Assembly: GCF_000723205.1 (NCBI RefSeq)
Contig: NZ_HG315671.1
Coordinates: 2,515,351-2,579,350, forward strand
Source of the DNA: Formosa agariphila KMM 3901
Lineage (GTDB): Bacteria > Bacteroidota > Bacteroidia > Flavobacteriales > Flavobacteriaceae
DNA length: 64,000 nt
Reading direction: 5' to 3'
Shown here piece after piece: positions 1 through 64,000 of the stretch; position 1 is the stretch's first letter; every line of letters starts with the position of its first letter. The notes below the pieces were generated by a model. It was not told the origin of the DNA and did no database searches. It was given only the letters and a program-made list of their open reading frames with translations. Position numbers and translations under genes: made by a program.

Positions 1-1552
1 TATCAATATCTCCACCTATATTATTTTCCTTATAACCTTCCATAATAACTTTAAAAGCATGTGCATAATTTGTTGGTAAACGTTTAGGAGCCTGAATAAC
101 CAAACCGCTTTCATTACGCACCCAACTCAGTTGTTCGTCACTACCTAAAAGTGTAATACTTTCTATTTTTGAATTTAAAACCCCTATTGAAGTAGATAAC
201 GATTTTACAACAATTTCTTTTTCCGGTGTGTCCATAACTATAATATAAAATTCTTTATCTGATTTTTTTGTAAATCTGATATCTGTGTTCTTATATTCAA
301 TTTTAAATTTTTCAACTTTATGTCCTCCTTCAGGTAAACGCGTTGGCCCTTCACCAAATATAGTCCAAGGTCGCGTGCCATAAATAGCGTCTCCATTAAC
401 GTTTAACCACGCCCCCATTTCAGTTAACAAATCTTTCATGACCTGCGGAATAGAGCCATCTGGGTTTGGTGGTACATTTAAAAGCATCAAACCATTTTTA
501 GAAACAATGTCTACTAAAATATCAACTAACTCATTTGGTGTTTTAAATTCTGCACCCGGTCTATAAAACCAAGCACCTGGAGATGTATCAGTTAACCATG
601 TTGATGTCTTTGGCTGATTTGGCCTCCCACGCTCATAATCTTTAATGGCTACCGTTTCTGTAAATGTAGATTCTTTATAAGACACCACAACCTCTTTATT
701 CCATTCTAATCCTTTATTATAATAATAGGCTAAAAACTTTAATCTAGATTCTTCCGTCATGTTTTCTAACCACCAATCGAACCAAATAACATCTGGTTGA
801 TATACATCTATATATTCCTTAAGTTTAGCCCACCAATCCTTATAAAATTGAGCATCGGGCGTATCAGATTCTAAACTATGCGGATTTGTATATAAATCAT
901 AATCTTCTGGATCCACACCTCCATATTGATGCGCTGGTGCAAAATATTTCCATGTAAATGCATGATGAAAAGAACCTATAAATTTAAGCCCTTTCCCTTC
1001 TATTTCTTTTTTTAACTCTGCCGACGGATCAATGCCTCCATAATTCATAGAATTCCATCTTGTAGCTTTACTATCCCACATGGCAAAATTATCATGGTGC
1101 ATAGCCACCGGACCGGCAAATTTAGCTCCAGATTTAGCAAACAAATCTGCCCACTCTTTAGCATTAAAAGCCGTTGGCTTAAATTCCTCAATAATATGTT
1201 TATATCCAAAAATGGCAGGATCTCCATATTTTTCTAAATGATGTGTATAATTAGAAGTCGGTTTCCCATTTTTATTTGGTACTTTTACACCATCTTCATA
1301 CATCTTCATACCATGCCATCCTGCGTAAAACGTATCAGGATTCGTACCTTCGAAAGCTGCAGATACCGGACCCCAATGAGCATAAATTCCAAATTTAGCA
1401 TCTTGAAACCAATCCGGAGCAGCATTAACATGAGCTATAGATTCCCAACTTTCTTCATATTTGTTGATTTTCTCAGCTTGTTTAACAGCGTTTTGACCAT
1501 AAGTTTGTGTCAATCCAAGTAGTAATCCTAAGGATAATTTTAATGTTTTCAT
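1..1552 (-). CDS. GH29 alpha-L-fucosidase/alpha-L-galactosidase family, truncated by the window edge
   Basis: Exo-acting retaining glycosidase of family GH29. The reading frame opens at an ATG at 1552 and stays open to base 1, so only the extreme C-terminus is missing. It starts with a Sec-type signal peptide (MKTLKLSLGLLLGLTQTYGQ). GH29 hallmarks follow: KFGIYAHWGPVS near residue 45, FAGPVAMHHDNFAMWDS near 150, and PDVIWFDWW near 255, whose Asp is the expected nucleophile. It is the last visible gene of a minus-strand group behind a GH16 (3204-4040) and a sulfatase (1644-3155). GH29 enzymes in porphyran loci of gut Bacteroides act as exo-alpha-L-galactosidases, so L-galactose released from porphyran is a more likely target here than L-fucose; that is inference from context. 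It shares family and architecture with the GH29 at 19830-21344 but is clearly a different paralogue. Confidence 0.9.
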   Translation of the reverse strand, partial: MKTLKLSLGLLLGLTQTYGQNAVKQAEKINKYEESWESIAHVNAAPDWFQDAKFGIYAHWGPVSAAFEGTNPDTFYAGWHGMKMYEDGVKVPNKNGKPTSNYTHHLEKYGDPAIFGYKHIIEEFKPTAFNAKEWADLFAKSGAKFAGPVAMHHDNFAMWDSKATRWNSMNYGGIDPSAELKKEIEGKGLKFIGSFHHAFTWKYFAPAHQYGGVDPEDYDLYTNPHSLESDTPDAQFYKDWWAKLKEYIDVYQPDVIWFDWWLENMTEESRLKFLAYYYNKGLEWNKEVVVSYKESTFTETVAIKDYERGRPNQPKTSTWLTDTSPGAWFYRPGAEFKTPNELVDILVDIVSKNGLMLLNVPPNPDGSIPQVMKDLLTEMGAWLNVNGDAIYGTRPWTIFGEGPTRLPEGGHKVEKFKIEYKNTDIRFTKKSDKEFYIIVMDTPEKEIVVKSLSTSIGVLNSKIESITLLGSDEQLSWVRNESGLVIQAPKRLPTNYAHAFKVIMEGYKENNIGGDID

Positions 1553-1643
1553 TTTTAATATTTTTCACACGAACTTGAGGACGATTCGTTGGTTATATAT
1601 TTAAGTTTTGACCTCAAACTAAGTCATAGTATTATTTAGAAAC

Positions 1644-3155
1644 TTATATTTTAGTTTTTACACCACTTTCTCTAGTTTCATTGTATAAATTGAATAATAG
1701 ATCAACCTTTGCCTTATATTTCGAGTTATTAATCAAATTTTGTTTTTCATGTTCTTCAATATTTTCATTTAAATTAAAGAGTGCCATAGGTGTTCGTGTT
1801 AAATCAGACTTATCTTTTTTATCAAAGTTTATAATCAGTTTCCAACCATCTTTTATGATAATGCCTTCTTTTCCTGTTCCAGATTGTGCTATTAAATACG
1901 GATGTACTTTATTATTGTTTTCACCTAAAAGAATAGGCAATAAATTAGCTGAATCTATACCTTGATTTTCTGCTAATTTTTGATTGGTTAGTCCTGCTAA
2001 AGTGCCTAAAATATCTAATCCTAAAACAGGTGTTTTTGAGAGAGATTGACTTTTAATCTTTCCTGGCCATGAAGCTATAAATGGAACTCTGTGTCCACCT
2101 TCGTAGGGTTGGTTTTTTCCGCCTCTATAAATATCGTTAGATTGATGTCCGGACTTTATCGTTTCTTTTCTTAATAGTCCGCCATTGTCTGAAGTGAATA
2201 TGATGATTGTATTATCATAAATCCCTTTCTCTTTTAAAGTCTGCACTAACATTTCCATTTGAACATCTAATTCTTTTACCATATCTAAATGGTGGGAAGG
2301 TGTCGAACCTGAAATAGTTTTTCCATTCAATGTTTTAGAAGGTGAATGTGGTAAATGCACGGCAAGTGCACAGTAATACATAAAGAAAGGTTGATTAGCT
2401 TTACTATTTTTAATAAAATTTACAGCCTTATTTACAAGAAGTGGTCCCATATTATGTGGGTCCCAATACGTATCTCCTAAACCTTCATCTTTATCTAATT
2501 TCACACCTATTTTAGTCATATTTTCCTGAGAAATATATCCTATTTCAGATTTCGGATTTAATGGCATCCAGCTTTCATTCTCATAGACCACATAGGGTAC
2601 ATTTTGAATTCCTGAAGGAAATGTAATGCTATAATCAAATCCATTATCCTTTGGTCCTTTTCCTGCAATTTTACGTACATCAACATCTAATTCAACCTTT
2701 TTTCGTGGTGATCTATAAATTTGAGTAGAATCATCTTTTTTAAGAAAATCCATTCCAAAACCCCATTTACCAAAAAAGGCGGTGCTATATCCGGCATTCT
2801 TCATAAGCTTACCAAGAGTTAACTGGCTAGGTTCTATTGGAGAAGGTTGATAAGCCCCCCATACTCCCCAAGGTGCATAACTTCTGTAACAATTATTTCC
2901 TGTCATTAATGCATAACGAGATGGTGCACATAATGCAGCTGGAGAATGTGCATCTGTAAATACTATACCTTCTTTTGCTAATGCATCTAACGCTGGTGTC
3001 TTTAAAACGGTATCGTCTGAATTCATATTCCGGTAATAGGATATATCACCTACACCAATATCGTCTGCTAAAATAACAATCACATTTGGTTTTTGCTGGG
3101 CAAACATGTTTAAAGCCATGCCCAAAACTATGCTGAATAGAAACCGTTTTTTCAT
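1644..3155 (-). CDS. S1-family formylglycine-dependent sulfatase
   Basis: Type I sulfatase that hydrolyses sulfate esters, here presumably on a sulfated red-algal galactan. A signal peptide (MKKRFLFSIVLGMALNMFAQ) sends it to the periplasm or beyond. The N-terminus has the metal-binding ILADDIGVGD motif. The sulfatase signature CAPSR lies near residue 80 within SPAALCAPSRYALMTGN; its Cys is the one matured to formylglycine. A second metal-site stretch, IIIFTSDNGG, lies near residue 320. The length of 503 aa is usual for the family. It sits 48 nt behind the GH16 gene and 91 nt ahead of the GH29 gene on the same strand, so the three are probably co-transcribed. The sulfated position cannot be read from sequence; galactose or L-galactose 6-sulfate is the obvious guess. 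Confidence 0.92.
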   Translation of the reverse strand: MKKRFLFSIVLGMALNMFAQQKPNVIVILADDIGVGDISYYRNMNSDDTVLKTPALDALAKEGIVFTDAHSPAALCAPSRYALMTGNNCYRSYAPWGVWGAYQPSPIEPSQLTLGKLMKNAGYSTAFFGKWGFGMDFLKKDDSTQIYRSPRKKVELDVDVRKIAGKGPKDNGFDYSITFPSGIQNVPYVVYENESWMPLNPKSEIGYISQENMTKIGVKLDKDEGLGDTYWDPHNMGPLLVNKAVNFIKNSKANQPFFMYYCALAVHLPHSPSKTLNGKTISGSTPSHHLDMVKELDVQMEMLVQTLKEKGIYDNTIIIFTSDNGGLLRKETIKSGHQSNDIYRGGKNQPYEGGHRVPFIASWPGKIKSQSLSKTPVLGLDILGTLAGLTNQKLAENQGIDSANLLPILLGENNNKVHPYLIAQSGTGKEGIIIKDGWKLIINFDKKDKSDLTRTPMALFNLNENIEEHEKQNLINNSKYKAKVDLLFNLYNETRESGVKTKI

Positions 3156-3203
3156 TTGAAATGTATTACTCTTTTATTTATTTATTTATTTAATACTGAA
3201 AAC

Positions 3204-4040
3204 CTACTCTATTTCCCATGTTCTTACCCATTCATATTGTGTAGTTCGCTGCTCCCATGTACCATGCACAACCAAACCACCATCTTCTGGAACAGGATTC
3301 CAATCGTAAGTTTCAATAGCCATTTGAATGAATGCAGGCATATCCCATTCTATAGTAGGATTTAAGGTATAAGCATATTTACCATCTAGATAAAAAAGGA
3401 TTTCTGTTGGTGATTTCCACCATGCACCATACACATAAAAGGCTTCATGATTTTTAGTATTTGGTCGAATCTGTTTCTGAACACGTTTACTTTCGGGATT
3501 ACAAGTCGTGGTACGATGAATTGCATTAGAATGGAATATTTGATCCCATTCTTTAGCCCAGTCTTCAGTTTTATCAGTGATTCTTCCTACACACTCCTGA
3601 ATATCTAATTCCTGTTTTTTCTCGCAATCATATTTAGTCATTAACCAAAATGTAGATGACATAACCGTTTGATTTGCCTTCATTTTTGCTTCGAAATAAC
3701 ATCCTACTTTACCAGGAAATAAGGAACGAACAATTCCTCCTTGATATATAAATGTTTTTCCTTTTGAATTCACCGGTTGTTCTAATTTACCCACCGTTAC
3801 ATTTAGTTTTCCATCTTTAAGAGTTACATTTTCTGATTTAAATAGTCCGGGTGGTCGTCCGTCCCAATTCCAATCATTTCCAACGGGTTCACTTTGCCAT
3901 TTTGATGTATCTAAATTATTCCCCTCAAATTCATCTGATAAGTTTTCAACTAAAACCCATTCTTTTCCATCAGAAATTTCAGGAAGCTGACTAAACGCGA
4001 CGTTATATATTAAAAATATGAAGATGCTAATTTTTTTCAT
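3204..4040 (-). CDS. GH16 endo-galactanase (beta-agarase/porphyranase type)
   Basis: Endo-acting retaining glycosidase of family GH16, 278 aa, with a signal peptide (MKKISIFIFLIYNVAFSQ) and no extra domains. The catalytic motif ELDIQECVG lies near residue 140 and keeps the E-x-D-x-x-E pattern (nucleophile Glu, assisting Asp, acid/base Glu). The aromatic-rich C-terminus ends in WVRTWEIE, like the closing strand of other algal GH16 enzymes. It is the first gene of a likely GH16-sulfatase-GH29 transcription unit; the upstream gap holds a TACATTTG box on the minus strand at 4162-4169. It differs in length and motif (DIQECVG) from the other three GH16 proteins here, suggesting a separate cleavage specificity. 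Agarase, porphyranase and kappa-carrageenase specificities cannot be separated by eye. Confidence 0.85.
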   Translation of the reverse strand: MKKISIFIFLIYNVAFSQLPEISDGKEWVLVENLSDEFEGNNLDTSKWQSEPVGNDWNWDGRPPGLFKSENVTLKDGKLNVTVGKLEQPVNSKGKTFIYQGGIVRSLFPGKVGCYFEAKMKANQTVMSSTFWLMTKYDCEKKQELDIQECVGRITDKTEDWAKEWDQIFHSNAIHRTTTCNPESKRVQKQIRPNTKNHEAFYVYGAWWKSPTEILFYLDGKYAYTLNPTIEWDMPAFIQMAIETYDWNPVPEDGGLVVHGTWEQRTTQYEWVRTWEIE

Positions 4041-4161
4041 TGTTATGAGTTTTGTTAAATATTTACATCAATACAGTTCAATTTCGGATAAAAATCTATT
4101 TATAAGGGAAGGTTAATCCAAAAGTTAAAAAATGATATATGTGTTGTATTCTTATATTTTT

Positions 4162-4169
4162 CAAATGTA
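4162..4169 (-). promoter_or_regulatory. candidate -7 box (TACATTTG) of the GH16-sulfatase-GH29 unit
   Basis: Read on the minus strand this is TACATTTG, a full match to the Bacteroidota TAnnTTTG element, 121 nt ahead of the GH16 start. The same octamer occurs ahead of the GH29 gene (21422-21429) and the TPR regulator (56965-56972). No convincing -33 element is visible. The rest of the 4041-4608 gap holds only this box and the terminator at 4544-4575; I see no gene in it. Confidence 0.4.
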
Positions 4170-4543
4170 AATCTGTTACCACTATAAAAGAATAACGTAT
4201 GTTTTAGAAACTAGAACGGATGTTTTTAAAGCATTCCAGACAACCATTCTAGCAAAAAATCAAGACTTATCTATACACAAATCTTGTCTCCTAAATAAGA
4301 TAAAACAAAAGACTAAAAATTAAAACTGAAGCACTATCGACTAGCTTTAGTCCTACATTAATGAAAAACTCTATTAATTAAATTTTGAAATAAGTATAGC
4401 GTCAGTTTTACCTCGCCATCGGATATAGATACATCCATTTGGGCTTATGATACTATCGCTGAATATTCTCCAGTTAATTTATTAATTCTATAACCTATTA
4501 AGAGCGTCTATTATCTTAATATAATGAAAGATTTTTATAAAAA

Positions 4544-4575
4544 AAGCGTGTTCTTGAAGATTCAAAAACACGCTT
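4544..4575 (-). terminator. intrinsic terminator of the first SusC/SusD operon
   Basis: Arms AAGCGTGTT (4544-4552) and AACACGCTT (4567-4575) form a 9-bp stem, with further pairing TTGAA/TTCAA inside the loop. On the minus strand it is followed by a run of T, and it starts about 30 nt after the stop codon of the 4609-6207 gene. This marks the end of the SusC-SusD-surface protein transcription unit. Confidence 0.8.
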
Positions 4576-4608
4576 AAAAATTATTAATTGACTTTGAGCT
4601 ATTCCGGT

Positions 4609-6207
4609 TTAAGGACGCTCTTCTTTAACAAGAATTGAAAAGTCATCAAAATAAACTGTAGCATCGGTAGTGTTGTCTGCATTAGACAAAACTCTTAAAT
4701 AGAATTTAGACAACGGTATTGTACTATTGTATTCAGCAGTTACAGTAACCCATTCACCTATTGGGTGTTCAAAGTTATTCCATAATTGCCAGCCCCAATT
4801 TTGGATTAAAAATAGATTTATTTGTGAAGGTGGTGCAATTCCAGTAGCTCCTTCAGCAATAAACATTTTATAACTTACAACATACGTTTTATCGCCTTCG
4901 AAAATTAAAGGTTGACTAAACACAGCTTCTGCCGATACGTTAGCTTGTCCAGAAGCGATTTCAAGTTTTAAGCTATAGTCGCCACTAGCGGCTTGATCTG
5001 TAGAGTAAGAAACTATTCCTTGGTTGTCAAAATAGTTTGTCCATGTGCCGTCGTTTGCATCTAAATTTGAAATATTATCTGGTACTAAATTAGTTGTATC
5101 CATAATAACTGGAATATCGCTAAACATGCTAGCTGTTCTTGTATCGGTAGACAAAATTTCTGTTCCTATATAAGAGACTGTAATAACATCTGGGCGATAA
5201 ATAGGGTCTACTAATTTTAGATTGAGTTTCGTACCATCGTTTTCGTCTATAGTTACTGAAGCCACAGGAAATTGAATGTCGTTTACCATAACCGTGAAAA
5301 ACTGCTCTTGATTAGTAAACGGAGCAAATTCGCCATTATAAGTAACAACAATAGTTTCATCTTCACGCTCATAAATATCACCGTTTATTTCAAAAGGTTT
5401 GCTAGAAGGAATTACTTTTATAGGTGCAGGTATTCTATATACGTCACCATCTGATGGAATGTTCTCTCCAGACCTATTAGAGTTAATACTACCTCTAAAG
5501 TTTCCTAATTTATTAAATTGAATATTCGCTATAGAGTCGTTAGAAGTTGCATAATTAGTTTCTGTTTCTAAATCAAATATGCTCCAACTTCTTCCTGTTG
5601 GTTCTCCAATAGTAGTAACATCTATGAACTCTAAAAATTCGCCTGCTTCTACATATATTGTATCGGTAGACTTATGATTAACAACTTGGTCGTTTTGTTT
5701 TACTATAATTTCTGGAATAATCGTATCATAAACTTTTACTCTAAATGTCGTATCGATTACCCATTTATTATCAATCCATTCCGATCCAAGAAAATAATTA
5801 TCTACACCATCGTTACCTCTAAAGGTTACCGAATCTTTAAATGTGTTATAAAGTCTAACCCACTTAGTTCCTGATTCTTGAAAATATAAGTTAATGGTTT
5901 TTTCTTTAGATGATTGTGCTCCAGGGTGTATTATTTTTGATTCGTAGTCGGTATCATTCCTTTCTATTGGTCCTTCTAAGATCGAAATACCCGTGTCAAG
6001 AGTCCATTCATGGTCTATAGCACCTTGCGAAAGGTCACTAAATGTCATAAAATCGTAAATGTTTAACTGTAACTCTTTAGCTTGTCCTTTACTAGTATAA
6101 AAACCAACGTCGGACAGTTCTGTTGGTGCATCATACATATCATCGCTTTGGCATCCAACCAAAGCTCCGAAAAGTAATATGATACCTAAGTATAATTTAT
6201 TTCTCAT
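4609..6207 (-). CDS. surface glycan-binding lipoprotein (SusE/SGBP-like) with C-terminal CBM-like domain
   Basis: Probable outer-membrane glycan-binding partner of the adjacent SusC/SusD pair. The N-terminus is a lipoprotein signal (ILLFGALVGCQSDD; lipobox Cys near residue 19). The middle has beta-rich PKD/Ig-like stretches, for example HEWTLDTG near 70 and SWSIFDLET near 205. The last ~160 residues (NLVPDNISNLDANDGTWTN onwards) look like a jelly-roll carbohydrate-binding module ending in ATVYFDDFSIL, the usual last strand of CBM4/9/22-type folds. It is the third gene of the operon, 26 nt after SusD. The protein at 33557-35131 has the same layout and the same position in the second SusC/SusD operon. 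No catalytic motif is visible, so a binding role is inferred from position and fold. Confidence 0.75.
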   Translation of the reverse strand: MRNKLYLGIILLFGALVGCQSDDMYDAPTELSDVGFYTSKGQAKELQLNIYDFMTFSDLSQGAIDHEWTLDTGISILEGPIERNDTDYESKIIHPGAQSSKEKTINLYFQESGTKWVRLYNTFKDSVTFRGNDGVDNYFLGSEWIDNKWVIDTTFRVKVYDTIIPEIIVKQNDQVVNHKSTDTIYVEAGEFLEFIDVTTIGEPTGRSWSIFDLETETNYATSNDSIANIQFNKLGNFRGSINSNRSGENIPSDGDVYRIPAPIKVIPSSKPFEINGDIYEREDETIVVTYNGEFAPFTNQEQFFTVMVNDIQFPVASVTIDENDGTKLNLKLVDPIYRPDVITVSYIGTEILSTDTRTASMFSDIPVIMDTTNLVPDNISNLDANDGTWTNYFDNQGIVSYSTDQAASGDYSLKLEIASGQANVSAEAVFSQPLIFEGDKTYVVSYKMFIAEGATGIAPPSQINLFLIQNWGWQLWNNFEHPIGEWVTVTAEYNSTIPLSKFYLRVLSNADNTTDATVYFDDFSILVKEERP

Positions 6208-6233
6208 TTTGTTATATTTTAAAATTTTGAGTC

Positions 6234-8003
6234 TTATTTGTATAATTCAGGGTTAGTTATTAACTCACTATTAGGTAGTGGCCAATATGCGTGTTCTGAT
6301 TCGATGTAATTTTGAGATGCTTCTTGAAATTCGTTCCAGTTTGGATCTACAAGTGGATCATCTGTAGGCAGTTCTTTTAAAATTGTTCCCCATCTCGTAA
6401 TTTTAGTACCATCAGGCATAATTACTTCATAATTATCTGCTGTATAGCGTCTTTGTGCTAATTCTTGAAAACGGCTCTTTTTAATGCCCCAACGATTTAA
6501 ATCGATGTTTCTATTACCGTCACCTTCAGCTGATAGTTCTAAAGGATACTCTTTAAATCTTAAATGATGCATTAACGTCTCTGCTGTATATGAGATGTTA
6601 TCGTGATCGCTAGAAGGATATTCTCCTGTGCCATTAGCACCTAACAACTGTACTGCAGAACGGTGTCTAACCTTATTAATATAAAGCAAAGCTTCTTCTA
6701 CATCACCTAATTCTATCATGCACTCGGCATATTGTAAATAAACTTCTGCAAGTCTAATTAAACGCTCGTTAATGGCCGATCTCACTTTACCTGGAGAAAT
6801 AAGATCTTCATTTTTTTCTCCCAAATCCCAATTGGTATGTTTTCTCCAGTAGCCTGTCATTTTTACATTAAAGTTTGTAGCCTGTCCAGGTGTATCAAAA
6901 CCGTAATAGCCTAAATCTGGATCGTCTACTAAAGCAATAGACCACGATGTTCTTAAACTAAATTTTCTAAACTTTTCGTTTCCTTCTTCATCAATCACTT
7001 TGTTTCTATTGTCTGAATAATCTAGTTTTTCATTTCTGTATTCTAATATTAACCAGTTTGCTGCAACGGCGTTTCTCCAACCTTGGACACCGGTGAATTT
7101 TTTATTGTAAGAACCTGTATTGGCAACATCACGACTATCCCAAGGACCTAATTCGTTTTTATAATCCATAGAATAACTTACTTCTAAAATAGATTCGCTA
7201 TTAAACTCATCTAAAGTCGTAAAGTTACTACCAATATTAGGTGTTAAACTATAACCGAAATCGTTAATCACACTTTTAAAATAGGTAGCTGCTTCATCGA
7301 ATTCTCCGTTGTATAAATGGGTTTGTCCCATTAAAGCCACTGCTGCTCCTGCTGTAACACGACCTAAATCTTTGCCTTCCCATTTAACAGGTAAATTTTC
7401 GGCTGCAAATTTTAGATCTTCCATGTAAAAAGCTCTTACACTCGCTGCATCTTGGATAGGTTGATAAAAATCAGCTTCATCTTCTGGAACTTCACTAAAA
7501 ATAGGTATGTTACCCTCGTTAAAACTGTGGTAAAGAATAAAGTAATTGTGACCTCTTAATAAACGAGCTTGCGCTAATATTAATTTGGCTGCTTCCTCGT
7601 CTTCTTCCTTATCAAAAGTTCCTAACAATTTTTGGGTAGCATTAATAACCTGATTTGCGGCAAATATGGTTTTATAGTTCTGTGCCCATTTATTGTTAAG
7701 TTCTGGGGCGGCATTATTGAATGTTTGCTGGTAATATACATTACTGTTGGTAGGGCGCTGATAGCCACTTCCCCAAGCTAAATCAGATCGAAGTAATTCA
7801 TCAACTAATATTATATTATTGGCACTACTCCAATGTTTATAAAGAGCTGTTAACCCAAGATCTACATCGTCTAAGGTTTCCCAAAAAATATCTGTAGAAA
7901 TATTATTGGGATTTGTTTGATCTAAATAATCGTCAGAACAACTACTAAAAGTCAAGAATATGACTAATGTTGTTACTATTTGTGAGAAATATATTTTTTT
8001 CAT
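6234..8003 (-). CDS. susD: SusD/RagB-family glycan-binding lipoprotein
   Basis: Outer-membrane lipoprotein that caps its SusC transporter and binds the incoming oligosaccharide. The lipobox is in VIFLTFSSCSDDYLDQTNPN, followed by the usual SusD opening (ISTDIFWETLDDVDLGLTALY). TPR-like helices are visible around ARLLRGHNYFILYHSF near residue 145, and the C-terminal RagB part has NERLIRLAEVYLQYAECMIE and RNIDLNRWGI. The length of 589 aa is typical. It lies 20 nt downstream of SusC and 26 nt upstream of the surface-binding protein, all on the minus strand. The glycan is inferred from neighbours to be an agar or porphyran oligosaccharide. Confidence 0.95.
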   Translation of the reverse strand: MKKIYFSQIVTTLVIFLTFSSCSDDYLDQTNPNNISTDIFWETLDDVDLGLTALYKHWSSANNIILVDELLRSDLAWGSGYQRPTNSNVYYQQTFNNAAPELNNKWAQNYKTIFAANQVINATQKLLGTFDKEEDEEAAKLILAQARLLRGHNYFILYHSFNEGNIPIFSEVPEDEADFYQPIQDAASVRAFYMEDLKFAAENLPVKWEGKDLGRVTAGAAVALMGQTHLYNGEFDEAATYFKSVINDFGYSLTPNIGSNFTTLDEFNSESILEVSYSMDYKNELGPWDSRDVANTGSYNKKFTGVQGWRNAVAANWLILEYRNEKLDYSDNRNKVIDEEGNEKFRKFSLRTSWSIALVDDPDLGYYGFDTPGQATNFNVKMTGYWRKHTNWDLGEKNEDLISPGKVRSAINERLIRLAEVYLQYAECMIELGDVEEALLYINKVRHRSAVQLLGANGTGEYPSSDHDNISYTAETLMHHLRFKEYPLELSAEGDGNRNIDLNRWGIKKSRFQELAQRRYTADNYEVIMPDGTKITRWGTILKELPTDDPLVDPNWNEFQEASQNYIESEHAYWPLPNSELITNPELYK

Positions 8004-8023
8004 TTGCTGTATCTTGTTTTTAA

Positions 8024-11000
8024 TTAAAAATCAAATTGTACACCTAACATGGTTAGTCTCGTAACAGGGTAGGTCCCTTTATCGATACCTCTTGTACTTA
8101 GTCCGTTGTTACCCACTTCAGGGTCATACCCGTCATAATCTGTAATTGTAAGTGGGTTTTGAGCAGAAAGGTAGATTCTGAATTTAGAAATACCCATCTT
8201 TTGAGTTGTTTCCTTAGGAATTGTATATCCTAAAGCAATATTTCTTAATCTTACAAAAGACCCGTCTTGTAACCACAGGTCTGTTGCACCTCTTAAGTTA
8301 TCGTGTACTGCATTCCTAAAAACTGGAATATGAGACGTTTCATTTTGTGGCGACCATTGGTAAACTAAGTCTCTATGAGTATTACTTTTATAAGCTAAAG
8401 CTTTGTTACCATTTATAATTTCGCTACCATAAGATGCATACCATTGCATAGAAAAATCGAAATTCGCATAGAAAGCATTAAAGTTGAAACCCATTTCGAA
8501 TTCTGGTGTTCCACTACCTGCGTATTGTCTATCTTCTAAATTTATTTCACCATCACCTACATCTGGTATTCCATCTCCATTTGTATCTATAGTTAAGGCA
8601 TCTATGTAACGTAAATCTCCTATTTTAGCTGTTGGCACAATTTCTTGGTAAGCCGCTAGTTCATCGTCGTTGCTAATAATACCATCTGTTTGCCATAAGA
8701 AAAAGGCTCCTGCTTCGTAACCTTCCGCAAGAGCAGACACTTTATCAGAGTCATTGGTATGACCTGAAACGGTACTATCGTTAAAATATAATAATTTATT
8801 AGTACCACTCATTTTGGTAATCTCATTTATATTTCTTGAATAGGTGATATTGGCATCCCAAGAAAATTTACCAGCAGATTTATATCCTAAAGCTAATTCA
8901 AGACCTTGATTAGTCATATCTCCAACATTTAAAATAACATCACCTCCTTGACCTGCACCAGCTGTTGGCGGGAGTAAAACCGGGAATAACATGTCCTTCT
9001 TATCTGTATTGTACACATCGGCACTTAAAGTAAGTTTGTTACGAAAAAAGCCCATATCTACTCCAAAGTTTGTCGATACTGAGGTTTCCCATTTTACATT
9101 CTTATTAGCAAAATCTTCTTGTATAGCTCCTAGGGCTAGATTTTGATCTCCGTCTAATCCAAAAACATAATCTCTATCTAAAACAATATTTGCGGTATAG
9201 CTATAATCTGGTATACCTTGGTTACCTGTTGTACCTTGACTAGCTCTTATTTTGAAAGACGTAAATGTCTTTTTTATTGGCTCCCAGAAGTTTTCGTCTG
9301 ATACTACCCAACCCGCAGAAAAGGAAGGAAATACGCCCCAGTGTTCTTGTTGAAATCTAGACGATCCGTCGCGACGTACACTAGCACTTAAAATATATTT
9401 TCCCTTATAATTGTACTGTGCTCTGGCTAGCATACCAATTAAAGTGCTTTCTCTATCTTGGGTCCATTGATTCGTACCCGATCCAGCATTTGGATCTGAA
9501 GTTGCTCCGTTTAAAACGGTAATATCATTATTTAATATGTCGTATTTTTCACCAAAAAATTCAGAATAAGAGTACTTTTCTAACGAGTATACACCCGTTA
9601 AGTTAATTGAATGGTTTCCGAATGTCTTTTTGTAGTTTAGAATGTTTTCCCAAGTATTTTTCTTAGTTAAAGTACTTAAGTTTTTAATTTTAGAACGTTG
9701 GTTAGACACTTCATTACCATCTAAATCGTATGCTAAAAATTGCGGATTAATAGTTATTCTAGTTCCGTTATTAAAACTTCCAGAGTAACGTGTAGTTAGA
9801 TTTAAATTTTTAGCTAAACTATAAGTAGCACTTATATACCCATCAAAATAGTTGTTTTCTAGATTGTCTTGTTGTATTAACTTATAACCTAAAGTAGACA
9901 TTTGTGCTGCTGCATTTCCGTCTCCGGCATCAGCTACAAGTTCTGCATCTGGATCTACTTCAGGACGTAAAGGATTATATGATATGGCATCAGATAAAAG
10001 GCCCCAAGGTGCAAATTCTTGATGTTCTACTCGAAAAGAAATCCCTGTATCAATTTTTAATTTTCCTTTGGTGTATTGGGTATTCGACCTCACGTTTAAT
10101 CGATCGAAGCTTGAATTGATTATCGAACCTTCCTGATCGTAATAATTGGCACTAACATTATAGGCCAAATCTTCTTTTCCACCGGCTACTCGAACACTGT
10201 AGTTTTGAGTTAAAGCAAAATCGTTAAGCACCACTTCCATTAAATCGGTATCTCTAGTGATAGCGTTTGGGTTTTGTTCTACTTCAGTCCAAGTGTTTCC
10301 ATAATAAGTATCTTGTAATGCAGCTCCTGTTAAAAATTTAGTATACAAATACTCTTCACGATTTAATAAAGGTGTTCCTGAAGTAATACTTTGAATACCA
10401 GAATACCCTTCTACATTTACTTGCATAAGTCCTTTTTTGGCTTTCTTAGTAGTAATTAAAATTACACCTGCCGCACCTCTAGTACCATAAATTGCAGCAG
10501 AAGCCGCATCTTTTAAAACGTCTATGGTTTCAACTTCACTAACACTTAGTTTAGGATCGCCTTCAAAAGGAATCCCATCTACCACATATAGTGGTCTGTT
10601 ATTTCCAAATACAGAGGTTAATCCCCTAATTTGGATATTAGCTTCAGCACCTGGTTCTCCAGAACTAGCCTGTACATTAACTCCAGCAATTTGCCCTTGT
10701 AACGCCGAAGCGACATCGGCTGTGGCCGATTTTGATAGTTCTTCGTTGTCTACTTGTGCTACAGCACCAGTAATTTCCTTTTTCTTTTGTTGACCATAAC
10801 CAACAACCACAACTTCATCTAATACCGAAGTATCTGTTTCTAAAGTTACATTTATGGTTGTTTTACTACCAACAGCGATTGTTTGTGTTTTGTAACCTAA
10901 ATTACTAAAAGTTAGTTTTTGATTATTAGAGACATCCAACTGATAATTTCCATCGAAATCAGTTACCGTTCCGGTACTGGTTCCTTTCACAAAAACATTA

Positions 11001-11149
11001 ACACCTGGTACTGGAATTTGGTCACTATCTTTAACCGTTCCTGTTATCGGTTTCGTGTTTTGCGAATGCATCGTTAAAAAGCTAATCATACATAAGAATG
11101 TAATGAGGCTAACTTTTACGCTTTGATTAAAATTTAATTTCATTAGCAT
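8024..11149 (-). CDS. susC: SusC/RagA-family TonB-dependent oligosaccharide transporter
   Basis: Outer-membrane TonB-dependent beta-barrel that imports oligosaccharides. In order: signal peptide, CarboxypepD_reg-like domain (ITGTVKDSDQIPVPGVNVFV near residues 35-110), TonB-box-like DEVVVVGYG near 112, plug domain with ADVASALQGQIAGVNV and RPLYVVDGIPFEGD near 190, then a barrel ending in GVQFDF. The length of 1041 aa is normal. Two Met codons lie close together at the start (MLMKLNF); the second, at 11143, could also be used. It is the first gene of a three-gene minus-strand operon. I found no copy of the 18-bp operator in its expected promoter region, unlike the second SusC (36891-39965), so the two systems may be controlled differently. 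Confidence 0.95.
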   Translation of the reverse strand: MLMKLNFNQSVKVSLITFLCMISFLTMHSQNTKPITGTVKDSDQIPVPGVNVFVKGTSTGTVTDFDGNYQLDVSNNQKLTFSNLGYKTQTIAVGSKTTINVTLETDTSVLDEVVVVGYGQQKKKEITGAVAQVDNEELSKSATADVASALQGQIAGVNVQASSGEPGAEANIQIRGLTSVFGNNRPLYVVDGIPFEGDPKLSVSEVETIDVLKDAASAAIYGTRGAAGVILITTKKAKKGLMQVNVEGYSGIQSITSGTPLLNREEYLYTKFLTGAALQDTYYGNTWTEVEQNPNAITRDTDLMEVVLNDFALTQNYSVRVAGGKEDLAYNVSANYYDQEGSIINSSFDRLNVRSNTQYTKGKLKIDTGISFRVEHQEFAPWGLLSDAISYNPLRPEVDPDAELVADAGDGNAAAQMSTLGYKLIQQDNLENNYFDGYISATYSLAKNLNLTTRYSGSFNNGTRITINPQFLAYDLDGNEVSNQRSKIKNLSTLTKKNTWENILNYKKTFGNHSINLTGVYSLEKYSYSEFFGEKYDILNNDITVLNGATSDPNAGSGTNQWTQDRESTLIGMLARAQYNYKGKYILSASVRRDGSSRFQQEHWGVFPSFSAGWVVSDENFWEPIKKTFTSFKIRASQGTTGNQGIPDYSYTANIVLDRDYVFGLDGDQNLALGAIQEDFANKNVKWETSVSTNFGVDMGFFRNKLTLSADVYNTDKKDMLFPVLLPPTAGAGQGGDVILNVGDMTNQGLELALGYKSAGKFSWDANITYSRNINEITKMSGTNKLLYFNDSTVSGHTNDSDKVSALAEGYEAGAFFLWQTDGIISNDDELAAYQEIVPTAKIGDLRYIDALTIDTNGDGIPDVGDGEINLEDRQYAGSGTPEFEMGFNFNAFYANFDFSMQWYASYGSEIINGNKALAYKSNTHRDLVYQWSPQNETSHIPVFRNAVHDNLRGATDLWLQDGSFVRLRNIALGYTIPKETTQKMGISKFRIYLSAQNPLTITDYDGYDPEVGNNGLSTRGIDKGTYPVTRLTMLGVQFDF

Positions 11150-11816
11150 AGTTTTAAATTTAACATATTAATATCGCTGTAAATGTTAAATAATTTAACG
11201 TTTGTTAGAGAGACATATGTTTTATTTGTTAGCTTATATGGTTTATTTATGTAATGTTACGGCAGTGTCTATAGGAAAACTAAAAAACAACAGGTTAAAA
11301 TAAGATTAATTTAATAATTATACATATTATTAAAGAATATTACAAATGTCGTGTCTGATTGTGAAGTATTATTTATTTGTAAATTGTACAACAAATGCTT
11401 AAATCATCTACCTACAAAAACTATTTTTCGGTTATAATGGTGGTATTAAAAGGTATAATAATTTAACTTTTTTCACTTGTTAAAATCAATACTTTTAGTC
11501 TGTATCAAGTCTTTATACATATGTTGGAATGTATATTAAATTATATTATCTCGTCCGCCTTCAAATTTCAACAATCATATTTTTTTAAATACTTTAAACC
11601 ATCAACCGATTCGCAACTTGCAGATTAGAGCATTCTCAAACATGTAATGTCTTATATTCTGTTATTAATTTTGGTGTCTTCCTTATACTTAATTACAGAG
11701 TATGATGATATAATTTACTTGAGCAACTAAAAACCGGATTAACTTAGAAAGCAAGGTGATTTCTGAAATGTATTCCTTAAAAAAATACTATCTGTATGTT
11801 TTTCTACGTCTTAGGT

Positions 11817-11841
11817 CTAGTTATATTTCAAGTATAACTAG
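11817..11841. repeat. inverted repeat CTAGTTATA-N7-TATAACTAG
   Basis: Two perfect 9-bp arms at 11817-11825 and 11833-11841 separated by 7 nt. The left arm is part of GTCTAGT (11815-11821), the half-site of the operator found elsewhere in the window. There is no T-run on either side, so it reads more like a protein-binding dyad than a terminator. Confidence 0.4.
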
Positions 11842-12468
11842 CCTTCGTAAGAATGATGAATCGGATACTGTAGCAATAGATAAATAAACTATTCGAGAAG
11901 TTTCAACTAAGAGCCACCTAGATAGTAACACACCTCATTATATATATGGGCCAAGAAAATAAATAATACTCGACTTTATAACAACCTTCTAAGAAGACTT
12001 TACCTGAAAGAGAATTGGAAATATGGCTAAAAACTTTAATCTAATCTATAAAGCAACAAGGAATGTTAACCAATCATGATAAAACTTGCAAAAAATCAAA
12101 TTTATTACATCTATATATAGTTCTATAAAACAGTCGTTTATTAAAAGAGCACATAGATTTAGTGAATACCTCTAAAATACATAAAGCACAAAAAAAATCA
12201 TTTGAGGCATACTAAAACACATAAGTTTTAACAGCTTTATTAAAAAACAGTCAACTTTGTTAAAGAAAAAATACAAAGTGTAATTTGTAAGAATTAGTAT
12301 TAAAATTAAAAGAATAAATCTTTATCAGAAACCTTTTTAGCATGTACAGTAGCTCTAAATAAGCACCACACAAATTTGCTTTTATAATAGTAACTTCAAT
12401 ATAAAATAAAGTTAAATGAAATTTTTCATGAGTAGTTAATTAGATTAGTTTGTTTTTTTTATTTGGTT

Positions 12469-12497
12469 AATAGAGGTGGGTTTTTACCACCTCTATT
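12469..12497 (+). terminator. orphan stem-loop resembling an intrinsic terminator
   Basis: A perfect 11-bp stem, AATAGAGGTGG (12469-12479) with CCACCTCTATT (12487-12497), and a 7-nt loop, followed on the plus strand by TTATTAATA. It is the most stable-looking hairpin in this part of the spacer, yet no plus-strand gene precedes it. It may end an unannotated small RNA, insulate the GH2 gene, or be left over from a lost gene. Confidence 0.5.
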
Positions 12498-12611
12498 TAT
12501 TAATAAGATTACGAATATAAATAGTATTGTGTTTGTACAGATAAACTAGACAAAAAACATATGTCATAGTATCTAAATCATTTGCTGATTATTTTTAACA
12601 ACCTAGTATCT

Positions 12612-12619
12612 ACCTTTGA
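12612..12619 (+). promoter_or_regulatory. candidate -7 box (TACCTTTG) for the GH2 gene
   Basis: A full match to TAnnTTTG, 111 nt ahead of the GH2 start codon. A TTTG lies at 12581-12584, but the 27-nt gap is longer than the 19-21 nt usual in Bacteroides. The half-site ACTAGAC at 12545-12551 is 60 nt further upstream. Confidence 0.35.
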
Positions 12620-12730
12620 AATTGGTTAAATTAAATACTAATATAGAATTTGAAGCCATTTTATACCCCTTAAATTCAAAGCGGTTATAGATAATTACAA
12701 GATGTTTTTACTGTTAAATACTAATTAATT

Positions 12731-15268
12731 ATGAATATAAAAACTATTCAAAATCAACTCATGTGTTTTGCAATCGTAGCACTAGTATTGTGCTCTGGAC
12801 TTTACGCACAAGAACGAGAGCAAGATTTTAATTTCGAATGGAAATTTACCTTACTAGATGATAATAAAATTCCAAATACCTTGCCTTTAAACGATTCTAA
12901 ATGGCGTGATGTTAGATTACCACACGATTGGAGTGTCGAAGCATCTTTTAGTGATAAATGGGATGGCGCAACAGGCTATCTTCCGGGTGGCGTTGGTGTA
13001 TATCAAAAACATTTTAAAACTAGTAAGAGTCCTGACCATGGAAAAACTTACATTTTGTTCGACGGGGTATATAATAATGCGACCTTTTGGTTAAATGGTA
13101 AGGAACTCGGTAAAAATCCTTATGGGTATTCTCCGGTATATTTCGATTTGACAGATAAATTAAAAACCGATGGCACGGATAATATTATTACCGTTCACGT
13201 CGATCATTCACGTTATGTAGATAGCCGGTGGTATACAGGAAGTGGTATATATAGAAATGTAAAACTCATTACTACAGATTATGTACATATCCCAATTTGG
13301 GGAACCTTTGTTACCACTCCTGAAGTATCTTCAAACCAAGCATTAGTAAATATTGAAACATCAATAAAGAATGACTACGGAAAAACTAAAAACGTCACTT
13401 TAAAAACCGAAATCTTTAATGGACAAGGGAAACGTATTGCTGTTACTGCATCCGACCTAAAAATAGCTTCAAAAAAAACTACAAAAGTATCACAAAGCAT
13501 TAGCGTTTTAAATCCCTTACTTTGGGAGCCAGACAATCCTAATATGTATAAGACGGTTTCTTCATTACTAATTAAAAATAAAGTAGTTGAGACTTACGAA
13601 ACACCTTTCGGGATACGAGATATTGTGTTTAAGGCTAAAGAAGGTTTTTTCTTAAATGGAAAATCTACCTTTATGAAAGGGGTTTGTTTACATCATGATG
13701 CTGGTTTAGTTGGTAGTGCTGTGCCTAAAGGTGTATGGAGAAGACGTTTACAACTTTTAAAAGACGGAGGCGTGAATGCTATTCGCACATCGCATAACCC
13801 TTTTTCTCAAGAGTTTTTAGACCTCTGCGACGAAATGGGCTTTTTAGTACAAAATGAAATTTTTGATGAATTTGACTATCCAAAAGATAAACGTCAAAAT
13901 TATCATGACAGACATGACGATTATATCTCCCGTGGCTATACCGAACATTTTCAAAAATGGGGACAAAGCGATTTAACACGCACTATTTTAAGAGATCGAA
14001 ATCATCCGAGTGTTGTACAATGGAGTATCGGAAACGAAATAGAATGGACGTATCTAAATTACCGATATAGTACAGGTTTTTGGAAAAACCCCGACAACCC
14101 GCAGGATGCTGGAGATTTTTGGGGTAATATCCCAATGTATTCTCCTGAAGAATTAAAAAAACGCTATGAAGCCTCAAAAAAAGGTGACTATATACTTGCC
14201 GAAACTGCTGAGCGTTTAAACGGTTGGGTAAAAAATTTAGATACTACACGCCCAACGACAGCCAATTTAATTATTCCGCAAATTAGTCATGTTAGCGGGT
14301 ATGCCGATGCAGTAGATTTAGTAGGGTATAGTTATAGAAATATTGAAATTCCGTGGGCACAAACACATTTTCCAAGTAAACAGGTTACTATTAATGAATG
14401 TCCAGGCACTTGGGACGATTGGAAACAAGTATTGGAGTATCCAGGAGTATTTAGTATGTTTATGTGGACAGGAATCGATTATTTAGGCGAAAGTTACGAA
14501 CGCTGGCCAGGCAGAAGGCCTTGGGGTGACATGTTAGATTTAGCAGGGTTTAAACTGCAAGGTTTTAATTATTTTAAAAGTATTTGGAAAGATGAAAGCC
14601 ATTTATCAATAGGAACCTTACCCATTGCAGAATCTGGATTTACCATTGATTCTTTATCTGGGTTTGCTATTCCCGAAAAAAAATCATCTTATAAATGGCG
14701 AGATTCTAATATGCATTGGAATTATAAGGAGAACGATACCATTTTAGTTGAAGTATGTAGCAATTACGCAACTGTAGAGTTATTATTAAACGGAAAATCT
14801 TTAGGTTATCGAAGCATGTCTGAATCTCCAGATCGTTTAATGCGTTGGGCAATTCCTTTTCAACCTGGTAAATTAGAAGCACGTGCTGTTTTGGGAAATG
14901 AAAAACAACAGGCAGCACTGCAAACCACCTCCAAACCAGAGCGTCTAGTATTAAAAACTGATAAAACTAAACTTAAAGCAGATGCTTACGATGTAGCGCA
15001 CCTAGTCGTTCAATTAGAAGACGAAAATGGATTACCTGTAAAAACAGAAAATTCCAATGTTGAATTTACCATAGAAGGCAGTGCAAAACTTCTAGGAGTA
15101 GATAGTGCTAATTTTAATAAGCATCAAGATTTTCAGTCGAATACAATTGAAACTTTTAAAGGGCGTGCGTTAGCAATAATACAGTCTACTAAAACATCAG
15201 GAACAGTTACCATTACCGCTAAAGCTGATGGTTTTGCGAGTCAAAGCATTGAATTAACTATTAAGTAA
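12731..15268 (+). CDS. GH2 beta-galactosidase-type glycosidase
   Basis: Retaining exo-glycosidase of family GH2, 845 aa. A signal peptide (to about residue 27, LVLCSGLYAQ) indicates periplasmic action on imported oligosaccharides. The sugar-binding jelly-roll has LPHDWSVEASF near residue 60 and GVYNNATFWLNGKELG near 112. The TIM barrel has the acid/base motif WSIGNEIEW near residue 430 and the nucleophile region TINECPGTWDDWK near 553. The C-terminal Ig-like domain contains VELLLNGKSLG. It is a clear paralogue of the GH2 at 53706-56243 (shared [15 protein letters not shown] and [10 protein letters not shown] types of motif), but that protein has the more usual GTES at the nucleophile. First gene of a plus-strand group with the DUF1080 and DUF4038 proteins. 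Beta-galactosidase activity on agar or porphyran oligosaccharides is inferred. Confidence 0.9.
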   Translation: MNIKTIQNQLMCFAIVALVLCSGLYAQEREQDFNFEWKFTLLDDNKIPNTLPLNDSKWRDVRLPHDWSVEASFSDKWDGATGYLPGGVGVYQKHFKTSKSPDHGKTYILFDGVYNNATFWLNGKELGKNPYGYSPVYFDLTDKLKTDGTDNIITVHVDHSRYVDSRWYTGSGIYRNVKLITTDYVHIPIWGTFVTTPEVSSNQALVNIETSIKNDYGKTKNVTLKTEIFNGQGKRIAVTASDLKIASKKTTKVSQSISVLNPLLWEPDNPNMYKTVSSLLIKNKVVETYETPFGIRDIVFKAKEGFFLNGKSTFMKGVCLHHDAGLVGSAVPKGVWRRRLQLLKDGGVNAIRTSHNPFSQEFLDLCDEMGFLVQNEIFDEFDYPKDKRQNYHDRHDDYISRGYTEHFQKWGQSDLTRTILRDRNHPSVVQWSIGNEIEWTYLNYRYSTGFWKNPDNPQDAGDFWGNIPMYSPEELKKRYEASKKGDYILAETAERLNGWVKNLDTTRPTTANLIIPQISHVSGYADAVDLVGYSYRNIEIPWAQTHFPSKQVTINECPGTWDDWKQVLEYPGVFSMFMWTGIDYLGESYERWPGRRPWGDMLDLAGFKLQGFNYFKSIWKDESHLSIGTLPIAESGFTIDSLSGFAIPEKKSSYKWRDSNMHWNYKENDTILVEVCSNYATVELLLNGKSLGYRSMSESPDRLMRWAIPFQPGKLEARAVLGNEKQQAALQTTSKPERLVLKTDKTKLKADAYDVAHLVVQLEDENGLPVKTENSNVEFTIEGSAKLLGVDSANFNKHQDFQSNTIETFKGRALAIIQSTKTSGTVTITAKADGFASQSIELTIK

Positions 15269-15374
15269 AATCATATTGAATGTTCGTAACCCGTCACAAT
15301 ATTTTTTTTTGATATTACGCCAAGACCGATATAATTTTAGAGATAGAACAATTACTTATAATAAATTGAACCTT

Positions 15375-16247
15375 ATGGAGAATAGAACTAAAATAGGAAA
15401 ATATCTGTTGTTATCTGTTTTACTATGCTTTTACAACCTAAGCGTATTGTCACAAATCAACTCTGTAATCGAAAAGACAAAGTCCAAAGATTGGGAGCCA
15501 CTTTTAGATGCAAGTTTGTCTAAATGGGATGTTTGGACCGGTGTTCCAGAACCTGGTGTTTTAGGACTACCTGCCAATTATAATGTGCCAAACCAGGGAA
15601 AACCTACAGAACCAATTGGTTTGGGCGATCCTATGGGAATTTATAAGGTCGCTGTTAAAAACGGAGAACCAATTTTAAATATTGAAGCTCATGTATATGC
15701 CGGTTTAACATCAAAAAAAGATTATGCCAATTACCATCTTACTGCTTTAGTGAAATTTGGCGATAAAAAGTATCCACCCCGATTAAATCAAAAAAGAGAT
15801 AATGGTATTCTGTATCACTGTTATGGGGAACATGGCGCATTTTGGAAGGTTTGGAAACGCTGCTTAGAGATGCAAGTTCAAGAAACCGATATGGGCGATT
15901 TATATCTGTTAGCAGGAACCGATGCTAAGGCACGGGTAGATGACACCAACCATTGGACCAAGGACGGAACACGTTTTTCTAAAAATGCCAAACGATCGGA
16001 AGATTTTGAAAATCCACATGGCGAATGGACACGCATTGATTTATATGTTGTAGGCGATTCGGCAATTCATGTTGTAAATGGTCAAGTCGTTATGGCTTTG
16101 GAAGATGCCAAAGATCATAAAGGAAGAGCATTAACTTCTGGACAAATTCAAATTCAGTCGGAAGCAGCCGATTGTTTTTATAAAGATTTAAATATACGAC
16201 CTATTAGCAAATTTCCGAAAAAAGTTAGAAAAGCAGCAGGCTTTTAA
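15375..16247 (+). CDS. DUF1080 (LamG/GH16-like jelly-roll) secreted protein
   Basis: Protein with a DUF1080 domain (3-keto-disaccharide hydrolase-like, concanavalin-type fold). The open frame reaches back to 15276, but the Met at 15375 begins a proper signal peptide (MENRTKIGKYLLLSVLLCFYNLSVLSQ), so I chose that start; the 33 extra residues have no signal character. Family features include EPLLDASLSKWDVWTG near the N-terminus, DNGILYHCYGEHGAFWKVWKR mid-protein, and GEWTRIDLYVVGDSAIHVVNGQVV followed by GQIQIQSEAADCFYKDLNIRPI at the end, the standard DUF1080 closing strands. It follows the GH2 gene on the same strand. A hydrolytic or binding role on sugars is suggested by family and context, but the substrate is unknown. 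Confidence 0.75.
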   Translation: MENRTKIGKYLLLSVLLCFYNLSVLSQINSVIEKTKSKDWEPLLDASLSKWDVWTGVPEPGVLGLPANYNVPNQGKPTEPIGLGDPMGIYKVAVKNGEPILNIEAHVYAGLTSKKDYANYHLTALVKFGDKKYPPRLNQKRDNGILYHCYGEHGAFWKVWKRCLEMQVQETDMGDLYLLAGTDAKARVDDTNHWTKDGTRFSKNAKRSEDFENPHGEWTRIDLYVVGDSAIHVVNGQVVMALEDAKDHKGRALTSGQIQIQSEAADCFYKDLNIRPISKFPKKVRKAAGF

Positions 16248-16321
16248 ATCTGTATAACAAAACACCGTAAGATATGACTTTTAGAACGTAAATAAATTGT
16301 TATTCCATTACAAAATATAAT

Positions 16322-16512
16322 ATGTTATATAAATTTAAAGTGCTTAGCGCTGCAGTTAGATTGTCTTTTCACCTTAAATATTAGTGCTCAAGAAGTCGAT
16401 TTTTCTTTAGAAGGTATTGAAGAAAGTTGCAACGCAAGTGTTCAAATTTGGTATCATGGAGAACAAAGCTACACTCGGAGCAACACTGCCCTCAAGAGGC
16501 TGTAATAACTTT
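16322..16512 (+). pseudogene. decayed 5' end of a secreted-protein gene
   Basis: An ATG at 16322 opens MLYKFKVLSAAV, which looks like the start of a signal peptide. The frame then breaks, and a different frame continues CLFTLNISAQEVDFSLEG, which reads as the rest of a signal peptide with an AQ cleavage site and a mature N-terminus, before it stops at 16512. Correcting one frameshift near 16358 gives a continuous export signal. The fragment sits directly ahead of the DUF5060 gene. I read it as a remnant; a sequencing error is the alternative. Confidence 0.35.
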
Positions 16513-16537
16513 AAAACAAATAAAATACTTATACACC

Positions 16538-18196
16538 ATGAGAATTTCAATTTTATCATTTTGTTTCGCAATTTTAATAACGCCATTCAGTTTTTGTCAA
16601 ACTCAGGTTTTAAAAGGTTCAAAACTTAATAAACCTGTGGAAATTGTGCAATGGGAAGTTATTGATTTGGTGTATACAGCGAAAGATAACATCATAGCCC
16701 CTTTTCAAGTTGAAGCCTATGCCGTAGTCACAGATGAAAATGGAACTCAAAATATTCCGCTTTTTTATAATGGAAATAACCAATGGGTTTTTCGATATTC
16801 CAGTACAACGATTGGCCAGAAGACATTTGAAATTAAATCGGAAGTAAAAGGTTTACATGGTAATAAAGGAAACTTTAAAATTACTGAAAATAAAAAAGAA
16901 AACCGTCATGGAGGCATTGTATTGCACGATGATAATCCGCAGCGTTTTTTCTATGAAGATGGATCTCATTATTTTAATCTTGCCTTCGAATGTGATTGGT
17001 TATTTGCCTTAGATTACGGTAAACAAGACTTAGCTAAAACAAAGCATTTGTTATCAGTTTTAAGCGATAATAATTTTAACCAAGTGGTTATGAATGTATA
17101 TTCACACGATGTATCTTGGCCTAAAGACGAACGATTAAAAAAACACCCAGAGCACGAATACGGTGGTCGTCAAGATATATTTCCGTTCTTAGGATCTAAT
17201 GCAAATCCTGATTTTTCAAGCCTAAATATCGAGTTTTTCAAACATTTTGATAGGGTGATTTCGGAAATGCACGACCAGGAAATTGTAAGCCATTTAATGA
17301 TTTATGTATGGAATAAATTAGTGAACTGGCCAGATATGGAATCGAAAGCCGATAATTTGTATTACGATTATGTTATTAAACGTTACCAGGGTTTTCCGAA
17401 TATTGTTTGGGATGTTTCTAAAGAGGCTTTGTATTATGGCAGAGCTACAGAGGAATATATTTCAGAACGTATTTCCCGAGCTCGAAAACTCGACGCTTAC
17501 AACCGATTAATCTCGGTGCATGATTATGGCTTTTGTAAAAAGCACCCTTCTGAAGTCGATTTTATCTCTATGCAAAATTGGGCACATGATATTTACACTC
17601 CAATGACGCAAGCGCGAAACAATTTTCCGAATAAACCTATTTTCAACATCGAACATGGTGGTTATGAAGAGTCGCCTTATGTTGTGTTTCCAGGAGCTTA
17701 TGTAGATGCCGAGGCTTGTTTACGCCGAAATTACATGTGTTTGTTCGCTGGCGGATATACCACTTATTATTGGCAAGGAGCCTCATGGAATGTTGTCATT
17801 CACAATCCCTATGAGACACCAAACGATTTTAAAAAACCGCATTTTGAATATTTTGAACATATGAGCAAATTAATGAATATTGTTAATTTCGAAAACTGTA
17901 TGCCTATGCCCCATTACAACCGATCAGGTTATAATTTAACCAATAAAAAAGATGGCATAATATTAATGTATGCACCAAAAGAAAATAATTGGGTCAGTGC
18001 CAACCCAGCTGTAGAAGGAGAATTTAATTATAGTGAAGCCACGATGCAATGGTTTAATACCTTGACAGGCGCCCTTACTAAAGAAGAAAAATATAATAAA
18101 AATGATTTTAGGTTTTGGGATCAACGTCCTTGGCGTCACGAAGCCGATGCTATTTTAATTGTTAAAAATTTAAAGCAAAAAAAAGAGAGAAATTAA
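16538..18196 (+). CDS. DUF5060/DUF4038 clan-A glycoside hydrolase-like secreted protein
   Basis: The open frame extends upstream to 16427, but the Met at 16538 starts a good signal peptide (MRISILSFCFAILITPFSFCQ), so the mature gene is taken from there (552 aa). An N-terminal beta-sandwich of DUF5060 type (VEIVQWEVIDLVYTA, VFRYSSTTIGQKTFEIKSE) precedes a TIM-barrel DUF4038 region (GSHYFNLAFECDWLFALDYG). Two Glu-bearing motifs fit a retaining clan GH-A enzyme: IVWDVSKEALYYG near residue 295 and PIFNIEHGGYEES near 365. The C-terminus has a beta-domain (GIILMYAPKENNW) ending in DAILIVKNL. Related proteins are common in algal polysaccharide loci, but I do not know a proven activity for this one. 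It may share a transcript with the GH2 and DUF1080 genes. Confidence 0.7.
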   Translation: MRISILSFCFAILITPFSFCQTQVLKGSKLNKPVEIVQWEVIDLVYTAKDNIIAPFQVEAYAVVTDENGTQNIPLFYNGNNQWVFRYSSTTIGQKTFEIKSEVKGLHGNKGNFKITENKKENRHGGIVLHDDNPQRFFYEDGSHYFNLAFECDWLFALDYGKQDLAKTKHLLSVLSDNNFNQVVMNVYSHDVSWPKDERLKKHPEHEYGGRQDIFPFLGSNANPDFSSLNIEFFKHFDRVISEMHDQEIVSHLMIYVWNKLVNWPDMESKADNLYYDYVIKRYQGFPNIVWDVSKEALYYGRATEEYISERISRARKLDAYNRLISVHDYGFCKKHPSEVDFISMQNWAHDIYTPMTQARNNFPNKPIFNIEHGGYEESPYVVFPGAYVDAEACLRRNYMCLFAGGYTTYYWQGASWNVVIHNPYETPNDFKKPHFEYFEHMSKLMNIVNFENCMPMPHYNRSGYNLTNKKDGIILMYAPKENNWVSANPAVEGEFNYSEATMQWFNTLTGALTKEEKYNKNDFRFWDQRPWRHEADAILIVKNLKQKKERN

Positions 18197-18306
18197 ACTA
18201 ATAATAGAATATAAATTGTGGTACTTAGCTTGTGTATTCTATGTTATGTAAGATTTACCCGCCAAAAAGTTCTTATTACCCCACTATAGTCTGAAAAGTC
18301 CCTCCT

Positions 18307-18344
18307 ATTGTTCAATTATTAAAAAAAAAGAATAGTTGAACAAT
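18307..18344. repeat. 14-bp inverted repeat with A-rich loop
   Basis: Arms ATTGTTCAATTATT (18307-18320) and AATAGTTGAACAAT (18331-18344) pair over 14 positions (13 Watson-Crick plus one G-T), with a 10-nt loop that is nearly all A. It lies 110 nt past the stop codon of the DUF4038 gene. No T-run follows on the plus strand. It may be a termination or mRNA-stabilising hairpin. Confidence 0.5.
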
Positions 18345-18446
18345 GGATTTTAAACCCTAATTAAAACTAACAAAACCCTTTTAAAACAATTTATAAGTTA
18401 AATATTAGTAAAACAAAAAAAACAGTTTTAATTAAGATATCTTAAT

Positions 18447-19785
18447 GGCAGTATCTCATAAACTGTGTAAGTTTTAAAATCTCAGGTTAAATATTAATCT
18501 GAGATTTTTTTATTCATTAATTTTAACTTTTACACACTTATGAAACCAGAAGATTTATTAAACGAAGACTTTTTAAAACAATTCAAGAATGCACCAGAGC
18601 TAACATCCTTTTTAGAACAGTTGCACAAACGTGGTATTGAGAAGTTACTAGAAGGGGAACTAGATGCCCATTTAGACTACGATAAGCACAAAAAAAGTAA
18701 AGCAGCCAACCTTCGAAATGGTTACACTAAAAAGAAATTAAAATCCGTTTTAGGAGAAACAGAGATTCAAGTTCCTCGAGACCGTGATAGTTCTTTTAAT
18801 CCTTTAATTGTAAAGAAAAGAGAAAGTACAACAGAAGGCATCGAAAATATTATTATATCGCTTTATGCCAAAGGCATGAGTAACAGTGATATTGAAGAAC
18901 AAATACGTGAGCTGTACGATTTTAATATTTCTACATCCACTATTTCAAGGATTACAGATAAGATTACAGAAGATGTTATTGCTTGGCGGAACAGGCCTTT
19001 GGAGGCCACTTACCTAATTGTTTGGATGGATGGCATCGTATTTAAAGTTAGGGAAAACTCTAAAGTCATAAACAAGACTATTTATATTGCAGTAGGCCTG
19101 AGAACAGATGGCAAAAAGGAAGTCCTAGGATTATGGTTAGGTAAAAATGAATCTTCAGCCTTTTGGATGAGTGTTTTAACCGATATTAAAGCTCGAGGAA
19201 CTCAAGATATACTTATCACAGCTACCGATAATTTAAATGGATTTACGGATACTATTAAAACTATTTTTCCGAAATCAACGACTCAAATTTGTGTTGTGCA
19301 TCAAATAAGAAATTCGTGTCGTTACGTGGTCTGGAAGGACAAAAAGGAATTTACTCGTGACATGAAGCAAATCTATACTGCTCCTACAAAAGAAGCTGCC
19401 AAAGCTGCTTTAAATGACTTCAAAACTAAATGGGATTCTAAATATTCTTACGCCATTAAAAGTTGGGAAAATAATTGGGATGAGCTTACAGTATTCTTTG
19501 ATTTTCCTATTGAAATAAGAACCATAATCTACACCACAAATCTTATAGAAAACCTAAATGGAAAGATACGGAAATACACAAAAAACAAACTCTCGTTTCC
19601 AACCGATGAAGCAGTTATGAAATCCGTGTTTTTAGCTTTGAGAGAAAGCACTAAAAAATGGACCATGCCAATCAGAAATTGGGGAGTGATACTAAATCAA
19701 TTTTTAGCTATATTTGAAAACAGGATTAAGTTATAAATAACCTAACCCTGAAATTTTGAACTTACACACTTTTTAGGATAGTATC
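18447..19785 (+). mobile_element. intact IS256-family insertion sequence (about 1.34 kb)
   Basis: The element has one transposase gene, imperfect terminal inverted repeats and target duplications. The left end GGCAGTATCTCATAAACTG and the right end (reverse complement GATACTATCCTAAAAAGTG) both continue into GTGTAAGTT and an AAAAT-TCAGG stretch. It is flanked by 8-bp direct repeats ATCTTAAT at 18439-18446 and 19786-19793, the duplication size expected for IS256. Intact ends, perfect duplications and an open transposase frame suggest recent or current mobility. It lies between convergent genes (DUF4038 protein and GH29) and disrupts neither. Confidence 0.88.
18540..19736 (+). CDS. IS256-family (mutator-type) transposase
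   Basis: A 398-aa DDE transposase that moves the surrounding element. The N-terminal region carries the typical [13 protein letters not shown] and [13 protein letters not shown] motifs, followed by [13 protein letters not shown]. Catalytic residues are recognisable: Asp in [11 protein letters not shown], Asp in [11 protein letters not shown], the IS256 marker CVVHQIRNS, and Glu in [14 protein letters not shown]. The length matches the family (about 390-410 aa), with no internal stop or frameshift, so the enzyme is probably functional. It is not part of the polysaccharide pathway. Confidence 0.95.
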
Positions 19786-19829
19786 ATCTTAATTAAAACT
19801 GGTTATAAAAAAGTATAAAATTATCGTAC

Positions 19830-21344
19830 TTACTTTACAAATTCTATTTTATACACAAAGGCATAATCTCCAGTTTTCACTGATAAAGGTTCTATTGTTA
19901 ATTCGTTATTTTTTTGCTTCCATTTTATAGTTTCATTACATCCTAACAATTCAATACTCTTTATTTTTTGCTCTGCTGCTATCCCTAAAGATTTAATTCG
20001 TGTTACTTCTGTTGGCCAATCTAAAACAATCGCGTATAGTGTCTCTCCTTTTGTAGTAAATCTAATGTCTTTTGAAGAATTATCTGCATTTTTATGTTCA
20101 CTTAAATGGCCTTCAACAACTTCTGCAGGTCCTTCTCCATAAATTTTCCAAGGACGTGTTTTATATATAGCCTCGCCATTTACGCGTAACCAGTCTCCCA
20201 TTTGTAATAGTCTCTTTTCAACCTCTGAAGGAATTTCTCCTGCAGCTGTAGGTGTTATATTTAATAATACAGCTCCATTTTTACTAACAACATCTACCAA
20301 AAAATCGATAAGTCTATTAGTACTTTTATAATCAGGGTCTTTAATATCACTCCATGCTTTCCAGTCTATAGAATCATCTGTAAGCCAAGTAAAATCTTTT
20401 TTCTCACTCATTCTAGAACGCTCTAAATCTAATACAGCCGTACCAACTTCTAAATCATGAAATTTATAAGTTACAACAACATCTTTACCTTTCTCTAAAC
20501 CTTGGTTGTAAAAATTTGCTAAAAATTGCTGTCTATATTTCTCTCCTATAATATCCATTTTATTATCAAACCACACAATATCAGGATCGTATTTAGTGGT
20601 TAATTCTGTTAATCGATCTAACCATTCCTGATTAAATTTTGCATTGGGTAATGGATTTGTGGGTGTATCTGCCATTACAAAAGTACCTTTAGGCACCTTT
20701 GGCCCGTACAAACCTTCATATTTAGAATTTGAAGCATCCGTTTTTTCATCCCAAGTAGGAAACCATGCGTATAACCAATGACGATGATAGGTTGTAATAA
20801 ATTTTAATCCGCGTGCTTTTATAGCCTTTTCCATTGCACCAACCACATCTATTTTTGGTCCCATATCTTTAGCATCCCAGGTTGTTAATTTACTATCCCA
20901 CATCGCGAAACCGTCTGCATGTTCTGCTATAGGACCAGCAAACTGTGCCCCTGCTTTAACAAATAAATCTGCCCAAACATCTGCATCAAACTTCTCTGCT
21001 TTAAACATTGGAATAAAATCTTTATATCCAAATTTATCTAAAGATCCATATGTTTCTATATGATGCTTATTTACAGGATGCCCTTCTTCATACATCCACT
21101 TAGAATACCATTCAGTTTGATAAGCCGGAACCGAATAAGGTCCCCAATGGAAATAAATTCCAAATTTTAAATCCTTATACCATTCTGGCACTTCGTATTG
21201 TTTTAACGATTCCCAATCTGCTGTGTAATTTATTGGTTTCTGTTTTAGATTCTGAGAATACATATTTACAGCAAACAATAAGATAAAACTTAAAATTACT
21301 GTTTTGACTATCTTCTGAAATTGACTTTTAAATACCATAAGCAA
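19830..21344 (-). CDS. GH29 alpha-L-fucosidase/alpha-L-galactosidase family enzyme
   Basis: Complete GH29 exo-glycosidase, 504 aa, with a signal peptide (hydrophobic TVILSFILLFAVNMYSQ after a basic start). The first Met at 21344 or the third codon at 21338 could start it. Motifs include LKFGIYFHWGPYSVPAYQTEWYS near residue 60, FAGPIAEHADGFAMWDS near 135, and DIVWFDNKMD near 258 with the nucleophile Asp. The end has the beta-sandwich GETLYAIVLDWP and DYAFVYKIEFVK. It is divergent from the GH16 beta-agarase gene at 21686; a TACATTTG box on the minus strand at 21422-21429 is a likely promoter. With sulfatases and GH16 enzymes nearby, alpha-L-galactosidase activity on porphyran-type oligosaccharides is plausible. 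Fucosidase activity is the default alternative. Confidence 0.9.
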   Translation of the reverse strand: MLMVFKSQFQKIVKTVILSFILLFAVNMYSQNLKQKPINYTADWESLKQYEVPEWYKDLKFGIYFHWGPYSVPAYQTEWYSKWMYEEGHPVNKHHIETYGSLDKFGYKDFIPMFKAEKFDADVWADLFVKAGAQFAGPIAEHADGFAMWDSKLTTWDAKDMGPKIDVVGAMEKAIKARGLKFITTYHRHWLYAWFPTWDEKTDASNSKYEGLYGPKVPKGTFVMADTPTNPLPNAKFNQEWLDRLTELTTKYDPDIVWFDNKMDIIGEKYRQQFLANFYNQGLEKGKDVVVTYKFHDLEVGTAVLDLERSRMSEKKDFTWLTDDSIDWKAWSDIKDPDYKSTNRLIDFLVDVVSKNGAVLLNITPTAAGEIPSEVEKRLLQMGDWLRVNGEAIYKTRPWKIYGEGPAEVVEGHLSEHKNADNSSKDIRFTTKGETLYAIVLDWPTEVTRIKSLGIAAEQKIKSIELLGCNETIKWKQKNNELTIEPLSVKTGDYAFVYKIEFVK

Positions 21345-21421
21345 TATTACTTTAATTATAACTCCACGAATTTCAAGCTAATTACCGTATGTTATTATAA
21401 CAAATGATTTTTTAAACAAAA

Positions 21422-21429
21422 CAAATGTA
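21422..21429 (-). promoter_or_regulatory. candidate -7 box (TACATTTG) for the GH29 gene
   Basis: On the minus strand it reads TACATTTG, a full TAnnTTTG match, 77 nt ahead of the GH29 start codon. It is the same octamer as at 4162-4169 and 56965-56972. The 21345-21685 spacer otherwise holds only the operator-like sequence at 21602-21619 for the gene on the other side. Confidence 0.4.
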
Positions 21430-21601
21430 TTAACCTAAAAAACACCTAACACTCTCACTGTTATTAATACACATCCTCCATAATTATTACGTTTAATTAC
21501 ATTTATTTTAATATTACAAAAAAAACAGAATAGTCATTTTCCTTTATTATTAAGTAAAAAAAATCCTATTTAAGAAGCCAATGCTTCACTTAACTTTAAA
21601 T

Positions 21602-21658
21602 GTTTAGTTCTTGTCTAGTCTAGTTTTGAATCTAATTAACATGAAGTCCGTAATATTA
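21602..21658 (+). promoter_or_regulatory. operator GTTTAGTTCTTGTCTAGT plus 31-nt-spaced promoter octamer for GH16
   Basis: The operator (21602-21619) is a direct repeat, GTTTAGT and GTCTAGT with starts 11 bp apart, matching the consensus GTNTAGTTYWWGTCTAGT also present upstream of three other units. Thirty-one nt downstream lies TAATATTA (21651-21658), a weak version of TAnnTTTG at the same spacing as at the other three sites. A second GTCTAGT overlaps at 21618-21624, and TAGTTTTG at 21621-21628 is a rival promoter box. The operator ends 66 nt before the GH16 start codon. Confidence 0.65.
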
Positions 21659-21685
21659 AAGTTCTAACAATTTTAAATTAAACTT

Positions 21686-23071
21686 ATGAAACAAAATTTC
21701 GTTTTAACCTCTATTTCAATACTTTCTTTTGTCTCTATACATGCTCAAGATTGGAAAGATATTCCTATTCCTGCCGATCCTGGAATAGATAAAATTTGGG
21801 AACTTCAAGAAAATGTTTCAGATGATTTTAATTACAATTTCGATGCGTCTTCAGAAAAATCTAATTTCGGAGATAATAAATGGTATAATTTCTATCATAA
21901 CAGTTGGGATGGACCAGGAACAACCTATTGGAAATATAACCACGTATGGGTCGATGGATCTGATGTAAATATTAGAGCTTCCCGATGGAATAAAACTAAT
22001 GAAGCCGCTCCTGTCTCCCCTTGGCCAAATAAAATGAACAAGCCAAACGACGGGATTAATGCTGCATGTATCACTTCTAATAATACAGTAGTATTTCCTG
22101 TATTTGTAGAAGCTAGTGTAAGTGTTGCAAACATTTCACTAGCTACAGATATTTGGTTATTAAGTCCTGACGACACTCAAGAAATAGACATAATGGAATG
22201 CTATGGTGGCGCCGATAGCAACAATGCATTCTTTGCAAAAGACATCCATTTAAGCCATCATTCATTTATCCGTCAGCCTCTTCAAGATTACCAACCTAGA
22301 GGAAAAAACACCTGGTACACACGTAGCGACATCACAACATCTTGGGGTGATTATTGCTGGAACGATGGTGAAAGGAAATATGTTCAGATTGGTGTAAATT
22401 GGATTGGCCCAAAACACTTTGAATATTATGTAGATGGCGATTTAGTTCGAGTACTTTACGATAAAGCTAGTGCAACAAAAAAAGGAAGTACTTGGTATTA
22501 TACGTATCCTAGTATGACCAATGGAAAGTTAGATTTTGATGCAAACGGCTATCAAACAGAAAATGAATATGCTACAGAAACGTCATATAATTTTAAAACC
22601 TTAGAAGCCGCTAGTAACACTTCTATAGTAAGTATTATAGATCCTTACAATTATCAAAATGGCAACGGATTTACCAAACCTTTAGATATTATTATAAATG
22701 TAGAATCTCAAAATTGGCATGTAGATGCAGGGCGAACTCCTAATGATGATTTATTAAACGACCCAAGTAAAAATACTATGAAAGTAGATTGGCTACGAGT
22801 TTATAAACCCTCGAACAAATTAAACATTGAAACGCCTAATTCAGGAAGCTCAATTAAAATCTATCCAAATCCTGCAGATAAAGAACTACACATTAAGAGT
22901 GAACACAAGCTAGACAGTATAAAAATATATAATGCCTTAGGCGTTTTAGTTTATCAACAATCAAAACCTGTAGAAATCATTCCTCTAAACCATTTAAATA
23001 CTGGTGTCTATTTTACTTCTATAACGTCTAATAAATCAACAATTATTAAGCGTATTATTGTTCAGCATTAA
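21686..23071 (+). CDS. GH16 beta-agarase-type enzyme with type IX secretion C-terminal domain
   Basis: Secreted endo-galactanase of 461 aa. A signal peptide (MKQNFVLTSISILSFVSIHAQ) is followed by a GH16 domain. The catalytic motif TQEIDIMECYGG lies near residue 167, and DIHLSHHSFIRQPLQDYQP near 190 resembles the substrate-cleft segment of GH16 beta-agarases. The fold ends with MKVDWLRVYKPSNK near 375. The last ~75 residues (IKIYPNPADKELHI to IIKRIIVQH) are a type A Por/T9SS C-terminal sorting domain, so the enzyme should be exported and released or attached at the cell surface. An operator-like 18-mer lies upstream at 21602-21619. The hairpin at 23083-23117 ends the transcript. Beta-agarase is the best call; porphyranase is possible. 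Confidence 0.9.
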   Translation: MKQNFVLTSISILSFVSIHAQDWKDIPIPADPGIDKIWELQENVSDDFNYNFDASSEKSNFGDNKWYNFYHNSWDGPGTTYWKYNHVWVDGSDVNIRASRWNKTNEAAPVSPWPNKMNKPNDGINAACITSNNTVVFPVFVEASVSVANISLATDIWLLSPDDTQEIDIMECYGGADSNNAFFAKDIHLSHHSFIRQPLQDYQPRGKNTWYTRSDITTSWGDYCWNDGERKYVQIGVNWIGPKHFEYYVDGDLVRVLYDKASATKKGSTWYYTYPSMTNGKLDFDANGYQTENEYATETSYNFKTLEAASNTSIVSIIDPYNYQNGNGFTKPLDIIINVESQNWHVDAGRTPNDDLLNDPSKNTMKVDWLRVYKPSNKLNIETPNSGSSIKIYPNPADKELHIKSEHKLDSIKIYNALGVLVYQQSKPVEIIPLNHLNTGVYFTSITSNKSTIIKRIIVQH

Positions 23072-23082
23072 TAGAAAACTAT

Positions 23083-23117
23083 AATCGGCACCTCATTATA
23101 TGATATAGGTGTCGATT
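23083..23117. terminator. bidirectional terminator between GH16 and IclR genes
   Basis: Arms AATCGGCACCT (23083-23093) and AGGTGTCGATT (23107-23117) pair over 11 positions with one G-T pair and a 13-nt loop. It fills the gap between two convergent stop codons and can serve both directions. Confidence 0.7.
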
Positions 23118-23127
23118 TACTCCTGGA

Positions 23128-23880
23128 TTAAACACCTAATATATTGTTTATTAATGCTGCCGTTTTTTGTAACTGTTGAATAAAGAAATCTCTAGATTTA
23201 TTATTTTCAGAAAGCGCAGTCAAACTAGAGATCGCAATTGAAGCATAAATTCCAGAAGACACATCACCTATTGCAATCGCTATATCAGTAACACCTAAAG
23301 TCAACTCACTCTCTTTAAGATCATAACCTGTTTTTTTTATATGCTGAAGCGCCTGCAATAATTCATTCTGATTTTTAAGATCTAATTCGTTAAAATCTTT
23401 AGATTTTTTTAAAATAGAATCACGTTCATTCTCATTTAGATTAGCTAATAAAACTCGTCCAGAAGTTGTTTTTATCAATGGAAACAAACTCCCTTCTTCT
23501 ACAGAAAGCGATACAGGGCCAGGACTTTTTGTTTGAGATACTACCATAAGTTTATCAAATTGTATAATACTCATATGACAAGCTTGATGTGTAGCATTTG
23601 ACAAGTCTTCCATAAACGGTTTTGCCACACGCAACAAACCATCAATAGGACTATGCGTATGTGATAAATGATATAATTTAAGCGTTAAACTATATTTTCC
23701 TGAAGTACTCTTACTAATATAGCCTCGGTCCTCAAGACAAGCTAACATTCGATAAATCTCATTTGCTGTTTTATCTAAACCTAAGGAAATTTCTATCTGA
23801 GATTGAGGTATAGATTTTTCCGATAAATATTCTATGATATCTAAACCCTTTTCAAGGGCAGGTGTTTTGTATTTACTCAT
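23128..23880 (-). CDS. IclR-family transcriptional regulator
   Basis: A 250-aa DNA-binding regulator. The N-terminal winged helix-turn-helix spans roughly residues 7-65 (ALEKGLDIIEYLSEKSIPQ, LGLDKTANEIYRMLACLEDRGYI). The C-terminal effector-binding domain has VARPF-like RVAKPFMEDLSNAT, FPLIKTTSGRVLLANL and the closing GIYASIAISSLT. IclR proteins usually respond to small acids, aldehydes or sugar-acid intermediates and control adjacent catabolic genes. It is divergent from the GH2 gene at 23980 and the block that follows, and the 99-bp spacer contains an elaborate dyad (23902-23956) suited to a dimer or tetramer. I infer that it controls itself and the plus-strand genes; its ligand may be an intermediate of the 26605-32323 pathway. 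Confidence 0.92.
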   Translation of the reverse strand: MSKYKTPALEKGLDIIEYLSEKSIPQSQIEISLGLDKTANEIYRMLACLEDRGYISKSTSGKYSLTLKLYHLSHTHSPIDGLLRVAKPFMEDLSNATHQACHMSIIQFDKLMVVSQTKSPGPVSLSVEEGSLFPLIKTTSGRVLLANLNENERDSILKKSKDFNELDLKNQNELLQALQHIKKTGYDLKESELTLGVTDIAIAIGDVSSGIYASIAISSLTALSENNKSRDFFIQQLQKTAALINNILGV

Positions 23881-23901
23881 AAAACAAAATTAAACATTTA
23901 A

Positions 23902-23956
23902 ATACAAATATCCAATTTCATATTTAAACTTTAAATATAAATTTATATATTTGTAT
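23902..23956. promoter_or_regulatory. concentric dyad in the IclR/GH2 divergent promoter
   Basis: Two nested perfect inverted repeats share the same centre at base 23929: an inner one, ATATTTAAA-C-TTTAAATAT (23920-23938), and an outer pair, ATACAAATAT (23902-23911) with ATATTTGTAT (23947-23956). The right outer arm overlaps TATATTTG (23946-23953), a full TAnnTTTG box for the GH2 side. The left outer arm gives GATATTTG on the minus strand for the IclR side. This fits an autoregulatory IclR operator covering two back-to-back promoters. Confidence 0.65.
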
Positions 23957-23979
23957 ATGAATACAACAAACTATCTATT

Positions 23980-26517
23980 ATGAATAAAAAAATATTAAAA
24001 TTACTAACCAATATCACACTAGGACTATTAGTGTCATTAAGTGTATTCGCACAGCCTAATACAACTTTGTCTCTTGAAGATTCAAATCAGCAAATAATGG
24101 ATTTGAGCGGAACAAGATGGCGATTTAAAATGATGGCTCCTGGCGAAGGAGTAAAAAAAGGACTACATAAATTACCCGCAGAGGATATTGAAACATTAGT
24201 TTGGAACAATGCAAAAGTACCGGGCGATGTTTATACAGATCTTTGGAAGGCTGGAGTAATCGAAGATCCTCATTTTGGAAGAAATAGTGTTAAAGCTCAA
24301 TGGGTACAACAGTACGAATGGTGGTACGCATTACAATTTAGTGTTACTGAAGGTGTAGAAAACCAAATGGTCAACCTTGTTTTTGAAGGTGTAGATTATG
24401 GCTGCGAAGTTTGGTTAAACGGGCATTATTTAGGCAAACATGAAGGTGTATTTTCTAAATTTTCATTTAATGTAAACGAATATCTACGAATTCATAAATC
24501 CGATTTTCTTAAAGGTAGAAATATGTTAGTTGTAAAACTAGACACTCCACCACAGGTAAACGCCTTTGTTGCTGGAAAAAAAACACCTTGGTTTGGAGAT
24601 TATTGGAGAGACATTACTCCAATAGGGATTGTAGCTCCAGTAAAATTAGTACGTACTGGAAAAGTAAGGTTTAAAGATGTATATGCTAATAATACTATAA
24701 ATAAAGATGGTTCAGCCGATGTTAATCTTGAGATTACCGTTGAGAACACCAATAATATTGCTAAAGAATTTTCTTTTGAAGCGGCGCTTAATGGTAAAAA
24801 CTTCAAAATGAAAGAGAAAAAAGTCACTTTTAAAAAAACCATTCAACCTGGAACTCATAAAATAATTCAGAAAATACATTTAGAAGATGCCAAGTTATGG
24901 TGGCCTTGGGACTTAGGTGACCAGAATTTATACATCGCTAAAATAGCCATTAAGGATGGTAAGTTAAATCAAGACATCAACGAAACTACTTTCGGTATTC
25001 GTGAAGTGACTTCAAAATGGAATCCTGGTTTTATAAAAGATGTAGATGTTACCTTCCCTCGTTCAACTTATATCAATGGAAAATTTCATTTTATTCGTTC
25101 TGCATGTTGGGGAGGACCACCAAACATTTTTGTTGGTAGAACTGAAAAAAGCGACTACAAAGAATTAATCCGTTTGGCCAAAGAAATGAATATGAACAAT
25201 ATTCGAATTTTTGGATGGCACCCACCAGAAGTCCCTGAGTTTTATCAATATTGTGACGAAATGGGGATGACTGTTTGGCAAGACATGATTCCATTAGGTA
25301 CAGGTAATATTCCTTCTGATGAAAAAAACCTAGCCGAAATATTTAACGAAGGAGTTAAAGTAGTTGTGGAACGTAGAAATCACCCGTCCCTAATTATGAT
25401 GGAAGGTGGTGAAGAAATGATGTTTCGTACTCGTGACCCAAAATTCGGACGTGAATTTTTAGAACGTTTAGGCGATTCTTTACAAGCTTATGTAAACTTA
25501 CCTTATGTTCCAGATTCACCAATGACTGATCATGTTGGACAACAAGCAGGCTTTAAACCAAAAGAAGCGGTTCATGCTTTACGTTACTTTTACGATATGG
25601 GGCAATGGCTACATGAAGATTGGTACCAAACCAAAGCAGATGGTTACCCTATAGTACCTGAATTCGCGATTACTTCTGTACCTTCTGTAGAAAGTTTAAA
25701 GAAATTTATTCCAAAGGACGAAATGTGGCCTCCAGGCTTAAGTTGGGGACATCATTGGGCAGATTTAACCCGTTTACGCATGCAAAATTGGGATGTCTTT
25801 GGTAGTGAAATGAAAGGATCTTTAGAAGAATTTGTAAATGCAACACAAGATGCACAAGGGATAATTTTCCAAAATGGAATTGAACATTTCCGCCGAGACA
25901 AACCAAGTTTAAGCGGTATTGCATTGTGTCATTACATCACTTACGGACCAGATATGAAATGGGCTATTGTGGACAATTACAGAAAACCTAAAAACTCATA
26001 TTATTTTGTTCAAAAAGCTTATCAACCACTTTTAGTGAATTTTGAATTTAAAAAACGTCGTTGGGACACTAAAGAAGCCTTTGTAGGTAACATATGGGTC
26101 ATTAATGATTTGTATAAAACTTTCAAAGATTGTAATGTAAAGTTTGAAATGAAAGACGATTCTGGAAACGTAATCGCAAGCAAAAATTTCTCAATTGACA
26201 AGATTGAAGAAAACAGTGCTAAATCATTCTTTCCTATCAACGAAAAAGTTTTAAAATCGGTGAAATCTAAGTTTTTTGTCAACCTAGAATTAACAGATAA
26301 AAGCGGCAAAACAATTTCTAAAAATGATTACTTCTTCTTAATTGGTGATCAAAAAGAAGCAACGAAACATTTTAACGCTTGGAAAGAAGAACGTCTTAAA
26401 TCTGAAAACGAAAATGGCGGATATGGTTCATATTACCACTTCTTTAAAGAGTTTACAGGTGAAGACGGAAAACGTTACGAGAGTGAAACTCAAATCCCAA
26501 GAGCTATAGGATTTTAA
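23980..26517 (+). CDS. GH2 beta-mannosidase/exo-glucosaminidase-like glycosidase
   Basis: An 845-aa exported protein (signal peptide to about residue 25, LLVSLSVFAQ) of the GH2 subgroup that includes beta-mannosidases. Hallmarks: LSGTRWRFKMM and VPGDVYTDLWKAGVIEDPHFG near residues 40-95, FEGVDYGCEVWLNGHYLG near 135, and FIRSACWGGPP and NNIRIFGWHPPEVPEFYQYCDEMG near 370-430. The acid/base region reads LIMMEGGEEMMF near 470, where many relatives have a Gly-Asn-Glu type motif; here the residue before the presumed Glu is another Glu. The nucleophile region VPEFAITSVPS near 560 looks normal. It is divergent from the IclR gene and precedes the CoA-transferase block, with a terminator-like hairpin between. 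Specificity is uncertain; a beta-linked algal sugar is likely. Confidence 0.82.
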   Translation: MNKKILKLLTNITLGLLVSLSVFAQPNTTLSLEDSNQQIMDLSGTRWRFKMMAPGEGVKKGLHKLPAEDIETLVWNNAKVPGDVYTDLWKAGVIEDPHFGRNSVKAQWVQQYEWWYALQFSVTEGVENQMVNLVFEGVDYGCEVWLNGHYLGKHEGVFSKFSFNVNEYLRIHKSDFLKGRNMLVVKLDTPPQVNAFVAGKKTPWFGDYWRDITPIGIVAPVKLVRTGKVRFKDVYANNTINKDGSADVNLEITVENTNNIAKEFSFEAALNGKNFKMKEKKVTFKKTIQPGTHKIIQKIHLEDAKLWWPWDLGDQNLYIAKIAIKDGKLNQDINETTFGIREVTSKWNPGFIKDVDVTFPRSTYINGKFHFIRSACWGGPPNIFVGRTEKSDYKELIRLAKEMNMNNIRIFGWHPPEVPEFYQYCDEMGMTVWQDMIPLGTGNIPSDEKNLAEIFNEGVKVVVERRNHPSLIMMEGGEEMMFRTRDPKFGREFLERLGDSLQAYVNLPYVPDSPMTDHVGQQAGFKPKEAVHALRYFYDMGQWLHEDWYQTKADGYPIVPEFAITSVPSVESLKKFIPKDEMWPPGLSWGHHWADLTRLRMQNWDVFGSEMKGSLEEFVNATQDAQGIIFQNGIEHFRRDKPSLSGIALCHYITYGPDMKWAIVDNYRKPKNSYYFVQKAYQPLLVNFEFKKRRWDTKEAFVGNIWVINDLYKTFKDCNVKFEMKDDSGNVIASKNFSIDKIEENSAKSFFPINEKVLKSVKSKFFVNLELTDKSGKTISKNDYFFLIGDQKEATKHFNAWKEERLKSENENGGYGSYYHFFKEFTGEDGKRYESETQIPRAIGF

Positions 26518-26526
26518 TATTAAAAT

Positions 26527-26593
26527 AAGCGGTCTGGAAAATATTATAAATGTTAACCGGAAAGGTTTACACACTTTTCAGACCAGCTTTTTA
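26527..26593 (+). terminator. terminator or attenuator between GH2 and the CoA-transferase block
   Basis: AAGC-GGTCTG (26527-26536) pairs with CAGACC-A-GCTT (26579-26589) with a one-base bulge and is followed by a T-run. A small inner hairpin, AACC (26555-26558) with GGTT (26564-26567), lies in the loop. It starts 9 nt past the GH2 stop and ends just ahead of the next start codon at 26605. Termination here would make expression of the next five genes lower than, or independent of, GH2. Confidence 0.6.
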
Positions 26594-26604
26594 TTCCTTC
26601 AAAA

Positions 26605-27756
26605 ATGAAACAAGAAAAAATACAATTAAAAGGGATTACCTGGGATCATAGTCGAGGTTTTACATCGGCAGTTGCCACGGCACAACGTTTCCACGAGTTA
26701 AATCCGAATATAGAAATCACATGGGAAAAACGCTCGTTACAAGCTTTTGCCGATGAGCCAATTGATAAGCTTGCAGCACGCTACGATTTACTAATTATAG
26801 ACCACCCATGGGCAGGTTTTGCAGCCCGAACTGGCGTTATTATCCCCTTAAACGAACATTTACCAAAAGCATTTTTAGATGACCAAGCAGCGAATTCCGT
26901 AGGAAAATCACACGAAAGTTATTGTTTTGATGGGTACCAAAGTGCATTAGCTATTGATGCAGCCACACCCGTTGCGGCTAGCAGACCAGATTTATTAAAC
27001 AGACTAGGAAAAAAATTACCCCAAACTTGGGACGATTTAATCGCTTTAGCAAAAGATGGCTTAGTAGCCATTCCGGGAATTCCTCAAGACACCCTAATGA
27101 GTTTTTATATGATTTGTTGCACTCTTGGTGAAGATGTGGCACTTACAAAAGACTATTTTGTTTCAGAAAGCATCGGGATAAAAGCATTAAACATCCTTAG
27201 AGATTTAGGACAATATATTAATCCGTCTTGCTACGATATGAACCCGATTAAGGTTTACGAAGCCATGACCCGCACCGATAAATTTGCCTATTCGCCATTT
27301 GCTTACGGCTACACAAATTACTCGAAACGCGGTTATGCCGATTATATTTTAAAATACCATGACACGGTTGCTTTGGAAGGCGAACATTTAATTACCACTT
27401 TAGGCGGTACCGGTTTAGCCATTTCTTCTAGCTCGAAACACAAAGAAGCTGCTTTAGCTTACGCGGAATATATGGCGTCTCCTAAAATTCAAAAAACGGT
27501 ATTTTTTGATTACGGCGGGCAACCAGGACACAGAGAAGCTTGGTTAGATACTACGAATAATTTCAATGCATTAGATTATTTTAAAGATACTTTACCAACT
27601 TTAGATAGAGCCTTTTTAAGACCACGCTACCATGGGCACATGTATTTTCAAGATAATGCTGGAGCACCCATTCGTGAATTCATGAAAAACGGTGGCGATG
27701 CGAAACACGTTTTAAATGGGCTAAATAACTTGTATATTGAATCTCTAAAAATATAA
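26605..27756 (+). CDS. family 1 solute-binding-protein fold without signal peptide
   Basis: A 383-aa protein that looks like an ABC-transporter sugar-binding protein (SBP_bac_1 type): ATAQRFHELNPNIEITW near the N-terminus, LPQTWDDLIALAKDG near 145, and TTLGGTGLAISSSSKHKEAALAYAEYMASP near 270-300. The N-terminus (MKQEKIQLKGITWDHSRGF) is polar with no signal peptide or lipobox, and no permease or ATPase gene is nearby. It is therefore probably cytoplasmic, unlike true transporter components. It is followed 4 nt later by the first CoA-transferase gene, so the products probably work together. It may bind or deliver the pathway substrate, act as a sensor, or have gained catalytic function; I cannot tell which. 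Family assignment is firm, role is unknown. Confidence 0.75.
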   Translation: MKQEKIQLKGITWDHSRGFTSAVATAQRFHELNPNIEITWEKRSLQAFADEPIDKLAARYDLLIIDHPWAGFAARTGVIIPLNEHLPKAFLDDQAANSVGKSHESYCFDGYQSALAIDAATPVAASRPDLLNRLGKKLPQTWDDLIALAKDGLVAIPGIPQDTLMSFYMICCTLGEDVALTKDYFVSESIGIKALNILRDLGQYINPSCYDMNPIKVYEAMTRTDKFAYSPFAYGYTNYSKRGYADYILKYHDTVALEGEHLITTLGGTGLAISSSSKHKEAALAYAEYMASPKIQKTVFFDYGGQPGHREAWLDTTNNFNALDYFKDTLPTLDRAFLRPRYHGHMYFQDNAGAPIREFMKNGGDAKHVLNGLNNLYIESLKI

Positions 27757-27760
27757 TATT

Positions 27761-28909
27761 ATGGACTTGCCGTTAAAAGGTATTACAGTATTGGAGTTTT
27801 CTCAGTTTATGGCAGGTCCATCAGCAGGGTTAAAAATGGCCGATTTAGGCGCGCGGGTTATTAAAATTGAACGTCCAGGCACTGGAGAAGCAGGGCGACA
27901 AATTGCTCTTAAAAACATATTTATTGATGAGAGCTCTATGGTGTTTCATACGGCAAACCGGAATAAACAATCTTATGCAGCCAATTTAAAAGATCCAGAA
28001 GATTTAGAAAAAATTAAAAAATTAATCGCTCAGGCGGATGTTATGACCCATAATTTCCGCCCAGGCGTTATGGAGAAAATAGGCTTGGATTACGATACCG
28101 TTTCTGCAATTAATAATAAAATAATATACGGCGTCGTATCTGGATATGGCCCTGTAGGTCCTTGGGCAAAAAAACCAGGACAAGATTTATTAATTCAGTC
28201 CTTATCTGGATTTGTTAATCTAACAGGAAACAAAGCAGATGACCCCACAGCCACAGGACTAGCAACTTCTGATATTTTTACGGGCGTACATTTAGTACAA
28301 GGAATTTTAGCATCACTTATTGCAAGAAACCGTACTGGTAAAGGAGCAAAAGTGGAAGTGAGTTTATTAGAATCTACTTTAGATATTCAGTTTGAATTGT
28401 TAACAACGTATCTGAACGATGGTGAAAAACTACCAAAAAGAGCTAAAAAAGGAAATGCTCATGTGTATTTAGATGCACCTTATGGCATTTACCAAACAAA
28501 AGATGGCCACATAAGTATTGCGCTAACACCCTTAGATGAATTAGTAAAATCGATAAATTTAAGACTTCCTGAAGCTTTTCAAAATCCTAGTGTTTGGTAT
28601 ACAAAACGCGATGACATCATGGCGTATTTACAAGAACAGCTCATCAAAGAAACCTCAGCACATTGGTTATCAATTTTTGAATCTTTAGATTTTAGAGTTT
28701 CAGAGGTATTCGATTATAAAACGCTTTTAAATCACGAAGGCTACAAAGTACTTCAGATGGATCAAGAAGTTGAAACGTCCGATGGTATTTCAATGAAAAC
28801 CACGCGTTGCCCCATCCGAATTGATGGAAACCGCATTTTCAATAAAAAATCGGCACCAAAAGTAGGCGAAGACAATGCGTTAATAGAAAAAGAATTTAAT
28901 CTAAGTTAA
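27761..28909 (+). CDS. class III (CaiB/BaiF) CoA-transferase, first paralogue
   Basis: A 382-aa family III CoA-transferase, which moves CoA between carboxylic acids. The Rossmann-like start is LPLKGITVLEFSQFMAGPSA, followed by ADLGARVIKIERPG near residue 30 and the CoA-site region TANRNKQSYAANLKDPED near 65. The expected catalytic Asp lies in GLATSDIFTGVHLVQG near 170, and a TGKGAKVEVSLLES segment follows, as in CaiB and formyl-CoA transferase. No signal peptide, hence cytoplasmic. Only 2 nt separate it from a second, clearly related gene, so the two may form a heteromer, as in the paired class III transferases of benzylsuccinate activation or of malate CoA transfer. The acid substrate is unknown. 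Confidence 0.88.
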   Translation: MDLPLKGITVLEFSQFMAGPSAGLKMADLGARVIKIERPGTGEAGRQIALKNIFIDESSMVFHTANRNKQSYAANLKDPEDLEKIKKLIAQADVMTHNFRPGVMEKIGLDYDTVSAINNKIIYGVVSGYGPVGPWAKKPGQDLLIQSLSGFVNLTGNKADDPTATGLATSDIFTGVHLVQGILASLIARNRTGKGAKVEVSLLESTLDIQFELLTTYLNDGEKLPKRAKKGNAHVYLDAPYGIYQTKDGHISIALTPLDELVKSINLRLPEAFQNPSVWYTKRDDIMAYLQEQLIKETSAHWLSIFESLDFRVSEVFDYKTLLNHEGYKVLQMDQEVETSDGISMKTTRCPIRIDGNRIFNKKSAPKVGEDNALIEKEFNLS

Positions 28910-28911
28910 TC

Positions 28912-30057
28912 ATGCAAAAACCATTAGAAGGCATATTAGTTGTAGACTTTAGCCAGTATTTATCTGGACCTTCAGCAAGTTTAAGATTGACTGATTTAGG
29001 TGCAAGAGTTATCAAAATAGAAAAACCAGAAACTGGAGATTTGTGTCGTGGATTGCATTTTTCGAATCTGGTCATGAATGGTGAATCTTCCATGTTTCAT
29101 GCCATCAACAGAAATAAGCAAAGTTACGCAGCTAACATGAAAGCTGATGATGAACGCGAAAAAGTCTATCAATTAATTCGTCAAGCCGATGTTTTAATTC
29201 ATAATTTTAGACCAGGGGTTGTCGAAAAATTAGGCATTGATTTTGAAACCATAAAAACTATAAATCCTGAAATTGTTTATGCTGAATTATCAGGTTATGG
29301 CAAAGAAGGCGTTTGGAAAGATAAACCCGGACTAGATTTATTATTACAATCCCTTTCAGGATTAACACAGTTAAACGGAAACGATGGCGCAGGCCCTGTC
29401 CCTATTGGATTAGCTGTGGTAGATATTTTATCTGGTGCCCATTTAGCCCAAGGTATTTTAGCCTGTTTACACAGAAAAGTAACTACGGGTAAAGGTGGTC
29501 GCGTTGAAGTGAGTATGTTGGAATCTGCCTTAGAATATCAATTTGAATCGATTACCTGTTTCTTTAGAGACGGCGGACAACCAACAGTACGACCAAAAAG
29601 CAATTCGGCACACGCTTATTTGGGCGCGCCATACGGTGTTTACGCGACTAAAAATGGTGCAATTGCTTTAGCCATGGGATCTATTCCTTTTATTGGAGGC
29701 TTAATAGGTTGCGAAGCGTTATCAAAATACGAAACGCCAGAAAGTTGGTTCAATCAACGAGATGAAATTAAATACATCCTTGCTAAACACCTCGCTACAA
29801 AAGATACTAAAATTTGGTTGGCCGTTTTAGAACCTGCCGATATTTGGTGTGCCGAGATCATGAATTGGAAAACACTCATGGATCAAGAAGCTTTTAAAAT
29901 TTTAGAGATGATTCAGGAAGTAAACATGTCCGATGGCTACACCTATAAAACCACACGTTGCCCCATTCAAATTAATGGCGAATGGTTAACGTCGGAAATT
30001 GGGAGTCCCGTTTTAGGCGAACACAATGAAAAAATCAATAAAGAATTAGCATCGTAA
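28912..30057 (+). CDS. class III (CaiB/BaiF) CoA-transferase, second paralogue
   Basis: A 381-aa protein that aligns along its whole length with its upstream neighbour: KPLEGILVVDFSQYLSGPSA, LTDLGARVIKIEKPETG, INRNKQSYAANMKADDE, and the presumed catalytic Asp in GLAVVDILSGAHLAQG near residue 170. Both copies therefore keep the active-site Asp, unlike some heteromeric pairs in which one subunit is inactive. The spacing of 2 nt to the previous gene and 12 nt to the crotonase gene points to tight co-expression. Tandem duplication followed by divergence is the likely origin. Either the two form one enzyme or they act on different acids, for example activating the substrate and recycling CoA from the product. 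Confidence 0.88.
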   Translation: MQKPLEGILVVDFSQYLSGPSASLRLTDLGARVIKIEKPETGDLCRGLHFSNLVMNGESSMFHAINRNKQSYAANMKADDEREKVYQLIRQADVLIHNFRPGVVEKLGIDFETIKTINPEIVYAELSGYGKEGVWKDKPGLDLLLQSLSGLTQLNGNDGAGPVPIGLAVVDILSGAHLAQGILACLHRKVTTGKGGRVEVSMLESALEYQFESITCFFRDGGQPTVRPKSNSAHAYLGAPYGVYATKNGAIALAMGSIPFIGGLIGCEALSKYETPESWFNQRDEIKYILAKHLATKDTKIWLAVLEPADIWCAEIMNWKTLMDQEAFKILEMIQEVNMSDGYTYKTTRCPIQINGEWLTSEIGSPVLGEHNEKINKELAS

Positions 30058-30069
30058 TAACTGAATTTT

Positions 30070-30852
30070 ATGAGTGATTTATCAACATACATATTAATCA
30101 AAAAAGAAGCAGGCGTCGCTACAATTAGTTTAAACAGACCTAAAGCGAATAGTTATTACAAAGACTTTTTAGAATTAATTAGTCAAGCAGTAAAAAAGGC
30201 AAGTTCTGACGATGCCATTAAAATCATTTTAATTAATAGTACTTCCGAGAAATTTTTCTGCGCTGGTGCTGATATTAAAATATTCAGTAACAATACCAAC
30301 GAACAAAATGCCGAAATGGTTAAAGCGGCTCGCGAAGTTTCCGAAGTTATTACCTCAAGCAGCAAAATTGTTATTGCAGCTGTTAGCGGTCACGTTTTAG
30401 GCGGCGGTTTAGAAATGATAATGGCTTGCGATATCCGTTTAGCAGCCGAAGGAAATTATTTAATTGGTTTGCCTGAAGTTAAATTAGGCTTAATGCCTGG
30501 AAACGGCGGCACACCAAGACTAATCGATTTAATTGGAGCCAGTAGAGCCATGGAATTGTTGGTAACTGGACATAATATTTCACCACAAAAAGCATACGAT
30601 TACGGCTTATTTAATCAATTATACCCTGCTGATGCATTTGAATTAAGCGTTGCAAATTATGTAAATGAATTAGCACAAGGTGCAGGACAAGCGATGGCAG
30701 CTATAAAGCACTATGTGCAAAAACATAAAGGCATGACGTTACAAGAATCGTTAGATTTCGAAACAACATCTGTAAACGCCTTATACGATACGCATGACGC
30801 AAAAGAAGGTTTTCTAGCTTTTGTAGAAAAACGTACACCAAATTTTAATTAA
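30070..30852 (+). CDS. enoyl-CoA hydratase/isomerase (crotonase) family enzyme
   Basis: A 260-aa crotonase-fold enzyme acting on a CoA thioester, most likely adding water to an enoyl-CoA. The oxyanion-hole segments are FFCAGADIKIF near residue 65 and AAVSGHVLGGGLEMIMACD near 110. Both Glu residues used by true hydratases are present: GGGLEM (counterpart of Glu144 in the rat enzyme) and GLPEVKLG (counterpart of Glu164), followed by PGNGGTPRLIDLIG. It is cytoplasmic, 12 nt behind the second CoA-transferase and 19 nt ahead of the aldehyde dehydrogenase. With the transferases it suggests CoA activation, then hydration or dehydration of a short acid, in the style of the CaiB/CaiD pair. Substrate unknown. 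Confidence 0.88.
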   Translation: MSDLSTYILIKKEAGVATISLNRPKANSYYKDFLELISQAVKKASSDDAIKIILINSTSEKFFCAGADIKIFSNNTNEQNAEMVKAAREVSEVITSSSKIVIAAVSGHVLGGGLEMIMACDIRLAAEGNYLIGLPEVKLGLMPGNGGTPRLIDLIGASRAMELLVTGHNISPQKAYDYGLFNQLYPADAFELSVANYVNELAQGAGQAMAAIKHYVQKHKGMTLQESLDFETTSVNALYDTHDAKEGFLAFVEKRTPNFN

Positions 30853-30871
30853 CTAATAAAACATACTAATA

Positions 30872-32323
30872 ATGGCAAAAGAAATTAAACATTACCCGTG
30901 TTTCATCAATGGTGAGTGGTTAGATTCATCTAAAAGAGAGGTGATTCAAGTTGAAGATCCTGCTAATAATGAAGTTTTCGCATCGGTTACAGCATGTACA
31001 AAAGCAGACGTGCAATATGCCTTAGAAACCTCAGAAAAAGCACAATTAGGATGGCATTTAACCCCTGCACAAACTAGAGCAAATTACATTTATGCTATTT
31101 GCGATCGTTTGAAAGCTGAACGGGATCATTTCGCCAAATTATTAGTTATGGAGCAAGGAAAAACTTATGCTGAAGCTCTTGGAGAAGTAGATGACACCAT
31201 TCGCTATATGACGTATTCTGCTGAAGCGGGACGGCGCATTCAAGGCGCTATTTTCCCCACTGAAAATGCCAACGAACGTTTAGAAATTCACAAAGTACCC
31301 TATGGGGTTACCGTGGCTTTATGTGCGTTTAATTATCCTTTAGCTTTAATCGGACGTAAATTAGGTCCGGCTTTGGTTACTGGAAATACCATCATTATAA
31401 AACCTCATGAATTAACCCCTATAACAGCTTCCGAATTTTGCCGCTTGGTAGAAGACGCAGGCCTTCCTAAAGGCGTTGTTAATATGGTTTCTACACAAAA
31501 TGCACAAGCTGCATCTTTATTAGTAGAAAGCCCAATTACAAAACTGATTAGTTTAACTGGTAGCACCAATGCCGGAAGAGCGATGTATCGCGCTGCTGCA
31601 GACAACATTACAGGTTTAATTTTAGAATTAGGCGGTAAAGCACCATTTATAGTTTTAGATGATGCGGATATCGATAAGGCTGTTGAAGCTGCAGCTATTT
31701 CCAGATATGCCAACTGCGGACAAGTTTGTATTTGTAATGAAATGGTGATGGTTGATGAAAAAGTTGCCGATGAATTTACAGAGAAACTCATCAAACGTGT
31801 GGCACAAATTAAAACTGGTAATCCATTTGATACTTCTGTAAATATGGGACCTAATGTAAGCTCGCAAGGTTTAGCACGTGTGCAAGATTTAGTAAATCAG
31901 GATATTGCGAATGGCGCTGAACTTGTTATGGGAGGCGGCCGACCAGAAGGCGCAGAATTCGATAAAGGCAACTGGTTTGCACCAACCATTCTAACTAATG
32001 TTAAACATGATGCTGCTACGATTTCGCAAGAACTTTTCGCACCTGTTTTACCAATTATAAAAGTAAATGGTTTTGGTGAGGCGATGGCGTATTCTAACGC
32101 TAGAGAAGAAGGCTTGTCTGCATACCTTTTCACCAATAATTATAAAATTCATCAAAAAGCGATTGATCAACTACAGGTGGGAACTATTTTTATAAACAAA
32201 CAAATTGTTGGCTATATACAAGGATATCATTCAGGCCATAAAACCTCAGGAATTGGTGGCGAAGATGGCATTTATGGCATTGATCACTTTTTACAAAAAA
32301 GAACAGTTTATTTAGAATATTAA
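30872..32323 (+). CDS. NAD(P)-dependent aldehyde dehydrogenase (AldA-like)
   Basis: A 483-aa member of the ALDH superfamily, cytoplasmic. The NAD-binding region has FNYPLALIGRKLGPAL near residue 155 and IIKPHELTP near 175. SLTGSTNAGRAM, the catalytic Glu in LELGGKAPF near 253, and the catalytic Cys in NCGQVCICNEMVMV near 287 are all present. It resembles the second ALDH of the window (48983-50437) in layout and C-terminal ending (GYHSGHKTSGIGGEDG against GFHNGYKLSGSGGEDG), but that copy sits among AHG genes. Here it is the last gene of the block after the crotonase. It may oxidise an aldehyde to the acid that the CoA-transferases activate. Lactaldehyde- or glycolaldehyde-type substrates are typical of the subgroup; the actual one is not known. 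Confidence 0.88.
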   Translation: MAKEIKHYPCFINGEWLDSSKREVIQVEDPANNEVFASVTACTKADVQYALETSEKAQLGWHLTPAQTRANYIYAICDRLKAERDHFAKLLVMEQGKTYAEALGEVDDTIRYMTYSAEAGRRIQGAIFPTENANERLEIHKVPYGVTVALCAFNYPLALIGRKLGPALVTGNTIIIKPHELTPITASEFCRLVEDAGLPKGVVNMVSTQNAQAASLLVESPITKLISLTGSTNAGRAMYRAAADNITGLILELGGKAPFIVLDDADIDKAVEAAAISRYANCGQVCICNEMVMVDEKVADEFTEKLIKRVAQIKTGNPFDTSVNMGPNVSSQGLARVQDLVNQDIANGAELVMGGGRPEGAEFDKGNWFAPTILTNVKHDAATISQELFAPVLPIIKVNGFGEAMAYSNAREEGLSAYLFTNNYKIHQKAIDQLQVGTIFINKQIVGYIQGYHSGHKTSGIGGEDGIYGIDHFLQKRTVYLEY

Positions 32324-32466
32324 CAACTAAAATCAACTATATATTTATATTAAATTAATTCTAAGCAACAACATTTGCATTAAATTTTCTTATTTTTTTC
32401 AAGTAAACACATCATTAAGTTCACTTAAAAAGATTTGCAAATTTATATTGAAACCTTTAATTATGT

Positions 32467-33429
32467 CTATTCTGGTTTGTATACACGAATCCAATCTACA
32501 CGCATAATGGTACGCTCTGTATCTGTAACAGAAGAATCAGTTAAAAAATTGATACCACTATTTCCTTCTCTCCAAGATTGAGCTGCAGCAGAAACAATAA
32601 TATGCATGGGTTTATTTAAACCTGTCCCCTTGGTGTAACCTTCAGGATCTATTTCAGCCTTTGGAGTTTCACGAATTAATTTTCCATCAACATAGTATTT
32701 TAAAGTCCAAGGATCCAACCAGAGCACACCATAATGATGATAGTCTTCTGCCCATTGAGTTCCTGTACCATTTGCATACCAAGTTTCAGTACCAAGCGGT
32801 TGATAGTCTTGAAACGGACTTCTAATAAATACATGATGGCTTAGGTGTAATCTTTTTGAAAAATATTCATTCTCTTTTTCGCCAAAAGTCTCTAAATTAT
32901 CAATTTCCTGAGTGGAATCCTCACTTAACATCCAGACAGCAGAAGATAAAACCGAATTACTTAATTTCACCTTCACTTCCATATAAAGTGGGTATAATAC
33001 TTTTTCTTTAGACGTTACACAGCCTGTTTGAATGGTATTTTCTACAACAGTTGCGTGATAAATAAGCTCTCCATTTTCTACCTTAGATTGCTCTGGAGTG
33101 TAACGTGTAATTCCCGGCCCTGTCCAGCCATTAAAAAATTTATCTTGCCAATTATCTGAAAAATCTGAAGTCGTTTTTCCTCCTTCAAAATTAAATTCAT
33201 TTGAAACTTCAGACTGAATACTCCATTTTTTTCCGAATCCAGGATCTGGCAAAAATGAGATTTCATCATTATTCACTGAGTCATCTACGACTTCATAATG
33301 ATTAGAAGATTCCTCTTGTGACCCTGAATTACATGCTGTTGTCGCCATCAACACAACATATGACAATAAAAGTATAGAGGTATTAAGATAATTCAATGAA
33401 TGAGATCTTTTATTTTTTAAATTTTTCAT
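32467..33429 (-). CDS. GH16 beta-agarase-type lipoprotein
   Basis: Endo-galactanase of family GH16. The open frame runs back to 33531, but the Met at 33429 begins a lipoprotein signal (VLMATTACNSGS), so I start the gene there (320 aa). The catalytic motif TQEIDNLETFGE lies near residue 173 of the mature-start numbering, followed by RLHLSHHVFIRSPFQDYQP, as in GH16 beta-agarases, and the fold closes with MRVDWIRVYKPE. The lipid anchor suggests outer-membrane location beside the SusC/SusD proteins encoded upstream. It is the last gene of the 39965-32467 operon. Its convergent neighbour is the aldehyde dehydrogenase, and the 143-nt gap between them shows no clear terminator. It resembles the T9SS-exported GH16 at 21686 more than the other two GH16 proteins. 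Confidence 0.88.
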   Translation of the reverse strand: MKNLKNKRSHSLNYLNTSILLLSYVVLMATTACNSGSQEESSNHYEVVDDSVNNDEISFLPDPGFGKKWSIQSEVSNEFNFEGGKTTSDFSDNWQDKFFNGWTGPGITRYTPEQSKVENGELIYHATVVENTIQTGCVTSKEKVLYPLYMEVKVKLSNSVLSSAVWMLSEDSTQEIDNLETFGEKENEYFSKRLHLSHHVFIRSPFQDYQPLGTETWYANGTGTQWAEDYHHYGVLWLDPWTLKYYVDGKLIRETPKAEIDPEGYTKGTGLNKPMHIIVSAAAQSWREGNSGINFLTDSSVTDTERTIMRVDWIRVYKPE

Positions 33430-33556
33430 ACTATATAAAATTAAAAGTGAAACTAATGAACATCGTTCTCTAATGAATAAATGCTTAAAAAACCCCAAAA
33501 GATTATAAAAATCGATTGGGGTTAAAAACAAACATACAATTAAAAAACAAGATTTT

Positions 33557-35131
33557 TTAAGGTCTTAACTTAGCCTCAAGAAGTGTTAAATTATCCATAT
33601 AAAACTTAAGAGGTTCTGGATTATTTTGATTATCTCCTCTAATACTAATTGTTGTTGGGCCTGATTCTGCAAACTGAATGATTTGAGAGCTATAAACCCA
33701 TTCTCCTACTGCATAATCTGCAGTAAATGTTGGATTACCACCAACTCCCCAATTTGTAGCTGGCGCCCAATAGAAACGTATATCTGGCGCATTAACACCG
33801 GCAATAACATTACCTAAAGACTCTACATAAACCCAAACTCCTAATTCGTAATTTTTACCAGCTTCCACATTAAAAGTCACTTTTTCTCCTGCATTGTTAA
33901 CATGCCCAATAATCATCCCTCCATTCGCATTCACTTCTACATATCCACTTCTGTCACCATCATAAGCTTGGGCTGTACTAACATTAAATTTATATAAATC
34001 CCAAGGTGCACCCCACCATTCGTATACCCAATTGGCTTCTGTAGAGTTTTCGAACCCATAATCAAAAGCGCCATTATTAAATAGATTACTTCCTACGAAA
34101 ACCATAGGAGCATCTGTAAATGCATCTACAGCTACACCATCTAAAGTTTCAAAAGTTCCTGGTGTATATGAAATACTAACTTGATCATCATTATAAGTTG
34201 ATTCGTTTAATAAACTTAACAAGACTCGGTTCCCTTCTACAGCATCAATTGTTGCAGAAGCTACTTCTGGATTTAAAATAGTTGCTCCATTTTGTATCGT
34301 TACAGAAAAATCTAAGGGGTTCAAACTCTCACCATCCATTTCTCTACTAAATTCCAAAGCAATATAATCTTCATGATTGTAAACAGCATCTAGAGTAACT
34401 GGATCTGAAGATGGAATTACTTTTATTAAATTTTCAAACATTAAAACATCTTCACCAAATGGACGTGCACGGCTAGCACCTAATTGCACACCAAAAGTTC
34501 CCATTTTTCTATATTTTACATCTACTGTTTCTGTATTTTGAACAGTTTCGGGAGTTCCTCCTTCGAATGTCCATGTTGTATTTTCTGGTCCACCTACAAT
34601 ATCATATGTATATCTTATAGATCGACTTGCTTCAAGTACGTTTTCAGCATTCTCCGATAGGTTTAATGCATCTCCTAAAGTTCCGTCTGAATTAATATAA
34701 TTCGCGGTAATGTTAATTGCTAAAGGTTTTAAAACCGTTACAGTTATTATTGTATCAAGTTCTTTTCCCATTAAAACATCTTCTACGTAAGCATCTCTTT
34801 TAAAGACTTGATGTAATGCTACATCATAAACGCCTTCTTCATAAAAAAAAGCTTTCACTACATCTTCAGATGATGTTTTATTGTTCTCTTGACCTTCTAA
34901 ATTTATTGCCGCATCTGGAAACGTCCATGTTCTTGTTTGCACTCCCGGAGATACATCTCCGAAAGTGATATACCCCCCTTCTTCAATGGTATTAGCAAAA
35001 TCCATTTGACTAGTGAAAATAACCCTTTGGCTAGCCTCCACAAGATTTAAATCGTTATCATCGTCACTACATGCCGTAAAACTTAATGCGACAAGGCACA
35101 GATATTTAACTATATTTTTATATGTTTTCAT
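33557..35131 (-). CDS. surface glycan-binding lipoprotein (SGBP-like), second copy
   Basis: A 524-aa lipoprotein (LVALSFTACSDDDND) with the same plan as the protein at 4609-6207: PKD/Ig-like stretches (TRTWTFPDAAINLEG near residue 68, NTTWTFEGGTPETVQ near 180), a middle domain starting VIPSSDPVTLDAVYN, and a C-terminal CBM-like jelly-roll (NLFNNGAFDYGFENSTEANW to PLKFYMDNLTLLEA). No catalytic motif is visible. It lies 10 nt downstream of SusD and 127 nt upstream of the lipoprotein GH16. It probably captures agar or porphyran chains at the surface and passes them to the GH16 and SusCD complex. Function is inferred from architecture and gene order. Confidence 0.75.
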   Translation of the reverse strand: MKTYKNIVKYLCLVALSFTACSDDDNDLNLVEASQRVIFTSQMDFANTIEEGGYITFGDVSPGVQTRTWTFPDAAINLEGQENNKTSSEDVVKAFFYEEGVYDVALHQVFKRDAYVEDVLMGKELDTIITVTVLKPLAINITANYINSDGTLGDALNLSENAENVLEASRSIRYTYDIVGGPENTTWTFEGGTPETVQNTETVDVKYRKMGTFGVQLGASRARPFGEDVLMFENLIKVIPSSDPVTLDAVYNHEDYIALEFSREMDGESLNPLDFSVTIQNGATILNPEVASATIDAVEGNRVLLSLLNESTYNDDQVSISYTPGTFETLDGVAVDAFTDAPMVFVGSNLFNNGAFDYGFENSTEANWVYEWWGAPWDLYKFNVSTAQAYDGDRSGYVEVNANGGMIIGHVNNAGEKVTFNVEAGKNYELGVWVYVESLGNVIAGVNAPDIRFYWAPATNWGVGGNPTFTADYAVGEWVYSSQIIQFAESGPTTISIRGDNQNNPEPLKFYMDNLTLLEAKLRP

Positions 35132-35141
35132 TCGTCTATTT

Positions 35142-36869
35142 TTAGTTGTTTAACTGATCGTTTGTCTGTTGCTCTTGAACAGGAATTGGGAAATAATCAT
35201 GTGCAGACGATAAATAATTTACACTAGATAAATTAAAATCGGGTCTAACACGTTCCTTTATAAACAATGGAGCAATACCATCTCCGGTTATATTTAAAAT
35301 ATCTTTATTATTTTCTCTCCAAACTTCTTCTGAACGTAAATCGTCAAAAACTTCTTTTACTATACCCCAACGTACCAAATCTTTCCATCGTTGTCCTTCA
35401 AAAGCTAATTCAACTGGACGTTCTACGCGTTGAATATGAGTTAATACTGTAGCTGGTGTTGGAGAAACAAAAGGTCTAGAACCATGTACTTGCAAACTCA
35501 CATGTAATTGAGGAAATTGACCTCCATTAGCATCCATATACTTTTGAAGCGTTATTACTCCAGCACGAGAACGTACCATATCTATATATTTAACAGCCTC
35601 CGACACATTTCCTGAGCTTTCTAAGACTGCTTCAGCATACATTAAATACACATCTGCTAAACGAATGTGACGAAAATTAATTCCCGATCTACTGTTTCCG
35701 TCTTCTTGTTTCCAATGATACCAATTTGTTTGCTTCTTAATATAAGCGCTTTGTCCATAAGCCCATCCACCACGCTCACCAATAGGTAATAAATAGTAAT
35801 CTGTTTCACCATTAATAGGTGCTATTGTAGCAGACAAACGTTGTGAATGAATTTTACCTGCATTTATAGGATTAGAAGGGTCTACCTCATCACTAGTTAA
35901 TAATTCATGTAAATAATAGGTTGGAAGTAATGTATTATATCCACCAAAATTTAATTGACCAAAGGCATTTGCAATAGTTGTAGCTTCAGCCCCAGTACCA
36001 TTTACAGTATCGTCAACAACGTCTCCATTTGCTCCTGGATTTGCATCTGAATTATAAGCCACTTCAAAAATAGATTCCGAATTGTATTCATTTTCGGTTG
36101 TAAAATTATCCATTATGTCTGGCACAAGACTGTAAATTCCAGAGTCTATTACATCTTTAAATAGTGTAGCTGCTTCAGAATAATTTTTATTGTATAAATA
36201 CACTTTTCCTAATAAACTTTTTGCAGCTCCTTCTGTAACTCTACCTAAACTTTCTGAACTCCAAACTTGTGGTAAATGAGATGCTGCAAATTCTAAATCT
36301 GGAACTAAAATAGTTTCTCTAACCTCTTCTATAGAACTAAATGGTTTAGAAAAATCTTCTTTAGATTCTGCTACTTTCGTATGTATAACTGCACCTCCAT
36401 ATGTATATGCTAATTGAAAATAATAGAATGCCCTTAAAAATTTAGCTTGAGCTTCAATACTTTCCTTTTCGCCATCAGCAAAATCTGCATCAGAAGTTTC
36501 TAAGTTTTCGATAACTTGATTCGCTCTAAAAATACCTACATATAATTCGTTCCATTTATCGGTTACATAATATGTACCATCATTATATGTTAAATTTCTA
36601 AAAGTAAATGGACGATACCATGATTCTGTACCTCCAATATCTCCCATAATCATTTCATTAACTAAACCTCCACCACTAATATTTTGAAATTGTAGTGCAC
36701 CATAAACAGTAGTTAAACCTGTTTGAAATTGCTCTGGTGTATTCCAAAATGTTTCTGTAGTAATGGTATTTGGATTTGTTTGATCTAGAAATGAATCTTC
36801 ATTACATCCCACAAGCATAAAGACGCTTAAAACGGGTAGTATTATATATTTTTTCATTTTATTTTTCAT
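35142..36869 (-). CDS. susD: SusD/RagB-family glycan-binding lipoprotein, second copy
   Basis: A 575-aa SusD homologue. The lipoprotein signal is VLSVFMLVGCNED, followed by SFLDQTNPNTITTETFW, almost the same opening as the first SusD. Helical TPR-like part: AQAKFLRAFYYFQLAYTYGG near residue 140. C-terminal RagB part: NFRHIRLADVYLMYAEAVLE and RPVELAFEGQRWKDLVRWGI. Either Met1 (36869) or Met5 (36857) could initiate. It sits 21 nt behind SusC and 10 nt before the surface-binding protein in the second SusCD operon. It binds oligosaccharide as the lid of the SusC pore; the presumed ligand is agar-derived because a GH16 agarase is encoded in the same operon. Confidence 0.95.
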   Translation of the reverse strand: MKNKMKKYIILPVLSVFMLVGCNEDSFLDQTNPNTITTETFWNTPEQFQTGLTTVYGALQFQNISGGGLVNEMIMGDIGGTESWYRPFTFRNLTYNDGTYYVTDKWNELYVGIFRANQVIENLETSDADFADGEKESIEAQAKFLRAFYYFQLAYTYGGAVIHTKVAESKEDFSKPFSSIEEVRETILVPDLEFAASHLPQVWSSESLGRVTEGAAKSLLGKVYLYNKNYSEAATLFKDVIDSGIYSLVPDIMDNFTTENEYNSESIFEVAYNSDANPGANGDVVDDTVNGTGAEATTIANAFGQLNFGGYNTLLPTYYLHELLTSDEVDPSNPINAGKIHSQRLSATIAPINGETDYYLLPIGERGGWAYGQSAYIKKQTNWYHWKQEDGNSRSGINFRHIRLADVYLMYAEAVLESSGNVSEAVKYIDMVRSRAGVITLQKYMDANGGQFPQLHVSLQVHGSRPFVSPTPATVLTHIQRVERPVELAFEGQRWKDLVRWGIVKEVFDDLRSEEVWRENNKDILNITGDGIAPLFIKERVRPDFNLSSVNYLSSAHDYFPIPVQEQQTNDQLNN

Positions 36870-36890
36870 GTGTCTTACTTCTTTAATACG

Positions 36891-39800
36891 TTAGAAATTT
36901 AATTGTATACCGATAATAAATCTACGCGATACAGGATAGTTCCCGCGATCTACACCACGTGTAAAAATTCCATCTCCTCCAACTTCTGGATCATAACCAT
37001 TATAATTTGTAAACGTAAATGGATTCATTGCAGTAAAGTAAACTCTTGCTGTATTGATAATATTTTTATTTAGAGTTGGTATTGTATAACCTAAAGTTAA
37101 ATTTCGTATTCTTAGATATGTTCCATCTTCTAAAAAGTAATCTGATTGCGCTCTAACGCTATTATCAAAAGCATTTTGTCTAAATGTAGGAACATTAGAA
37201 TCTGCGTTTTGTGGGGACCATTGGTAATACTGTTCTTGATGTCTACCTTGTGTGTAAGCATATAAACGTGCTCCGTTATAAATCTCCGCACCATGAGAAT
37301 AATATGTTTGAGCATAAAAATCGAACCCTTTATAATCTAAATTCAGGTTAAAACCTGCTTCGAAATCTGCTTGTCCAGAACCAGCATATACGCGGTCGTT
37401 GTCATCAATTTTATTATCATTATTTTGATCGACATACATCATATCTCCCATTTGTGAACTTGCTTCAATTAATTTATAAGCATCTAATTGTTCTTGGTTT
37501 TTAATAATACCATCATGTTCAACTAAGAAGAAAGCTCCAGCTTCATAACCTTCAGCTAAGAATGTTGTGTAGTCTACATTATCTCCTAAAGACACTACAG
37601 GTCTTCCGTTTGCATATCCTCGCTCTACACCATTAAGGTTAGTAACTTCATTCACATTCTTAGTAAATGTTCCTGCAACGCTGTATCTAAGTCCTCCTGA
37701 AGATTCACCTTTAAAAGACAGTGATAATTCGACCCCTTTATTAACCATATTCCCAGCGTTAGTAACACGAACATCGTAAACCCCTAAAGCTCTAGTATGA
37801 TATGTTCCAGAAGATGCAGGTAAACGTTCTTCAATTAACATATCTTCTTTATCAGTTTGATAAAAGTCTGCTGTGAAATTCAATCTATTATTAAACATTC
37901 CTAAATCGACACCAATGTTTTTTGAAATACTTGTTTCCCATTTAATATTTGGATCTGCATAACGTCTTTGAATAGCTCCTGATGAGATTTCTTCGTTAGG
38001 ACCAAAAGGGTAATTAATTCCACTTTCTATTTGAGAAGAAAAAGAATATGCAGGAATGTTTTGGTTACCAACTTCAGCCCAACTTCCTCTCAATTTCAAA
38101 CTATTTATGGCTTCAATATTAAAGAATGCTTCTTCACTAATATTCCAACCAGCTGAAAACCCAAGAAAATCTCCGAAACGGTTTTCTTCTCCAAAGTTAG
38201 ATGACCCATCTCGTCTATAACTTGCCGAAAACAAATAGCGTTCGTCATAATTATATTGGGCTCTAAATAGTTTCCCTGTTAATGTATTTACATAATCGTA
38301 ACTACTTGGTTTTATAGCATTAACTCCTGCTCCTAAAACAGGAGTGTCATTACTTAATAACCCTATTACACCAGTACTTAACTGCTTAGAAGTAAATTCT
38401 TCATAAGACAACACTCCTAATAAGTTTACATTGTGTTTTCCAAAACTCTTATTATATTTAAATAAATTTTCTAGAACACGTCTTTCTGTAAATAAAAAAT
38501 CTTCATTTAACTGAGCATCCTCTCTTGATGCTGTAGGGTTATAATCTCCTTCTGGACCATAGACCAAATATTGAGGCCTAAAAAATGACCTTCTATAGTC
38601 ATACGTATTTCTACCTACATTTAACTGATAACTTAACCCGTCTATAAATTCATATTCTAAATTAACAGCCATATTTGTACTATTAACTAGACGATCATCT
38701 TGATTTTCTAATTCGCGAGATAAATAACTATACTGAATTGCATTAGTTAAAGGTAATTCTACAGAATTATCACCTGCAGACTTTAAATCACCAATTGCAG
38801 GTTGCCATGGTTTTTGTGCTATAGAATATTCATAAAGTGCCCAAGGCTCTTGCTCTCTATTTTCTTGAGTTAAAGCTAAACTAGCATATGCTCTAAATTT
38901 TCCTTTTTTAAATTCTCCATTTAAACGCGTGCTTAAACGATCAAACCCTGAATTGATTAAGATACCATCTTGATTAAAATAATCTGCACTTAAATTCATA
39001 GTTAAATTTTCTGAACCCCCAGAAACACCTAAACTGTAATTTTGTATTCCTGCATTATTATTTTGAACATCTCCAACAAAATCTGTATTATAATCTAAGG
39101 CATCTGGTGAAAAAACAAAGATTAAAGGATCTCTACCTAACGCATCTAACATGACTTCTTCAGCATACATTTGTTGTTGCGTATTCATTAAAGGTGTTCC
39201 TGAAGTAATATTTTGAACCCCTCCATATGTACTAAAACTTACATTTAAATTACCTCTTTTTCCTTTTTTAGTAGTAATAAGAATTACACCGTTAGAGGCA
39301 CGTGTACCGTAAACAGCTGCTGCTGCTCCATCCTTAAGAATATCTACTTTTTCAATTTGTTCTGTCGGAATGTTAGGATTGCCTTGAAACGGTATACCAT
39401 CTACAACATACAATGGTCCTAAAGCACTAGAGCTAACTGAACCCAATCCTCTAATTTGAATATTTGCAGATTCTCCCGGTCTACCACTACTTGATTGTAC
39501 ATTTACACCTGCAACTTGTCCTTGAATAGATTCTCCTAAATCAGATACTGGTGCTTTGGCAATAATTTCTGAAGTGACAAGACCAACAGCTCCTGTTACT
39601 TCTTTTTTCTTTTGAACACCATAACCTACAAGAACAACCTCTTCTAAACTTTGAGTATCTTCTTCCAAAGTTACAATTAGATTAGTTTGATTAGATATTG
39701 TAACCTCTTTAGTCTTGTATCCCAAGAATGAAAATACCAAGACATTTCCGTTTTCAGTATTCAGACTAAATAGTCCATCAAAATCGGTAACTGTTCCATT

Positions 39801-39965
39801 ATTTAATCCTTTAACGAGAACAGCAACTCCAGCTATTGGAATCCCATTTTCATCTAATACTTTTCCACTAATGTCTGTTTGCGCGTAAACATTAGTCATT
39901 GTTAGTAGCAAGAAAGAACAAACGAGTAAAAACTTGCTCCTCCATAATTTTAGTTTTTGTTTCAT
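36891..39965 (-). CDS. susC: SusC/RagA-family TonB-dependent oligosaccharide transporter, second copy
   Basis: A 1024-aa TonB-dependent outer-membrane transporter. In order: signal peptide (LLVCSFLLLTMTNVYAQ), CarboxypepD_reg-like domain (ISGKVLDENGIPIAGVAVLV), TonB-box-like EEVVLVGYG near residue 108, plug (ESIQGQVAGVNV, GPLYVVDGIPFQGN), then the beta-barrel ending RFIIGIQLNF. Related to the first SusC (shared ANIQIRGL and GTPLLN/GTPLMN segments) but clearly diverged. First gene of the SusC-SusD-SGBP-GH16 operon. Upstream at 40120-40137 is a perfect tandem GTCTAGT operator with a promoter-like octamer 31 nt nearer the gene, so this operon belongs to the proposed shared regulon. Confidence 0.95.
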   Translation of the reverse strand: MKQKLKLWRSKFLLVCSFLLLTMTNVYAQTDISGKVLDENGIPIAGVAVLVKGLNNGTVTDFDGLFSLNTENGNVLVFSFLGYKTKEVTISNQTNLIVTLEEDTQSLEEVVLVGYGVQKKKEVTGAVGLVTSEIIAKAPVSDLGESIQGQVAGVNVQSSSGRPGESANIQIRGLGSVSSSALGPLYVVDGIPFQGNPNIPTEQIEKVDILKDGAAAAVYGTRASNGVILITTKKGKRGNLNVSFSTYGGVQNITSGTPLMNTQQQMYAEEVMLDALGRDPLIFVFSPDALDYNTDFVGDVQNNNAGIQNYSLGVSGGSENLTMNLSADYFNQDGILINSGFDRLSTRLNGEFKKGKFRAYASLALTQENREQEPWALYEYSIAQKPWQPAIGDLKSAGDNSVELPLTNAIQYSYLSRELENQDDRLVNSTNMAVNLEYEFIDGLSYQLNVGRNTYDYRRSFFRPQYLVYGPEGDYNPTASREDAQLNEDFLFTERRVLENLFKYNKSFGKHNVNLLGVLSYEEFTSKQLSTGVIGLLSNDTPVLGAGVNAIKPSSYDYVNTLTGKLFRAQYNYDERYLFSASYRRDGSSNFGEENRFGDFLGFSAGWNISEEAFFNIEAINSLKLRGSWAEVGNQNIPAYSFSSQIESGINYPFGPNEEISSGAIQRRYADPNIKWETSISKNIGVDLGMFNNRLNFTADFYQTDKEDMLIEERLPASSGTYHTRALGVYDVRVTNAGNMVNKGVELSLSFKGESSGGLRYSVAGTFTKNVNEVTNLNGVERGYANGRPVVSLGDNVDYTTFLAEGYEAGAFFLVEHDGIIKNQEQLDAYKLIEASSQMGDMMYVDQNNDNKIDDNDRVYAGSGQADFEAGFNLNLDYKGFDFYAQTYYSHGAEIYNGARLYAYTQGRHQEQYYQWSPQNADSNVPTFRQNAFDNSVRAQSDYFLEDGTYLRIRNLTLGYTIPTLNKNIINTARVYFTAMNPFTFTNYNGYDPEVGGDGIFTRGVDRGNYPVSRRFIIGIQLNF

Positions 39966-40080
39966 ATTTATTTGATTAGAATAGTTTGTTATTGTCTCTT
40001 TGAAATTCTTACCATAAGCACTTTTGATTTATTAATAATAACAGAAGCTTTTTATTAGCAATTATTCAAATTAACAGTAG

Positions 40081-40137
40081 CTAATTTATAAATACAACAA
40101 CTCACTACACTAAATTAAGACTAGACTTAAACTAGAC
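40081..40137 (-). promoter_or_regulatory. operator GTCTAGTTTAAGTCTAGT with 31-nt-spaced TAAATTAG for SusC
   Basis: On the minus strand the operator (40137 down to 40120) is two perfect GTCTAGT copies with starts 11 bp apart. After exactly 31 nt comes TAAATTAG (40088 down to 40081), one mismatch from TAnnTTTG. The operator ends 154 nt before the SusC start codon. It is the most symmetrical member of the four-site set (21602, 40120, 56304, 60063). Confidence 0.7.
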
Positions 40138-40505
40138 AGACACTAAAAACATTGAAAAACAACATGTTGAATTATCGATTTAATTTAACATGTACAGTTT
40201 AATTCAATAAAAAATTAATAAAGAGAGTCCTAAGTACATGCTTTAAGATTTCATTATTTAAATCGATTTAAACACTAATTCACAATTAAGCATTTATCCA
40301 TATTTTTAACAGTTAAACACTTAAATAACAACCATATTGATAATAAATCAAACTATTCATCAATAACACTAACTATTTTTTTTTTTCTGGAAGAACAATA
40401 ATATAAGTCATATATAACTTCTATAACACCTAGTGTATATTCCCTCACGAATCTTATTTCTAATTATAAACGTAAGGCTTAATAGCTCTATTTTATAGAC
40501 AACTA

Positions 40506-40554
40506 AAAACAACATGTAAGTTGTTTTGCAGACTTATACGAGAGGAAAACCTCT
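40506..40554. repeat. two small hairpins in the spacer upstream of SusC
   Basis: AAAACAAC (40506-40513) pairs with GTTGTTTT (40520-40527), and AGAGG (40541-40545) with CCTCT (40550-40554). They lie between the GH117 terminator and the SusC operator within the 725-nt spacer 39966-40690, which otherwise shows no gene. They may be back-up terminators for read-through from GH117. Confidence 0.35.
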
Positions 40555-40641
40555 TACTCCACGTTATATTTAAAAGTTTCTAATCTAGAAACATATAAAA
40601 TCAAAAACACCCTCTTGTTTAAGTTCATAATACACAAAAAA

Positions 40642-40667
40642 AGCCTTCTAATTAATCTTAGAAGGCC
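40642..40667 (-). terminator. intrinsic terminator of the 11-gene GH2-GH117 operon
   Basis: GCCTTCTAA (40643-40651) pairs with TTAGAAGGC (40658-40666) over 9 bp with a short loop. On the minus strand it is followed by a T-run of seven. It lies 24 nt past the GH117 stop codon and marks the end of the long minus-strand operon. Confidence 0.8.
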
Positions 40668-40690
40668 TTAAACTAAATATCAAATTTGTT

Positions 40691-41917
40691 TTACTTACTA
40701 CTTTCTCCCTTTGCTACATGGGTTGTTTTTCTACGAGACTCAAACCTCATGATACTCTGATAATCATATGAATTATAAATATGAGATAATCCCCAACGAA
40801 GTATTTCAGTTGGTTCTTTTTCCACATCTGCAGTTCTATTTAATCCTATAGCATGAGCACTTACACCAGGTATAACAGACATTATTTCAAAATTAACACC
40901 ATCTTCAGCCCATTGAATTGTGTTTTTTTCTGGACCATCAGTAGTTATTAATGATGCAATTCCTCCGTTGTAAGGCCATACACAAATTTCGTGACCACTG
41001 TTACTTATAGGATTATATTCAGATTTCACATAAGGTCCTTTAGGATTATCGGCAACAGCTACACCATGACGAATTTGTCGTCCACCAAAAGTAATTGCTT
41101 CTCCCATTTGCTCTCCTTTATAGTATAAATAGAATTTTCCTTTGTAAGGAATTATACATGGGTCATGTACTTTATGACTATCAAAATCTCCTTTTTTCTC
41201 AACTAAAAATCTATTTTGTTCAGTTCCTTTCCATATACCATTATCTGCTGGACTTAAAATAGGTTCTTCACTTTTTGTCCAAGGTCCATTTGGTGATGTT
41301 GACCATGCCAATCCAATTTGATTTTTAACTCTTACATTATAAGGAGATTTCACTGTTTGGTAACATAAATAATACATCCCGTCATTTTCCATAATTTCAA
41401 CTGTAAAAACAGAACGGTCATCATAACTACCTTTTTCACCTCTAGCAACAGCTAAACCTTCTTCTTTCCATGTCCATCCATCTTCTGAAGTTGCATACCA
41501 TATATCGCAACGATCCCAAGGAAAAACTTTATCTTTTTCAATATCTCCACCAAAACCTTGAGATGGACCAACAGATTTACTGTACCAAACATAATATTTT
41601 CCATCATGCTTAATCATAGCACTAGGATCACGTCTAACAACTCCTTCTTCATAGGCTAAATCACCTTTTAAAGGTTTTAAATCTGAAAACTCGATAAACC
41701 ATTCGTTACCCAAATCGGTCGGCCATTTTAATGCTCGCTTAGATGCAGCACTTAAATGATTAACATCCGTAATACCTAAATAATCAATTTGTTCTGCAGT
41801 AGGCACTATAGTATCATTACAGTTATTTTCTTCTGGCATAGTTTTAGAGTTTTCTTTACAAGAACTCGTCATAATTATTAGCATCACTAATACTGTTACA
41901 CTTATTTTGTATTTCAT
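40691..41917 (-). CDS. GH117 alpha-1,3-(3,6-anhydro)-L-galactosidase
   Basis: Releases 3,6-anhydro-L-galactose from the non-reducing end of neoagaro-oligosaccharides. A 408-aa protein with a probable lipoprotein signal (LIIMTSSCKEN). The five-bladed beta-propeller shows family features: GVVRRDPSAMIKHDGKYYVWYS near residue 90, DRCDIWYATSEDGWTWKEEG near 135, YDDRSVFTVEIMENDGMYYLCYQ near 165, HDPCIIPYKGKFYLYYKG near 250, and GHEICVWPYNGG near 310, which includes acidic and His residues expected at the active site. It is the last gene of the operon that also encodes AHG-oxidising enzymes, so enzyme and product catabolism are linked. GH117 is a marker of agar use, which supports agar or porphyran as the substrate of the whole window. 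Confidence 0.88.
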   Translation of the reverse strand: MKYKISVTVLVMLIIMTSSCKENSKTMPEENNCNDTIVPTAEQIDYLGITDVNHLSAASKRALKWPTDLGNEWFIEFSDLKPLKGDLAYEEGVVRRDPSAMIKHDGKYYVWYSKSVGPSQGFGGDIEKDKVFPWDRCDIWYATSEDGWTWKEEGLAVARGEKGSYDDRSVFTVEIMENDGMYYLCYQTVKSPYNVRVKNQIGLAWSTSPNGPWTKSEEPILSPADNGIWKGTEQNRFLVEKKGDFDSHKVHDPCIIPYKGKFYLYYKGEQMGEAITFGGRQIRHGVAVADNPKGPYVKSEYNPISNSGHEICVWPYNGGIASLITTDGPEKNTIQWAEDGVNFEIMSVIPGVSAHAIGLNRTADVEKEPTEILRWGLSHIYNSYDYQSIMRFESRRKTTHVAKGESSK

Positions 41918-41946
41918 TTTATATTTTTTTTAAATTAATTGTTTAT

Positions 41947-42975
41947 TTATAAAAAGGCAATAACTAAAACTCCTATAATCATAGAAGCTAACCCCAAGTA
42001 CAATGCTATTTTTGCTTTTTGAGGAGCTCCAGACCATTCTTTTGTTAAAACTCCTGCAGATACTGCAGTGACTACAGACAATGTATTGAAAATTGCATAT
42101 CCAATTGAGCCACCTTCACTACCTAAAACAAATGAAGAATAAGCAAACACAATAGATGCAACAAAATTTAAGGCAGCCATAAAACTTGTTAAAGAAATAT
42201 TTTTACCTGCTTCAGGCACTTTGAATTTACCCCATAATTTCTTCTTAGACAACATTATCATAAAATATGGTACCACGAACACCCCGCCCGAAACATATAC
42301 AATAAACATAGAAGCAACAGAAGCTAACCAAGGTTCATTTCCATGGGCCACAATTGTATCTCCAATAATATTTTTTGCAACTTCACCGTTATGAGTAATC
42401 TCTAAAGCCACATTAAAACCTGTACACAAAACACCTCCAACAACAGCGATAATAATACCGGTTAGCATATTACCTTCTGCCGAATTATCTTTTGTTTTTT
42501 CTGCAGCAGAACGTAATATACCTGCTCGCCCGTTAAAAATAATTCCAATTAAGATTATTGTAATTCCAAATAAAATGGTAAAAATTTTACCAGTATGAAT
42601 CCCACCTCCTTCAATCTGTGGTAATCCAGAAAGCCCCCAAGGCAATAAAGATCCCACAACAATTATGGTACCAATGAATATTGAAAAACCCAAAGACATT
42701 CCAATATAATTAATGGCTTTACCCCAAAGCATCATTCCTACTCCCCATAAAAACCCTGGAATAAGCATTTTTAAAAGAACAGGAGCCCCTACATCTGTTA
42801 ATACATTACTAAAATCATGTATCATTGAAAATGCCACAATAAAAGGGAACACCCAAAGCATAAATAAGTAGCATAATCCCCAAGCATTTTCGAAAGCATA
42901 ATTTTTAATATACTTTTCGGGCATGGCCCAAAAACCAAGCATTATACCTCCAGCAATTGCTAATAAAATTCCCAT
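41947..42975 (-). CDS. RhaT-like sugar/proton symporter (DMT superfamily)
   Basis: A 342-aa integral inner-membrane protein with about ten hydrophobic segments, opening with MGILLAIAGGIMLGFWAMPEKY as in L-rhamnose/proton symporters of the RhaT type. GFLWGVGMMLWGKAINYIGMSLGFS near residue 75 and GGSIGYAIFNTLSVVTAVSAGVLTKEW near the C-terminus are family-like. It probably carries a monosaccharide from periplasm to cytoplasm. It sits between the GH117 and mutarotase genes in the operon for AHG oxidation, so 3,6-anhydro-L-galactose (or galactose) is a reasonable cargo, because the dehydrogenases are cytoplasmic and GH117 is not. This assignment is inference; no binding-site residues were identified. 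Confidence 0.75.
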   Translation of the reverse strand: MGILLAIAGGIMLGFWAMPEKYIKNYAFENAWGLCYLFMLWVFPFIVAFSMIHDFSNVLTDVGAPVLLKMLIPGFLWGVGMMLWGKAINYIGMSLGFSIFIGTIIVVGSLLPWGLSGLPQIEGGGIHTGKIFTILFGITIILIGIIFNGRAGILRSAAEKTKDNSAEGNMLTGIIIAVVGGVLCTGFNVALEITHNGEVAKNIIGDTIVAHGNEPWLASVASMFIVYVSGGVFVVPYFMIMLSKKKLWGKFKVPEAGKNISLTSFMAALNFVASIVFAYSSFVLGSEGGSIGYAIFNTLSVVTAVSAGVLTKEWSGAPQKAKIALYLGLASMIIGVLVIAFL

Positions 42976-43016
42976 AGTTTAGTTATTTAAGTTATTAATT
43001 AGTTTATATATATTTT

Positions 43017-44063
43017 TTACCAACCAAATTTGAAAATGGTTGTACTTTTATAAGTCTCGCCTGCCTTGGTTATAGACTTTGGCGATTCTTCTATATTTGG
43101 TCCATTCGGATAGCGATGTGTTTCACAACAAAACCCTCGATATTTTCCAAATTTCTGACCGTTTTCACGTTGCAATTCATCTGATGTATACTTCCCCGTA
43201 TATAAAAGCATACAAGGTTCTGTAGAATACACATCTAAACTTCTTTGTGTGTTTGAATCTGTAATGGTTGCTGTGTGCATTAATTTAGAGTTGTCTGTAT
43301 CAAAAATGTAGAAATGCTCAAAACCATCGTTCATTTTTTCATGTACATCGCCAATACGTTTTCCGGTTCTTAGATCATCTACTTCGTCTTCAACATTTAA
43401 AATATCACCAGTAGCTGCTCCCGTGTTATCTGTAGCTAAACGTTTATCTGTATATACTTTTGCTATGTGATTTTCTATATTTTCTGAAAATCCAGATAAA
43501 TTGAAATACGTGTGATTGGTTAACGACAAGGGCGTATCCTGATCTGGCGTTGCTTCATATTGAATCGTTAACTCGTTATTATCATTCAATGTGAAGTTTA
43601 CTGAAACATTAACATTTCCAGGAAAACCTTCTTCCAGATCCTTACTTAACAAGGTCATTTTAATCTTTGAAGCATCATCAGAATCAGCTATTGAAGCGTT
43701 CCATATTTTCTTATCAAAACCTTCAACCCCACCGTGTAAATTATTATCGCCGGCATTGTTAGCGAGTTGAAACGTTTTTCCGTTTAATGAAAACTCAGCA
43801 TTTTTTATTTGTGAACAATAACGTCCAACTGTACCTCCAAAATATGGAGAATTGCTTTTGTATTCTTCTGAAAAATAACTCTCTAAATTATCAAAACCAC
43901 AGGTTATTATTTCTGAAATTCCGTTAGATTTCGGCACTTTTATAGCCGTAATTGTTGCTCCGTAATTGGTTATTTTAACTTCAACACCATTGGCATTTGA
44001 TAAAGTGAACAACTCAATATCTTGATGTTTTAAATGTCCGAAATTCTCTTTTGTCGTCTTCAT
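43017..44063 (-). CDS. aldose 1-epimerase (galactose mutarotase)
   Basis: A 348-aa mutarotase that interconverts alpha and beta anomers, typically of galactose. Key motifs: NNAGDNNLHGGVEGFDKKIW near residue 85, the substrate-site LTNHTYFNLSG near 178 with its His, and GFCCETHRYPNGPN near 315, which carries the expected catalytic Glu. No signal peptide is visible, so it is cytoplasmic. It lies 41 nt from the transporter and 9 nt from the cycloisomerase gene. The galactose freed by GH2 and GH3 activity in the same operon is the natural substrate; action on AHG is possible but speculative. Confidence 0.92.
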   Translation of the reverse strand: MKTTKENFGHLKHQDIELFTLSNANGVEVKITNYGATITAIKVPKSNGISEIITCGFDNLESYFSEEYKSNSPYFGGTVGRYCSQIKNAEFSLNGKTFQLANNAGDNNLHGGVEGFDKKIWNASIADSDDASKIKMTLLSKDLEEGFPGNVNVSVNFTLNDNNELTIQYEATPDQDTPLSLTNHTYFNLSGFSENIENHIAKVYTDKRLATDNTGAATGDILNVEDEVDDLRTGKRIGDVHEKMNDGFEHFYIFDTDNSKLMHTATITDSNTQRSLDVYSTEPCMLLYTGKYTSDELQRENGQKFGKYRGFCCETHRYPNGPNIEESPKSITKAGETYKSTTIFKFGW

Positions 44064-44072
44064 AAGTATCTT

Positions 44073-45167
44073 TTATTGTTGTTCGTAGGGACTTAATTTT
44101 TCCCAATCGAAAATAACACCAACTCCAGGGTAATCAGGCGCAACAGCGCGATGATTCTCCACCACTAAAGGTCTTGTGGTATATTGATCTATTGGGAAAC
44201 TATGCACTTCTAGCCAACCCGAATTTGGTTGAGCGGACACTAAACTTACATGCAATTCTTGCATCCCGTGAGAACAAGCAGGAATTCCATGTTTGTTGGC
44301 TAATTTTGCTGCTGCCAACCATCCGGTTACCCCTCCACAATTGGAAGCGTCTGGCTGAATGAATGCCAATTTAGCTTGGTCGAAAGCATATTCAAACTCA
44401 TGAATGGTATGCAAGTTTTCTCCCATAGCTAAAGGGAAACCTGTAGCTTCAACAATTTCGGCATAACCTTTATAATTATCTGGAATTATTGGTTCTTCAA
44501 ACCAAGTGATATTTTGATCTTTAAAGCCTTCAATCGCTTTAATGGCTTGCTCAATCGTCATTGAATAATTGGCATCGACCATGAACGTTACATCTGGTCC
44601 GACAAATTCGCGAACTGCTTTAATACGATCTAAATCTTCTTCTAAATTTTCACGTCCAATTTTAATTTTCACAGCATTAAATCCACTTTCTAAATAACCT
44701 TTCATATTATTTAAAAGCTTCTCTAACGGGAACATTAAATCGATACCTCCACAATAAGCTTTACATGTATTCCCTGCTCCTCCAGCCATTTTCCACAAGG
44801 GTTGATTTGCTTTTTTACAACGAATATCCCACAAAGCAATATCGACTGCTGAAATAGCAAACGAAGCTATACCCCCACGGCCCACATAATGAATGTGCCA
44901 TTCTAAGAAATCGTAAATCCCTTCAATATCGGCACCATCTTTTCCAACTAAAACATTGGTAAAATCGTGTTCTACCATCGCCTTAATGGCAAAACCGCCT
45001 TTACCACCGGTATAAGTATATCCCGTTCCTTCTGTACCATCTTCTAAAGTGATGGTTACAGTTACCAATTCAAAATGATAATGATCTCCATGTTTGGCAT
45101 CAGACATTACTTCTGGTAATGGCACAGTAAATAATCTTGTTTTTATTTTTGATATTTTTGTACTCAT
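44073..45167 (-). CDS. enolase-superfamily enzyme, likely 3,6-anhydro-L-galactonate cycloisomerase
   Basis: A 364-aa enolase-superfamily protein of the mandelate racemase type. N-terminal cap: [19 protein letters not shown]. Barrel: general-base Lys motif [15 protein letters not shown] near residue 165; metal ligands in FMVDANYSM near 197, [10 protein letters not shown] near 225 and [10 protein letters not shown] near 245; Asp in [11 protein letters not shown] near 272; and His in [12 protein letters not shown] near 300. In known agar degraders an enzyme of this family opens the ring of 3,6-anhydro-L-galactonate to 2-keto-3-deoxy-L-galactonate. The operon also holds GH117 and a suitable aldehyde dehydrogenase, so I make this call. 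Other sugar-acid dehydratases of the superfamily look alike, hence moderate confidence in the exact reaction. Confidence 0.8.
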
Positions 45168-45182
45168 AATTGTATGTTATTT

Positions 45183-47378
45183 TTAAAGTAATTTAATCGC
45201 TATTTCTACAGGTTTCGAGGCTCCAAGTATTGTACTTCTTACACTTGGCAATGCATTAGAAATGGCAATTTTATAATTTCCTTTTATCCATGCTTTTTTT
45301 CCCTCTAAGTTGGTTTGATAAAAATCTTTATCGGTTAAAATGAATTCTAATTCTTGTGATGCTTCAGATTTTAATTCAATTCTTCTAAAATTTTTTAAAG
45401 CATATTTTGGAAGAAATCCTTTGTCATCTTCTGGAATTAAATACACCTGAACTACATCTTCTAGATTAATATTACTCTGATTTTTCACATCTACTGAAAA
45501 TGAAAATGAATCACCTCTTTTAATCGTCTTAGACTTTGTTGCAACAGCCTCAAATGAAATTTTACCATAGCTTAATCCAAAACCAAACGGATACATAGGC
45601 TCTTTATCCATGTATTTGTAAGTGCGTCCTTTCATACTATAATCATCAAAAGGTGGTAATTGCTCTACGTTTTTAGGAAATGTAATTGGTAAATGCCCTG
45701 AAGGTGACACATCGCCAAAAATAACATCGGCAACAGCATTTCCTCCTTGCTCACCTGGATACCACATTAAAACAATGGCATCTACATAAGGTTCCACGTC
45801 TTCTAAAGACACTGGACTTCCCGTTCCTAAAACTAGAATTAACGGTCCTTTTTTATTTTTGCTAACATCTTTTATATAATCGATTTGGCTTTGTGGTAAT
45901 TTTAAATCTTTTCTATCACCTTTATGTTCTGAAGCAATAGCATCAACCTCTTCGCCTTCAATTTCGTTTGAAATTCCAGCAACTAATATGGTTGCATCTA
46001 CCGTTTTTGGCACTTGAACTGCCCAATTTAATGGGTTTAAATTATTTTGAAAAGGTAAAACGCCTAACCGGTATTCTACAGAAGTTCCTAATGAAACCTT
46101 ATCTGCAACACCTTCTAAAACCGTCACCATATTTGGAGACATACCGTAATAATTTGCTATTAAAATTTCTGTTGAAGCGGCGAAAGACCCAGTAACATAA
46201 AGCGATTTAATATTTTTATCTAATGGTAAAACGTTGTTCTTATTTTTTAATAAAACGATAGATTGTTGAGAGGCTTTACGAGCAATACCTTTATGTTTTT
46301 CTGAATTGATAACTTCTGTTCCCAATTGCGTATATGGGTTACTAGCATCCGAATCAAAAAACCCTAGTTTGAAACGTATTAAGAATAATTTCTTCAGACG
46401 TTGGTCAATTAACTTTTCAGAAATAAGACCGTTTTCTACGGCTGATTTTAACTTTCCATAAACCCATCCACAATTTAAATTCACTCCTGCAATCATAGCC
46501 AAAGCAGCCGCCTCTTCTTGCGTTTTAGCTTTTTTATGACCTTTCATAATGTCGCCTAAAGCCCCACAATCTGAAACAATATAACCGTTAAAACCCCAAG
46601 ATTTCTTCAAGGTTTCGTTTAATAAAAAAGTACTACTTGTAGATGGCTCACCATAAACCGCATTGTAAGCTCCCATTACACCTTGTACATTTCCTTCTTT
46701 TACCAAGGCCTCGAATGCTGGCAAATACGTTTCATACAAATCTAATTTTGATGGATTAGCATTAAAACTATGACGTAATGCTTCTGGTCCCGAATGCACC
46801 GCAAAATGTTTTGCACAAGCGGTTGATTTGAAATATTTATCGTCATTCCCTTGTAAACCTTCAACAAATGCCACACCTATTTTAGAGGTTAGAAACGGAT
46901 CTTCACCATACGTTTCTTGTCCGCGCCCCCAACGTGGATCTCTAAAAATATTAACATTTGGAGACCAATACGTTAGTCCAGCATACATACCTCGATTGCC
47001 AATAGATTTTGAAACTTGAAATTTAGCCCGTCCTTCATCTGAAATCGCATTCGCAACTTCTTTTATTAATTCAGGATTAAAAGTGGCACCCATAGCAATA
47101 CCTTGTGGAAAAATAGTTGCTTTTCCATTTCTTGCGACACCATGCAATGCTTCATTCCACCAGTTATATTCAGGAATTCCTAAACGTTCTATAGCTGGTG
47201 AATCAGACATAAATTGACTGCATTTTTCTTCTAACGTCATAGCGTCAACCAACAAATCTATTCGCTTTTCAAAAGAGATAGATTCATTAAACCACTCTTG
47301 TGACTGCGCATTTAAAACACTCGTTGCAGTTAGAATTAAAAATAATACATTGAATACAGGCTGTTTTGATTTCTTCAT
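45183..47378 (-). CDS. GH3 exo-beta-glycosidase
   Basis: A 731-aa family GH3 enzyme with a signal peptide (FLILTATSVLNAQ), probably periplasmic. Domains in order: TIM barrel with ALHGVARNGKATIFPQGIAMGATFNPEL near residue 80, KHFAVHSGPEALRH near 195, and the nucleophile motif GYIVSDCGALGDI near 268; alpha/beta sandwich (SIVLLKNKNNVLPLD, VTFPKNVEQLPPF); C-terminal fibronectin III-like domain (YPFGFGLSYGKISFEAV, DVVQVYLIPED). The NWWNEALHG and CTS-free start are typical of the xylosidase/glucosidase branch. In this operon a beta-galactosidase-type role on agar or porphyran oligosaccharides is more sensible than beta-glucosidase. It lies between the sulfatase and cycloisomerase genes with gaps of 13-15 nt. 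Confidence 0.88.
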   Translation of the reverse strand: MKKSKQPVFNVLFLILTATSVLNAQSQEWFNESISFEKRIDLLVDAMTLEEKCSQFMSDSPAIERLGIPEYNWWNEALHGVARNGKATIFPQGIAMGATFNPELIKEVANAISDEGRAKFQVSKSIGNRGMYAGLTYWSPNVNIFRDPRWGRGQETYGEDPFLTSKIGVAFVEGLQGNDDKYFKSTACAKHFAVHSGPEALRHSFNANPSKLDLYETYLPAFEALVKEGNVQGVMGAYNAVYGEPSTSSTFLLNETLKKSWGFNGYIVSDCGALGDIMKGHKKAKTQEEAAALAMIAGVNLNCGWVYGKLKSAVENGLISEKLIDQRLKKLFLIRFKLGFFDSDASNPYTQLGTEVINSEKHKGIARKASQQSIVLLKNKNNVLPLDKNIKSLYVTGSFAASTEILIANYYGMSPNMVTVLEGVADKVSLGTSVEYRLGVLPFQNNLNPLNWAVQVPKTVDATILVAGISNEIEGEEVDAIASEHKGDRKDLKLPQSQIDYIKDVSKNKKGPLILVLGTGSPVSLEDVEPYVDAIVLMWYPGEQGGNAVADVIFGDVSPSGHLPITFPKNVEQLPPFDDYSMKGRTYKYMDKEPMYPFGFGLSYGKISFEAVATKSKTIKRGDSFSFSVDVKNQSNINLEDVVQVYLIPEDDKGFLPKYALKNFRRIELKSEASQELEFILTDKDFYQTNLEGKKAWIKGNYKIAISNALPSVRSTILGASKPVEIAIKLL

Positions 47379-47391
47379 TTATACTCTTAAG

Positions 47392-48966
47392 TTATTTTAA
47401 TTCTAAATTTTCAATGTTTGAATACGCATTACCGCGCTTCTCATTGAAATGCTCAACCATAATTTTTAATTGATCAGGATTTGATTCTGCTAGATTATGC
47501 AGTTGAGCGCTATCTACTTTAAGATTATATAATTGATAGTCTTCATCGATACCTAATTCTATATTTACCTGAGTATTAATTGCATCGCCCTGATATGGAG
47601 GAATCATAATCCAATCGCCTTCGCGATATGCTGTTTTTGTATTTGCTTCAAGAATTAAAGACTTGCGCCCTATTTGACTTTCTCCTAAAAAGGCTTCTAA
47701 AAGATTTTCACTATCTGAAGGTTTTATTTCTCCATCTATAAGCGTTGCTAAAGACGCCATTAAATCCACCTGACACACTAAAGCATCGGATACTTGTGGT
47801 TTAATACTCCCTTCCCAATAGGTAATAAAAGGCACATGCGTACCCGCTTCAAACAAGCTGTATTTTCCGCCACGAAGACCACCTTTTGGGTCGTGATTTC
47901 CTATTTTTTCAACAGCTTCATCTTCGTAACCATCATTTAAAACCGGGCCATTATCACTTGAAAAAACAATTAATGTATTTTTTAAAAGACCTTCTTCTTT
48001 TAATGTTTCTATAAATTCACCAATAACCCAATCGGCTTCTAAAATCACGTCGCCACGAGGGCCTAAACCAGATTCCCCTTCAAATCTCGGATGTGGTGTT
48101 CTAGGTACATGCGGTTGCTGTAGCGCGTAATACAAGAAAAAAGGTTGGTCTTTATGGTTTTTAACGTAAGTCTGTGCCTTCTCTAAAAAGTGATCGGCCA
48201 TATCGACATCTGTCCACTTTGCAGCTTCGCCACCTTTCATATAACCAATTCTAGGAATACCGTTAACAATACTATTGTTATGGCCATGATGCCAGTTCAT
48301 GGTTAGTAGTTCGGGATTAGAAATAGCCGTTGGTTCGCCTTCAAAATTTTTATTATAATTCACTTCAATAGGATCATTTGGATCCAATCCAACCACATTA
48401 CCATTTTCAATATACACGGTTGGCACTCGATCTTGAGTCGCTGCCATGATGTATGAATAATCAAACCCAACTTCGTTCGGACTTGGAGAAATGTGGGAAT
48501 TCCAATCTACATGCCCTGAACCTAACCCTAAATGCCATTTGCCAACAACTGCAGTTTCATAACCTTTAGATTTAAATAATTTTGGAAGTGTTTCTTGAGT
48601 TGTAGAAATTAACAAAGGCGCCGTTCCTGGAAGGATTTTAGCATCCTTATTACGCCAAGGATACACACCCGTTAATATGGCATAACGACTTGGTGTACAC
48701 GTTGCAGAAGTGGCATAGCCATTAGTAAAGCGTACACCACCGTTAGCCAGTTTATCTATGTTTGGTGTTTGAAAAGCCGTTGCTCCATAGCAACTTAAAT
48801 CGCCATACCCTAAATCGTCTAAATAGATAACCACCACATTGGGCTTAGTCACCACTTTTTCAGCTTCAATGACCGTGTTCTTTTTTTCACTTTTACACTG
48901 TATAAAAGTGACACTTAAAACTGCTAAAAGAAAATGCTTAAGCACATTAGATTTAAGATAATTCAT
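47392..48966 (-). CDS. S1-family formylglycine-dependent sulfatase
   Basis: A 524-aa exported sulfatase; the N-terminus (FLLAVLSVTFIQCKSEKKN) looks like a lipoprotein signal with Cys near residue 25. Metal-site start VVVIYLDDLGYGDLSCYG near 45; sulfatase signature CTPSR near 93 within GYATSATCTPSRYAILTGVYPWR, whose Cys becomes formylglycine; LGKWHLGLGSGHVDWN-type motif near 145; IVFSSDNGPVLND near 325. Co-transcribed with GH3 and ALDH genes (gaps 13-16 nt). It differs from the sulfatases at 1644 (CAPSR) and 50456 (CGPSR) in length and signature and so presumably acts at a different sulfate position. Formylglycine formation needs a maturase that is not encoded in the window. Confidence 0.92.
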   Translation of the reverse strand: MNYLKSNVLKHFLLAVLSVTFIQCKSEKKNTVIEAEKVVTKPNVVVIYLDDLGYGDLSCYGATAFQTPNIDKLANGGVRFTNGYATSATCTPSRYAILTGVYPWRNKDAKILPGTAPLLISTTQETLPKLFKSKGYETAVVGKWHLGLGSGHVDWNSHISPSPNEVGFDYSYIMAATQDRVPTVYIENGNVVGLDPNDPIEVNYNKNFEGEPTAISNPELLTMNWHHGHNNSIVNGIPRIGYMKGGEAAKWTDVDMADHFLEKAQTYVKNHKDQPFFLYYALQQPHVPRTPHPRFEGESGLGPRGDVILEADWVIGEFIETLKEEGLLKNTLIVFSSDNGPVLNDGYEDEAVEKIGNHDPKGGLRGGKYSLFEAGTHVPFITYWEGSIKPQVSDALVCQVDLMASLATLIDGEIKPSDSENLLEAFLGESQIGRKSLILEANTKTAYREGDWIMIPPYQGDAINTQVNIELGIDEDYQLYNLKVDSAQLHNLAESNPDQLKIMVEHFNEKRGNAYSNIENLELK

Positions 48967-48982
48967 AGAAATAGCATTTTAA

Positions 48983-50437
48983 TTAAGCTTTATGTTTGAT
49001 GTAAAAAGTTTTCTTTTCTAAATACTGTTCAAAACCATATTTACCATCTTCACCACCAGACCCTGATAATTTATATCCGTTATGGAAGCCTTGATGTTGT
49101 TCACCATGCCCTCTATTTACATAGATTTCACCGTATTCTAATTCGTCATTACATTTCATAATGGTGTTCATATCATTGGTAAAAACCATCGCTGCTAAAC
49201 CGTATTCACAGTCGTTTGCATAACCAATAACTTCATCAAAAGAAGAGAACTTAAGCACAGGTAAAATTGGTCCGAAAGATTCTTCGTGAACAATCGTCAT
49301 ATCTTGTGTTACATTGGTTAAAACCGTTGGTTCGAACCAGAAGCCTTTTTCAAACTGTGCGCCTTCAGGACGCTTTCCGCCTGTGGCTACCGTAGCGCCT
49401 TCTTTGACAGATACAGCTACTAAATGCTCCATGTGTTTTAATTCTGAACCATTCACTTTTGGACCCATATCGGTTTCTTCAAGCATTGGATCACCTACTT
49501 TTATAGCTTTTACTTTGGCAATGAATTTATCCATAAACACATCGTAAATACCTTCATGTACATACATACGTTCGTTACACGTACATACTTGTCCGCAGTT
49601 ATCAAAACGTGAATGTAATGCCGCCTCTACAGCAGCATCAATATCAGCATCTTCAAATACTATAAATGGGGCTTTACCTCCTAATTCTAATTGTACATGC
49701 GTTAAGTTATTAGCCGCTAATCTTGCAATTTGCTGCCCTACAGGTGTAGACCCTGTCATAGTTACCATTTTAGTAATTGGATTTTCCACTAAGGCATTCC
49801 CCATAACACGACCTGGCCCTGTCAGGATATTTATAACACCAGCAGGAATCCCAACTTTATTCGCTAAGTTTCCTAACTCTAAAGTTGCTAAAGGCGTTTC
49901 GGAAGTTGGTTTAAGTACAATAGTATTTCCTGCCACCAAAGCAGGACCTAATTTACGACCAGCTAAAGCTAAAGGGAAATTCCAAGCGGTAATGGCAACA
50001 ACGACACCACGAGGAACTTTTTGAATCCAGATTTGCTCATTGGCATTATCTGAAGGAATGATATCCCCTTCAATACGACGAGCACCTTCACAAGCATATC
50101 TTATAAATGAAGCTGTAACAGCAACTTCAAAACGGGCTACTTTTAGAAGTTTCCCTTGCTCTTTAGTTAATAAATTGGCTAAATATTCGGTATTAGCTTC
50201 TATTTCATCAGCCAATTTATAAAGTAACTCAGCACGCTGACGTGCTGGTAATTTTTTCCATTCTTTTTGGGCTTTATCAGCAGCCTCCAAAGCTTCATTA
50301 GCTTCTTCTGCTGTTCCGTTTTGTACACGCGCCACAATTTCTTCTGTCGAAGGGCTTACAATATCAATTGTTTCTCCTGATGTTGATGTTCTCCACTCAC
50401 CATTAATGAATAGTTGATAATCTTTTATTTTTGTCAT
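48983..50437 (-). CDS. aldehyde dehydrogenase, likely 3,6-anhydro-L-galactose dehydrogenase
   Basis: A 484-aa cytoplasmic ALDH-superfamily enzyme. NAD-site WNFPLALAGRKLGPALVAGN near residue 155, MTGSTPVGQQIAR near 230, catalytic Glu in LELGGKAPF near 253, and catalytic Cys in NCGQVCTCNERMYV near 287. The AldA-like C-terminus is GFHNGYKLSGSGGEDGKYGFEQYLEKKTFYIKH. In characterised agar degraders an enzyme of this class oxidises AHG to 3,6-anhydro-L-galactonate, the substrate of the cycloisomerase encoded four genes downstream. Its place in an operon with GH117 makes this the best call. It is a distant in-window relative of the ALDH at 30872-32323. Exact substrate is inferred, not shown. Confidence 0.85.
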   Translation of the reverse strand: MTKIKDYQLFINGEWRTSTSGETIDIVSPSTEEIVARVQNGTAEEANEALEAADKAQKEWKKLPARQRAELLYKLADEIEANTEYLANLLTKEQGKLLKVARFEVAVTASFIRYACEGARRIEGDIIPSDNANEQIWIQKVPRGVVVAITAWNFPLALAGRKLGPALVAGNTIVLKPTSETPLATLELGNLANKVGIPAGVINILTGPGRVMGNALVENPITKMVTMTGSTPVGQQIARLAANNLTHVQLELGGKAPFIVFEDADIDAAVEAALHSRFDNCGQVCTCNERMYVHEGIYDVFMDKFIAKVKAIKVGDPMLEETDMGPKVNGSELKHMEHLVAVSVKEGATVATGGKRPEGAQFEKGFWFEPTVLTNVTQDMTIVHEESFGPILPVLKFSSFDEVIGYANDCEYGLAAMVFTNDMNTIMKCNDELEYGEIYVNRGHGEQHQGFHNGYKLSGSGGEDGKYGFEQYLEKKTFYIKHKA

Positions 50438-50455
50438 AATTAATCTTTTTAATTA

Positions 50456-51859
50456 TTAGTTTTTGTATTTATCTAGTCGCTCAATAGCGGCTTTTTCGTA
50501 CTTATGTTTTAACATCCACAAGGGACGTTCAAGAGATACTTCCCATTCAAAAAATTGTTTATACAAATCGTTAACAATATCTGGATGCGTTGTGGCTAAA
50601 TTGTTAATTTCAGCTTCGTCTTCAGCCAAATTGTACAATTCTGCTGGTCTATCTGGATAGCGAATTAATTTCCAATCAAGATGTCTTATTGCGCCACGAA
50701 CCTCTTTCTTCCAATACAATGTTTCGTGCGGTCTCAATTTGTTTTCTCCTGTTACGTATGGTAATAGATTGACACCATCTAAACCTGTGATTTGTTTTTC
50801 ATTACCTCCTGCTATATTGTAAAACGTAGCAAATAAATCTAAGGTGCTTATAGGATATTGGTAGGTTGTATTCTTTTGTTTATTTTTTGGTAAGGCCATT
50901 AAAAACGGGACACGAATACCACCCTCTAAGTGATTGGCTTTTGTGCCTCCTAATGGTTTATTTAAAGATGCATTAGTATCTGAAGGGCCACCATTATCAT
51001 TTGTAAAAACAATGATGGTATTTTCGCGTAAACCTAGTTCGTCTAGCTTATCGATTACTTTACCGCAAGCACGGTCTAAAGCCAGAGTCATAGCCGCTAA
51101 GGTTTTTCTTTTTCCTTCTAAATTTGGAAACTTTTTTAAATCGTCTGGATGCGCTTCCATTGGGGTATGCACTGCATTAAAAGATAAATACACAAAAAAT
51201 GGTTGCGCCTTATTTTCTTCTATAAATTGAATAGTTTCATTAGCCAAGGCATCGGTTAAATATAATTCTGACTCTTCAAAATTGCCAAAACCACGTTCCA
51301 TTCGGTCTTCTTTTCTAGAGCTTTTATTGTTTTCGTCAAACTCGTAATAACTTCTAGCACCGCCTCTAAATCCGTAAAACGTATCAAAACCTCTTTTTGT
51401 TGGATGAAAACGATCGGCATTACCCATATGCCATTTCCCAAACAAAGCCGTTTTATAACCTTGCTCTTGTAGATATTCTGAAATTAGCTTTTGATCAAGT
51501 GGTAAGCCCATTTCATCTCCAATGATTCCCGAAGCACTCATGTATCCTGGTACATTGTTTTCTTCGTAACCAAATCGTTGTTGGTATTTCCCCGTTAAAA
51601 TTCCGGCTCTTGAAGGGCCGCAAACAGCTGCAGACACGTAAGCTTGTGTAAACTTTACGCCGCTTTTAGCTAAAGCATCTAAATGCGGTGTTTTGAATTC
51701 CTTGCTGCCCTGAAAACCAAAATCAGCATAACCTGCATCATCAGATAAGATGAATACGATGTTAGGCTGATTTTGACCATACATATATGAAAACACCCCA
51801 AAAATAAATGCTATTAAAATTGGTGATTTCATGGATTTACTATTTTGAATGTTTTTCAT
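50456..51859 (-). CDS. S1-family formylglycine-dependent sulfatase
   Basis: A 467-aa exported sulfatase. The signal peptide is best read from the second Met ([20 protein letters not shown], start at 51832), though the frame opens at 51859. [18 protein letters not shown] provides metal ligands near residue 40; the signature CGPSR lies near 82 in [42 protein letters not shown] near 145; [14 protein letters not shown] near 290. The length and the [10 protein letters not shown] and GFDTFYGF segments resemble exo-sulfatases of algal polysaccharide loci. It lies between the ALDH and the short-chain dehydrogenase (gaps of 18 and 22 nt). Together with the other two sulfatases it points to a sulfated agar or porphyran rather than neutral agarose alone. 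Confidence 0.92.
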
Positions 51860-51881
51860 ATTTATTTAATTATGGAATGAA

Positions 51882-52652
51882 TTATCTTCCCATCCAACCA
51901 CCGTCTACTAAAACGATAGATCCATTCATGTAACTTGCTGCTTCCGATGCTAAGAAAACAGTTGGCCCAGCAAAATCTTCTGGTTTACCCCAACGTCCTG
52001 CAGGAATACGTGATAAAATAGATTCCGAACGTGCTGGATCGTTTCTTAAAGCTTCAGTATTATCTGTTGCGATATATCCTGGAGCAATCGCGTTTACATT
52101 TACGCCTTTCCCTGCCCATTCGTTAGCAAATGCCATAGTTAACTGACCAATAGCACCTTTACTTGCTGCATATCCTGGCACAGTAATTCCGCCTTGGAAG
52201 GTTAACAATGATGCTGTGAAAATGATTTTACCAGCACCTCTTTTCACCATTTCTTTCCCGATTTCACGCGTTAAAATGAATTGTGCATTTTGATTAACCT
52301 CAATAACTTTATCCCACATTTCATCTGGATGCTCTGCTGCAGGTGTTCTTAATATTGTACCTGCATTATTAACTAAAATGTCTATTTGTGGATGATCAGT
52401 TTTTGCAGCTTCAATAAATTTATATAGCGATTTTCTATCTGAAAAATCACATTGATAAGCTGAGAATGTCTTTCCTCTAGCTTCCACTTCTTTTGAAACA
52501 TCACTTCCTGATAGTTCTAAAGAGGCAGAAACTCCAATAATATTAGCACCAGCTTCGGCTAAACCGATAGCCATAGCCTTACCTATTCCTCTTTTACAAC
52601 CTGTAACTAAAGCTGTTTTTCCCTCTAAACTGAATGTATTTAAAATGCTCAT
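51882..52652 (-). CDS. short-chain dehydrogenase/reductase (KduD-like)
   Basis: A 256-aa cytoplasmic SDR. The cofactor motif TGCKRGIGKAMA lies near residue 17, NNAGTILRTPA near 93, and the catalytic Tyr-Lys in GYAASKGAIGQ near 160, followed by VNAIAPGYIATDNT near 185. It most resembles 2-deoxy-D-gluconate 3-dehydrogenase/KduD proteins, which act on keto-deoxy sugar acids. Known AHG routes need oxidation of 2-keto-3-deoxy-L-galactonate at C5 and reduction to 2-keto-3-deoxy-D-gluconate. This SDR and the zinc-type dehydrogenase next to it (21 nt away) are natural candidates for those two steps; which does which cannot be read from sequence. Confidence 0.85.
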   Translation of the reverse strand: MSILNTFSLEGKTALVTGCKRGIGKAMAIGLAEAGANIIGVSASLELSGSDVSKEVEARGKTFSAYQCDFSDRKSLYKFIEAAKTDHPQIDILVNNAGTILRTPAAEHPDEMWDKVIEVNQNAQFILTREIGKEMVKRGAGKIIFTASLLTFQGGITVPGYAASKGAIGQLTMAFANEWAGKGVNVNAIAPGYIATDNTEALRNDPARSESILSRIPAGRWGKPEDFAGPTVFLASEAASYMNGSIVLVDGGWMGR

Positions 52653-52673
52653 AATCGTATGTTTTATTTTATA

Positions 52674-53690
52674 TTATAATTGACAATCCATTAATACTTT
52701 TAATCCATCAGGATTACTATCGATATTTTCGAAAACTTGCTGAATATTACTCAATGGTTGTACATCGGTAATCATGTCTTCAAAAGGCAATTCGTTAGCT
52801 GTGATGAGTTCGATAGATTTTTCATAATCTTCTTTTTCATACACACGTGCACCAATTAAGCTTAATTCTTTCCAAAAGAACTTAAATAAATCAACTGGCT
52901 TTTTTTCACCATGAATAGCTACCATTACTATACGGCCGCGAATTCCAGCCACCTCACACATGACATCCAAAGCGGGTTGTACACCTGCAACTTCAAATAC
53001 CACATCTGCTCTACGATTTTCTGTTTTACTTTTTACATAGTCTACTAAATCGATATCTAACGGACTTACAGCATCAAAACCTAAAGCTTTAGCTTTTTCA
53101 ATACGCTTTGGATTGACTTCAGAAATAATAACTTGAGCGCCAACTTCTTTAGCAACCATCGCTACTAATAATCCGATTGGCCCACCACCTAAAACCACAG
53201 CTGTTTCACCTTCTACTAAGCCACTTCTGCGTACATCATGCGTTGCTACTGATAATGGTTCTATTAAAGCCGCCAATTTTAAATCGGTTGTTTCTTTTAG
53301 TTTATGTAATACAAAGGTTGGTACATTCCAATATTGTTGCATTGCACCTTCACTATCTATTCCAATAAATTTTAATTCTTCACAAATGTGATTAAAACCT
53401 TTATCTGAAGCTTTTACTTTACGATCATCTAACGGACGAACGACTACTTTATCGCCAATAGCATAATCTGTAACGCCATCGCCTACAGCATCAATAACAC
53501 CCGACATTTCATGACCAATGGTTACCGGAATCTTTACACGTTTATCCATCATACCATGATAAATATGTACATCTGTACCGCAAACCCCTGCATACGCCAC
53601 TTTAATTCGTACTTCATTAGGCGCTGGTGTCTCTATCTCTTTTTCTATAACAGTGAAAGTGTTATTACCTTCATAGTGTGTTGCTTTCAT
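52674..53690 (-). CDS. zinc-type (MDR) alcohol/polyol dehydrogenase
   Basis: A 338-aa medium-chain dehydrogenase. Catalytic zinc region GVCGTDVHIYHG near residue 35 and GHEMSGVIDAVGDGV near 60; Rossmann motif VLGGGPIGLLVAMVAKEVGAQVI near 165. The segment that normally carries the four structural-zinc cysteines (RPLDDRKVKASDKGFNHICEE near 85-110) has only one Cys, so the structural zinc is probably absent. It resembles galactitol/threonine/sorbitol-type dehydrogenases. Placed between the SDR and the first gene (GH2) of the AHG operon, it may catalyse one of the two redox steps that convert 2-keto-3-deoxy-L-galactonate to 2-keto-3-deoxy-D-gluconate. Confidence 0.87.
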   Translation of the reverse strand: MKATHYEGNNTFTVIEKEIETPAPNEVRIKVAYAGVCGTDVHIYHGMMDKRVKIPVTIGHEMSGVIDAVGDGVTDYAIGDKVVVRPLDDRKVKASDKGFNHICEELKFIGIDSEGAMQQYWNVPTFVLHKLKETTDLKLAALIEPLSVATHDVRRSGLVEGETAVVLGGGPIGLLVAMVAKEVGAQVIISEVNPKRIEKAKALGFDAVSPLDIDLVDYVKSKTENRRADVVFEVAGVQPALDVMCEVAGIRGRIVMVAIHGEKKPVDLFKFFWKELSLIGARVYEKEDYEKSIELITANELPFEDMITDVQPLSNIQQVFENIDSNPDGLKVLMDCQL

Positions 53691-53705
53691 ATTAACTTAT
53701 TTATT

Positions 53706-56243
53706 TTAATTACTTTTTATTGAAATTACAGTATCCTTTATCCCTTTACTTTTTGCCGTTACCTGTATTGTACCAGGTGAACCTGTTGCTTGAATTACTA
53801 ATAAAGTTTTTCCATTATGTGTTATGTTTTTATTAGATTGAAAAGGCTGAACACTTTTTTTCCACCCATTATCTACACCCAATAATTTTGCAGGACCGGT
53901 AATTTCATATGTAATCTCACGATTATCTATAGAAACAGGATTTCCTTTATCATCCTTTAATTGTACTACGATATTTGAAACATCATAATGATTTGCTTTA
54001 AGTAAAGTATTGTCTGGTATCATTTGAATTTCAGATGTTTTTGATGCCGTAGTAAGTATAGATTCTGTTTGAACTCCACCTTTTCTACCCCTAGCAATCA
54101 ATTCACCTTCTACGAAAGGCACACCCCATTTATAGATATGATCTTGAAAATCTTTTAAATATTTTTTACCTAAAGACTTTTCATTTAAAAACAATTCAAT
54201 TTCATCACAATTAGAATAGATTTCGATAGAAACCATTTCTCCTTTTTTATAGTTCCAATGCGTATTTACATCTTGCCATTCCCAAAGAGCTTGTTTCCAT
54301 TTTTCAGGGTCTTTAGCTACTATTTCTCCTTTATCATTAATTTTATTTATAGACTTATCTATTGTTTGTGTAGCGATATGAATCATTGGCTTATCTGTCC
54401 ACAGTGACTTCATCATATAATAGGATCCTTTTGGAAAACCTGCTGTTGTTAATAAACCTGAAGGCTGAACACGTACTGGCCAAGGCTCTCTAATTTCTCC
54501 CATATAATCGACTCCCGTCCAAAGAAATGTTCCAGAAATAAACGGGCGTTCCATGACTGCTTTCCACTCATGAAACTGAGGAAGACTTTCTGTACCCATA
54601 ATTGGTTTATCTGGATAATTTTCATGTCCATAATCATATAAGACACTTCTGTAACTATACCCTATTACATCTAAAGCATCTGAATACCCAGATAAATGGC
54701 TCACAGAAGGTAAGATCATGTTAGCTGTGATAGGACGTGTAGTATCTAAAGATTTTGCCCATCGCGATAATTTATTTGCAGTTTTACCTATATCGTATTT
54801 AGCTTTTGGTAAAACTTCTAATTGTTTTTTAATTTGTTCTGGGGTAAAAGGTGGCTCAGACCAAAAGTAACTTCCATTCCAATCTAGGTTATTAAAAAAA
54901 CCTGTCGCATCTGCGTTTCTAGGATAGGTCCATTCAATTTCATTTCCTATACTCCACTGAATTATTGAAGGGTGATTACGGTGACTTAACATTACATTTG
55001 TTAAATCTTTCTGAGCCCATTCCTGAAAATGTTCGCCATAACCATTTGTTATATAATCAACCGATTGTTGATTCATATTATAACGCTTATCTTTTGGGTT
55101 ATCCCATTCGTCGAAGAACTCATCTTGAACTAAAAAGCCCATTTCATCACATAAATCTAAAAATTCAGTTGAACCTGGATGATGTGAAATTCGTATTGCA
55201 TTTGCACCTCCATCTTTTAGAATTTGAAGACGTCTCTTCCAAACACCTTTAGGAACTGCAGTACCTACAAGTCCACCATCTTGGTGCAAACACAATCCCT
55301 TTATTTTTATATGTTCTTCATTCAAGAAAAAACCTTTATTAACATCAAATTCAATTGATCGTATTCCAAAAGGTGTTTCAACGCGATCTATTACTGTGTT
55401 ATTTTTAGTGATAATAGTTACCGCTTTATAACGGTTAGGAGAGCTTATACTCCATAGCTGAGGATTGGCCACAGTTAATTGTTGAGTAATCTCTCCTTTA
55501 GACTTAGCATTAACAGAAACTTCTGTGCTTGTCTTAGTAACTTCTTTATTATTTGCATCTAAGACTTTAGAGGTAACTACTACTTTTTCATTGGTATCAA
55601 ATTCATTATTAAAACTTATATCAACTTGTACTTCAGACTTCTCTTTAGAAACCACAGGTGTCGTAATAAATGTGCCCCATATAGGAACATGTAATTTATT
55701 AGTTGTTATAAGTTTTACATTTCTATAAATCCCTGCTCCAGTATACCAACGACTATCAGCAAATCGGCTATGATCTATTTTAACAATAAGGGTGTTAGCT
55801 TTTCCGTTAGTATTTAAATATGGTGTTAAATCGTAGTAAAAAGGAGAATATCCATACGGGTGGAAACCCAGTTTATTTCCATTTAAATACACTTCAGAAT
55901 TATTATAAACACCATCAAATAAAATATATGTTAGCTCATTATCTTTTGAACTAACTTGAAATTCTTTTTTATAATACCCATACCCTACACTAGGTATAAA
56001 TCCAGTTGCTTTAGCATCTTTCCCTAAAGATTCATCAAAATCGTTTTCGACAACCCAGTCATGTGGTAGATTTACTTTTTTATAGTTAGTATCAAGAATA
56101 CTATTGTAGTCAACATCTGTTTCACTTAAATAAAAACTCCAATCTAGATTAAAATCTAATTCCCTATTTAATTCACTTGTATTTTGCGAAAAAGACAAAA
56201 ATTGAATCAAACCAATAAAAACAACACAAATTATATTCCTCAT
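53706..56243 (-). CDS. GH2 beta-galactosidase-type glycosidase, second copy
   Basis: Exo-acting GH2 enzyme. The frame opens at 56267, but the Met at 56243 begins a signal peptide ([20 protein letters not shown]), so that start is preferred (845 aa). Motifs: [12 protein letters not shown] near residue 58, [17 protein letters not shown] near 105, [13 protein letters not shown] near 165, acid/base [14 protein letters not shown] near 428, and nucleophile [15 protein letters not shown] near 550, followed by [11 protein letters not shown]. The C-terminal Ig-like domains contain [12 protein letters not shown]. It is a paralogue of the 12731-15268 protein. It is the first gene of an 11-gene minus-strand operon whose gaps are all 9-41 nt. 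An operator-like 18-mer lies at 56304-56321. Likely releases galactose from agar or porphyran oligosaccharides. Confidence 0.9.
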
Positions 56244-56264
56244 TTTTAACAAATTATTAGAATA

Positions 56265-56321
56265 CAAAATTGGTTGATATTATTAATAATAAGTCTTTTT
56301 CAAACTAGACTAGAACTATAC
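56265..56321 (-). promoter_or_regulatory. operator GTATAGTTCTAGTCTAGT with 31-nt-spaced CAATTTTG for the 11-gene operon
   Basis: On the minus strand the operator (56321 down to 56304) holds GTATAGT and GTCTAGT with starts 11 bp apart. Exactly 31 nt further is CAATTTTG (56272 down to 56265), one mismatch from TAnnTTTG, 21 nt ahead of the preferred GH2 start at 56243. This supports the later start, because the upstream Met at 56267 would overlap the promoter box. Confidence 0.68.
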
Positions 56322-57045
56322 AATACCTGTTTAGCTCTCTATTTAACTACAAATACACTGAACAATTCATTAAACCTTGCTCTTTTATGGGAAATTTAAA
56401 AGCTAAGTATTTGGAAATATTTTTACGCTAGTTCATATAGAATTCTCGTAAGTATTATGCAATAGATTGCATTTTAAATCAATAATAAGTCATGTTTATT
56501 GTTAGCTTGAAGAACATAAATTAACTATTCAAAAACATAAAATTACATGGATAAAAACTGAAAGTAGTGCAGTAATAACAAGTAAAACCTCCTATTCCTT
56601 CAAAAAATTATCTAGACAAATAAAAGATACCAATCACTACTCTCTCTAATTAACTTATCATCAATACGAGCTACAGAAAATATAAAAATTATTAATTCAT
56701 CTATTTACACAATGATATTTTACTAAATTCTTAGTATTTATTATATTTTTTAATAATTTAACACTAGACAATAACTGAACATTATAAACTATTTAACAGC
56801 TTAACAACATAACAACCACACTACACCCATAAAACATAACAACCTACAATACAACAACTTAACACCACAAATACCAACCTAAATAACAACAAAACCGTAT
56901 TAAAACTAGACAAAACATATCTTATCTACTAAACCAAAACCTAAAAATCACTATTTATTTTATTTACATTTGAAAAACAAGCAAACCAAACTTTAGTACA
57001 TGTCTTACTGTACAAAAGAAACTAACATTCAATTCATTAAACCAA
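56322..57045. other. spacer upstream of the TPR regulator, with a 96-nt G-free tract
   Basis: No gene is visible. From about 56801 to 56896 the plus strand contains no G and is rich in AAC repeats. A degenerate operator copy (GTTCAGTTATTGTCTAGT on the minus strand, 56780-56763) and a lone ACTAGAC (56905-56911) are present. A TACATTTG box lies at 56965-56972, 73 nt ahead of the regulator start codon, with a small hairpin GTACA/TGTAC just after it. Confidence 0.5.
56965..56972 (+). promoter_or_regulatory. candidate -7 box (TACATTTG) for the TPR regulator
   Basis: Full match to TAnnTTTG, 73 nt before the start codon at 57046. No -33 match at the usual distance, which suits activator dependence. 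The half-site ACTAGAC lies 53 nt upstream of it. Confidence 0.4.
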
Positions 57046-58656
57046 ATGAAACTATTTAAACTTTTAGCTATTTTTTTATGCACCTATTTTCAATCACAAT
57101 ATGTATTAAGTCAAGAGCATATAGAACGAGATTCGTTTTATAAGAAAGCAGAAATATTGAAATTTGATAAGCCTGATACTGCTGCATTTTATTTTCAAAA
57201 AAGTGTAAATTTTCAACTTCAAAAAAAAGACACATTAGCCGCAATTAATAGTTTAAAAGAGTTATCATTCTTATATGCACACAATGTTAATTATGGAAAA
57301 TCATATGATGGATATTGGGACGCACTGTTGTTAGCTGATAAATCTAAAGATTCTGTTTCTATAGCTAGTATTTATAATCAGTTGGGATGGCTATATAGCT
57401 TTTATAAAAGAGATACAGAAGCACTAAAATACTTTAACAAATCTTTAGTTATCAATAAAAAACTAAAAATTGCCCCCTTAGACTACAATACTAAATTAAG
57501 AAGTGATTATTTTTCAATAGCTGTTTTTCACAGAGACAATGCACAATTTGAATTGGCTCGAAAATATCTTGATAGTAGTAACATTTATCACAAGAAAATG
57601 ACAAACACTACTCCGTATTTTGCAAATTCAGAACTGGGATATATATTATGTAAAGAAGGAAAATTTTCTGAAGGATTAGAGTTGCTTAAAGTTTCTGAAT
57701 CTTATTTCGAAAAGGCAGACCCTTCGTATTTAACAATGATATATTATTTGTTAGGTGAAGTATATCAAGATTTAAATAATTTTGAATTGAGTGAAAATTA
57801 TTTAAAAAAATCATTAGAATTTGGCGAGAAATACCATACTCATAGTAATTATGCTCCTAGAAATTATCTATCCCTTTCGGAACTGTATTATAAGAACAAT
57901 AAACCTAAAGAAGCGTATGAAGCATTACTAGAGGCCAACGAACTTAATAATAATATTTTTGGAAGCCGTAGTGAGACCAATCAACATTTACTAGAAATTA
58001 AGGATGATTTTAGAGTAGAAAAACAGAAACAAGAAGCACTAATAAAAGAAAAGCGTTTAGCAGAACTAGAGCATGAAGACAGAATCTGGCTACTTAAAAC
58101 CATCTTATTAATTGTTGTTGTCTTATTTGTATCACTCTTTGCTGGTCTATTTGTAAGAAACTTAAGGATTAAACATAAATCTGAAAAATTAAACTTAAAA
58201 AAACAGCAAGAAATTGAACGTAAAAGACAACATGATATTTTAGAATTAAAAAATAAACAACTAGCTTCTTCTGCATTACAACTTATTGAAAAGGATGAAT
58301 TCTTAGAAAGTATAAACATAAAATTATCAAAACAAAATAGTCAAATAGACACCAACGTTATTAAACGGATGGTGAAAAGTATTCAAGGAAATACCGCAAG
58401 TAACTGGAAAGAGTTCGAGGCACGTTTTACTAATATCAATCAAAGTTTTTATGCTAATCTTACTGATAAATTTCCTAAGTTAAGTCAAACAGACCAGAAA
58501 CTATGTGCTCTAATAAAGCTTAATTTTTCAAGTAAAGAAATGGCTTCTATTTTAGGAATTAGTGTAGAAAGTGTTCACACATCAAGATATCGATTACGAA
58601 AAAAATTAGGTTTAGAACGTAATGACAATCTTACCGATTTTATCAATGAATTCTAA
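57046..58656 (+). CDS. TPR sensor with one membrane segment and LuxR-type helix-turn-helix
   Basis: A 536-aa one-component regulator. The N-terminus is a signal-peptide-like segment (LLAIFLCTYFQSQYVLSQ), followed by TPR-type helices (ALKYFNKSLVINKKL near residue 125, MIYYLLGEVYQDLNNFELSENYLKKSLEFG near 230-260). A single membrane helix (LLKTILLIVVVLFVSLFAGLFV) spans about 348-370, then a Lys/Glu-rich coiled coil. The C-terminal DNA-binding part (LSQTDQKLCALIKLNFSSKEMASILGISVESVHTSRYRLRKKLGL) is a LuxR/GerE-like HTH. The TPR part should lie outside the cytoplasm and the HTH inside. No hybrid two-component regulator or ECF sigma/anti-sigma pair occurs in the window, so this protein is the best in-window candidate to act on the 18-bp operators. 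That link is inference. Confidence 0.85.
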   Translation: MKLFKLLAIFLCTYFQSQYVLSQEHIERDSFYKKAEILKFDKPDTAAFYFQKSVNFQLQKKDTLAAINSLKELSFLYAHNVNYGKSYDGYWDALLLADKSKDSVSIASIYNQLGWLYSFYKRDTEALKYFNKSLVINKKLKIAPLDYNTKLRSDYFSIAVFHRDNAQFELARKYLDSSNIYHKKMTNTTPYFANSELGYILCKEGKFSEGLELLKVSESYFEKADPSYLTMIYYLLGEVYQDLNNFELSENYLKKSLEFGEKYHTHSNYAPRNYLSLSELYYKNNKPKEAYEALLEANELNNNIFGSRSETNQHLLEIKDDFRVEKQKQEALIKEKRLAELEHEDRIWLLKTILLIVVVLFVSLFAGLFVRNLRIKHKSEKLNLKKQQEIERKRQHDILELKNKQLASSALQLIEKDEFLESINIKLSKQNSQIDTNVIKRMVKSIQGNTASNWKEFEARFTNINQSFYANLTDKFPKLSQTDQKLCALIKLNFSSKEMASILGISVESVHTSRYRLRKKLGLERNDNLTDFINEF

Positions 58657-58666
58657 ACCTAATGGC

Positions 58667-58710
58667 AACTTGGAAGTTAGACTAATTATTTTTGTTCTAA
58701 TTTCCAAGTT
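58667..58710. terminator. 15-bp stem-loop between convergent genes, reaching into the GH16 coding end
   Basis: AACTTGGAAGTTAGA (58667-58681) pairs with TCTAATTTCCAAGTT (58696-58710): 14 Watson-Crick pairs plus one G-T, loop of 14 nt with a T-run. It starts 10 nt past the stop codon of the TPR regulator. The right arm is made of the last codons of the convergent GH16 gene, so coding and termination share the same bases. Confidence 0.7.
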
Positions 58711-59978
58711 CGTACCCAATCAATTTGCATCGTATTAATAGTATTATCATTTAAATCGGATTTAGGAGGAAGTCCACCCAACCAATTATCTGATGATGTC
58801 CATAAATCAAAAATAATTTCTAAATCTCTTGTAAATTCGCGTTCTGCATACACGTTTCCGGACCTATCGTGACCAACTTCAACACTTCCAGCTGGTTCTC
58901 CATCTAAATAAAACTGAATGTGTTTAGAATCTTTCCACCATACACCAAACGTGTGATAGCCTTCGTTCCACTTTATTCCTTTATTCGGATTAACATCTAG
59001 TAAATTACTTTGATTAAAATTATCTTCATCTCTTATAACTCCTGGAGTTTTACTTGAATCAGCTTGAAAATACTGAGAATTCATTTGCAATGGAAAATCT
59101 GGTTGACAATCACAAGATGGTTTAGAATTATTTTCTATAATATCAATTTCATCACGATTGTAAGAATCTCCATTATTTAACCAATAGGTATTATATGCAG
59201 AAATATGTGCCGCTTTAATTCGTGCTTCGGTATACATTGGATAGCTTACTTTTTCTCTTGAATGAATTCTAGCTGTTTGAAACCAACGCTCTTCAGGATT
59301 ATTTTCGTTAAGAGTTGCTTTAATCCATAAATTACCTTCTGAAACACCAGAATTAATATTTGACGTCGACATATATACAGGAACTCCATAATTCCATGTC
59401 GATTTAAACCATTTGTTACTATCCCAAGTTTCAAATTCGTCTGACATGCTTTCGAATTTTACCCAATTCATATCTTCTGGCGTGGTATTATTAATAGAAA
59501 CAAAAGAAGGAAAGTTGGGGTCTATATTATTAAAATCTTCCGCTGTTGGCCCTTTATCTATTGCATTTATTGTAACAGTAACTATTGCTGAATCTGAATC
59601 TCCATCCTTGTCTTTTAATAAGTACGAGAAACTATCTTGCCCATTAAAATCGACATTGGGAATGTACTCAAAAACACCATCAGCAATTTCTGAAACAGAA
59701 CCATTATTCGCATTAGTTAACAAGCTATAATCATCTCCATCTCCGCCATCTTCTCCAATATTATCATTAGCAGAGACCTTTATTTGATTAGCTTCTCCGG
59801 CTTTACTGTCTTCATCTACAATAAGAATATCATCAATAGCAGTTGGCTTAAAATTTTTAATCTCAGAATCATTATCAGAATCTGAATTACTACAATAACT
59901 AAGGCAAATACATAAAAATGCCGAGAATACGAATTGAATCATTTTGTTTTTAATCATTTTATATCTGTTTTTAATCAA
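58686..59978 (-). CDS. GH16 endo-galactanase lipoprotein with cadherin-like N-terminal domain
   Basis: A 430-aa GH16 enzyme. The lipoprotein signal ends FLCICLSYCSNSDSDND; any of three Met codons (59978, 59957, 59942) could start it. Residues ~40-135 form a cadherin/VCBS-like module (DDILIVDEDSKAG, YIPNVDFNGQDSFSYLLKDKDGDSD). The GH16 domain follows, with catalytic motif DEIDIIENNS near residue 275, then WNEGYHTFGVWWKDSKHIQFYLDG and closing strand MQIDWVRTWKLEQK. The sequence around the active site differs from the two beta-agarase-like proteins (no HLSHH segment), which favours another specificity such as porphyran or a carrageenan-type galactan. It is a single-gene unit with the 18-bp operator at 60063-60080. 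Confidence 0.85.
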   Translation of the reverse strand: MIKNRYKMIKNKMIQFVFSAFLCICLSYCSNSDSDNDSEIKNFKPTAIDDILIVDEDSKAGEANQIKVSANDNIGEDGGDGDDYSLLTNANNGSVSEIADGVFEYIPNVDFNGQDSFSYLLKDKDGDSDSAIVTVTINAIDKGPTAEDFNNIDPNFPSFVSINNTTPEDMNWVKFESMSDEFETWDSNKWFKSTWNYGVPVYMSTSNINSGVSEGNLWIKATLNENNPEERWFQTARIHSREKVSYPMYTEARIKAAHISAYNTYWLNNGDSYNRDEIDIIENNSKPSCDCQPDFPLQMNSQYFQADSSKTPGVIRDEDNFNQSNLLDVNPNKGIKWNEGYHTFGVWWKDSKHIQFYLDGEPAGSVEVGHDRSGNVYAEREFTRDLEIIFDLWTSSDNWLGGLPPKSDLNDNTINTMQIDWVRTWKLEQK

Positions 59979-60023
59979 AAAACTATAATTAAGATTTTTC
60001 TCAATTTTTCATTTTATAATTAT

Positions 60024-60080
60024 CAAACTTATATAAACATCATTGAATTAAGGAGCTAAGCCACTAGACTTAAACTATAC
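60024..60080 (-). promoter_or_regulatory. operator GTATAGTTTAAGTCTAGT with 31-nt-spaced TAAGTTTG for GH16
   Basis: On the minus strand, GTATAGT and GTCTAGT (60080 down to 60063) are followed after exactly 31 nt by TAAGTTTG (60031 down to 60024), a full TAnnTTTG match. This is the best promoter box of the four-site set; it lies 45 nt ahead of the first possible start codon. The rest of the 59979-60283 spacer shows only a 12-bp palindrome AGAAGTACTTCT at 60266-60277 and no gene. Confidence 0.72.
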
Positions 60081-60283
60081 AAGTCTTCCTTTTTAGTTAA
60101 ATAAAAATAGATTTTTCATTTAGAATTTAGCAATTTTCACTTCAGGTTTTTCTTTTAGAATAAAATCATACAGAATTCAAAATTTATAGTAGATATGAAG
60201 AGAGTTTACATATTTGTAATCCATACATAGACATGAATTTTATAAACGATTTCAATAATTAAATTAGAAGTACTTCTTATTAA

Positions 60284-63200
60284 CTATTTCACTTTAATAA
60301 GTTGTAAATTTTCATTATTTCTAGAAAATAAAAATGCTTGATCTTCCTTAATTTGAATAGACTTTAAACCTCTAACATCTCCTTTTACAAAAAGGTTACT
60401 TTTACTCGGAGCTACTACATCAAAAGTGTGTTGTGCATTGCCTGTAAGAATTAAACCGACACCTGCATCATTCCTAGGAGTTTCTACTTCAGACCCATAT
60501 AAATTTCCTGCTATTAAAATATCTGGAAATTCATCCTTATTATAATCAAATACTAAGAATTTGTTTATAGAAGTAAATTGTGCTTCCATTGGTAATTCAT
60601 GCATTTTAAAAGTACCGTTACCTTTATTCTCTATCCAGCAGCTGGCAAAGGTATAAGCTTGATAATGCAAGGCTTTTTCTAACATGTTTTCACCGTAGAT
60701 TTCTTGAAGATTGGCATTTGCAAAAGATTCAAAAGTTTTAAACCTGCTCTTTATTGCAGGTACTTGTTGCGAAGAACATTCTCTACCCCTAAGCGGCAAT
60801 TGTGTACCCTGTTTTTTATAGGTTAACACAATATCCATACTATTATTCTCATCAAAATCGTTAACATATACTTCAAATGGAGTTTCTAAACTAGCTTTGT
60901 ATTTATAATTCAGTCCTAAATTCCCTGCTAAATAATCCAAATCCCCATCGCCATCAACATCTGCTTTCTCTAGACTATACCACCATCCATTAGACTTTTC
61001 AAAGCCTAACTTTTTAGTTACTTCTTGAAAGGTATTTCCATTGTTTCTAAAAAAACGAATAGGCATCCATTCTCCCGCTATTAACAAATCTAAATTTCCA
61101 TCCCTATCAAAATCATCCCAGATTGCAGATGTTACTAAACCAGCATCGCTTAATGATGGAGCAACTTTTTCGGTTACATCTTCAAATCTTAAATCTGTAT
61201 CTATACCACCATTATTCTTTATGATATAACTTTTTGCAGCAAAAGGATACTTACCTGGTATAATTCTGCCTCCAACAAAAAGGTCTGGTTTACCATCTTG
61301 ATTATAATCTCCTGCTTTTACAGTCAAACCACTACTTGTAATTTTTGGCAAGACCTTTTCACCCTTTACAAATCCGTTCGGTGTATTTATATAAATTCTA
61401 TCTTGGTAAAAATCTTCGTTCCGATTTTTATCATTACCACCATTTACAACATATAAATCTAAATCGCCATCTCCATCTGCATCAAATAGTAACGATTCCA
61501 TATCTTCATAAAGTGCATCTTTTTGCCAAGGTCCATCCAATACATCAAATTTTCCATCCGTATTTTGAATGTACATTACAGCAGAACTGCTTGTAGCATT
61601 TCCAACAAAGAAATCCTCTAGCCCATCACCATTTACATCTCCAACTGCAACACCAGCACCAAATTGTGAGTTTTTATGAGGCAACAGAGGTTCGTCATCA
61701 AAATCATTATATGAATTTTCTATGTGTTTAAAATCAACTTGAGATTGCTTGGTGATATCTAACATGTGTTGTGTTTCAGAAATTGGATTTTCCATTTTAC
61801 TTGCATCTGCATAAGAAACTTCTAAAATTTGATTTGCTTTTATATCCTCTAAAATTTGTTGTTTATTATCTGGCCAAATCACTTCCATCTTTTGAATAGT
61901 GGTTTCGTCTCCTAATCCAAAATGTAAATTTGGTGCAACACTAGACTGAAATCCTCGTGTAAGGGTTAATTCTTGTAATTGTTCTCCTTGCTTTGTAGTG
62001 ATTTTTATTTTAGTTCCTAAGCCAAGCGTATTTGTAGAATCTCCTTTTAAAGTAACATTGATGTAATTGCTATTATTTGTCTTATTTTCAAAAACAGAAG
62101 CAACATCATCTAAGTTATTCATAACAATATCTAAATCACCATCATTATCCAAATCAGCATAGGAAAGTCCATTAGAAAAACCTTCATAACTTATACCCCA
62201 ATCTTCATTGACTTTTGAGAACGTATAATCTTTATTATTTTTAAACACAAAATTATCGATAGGGTGACTTGGATATTTTTTATAATCTAAGTTTTTTGTT
62301 TCTCCAAAGAATGTTTCATTTTGGTATTGCATGTTCACATCATTATTGTTTACATCTCTCTTCATCCCATTTGTAATGATAATATCCTTAAATCCGTCAT
62401 TATCAAAGTCGGCAAATAATGTACCCCAACTCCAATCTGTTGTCGCTACTCCTGCCCTTCTTGCGATATTGCTAAAAACTGGCATTTTGTTATAAACACC
62501 ATTATTGAGCTGTAAACTATTCTGCATATATTGATAGTGTAAACCTAAATCTACAGCCTGATAAAAAGATGTAGGATTCATACTTGCCATATTTGTTTTA
62601 GAGCGTTTATAGTCATTAGGAGTCATATCAACTTGCATGATATCTAGTAACCCATCATTATTAAAATCGGCAACATCAGCACCCATTCCAAACATAGAAA
62701 TATTATTAGTGGCTTGTTTAACAACCTCTTTAAAAGTTCCATCTCCATTATTTAAGTATAAATAGTCTGGTACATTAAAATCATTAGAAACATATAAATC
62801 TTGCCAGTCATCTTGGTTAAAATCTGCAGCTACAACACCTAGTGTTAAGCCAAAATTTTTCACTCCAGAAACCTCTGTTACATCTGTAAAGGTATTGTCA
62901 CCATTATTTTTATATAAATGTCCTGAATCTTCTAATGTGTTTATTTCCATCTTCTCATGATAGAATTCATTACCCTGACTCACAGGAACCAAAGGGTAGT
63001 TTCCAACGAATAAATCTAGAAGACCATCATTATCATAATCGAAAAAAGTAGACTGAATAGAAGCTGTTTTATCGGCAATACCATAAGATTCTGCTTTTTC
63101 AGTAAATGTATTATCTCCATTATTAATAAAAAGTTGATTCTCTGTATTCCCGAATTTGGCAGAAACAGAAACATAAATATCTAACCATCCATCATTATTA

Positions 63201-63562
63201 ATATCTACCATCGTTGTACCAGTATACCAACGATTATCTCCCATAACATTTGCTTTTTCTGTAATATCTTCAAATTGCATGTTACCTTTATTGAGATACA
63301 ACTTATTAGATGTCATATTACCAGTAAAATAGATATCTGATAATCCATCATTATTAATATCACCAATAGACACCCCACCTCCCATATACAGAAATGGAAA
63401 TTGAAAATAATTCAGGGTATCATTTTCTATTATATTATTTGCAAAAGCTACGCCTGTTCGATCTGGTTTTACATTTACAAAATTGGTTTTTCTAGTATCA
63501 TCTTTTTTTGACACACATGAAGATAATAAGACAATCGATAGTAAAATAAAGATACGATTCAT
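60284..63562 (-). CDS. FG-GAP/VCBS-repeat lipoprotein with UnbV/ASPIC domain
   Basis: A 1092-aa outer-membrane or surface lipoprotein (IVLLSSCVSKK). It is built from repeated FG-GAP/VCBS units with Ca-binding-like D-x-N/D-x-D-G loops: GDINNDGLSDIYFTG, VDINNDGWLDIYVS, DYDNDGLLDLFVG, ADLDNDGDLDIVMNN, DADGDGDLDLYVVNGG and more, suggesting one or two beta-propellers. Around residues 500-570 is a UnbV/ASPIC domain (TLGLGTKIKITTKQGEQ, SVAPNLHFGLGDE). Proteins of this kind often sit beside SusC/SusD genes in flavobacteria and are thought to bind glycans or protein partners, but no function is proven here. It follows the C-terminus of a SusD gene, with a hairpin in between. Confidence 0.88.
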   Translation of the reverse strand: MNRIFILLSIVLLSSCVSKKDDTRKTNFVNVKPDRTGVAFANNIIENDTLNYFQFPFLYMGGGVSIGDINNDGLSDIYFTGNMTSNKLYLNKGNMQFEDITEKANVMGDNRWYTGTTMVDINNDGWLDIYVSVSAKFGNTENQLFINNGDNTFTEKAESYGIADKTASIQSTFFDYDNDGLLDLFVGNYPLVPVSQGNEFYHEKMEINTLEDSGHLYKNNGDNTFTDVTEVSGVKNFGLTLGVVAADFNQDDWQDLYVSNDFNVPDYLYLNNGDGTFKEVVKQATNNISMFGMGADVADFNNDGLLDIMQVDMTPNDYKRSKTNMASMNPTSFYQAVDLGLHYQYMQNSLQLNNGVYNKMPVFSNIARRAGVATTDWSWGTLFADFDNDGFKDIIITNGMKRDVNNNDVNMQYQNETFFGETKNLDYKKYPSHPIDNFVFKNNKDYTFSKVNEDWGISYEGFSNGLSYADLDNDGDLDIVMNNLDDVASVFENKTNNSNYINVTLKGDSTNTLGLGTKIKITTKQGEQLQELTLTRGFQSSVAPNLHFGLGDETTIQKMEVIWPDNKQQILEDIKANQILEVSYADASKMENPISETQHMLDITKQSQVDFKHIENSYNDFDDEPLLPHKNSQFGAGVAVGDVNGDGLEDFFVGNATSSSAVMYIQNTDGKFDVLDGPWQKDALYEDMESLLFDADGDGDLDLYVVNGGNDKNRNEDFYQDRIYINTPNGFVKGEKVLPKITSSGLTVKAGDYNQDGKPDLFVGGRIIPGKYPFAAKSYIIKNNGGIDTDLRFEDVTEKVAPSLSDAGLVTSAIWDDFDRDGNLDLLIAGEWMPIRFFRNNGNTFQEVTKKLGFEKSNGWWYSLEKADVDGDGDLDYLAGNLGLNYKYKASLETPFEVYVNDFDENNSMDIVLTYKKQGTQLPLRGRECSSQQVPAIKSRFKTFESFANANLQEIYGENMLEKALHYQAYTFASCWIENKGNGTFKMHELPMEAQFTSINKFLVFDYNKDEFPDILIAGNLYGSEVETPRNDAGVGLILTGNAQHTFDVVAPSKSNLFVKGDVRGLKSIQIKEDQAFLFSRNNENLQLIKVK

Positions 63563-63587
63563 ACTGCTTTTTATTCAAAATTAGAAA

Positions 63588-63617
63588 AAAAGGAACCATG
63601 TAATTATGATTCCTTTT
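63588..63617 (-). terminator. stem-loop between SusD and the FG-GAP gene
   Basis: AAAAGGAACCAT (63588-63599) pairs with ATGATTCCTTTT (63606-63617) with one mismatch and a 6-nt loop. On the minus strand a T-run follows. It probably lowers read-through from the SusD gene into the FG-GAP gene. The FG-GAP start codon lies 25 nt beyond. Confidence 0.6.
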
Positions 63618-63652
63618 AAATATAGTTTACTTACTCTTTGAATTACAAATCA

Positions 63653-64000
63653 TTAATAACCAGGATTATGCTCGAAATTTGGATTTGAATCAATTTCATT
63701 TTGTGGAATATCAATATACTCTCTTCCTGGCTTGTAAGCACTTGTACCTGCACTTTCCGATTTAAATTCTGGATTATTTACAATTCTTTCTACAACTTTA
63801 TCCCAACGTAATAAATCAAAATATCTAGTACGCTCTAAACTTAACTCTTTTACTCTTTCATCGCTTATATCCTGCATAGTAATAGAATTTAAGGGTGGCA
63901 TGTCAACTCTTGCTCTCACTTGATTAATAGCATCTAAAGCTGGAGCTGAAGAACCACCTAACATAAATTGAGCCTCTGCATACATTAAAAGAATATCTGC
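63653..64000 (-). CDS. susD: SusD/RagB-family lipoprotein, C-terminal part only
   Basis: The C-terminal 115 codons of a third SusD homologue; the gene runs off the right edge and the frame is open to base 64000 (ADILLMYAEAQ). Family-typical motifs are AEAQFMLGGSSAPALDAINQVRARVDMPPL and VKELSLERTRYFDLLRWDKVVERI, equivalent to the helical end of RagB/SusD proteins. It is a different paralogue from the copies at 6234 and 35142. A SusC gene is expected just outside the window. With the FG-GAP protein it starts another polysaccharide uptake cluster, or a continuation of this one. Confidence 0.88.
   Translation of the reverse strand, partial: ADILLMYAEAQFMLGGSSAPALDAINQVRARVDMPPLNSITMQDISDERVKELSLERTRYFDLLRWDKVVERIVNNPEFKSESAGTSAYKPGREYIDIPQNEIDSNPNFEHNPGY

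Follow-up and report, generated by a model that had tools for sequence, protein, structure and literature searches.

The 18-bp tandem repeat that precedes four gene units of Formosa agariphila KMM 3901 is, as judged from sequence, very probably bound by a membrane-spanning activator whose own gene lies in this cluster. We consider it likely that the element is the operator of the one-component protein P0001, which would be a SusR/MalT-like regulator with a compact operator. Computation shows the motif with its spacing and gene context, the joint occurrence of motif and regulator, and the covariation between operator and HTH. Table 1 gives the features of the window, that is, of the whole 64,000-nucleotide stretch analysed.

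Table 1. Operators, -7 octamers, target units and proposed regulator in the window.
Feature	Position	Strand	Details
Operator 1	21602..21619	+	GTTTAGT-TCTT-GTCTAGT; pattern scan, profile match
Operator 2	40120..40137	-	pattern scan, profile match
Operator 3	56304..56321	-	pattern scan; genome-wide profile rank 1
Operator 4	60063..60080	-	pattern scan; window profile scan
-7 octamer TAATATTA	21651-21658	+	31 nt after operator 1; identical octamer and gap in congener (L196)
-7 octamer TAAATTAG	40081-40088	-	31 nt after operator 2; same in congener (L197)
-7 octamer CAATTTTG	56265-56272	-	31 nt after operator 3; CATTTTTG in congener (L198), gap unchanged
-7 octamer TAAGTTTG	60024-60031	-	31 nt after operator 4; TAATTTTG in congener (L198), gap unchanged
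Secondary tandem site, weaker	56346..56363	-	42 bp upstream of operator 3; 11.3 bits
Further site GTTCAGT-TATT-GTCTAGT	56763..56780	-	between regulator and operator 3; profile rank 2
Target 1, beta-agarase D-like GH16, T9SS tail	21686..23071	+	4asm, E 5.5e-88
Target 2, operon	32467..39965	-	SusC to agarase-like GH16
SusC of target 2	36891-39965	-	downstream of operator 2
SusD of target 2	35142-36869	-	
PKD protein of target 2	33557-35131	-	
Agarase-like GH16 of target 2	32467-33531	-	
Target 3, 11-gene operon, GH2 to GH117	40691..56267	-	downstream of operator 3
Target 4, beta-agarase C-like GH16	58686..59978	-	6hy3, E 7.6e-97
Proposed regulator P0001	57046..58656	+	signal peptide, TPR repeats, TM helix, LuxR-like HTH

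The 18-bp pattern GTNTAGTTYWWGTCTAGT is matched with 0 mismatches at all four window sites, each oriented towards its gene, just as the sequence-only reading of this DNA had described (4/4 exact matches), and the congener retains all four sites and gaps. Around operator 2, extra, weaker half-sites lie on both sides in 11-bp phase, at 40109 and 40131. The secondary site near operator 3 has a counterpart at equal distance in the congener (L198:1031). The further site at 56763 has counterparts in four Tamlana loci, and a clear -7 box was not found for it at gap 31. A site at 12545 (3 mismatches) was excluded as a member because only its second half-site is good.

An octamer stands exactly 31 nt past each of the four sites (4/4), as had been claimed. 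At this gap, the octamers together give 20/24 matches to TAnnTTTG, against 16 at the runner-up common gap (0-89), and 0/5000 shuffles reached 20 at any common gap. Their description as matching or approaching TAnnTTTG is likewise accurate, with 4, 5, 5 and 6 of 6 positions in agreement. In 77 related loci, TAnnTTTG (<=1 mismatch) also peaks at gap 31 (48/98 distinct sites), followed by gap 32 (16) and gap 30 (6), while the remaining gaps from 0 to 89 have a mean of 1.5 matches and a maximum of 6. Among 81 intergenic non-Tamlana sites, the box occurs at gap 30-32 with <=1 mismatch in 62 and perfectly in 6; 75 of these 81 were listed with an octamer of at most 2 mismatches, and 67 of the 75 were used for A2/R1 after 8 had been dropped by hand as duplicates or weak. 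The tolerance of 30-32 nt in the gap was absent from the earlier reading.

Sigma-A promoters of Bacteroidota carry a TAnnTTTG -7 box and a -33 element, TTG or TTTG. At the sites studied here, a -33 TTTG was not conserved, being present at 5/70 sites with spacers of 17-23. This layout suits an activator-dependent promoter. The earlier proposal of an activator bound as a tandem dimer at a fixed distance from a weak promoter was mostly favoured by the tests in the genome and in related loci, such as the gap-31 peak.

All four gene units named as driven, a GH16 agarase, a SusC operon, a GH2-to-GH117 operon and a second GH16, are indeed placed behind the operators and are their predicted targets. 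The target 3 operon also encodes sulfatases, GH3, dehydrogenases, an MR_MLE-type enzyme, an epimerase and a RhaT-type transporter. For its GH2 gene, ATG 56242 is the more likely start than TTG 56267 of the ORF list, because the octamer overlaps the latter.

A scan of the 4.23-Mb genome with GTNTAGTTYWWGTCTAGT gave 4 places at 0 mismatches, 1 at 1 mismatch and 4 at 2 mismatches. Under an i.i.d. model, 0.0097 perfect matches would be expected genome-wide, a figure calculated for a pattern derived from the same four sites, and independent tests therefore weigh more. The genome scan suggested by the earlier reading thus stood in one part, as perfect matches fall only at the four known places; its other part did not, as at <=3 mismatches the pattern has 112 matches against 114 for the backward pattern, which is chance level. 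A profile built without the Tamlana loci ranked 56304, 56763, 40120, 3051939 and 21602 as 1-5; the 60063 site, with 17.5 bits in the window profile scan, is missing from this genome list, in which only 150 candidates were scored. The fifth genomic site, 3051939 (profile rank 4), is 472 kb from the window sites and precedes the gene of a secreted 244-aa protein, with no TAnnTTTG at gap 31. Relatives of this protein with 60% identity are also found downstream of the motif in two Flavobacterium loci, and the protein probably belongs to the regulon. Hence, the idea of one galactan regulon is upheld in that the downstream genes are largely agar-type, and is weakened in that the fifth site precedes a secreted protein without an assigned function. 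Two other genome matches were not taken as members: 3650219, which is inside a sulfatase ORF, and 2399101, which is weak and has an octamer-like word at gap 42.

As read from sequence and model, P0001 has a signal peptide and helical repeats in the periplasm, then one TM helix and a C-terminal cytoplasmic HTH; its cytoplasmic part covers about residues 372-536. Its HTH scores 19.8 bits against GerE/PF00196 (E 6e-4; Pfam cut-off 23.5). No match to DUF6377 (PF19904) was obtained at E up to 1, nor to any ATPase family, kinase, receiver or AraC-type HTH, and the MalT TPR region PF17874 gave 14.9 bits against a cut-off of 45. The NCBIfam BT3442 family was rejected for P0001 (40 bits against a cut-off of 940); one paper under the name BT3442, in the part available, deals with a MACPF structure. 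The sequence-only reading named neither this regulator nor the further sites or the recoded operator of a sub-clade described below.

The regulator and the motif occur together. In a motif-first count over the family genomes, the motif is found in 19/20 with a close P0001 relative and in 29/279 without one (Fisher p 4e-16), where a close relative means E<=1e-90, a cut chosen after the jump in best E per genome from 8.8e-113 to 5.7e-55 was seen; at the looser cut of E<=1e-40, the counts are 20/23 and 28/276. The 20 regulator genomes hold 55 matches with <=1 mismatch against 5 for the backward pattern, and the other genomes 31 against about 96 (hand count). One regulator genome, G223, has no motif (1/20).

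Across Bacteroidota, the 7-4-7 direct repeat is found 30-32 nt ahead of a weak TAnnTTTG-like -7 box. The comparison with related loci that had been suggested turned out as expected, with 101 motif occurrences (<=2 mismatches) against 4 for the backward pattern in 77 loci and the same gap peak of 31; most of these loci were picked via the regulator, and the nearness of motif and regulator in them is therefore partly by design. The genes after the repeat include agarase, GH2, GH117 and SusC, and agar-type genes predominate as the first downstream gene (survey of 69/76 proteins, with 18/98 sites omitted as inside an ORF or without a start within 700 nt). In six regulator-bearing relatives searched motif-first (15 of 17 listed sites), 10/15 sites are followed by agar-type, SusC, sugar transporter or ADH genes, 5/15 have no gene start within 720 nt, and 0/15 are within a long ORF.

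In one sub-clade, both the HTH and the second half-site of the operator are altered, with place and spacing unchanged. Its regulators (type B) form one clade nested in type A (support 100/100), so that the switch is a single event and counts as one data point. The 62 A loci contain 89 A-type and 3 B-type operators and the 15 B loci 2 A-type and 26 B-type, counts that are partly circular for B because its pattern was derived from these same B loci. In a motif-first test, the B motif was found 143-151 bp before the B regulator gene in 4/4 genomes having one. The own motif (<=1 mismatch) is missing in 10/62 A loci, among which is Dyadobacter L135, and in 1/15 B loci. We lean towards the view that the agar loci of several Bacteroidota families have in common a single, old family of TPR-HTH activators tethered to the membrane. 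These would read an 11-bp tandem operator at a fixed place, about -61 to -44, of which one sub-clade would have rewritten the second half-site only (GTCTAGT to ATTSATT); some genomes would therefore hold two paralogues with separate operators. If true, this would make the recognition code of a class of transmembrane PUL regulators readable, a class for which DNA sites otherwise exist only as predictions with very long spacing, and the A-to-B switch would be a direct test case for DNA recognition by membrane-anchored regulators.

Binding, activation, dimer geometry and signal are what we infer from these observations. The protein would expose an N-terminal TPR superhelix in the periplasm, followed by one transmembrane helix and the LuxR-like HTH at the C-terminus in the cytoplasm. 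Two HTH domains would sit head to tail on GTNNAGT and GTCTAGT, 11 bp (one helical turn) apart on one DNA face, at about -61 to -44. The bound activator would then recruit RNA polymerase to the weak TAnnTTTG-like -7 box lacking a -33 element. The likely signal is an agar breakdown product in the periplasm. The activator would switch on two agarases, the SusCD-agarase operon and the GH2-GH117 operon; a secreted protein encoded far away is probably also under its control.

A chance artefact was rejected on the basis of the genome scan, the 101 against 4 matches in related loci, the gap-31 peak, the genome co-occurrence and the shuffles. It is unlikely that another regulator reads the site, either the IclR-type protein (23128-23880) or an AraC-/OmpR-type one encoded elsewhere, with the TPR protein merely accompanying the agar genes. 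IclR-type genes do lie in the same locus and are downstream of motif sites in 3/69 cases, and the 7-4-7 direct repeat form is also that of PhoB boxes. It is known from SARP operators too (PMC5930380, excerpt). However, an IclR relative occurs in 10/299 genomes, 7 of which belong to the 20 regulator genomes; of the 13 regulator genomes without an IclR relative, 12 carry the motif; and G011 and G205 have IclR but no close TPR relative and no motif. Genome co-occurrence thus does not support IclR as the cognate regulator, and operator type tracks the HTH type of the TPR protein instead.

Less probable still is that the TPR protein binds the sites but chiefly represses, or serves its own gene only, with activation coming from elsewhere. 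The 56763-type site faces away from the regulator gene and lacks a clear -7 box, and clade B loci have further half-sites directed at the regulator's own start; autoregulation may exist besides activation. Yet the promoter core is not covered by the sites, which are upstream of it, and the rarity of the -33 element (5/70) also points to an activator layout. That the element belongs to an alternative (ECF-type) sigma promoter and is no operator at all seems very improbable to us, even though it stands at a fixed distance ahead of SusC and enzyme genes and some loci of this kind are under the control of ECF sigma factors (PMC3878776, excerpt). An ECF -35 element was rejected on distance, as 31 nt to the -7-like box is too far for a -35 element; moreover, that box is similar to the TAnnTTTG of the primary sigma factor, and the tandem changes its form with the HTH of the TPR protein.

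In the open-access literature, judged by titles and abstract openings, we recognised no paper that deals with this operator or with a TPR-LuxR regulator for agar loci, and PMC10163077 contains no regulator terms. A transcriptome study of Zobellia reports a gene cluster that is induced by agar and includes GH117 together with two transcriptional regulators; the available part of PMC5613140 names no operator for it. In the literature covered, which also includes PMC9723704, PMC12125979, PMC11253607, PMC10316084 and PMC5127042, agar-locus regulators of marine Bacteroidota are unnamed as far as the available excerpts go. A regulator-operator pair with fixed promoter geometry would make agar regulons predictable from sequence, far-off genes included, since the same motif-regulator pairing occurs in many bacteria of the phylum.

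Among known systems, MalT of Escherichia coli combines, as P0001 does, a TPR-type sensor with a LuxR-type HTH, and its sites are direct repeats at fixed promoter positions; MalT has an ATPase part, whereas P0001 has none and is membrane-anchored. The modelled TPR part of P0001 matches MalT domain III (1hz4) among many TPR folds (rank 31, TM-score 0.58 by target). SARP activators differ in being soluble and actinobacterial, with the heptamer CGGCAAG and a DNA-binding fold other than the LuxR-like HTH. SARPs such as PimR cooperatively bind heptameric direct repeats with 4-nt spacers (PMC5930380, excerpt), and this operator is likewise 7-4-7. The hybrid two-component systems (HTCS) of PULs control SusCD and enzyme operons, as the proposed regulator would, but unlike P0001 they unite a kinase, a receiver and an AraC-type HTH in a single chain. 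The agarose locus of Bacteroides uniformis is presumed to be regulated by an HTCS (PMC5849685, excerpt). CgrA of Zobellia, an AraC-type activator of carrageenan genes that belongs to another protein family than P0001, likewise regulates a locus for a red-algal galactan in Flavobacteriaceae, and does so positively; the available part of PMC5698469 names no operator for it.

The SusR-like proteins of Bacteroides (SusR, SusR2) share with P0001 the signal peptide, TPR-like periplasmic part, one TM helix, C-terminal cytoplasmic HTH and position beside SusC. SusR is described as an activator in the membrane whose signal is periplasmic maltose, and its predicted motifs are direct repeats 67 or 77 bp apart between centres (PMC3878776, excerpt), compared with 11 bp in this operator. 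Plain SusR membership was rejected, as DUF6377 is unmatched by P0001; distant kinship remains. The SusR-like family was represented by two DUF6377 proteins adjoining SusC in GH66 loci (313 and 301 bits against PF19904), not by SusR itself, and to these P0001 is distantly similar at the profile level, along 363 columns (hhalign 96.6%, E 6e-10).

The four window copies of the operator, an 18-bp tandem repeat of 7-4-7 layout, have the orientation and the 31-nt gap to a downstream octamer that the sequence-only reading had described, and the octamer score at gap 31 was unmatched by any common gap (5000 shuffles). The window covers G000:C1:2515351-2579350 of the 4.23-Mb, single-contig source genome. 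Across this genome, the perfect pattern occurs only at the four window sites; at up to three mismatches, its count equals that of the backward control (112 vs. 114), a control that may overstate chance because the control patterns differ in the frequency of CTAG-type words. The pattern scan also returned one additional site with one mismatch and four with two. Sites were further ranked with a profile of 67 sites, to which Tamlana loci contributed none. The site at 3051939 lies upstream of a gene for a secreted protein of 244 aa whose match to a T9SS tail falls below threshold, and no -7 box was found there at gap 31. In two Flavobacterium loci, relatives of this protein (60% identical over the part compared) follow the same motif by 103 nt, at about 9.5 kb from the regulator of their own locus.

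Features of the window, the source genome and related loci (window positions unless marked; ranks are those of the profile in the source genome)
Feature	Coordinates	Strand	Remarks
Operator	21602	+	rank 5
Operator	40120	-	rank 3
Operator	56304	-	rank 1
Operator	60063	-	17.5 bits in window scan; missing from genome list, where 150 of 11041 first-look candidates were scored
Profile match	56763		rank 2
Profile match	3051939 (genome)		rank 4
Profile match	3650219 (genome)		rank 6; inside sulfatase ORF
Weak profile match, 16.3 bits	G000:C1:2399101-2399149 (source genome, L170)		about 110 bp before SusC-type gene far from window; TAATTTCG-like box at gap 42
Weaker secondary tandem site	56346-56363		precedes operator at 56304 by exactly 42 bp, or four helical turns
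Secondary tandem site, congener	L198:1031		distance identical to that of 56346-56363
Extra operator, congener	L196:16302 (G004:C1:699801)	-	CAAATTTA at gap 31; upstream of 680-aa ORF; no counterpart found in window
Candidate regulator	57046-58656	+	TPR-HTH protein
GH16, beta-agarase D-like			agar gene set, one of four units
SusC-SusD-PKD-agarase operon			agar gene set, one of four units
GH2 to GH117 operon, 11 genes			agar gene set, one of four units
GH16, beta-agarase C-like			agar gene set, one of four units
Gene group within agar locus	23128-32323		IclR regulator, mannosidase-like GH2, solute-binding protein, two family-III CoA-transferases, enoyl-CoA hydratase, aldehyde dehydrogenase; operator absent from group; gene set also in congener (L196)
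Mutator-family transposase	18540-19736		adjoins alpha-L-fucosidase gene
FG-GAP/ASPIC-UnbV repeat protein, 1092 aa	60284-63562	-	directly upstream of operator at 60063, same orientation
DUF6377 (SusR-like) proteins	L192:16902-18569; L194:924-2579		remote profile similarity to TPR-HTH family via C-terminal HTH

An alignment of seven TPR-HTH proteins served as the search query; from 131 relatives, the 80 best were taken forward, giving 77 loci from named genomes. Recurrence of the motif in related loci was borne out: with two mismatches allowed, these loci contain 101 copies, and the backward pattern yields 4. An octamer within one mismatch of TAnnTTTG follows at gap 31 in 48 of the 98 distinct copies, at gap 32 in 16 and at gap 30 in 6, the remaining gaps from 0 to 89 having a mean of 1.5 and a maximum of 6; the exact octamer is rarer (gap 31 in 8 of 98). 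Nearly all copies (92/98) are outside ORFs of at least 200 aa. The consensus from column counts is TGTNYAGTTNWWGTCTAGT, and TTTG occupies the -33 position in 5 of 70 sites. In Flavobacterium psychrophilum, the -7 box spans -12 to -5 (PMC9723704); with this placement, the operator would lie at about -61 to -44.

First downstream proteins were examined for 69 of 76 cases: 24 are GH2 enzymes with the domain set of the window GH2, 13 carry SusC-type plug domains, and 10 are GH43-like by a Pfam model that also catches GH117, the remaining named classes being GH16, IclR and TPR proteins (three each). Most loci were picked via the regulator; the tests that start from the motif are the scan sites described next and the counts over 299 family genomes for the motif and for its B type. 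Of 15 scan sites in six relatives that carry the regulator, ten are followed by a gene for a GH2, an agarase, SusC, a GH117-like protein, a sugar transporter or an ADH, three of the ten (L036, L051, L055) being named from likeness to window genes alone; five have no gene start inside 720 nt, and none is within a long ORF. These contexts agree with those of the regulator-chosen loci. In genomes without a close regulator relative, 5 of 11 sites are inside ORFs; downstream of the remaining six stand a pentapeptide-repeat protein, two further proteins or no gene start.

Presence of the motif follows that of the candidate regulator. Of 299 family genomes, 20 encode a close relative, defined by a best E below 1e-90. 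The motif, at one mismatch or fewer, occurs in 19 of these 20, compared with 29 of the 279 others (p 4e-16); at a looser cut (E<=1e-40) the figures are 20/23 vs. 28/276. The IclR protein of the locus is not supported as the motif's partner: it occurs in 10 of the 299 genomes, and its presence does not track the motif. The closest named relatives of the regulator (81-83% identity) are in Tamlana strains; T. agarivorans has been renamed Pseudotamlana agarivorans (Flavobacteriaceae). The protein carries a signal peptide and TPR repeats. Next comes a hydrophobic helix, and the sequence RNLRIKHK that follows it would place the positive side inside; the chain then continues with a long helix and has its HTH at the C-terminus. 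Its structure model has a mean pLDDT of 84 and a pTM of 0.57.

From sequence comparison, we infer that the regulator binds and activates through a particular geometry on DNA in response to a ligand, as a one-component sensor-HTH activator using direct-repeat sites and working like SusR or MalT. It is not a DUF6377 member and is only a distant relative by sequence of SusR-like proteins, judged against two DUF6377 proteins beside GH66 genes. In PMC3878776, the predicted distance between SusR motifs is 67 or 77 bp, unlike the compact operator of the present regulator, and the C-terminal HTH domain of SusR-like proteins is described as unlike other known DNA-binding domains.

A second operator type accompanies a second type of regulator HTH. 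In 15 loci the HTH contains KLGF, and 14 of them have an operator that differs from the B-type sequence GTTCAGTTTWWRTTSATK at no more than one position. It mostly lies between -146 and -164 relative to the start, and is followed after 30-32 nt by a box such as CATATTTG. These 15 loci hold 26 B-type and 2 A-type copies, and the 62 non-KLGF loci hold 3 B-type and 89 A-type copies, the latter spread over 52 loci; reversed patterns gave no match in either set. In the tree, B forms a single clade inside A (100/100), and its closest A relatives (L104, L122, L124) retain the A operator, which places a single switch on this tree. Some genomes pair one A regulator with one B regulator (L118/L137, L091/L150, L121/L141). 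B regulators occur in 4 of the 299 genomes, each with the B motif 143-151 bp before its gene; exact B motifs number four in this set, three of them before a B regulator gene, and the matches in 32 other genomes at one mismatch are read as background. Upstream of the regulator, B loci such as L110, L121, L137, L150 and L153 have two more half-sites, TGTTCAGT and TGTCTAGT-like, with a distance of about 22 bp between them; facing the regulator's own start, they may serve autoregulation. In Zobellia russellii, the B-type regulator adjoins a GH43/GH117-like gene and SusD. The cluster ZGAL_4657-4669 of Zobellia galactanivorans, which includes GH117 and two regulators, is agar-induced (PMC5613140) and may correspond to this locus.

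The congener (G004), whose regulator is 85% identical, keeps the four sites with their gaps and the 56763-type site, and has one extra. Offsets of extra half-sites from the first half-site, e.g., -31, -41/-42, +41/+42 and +52/+53, are close to whole helical turns.
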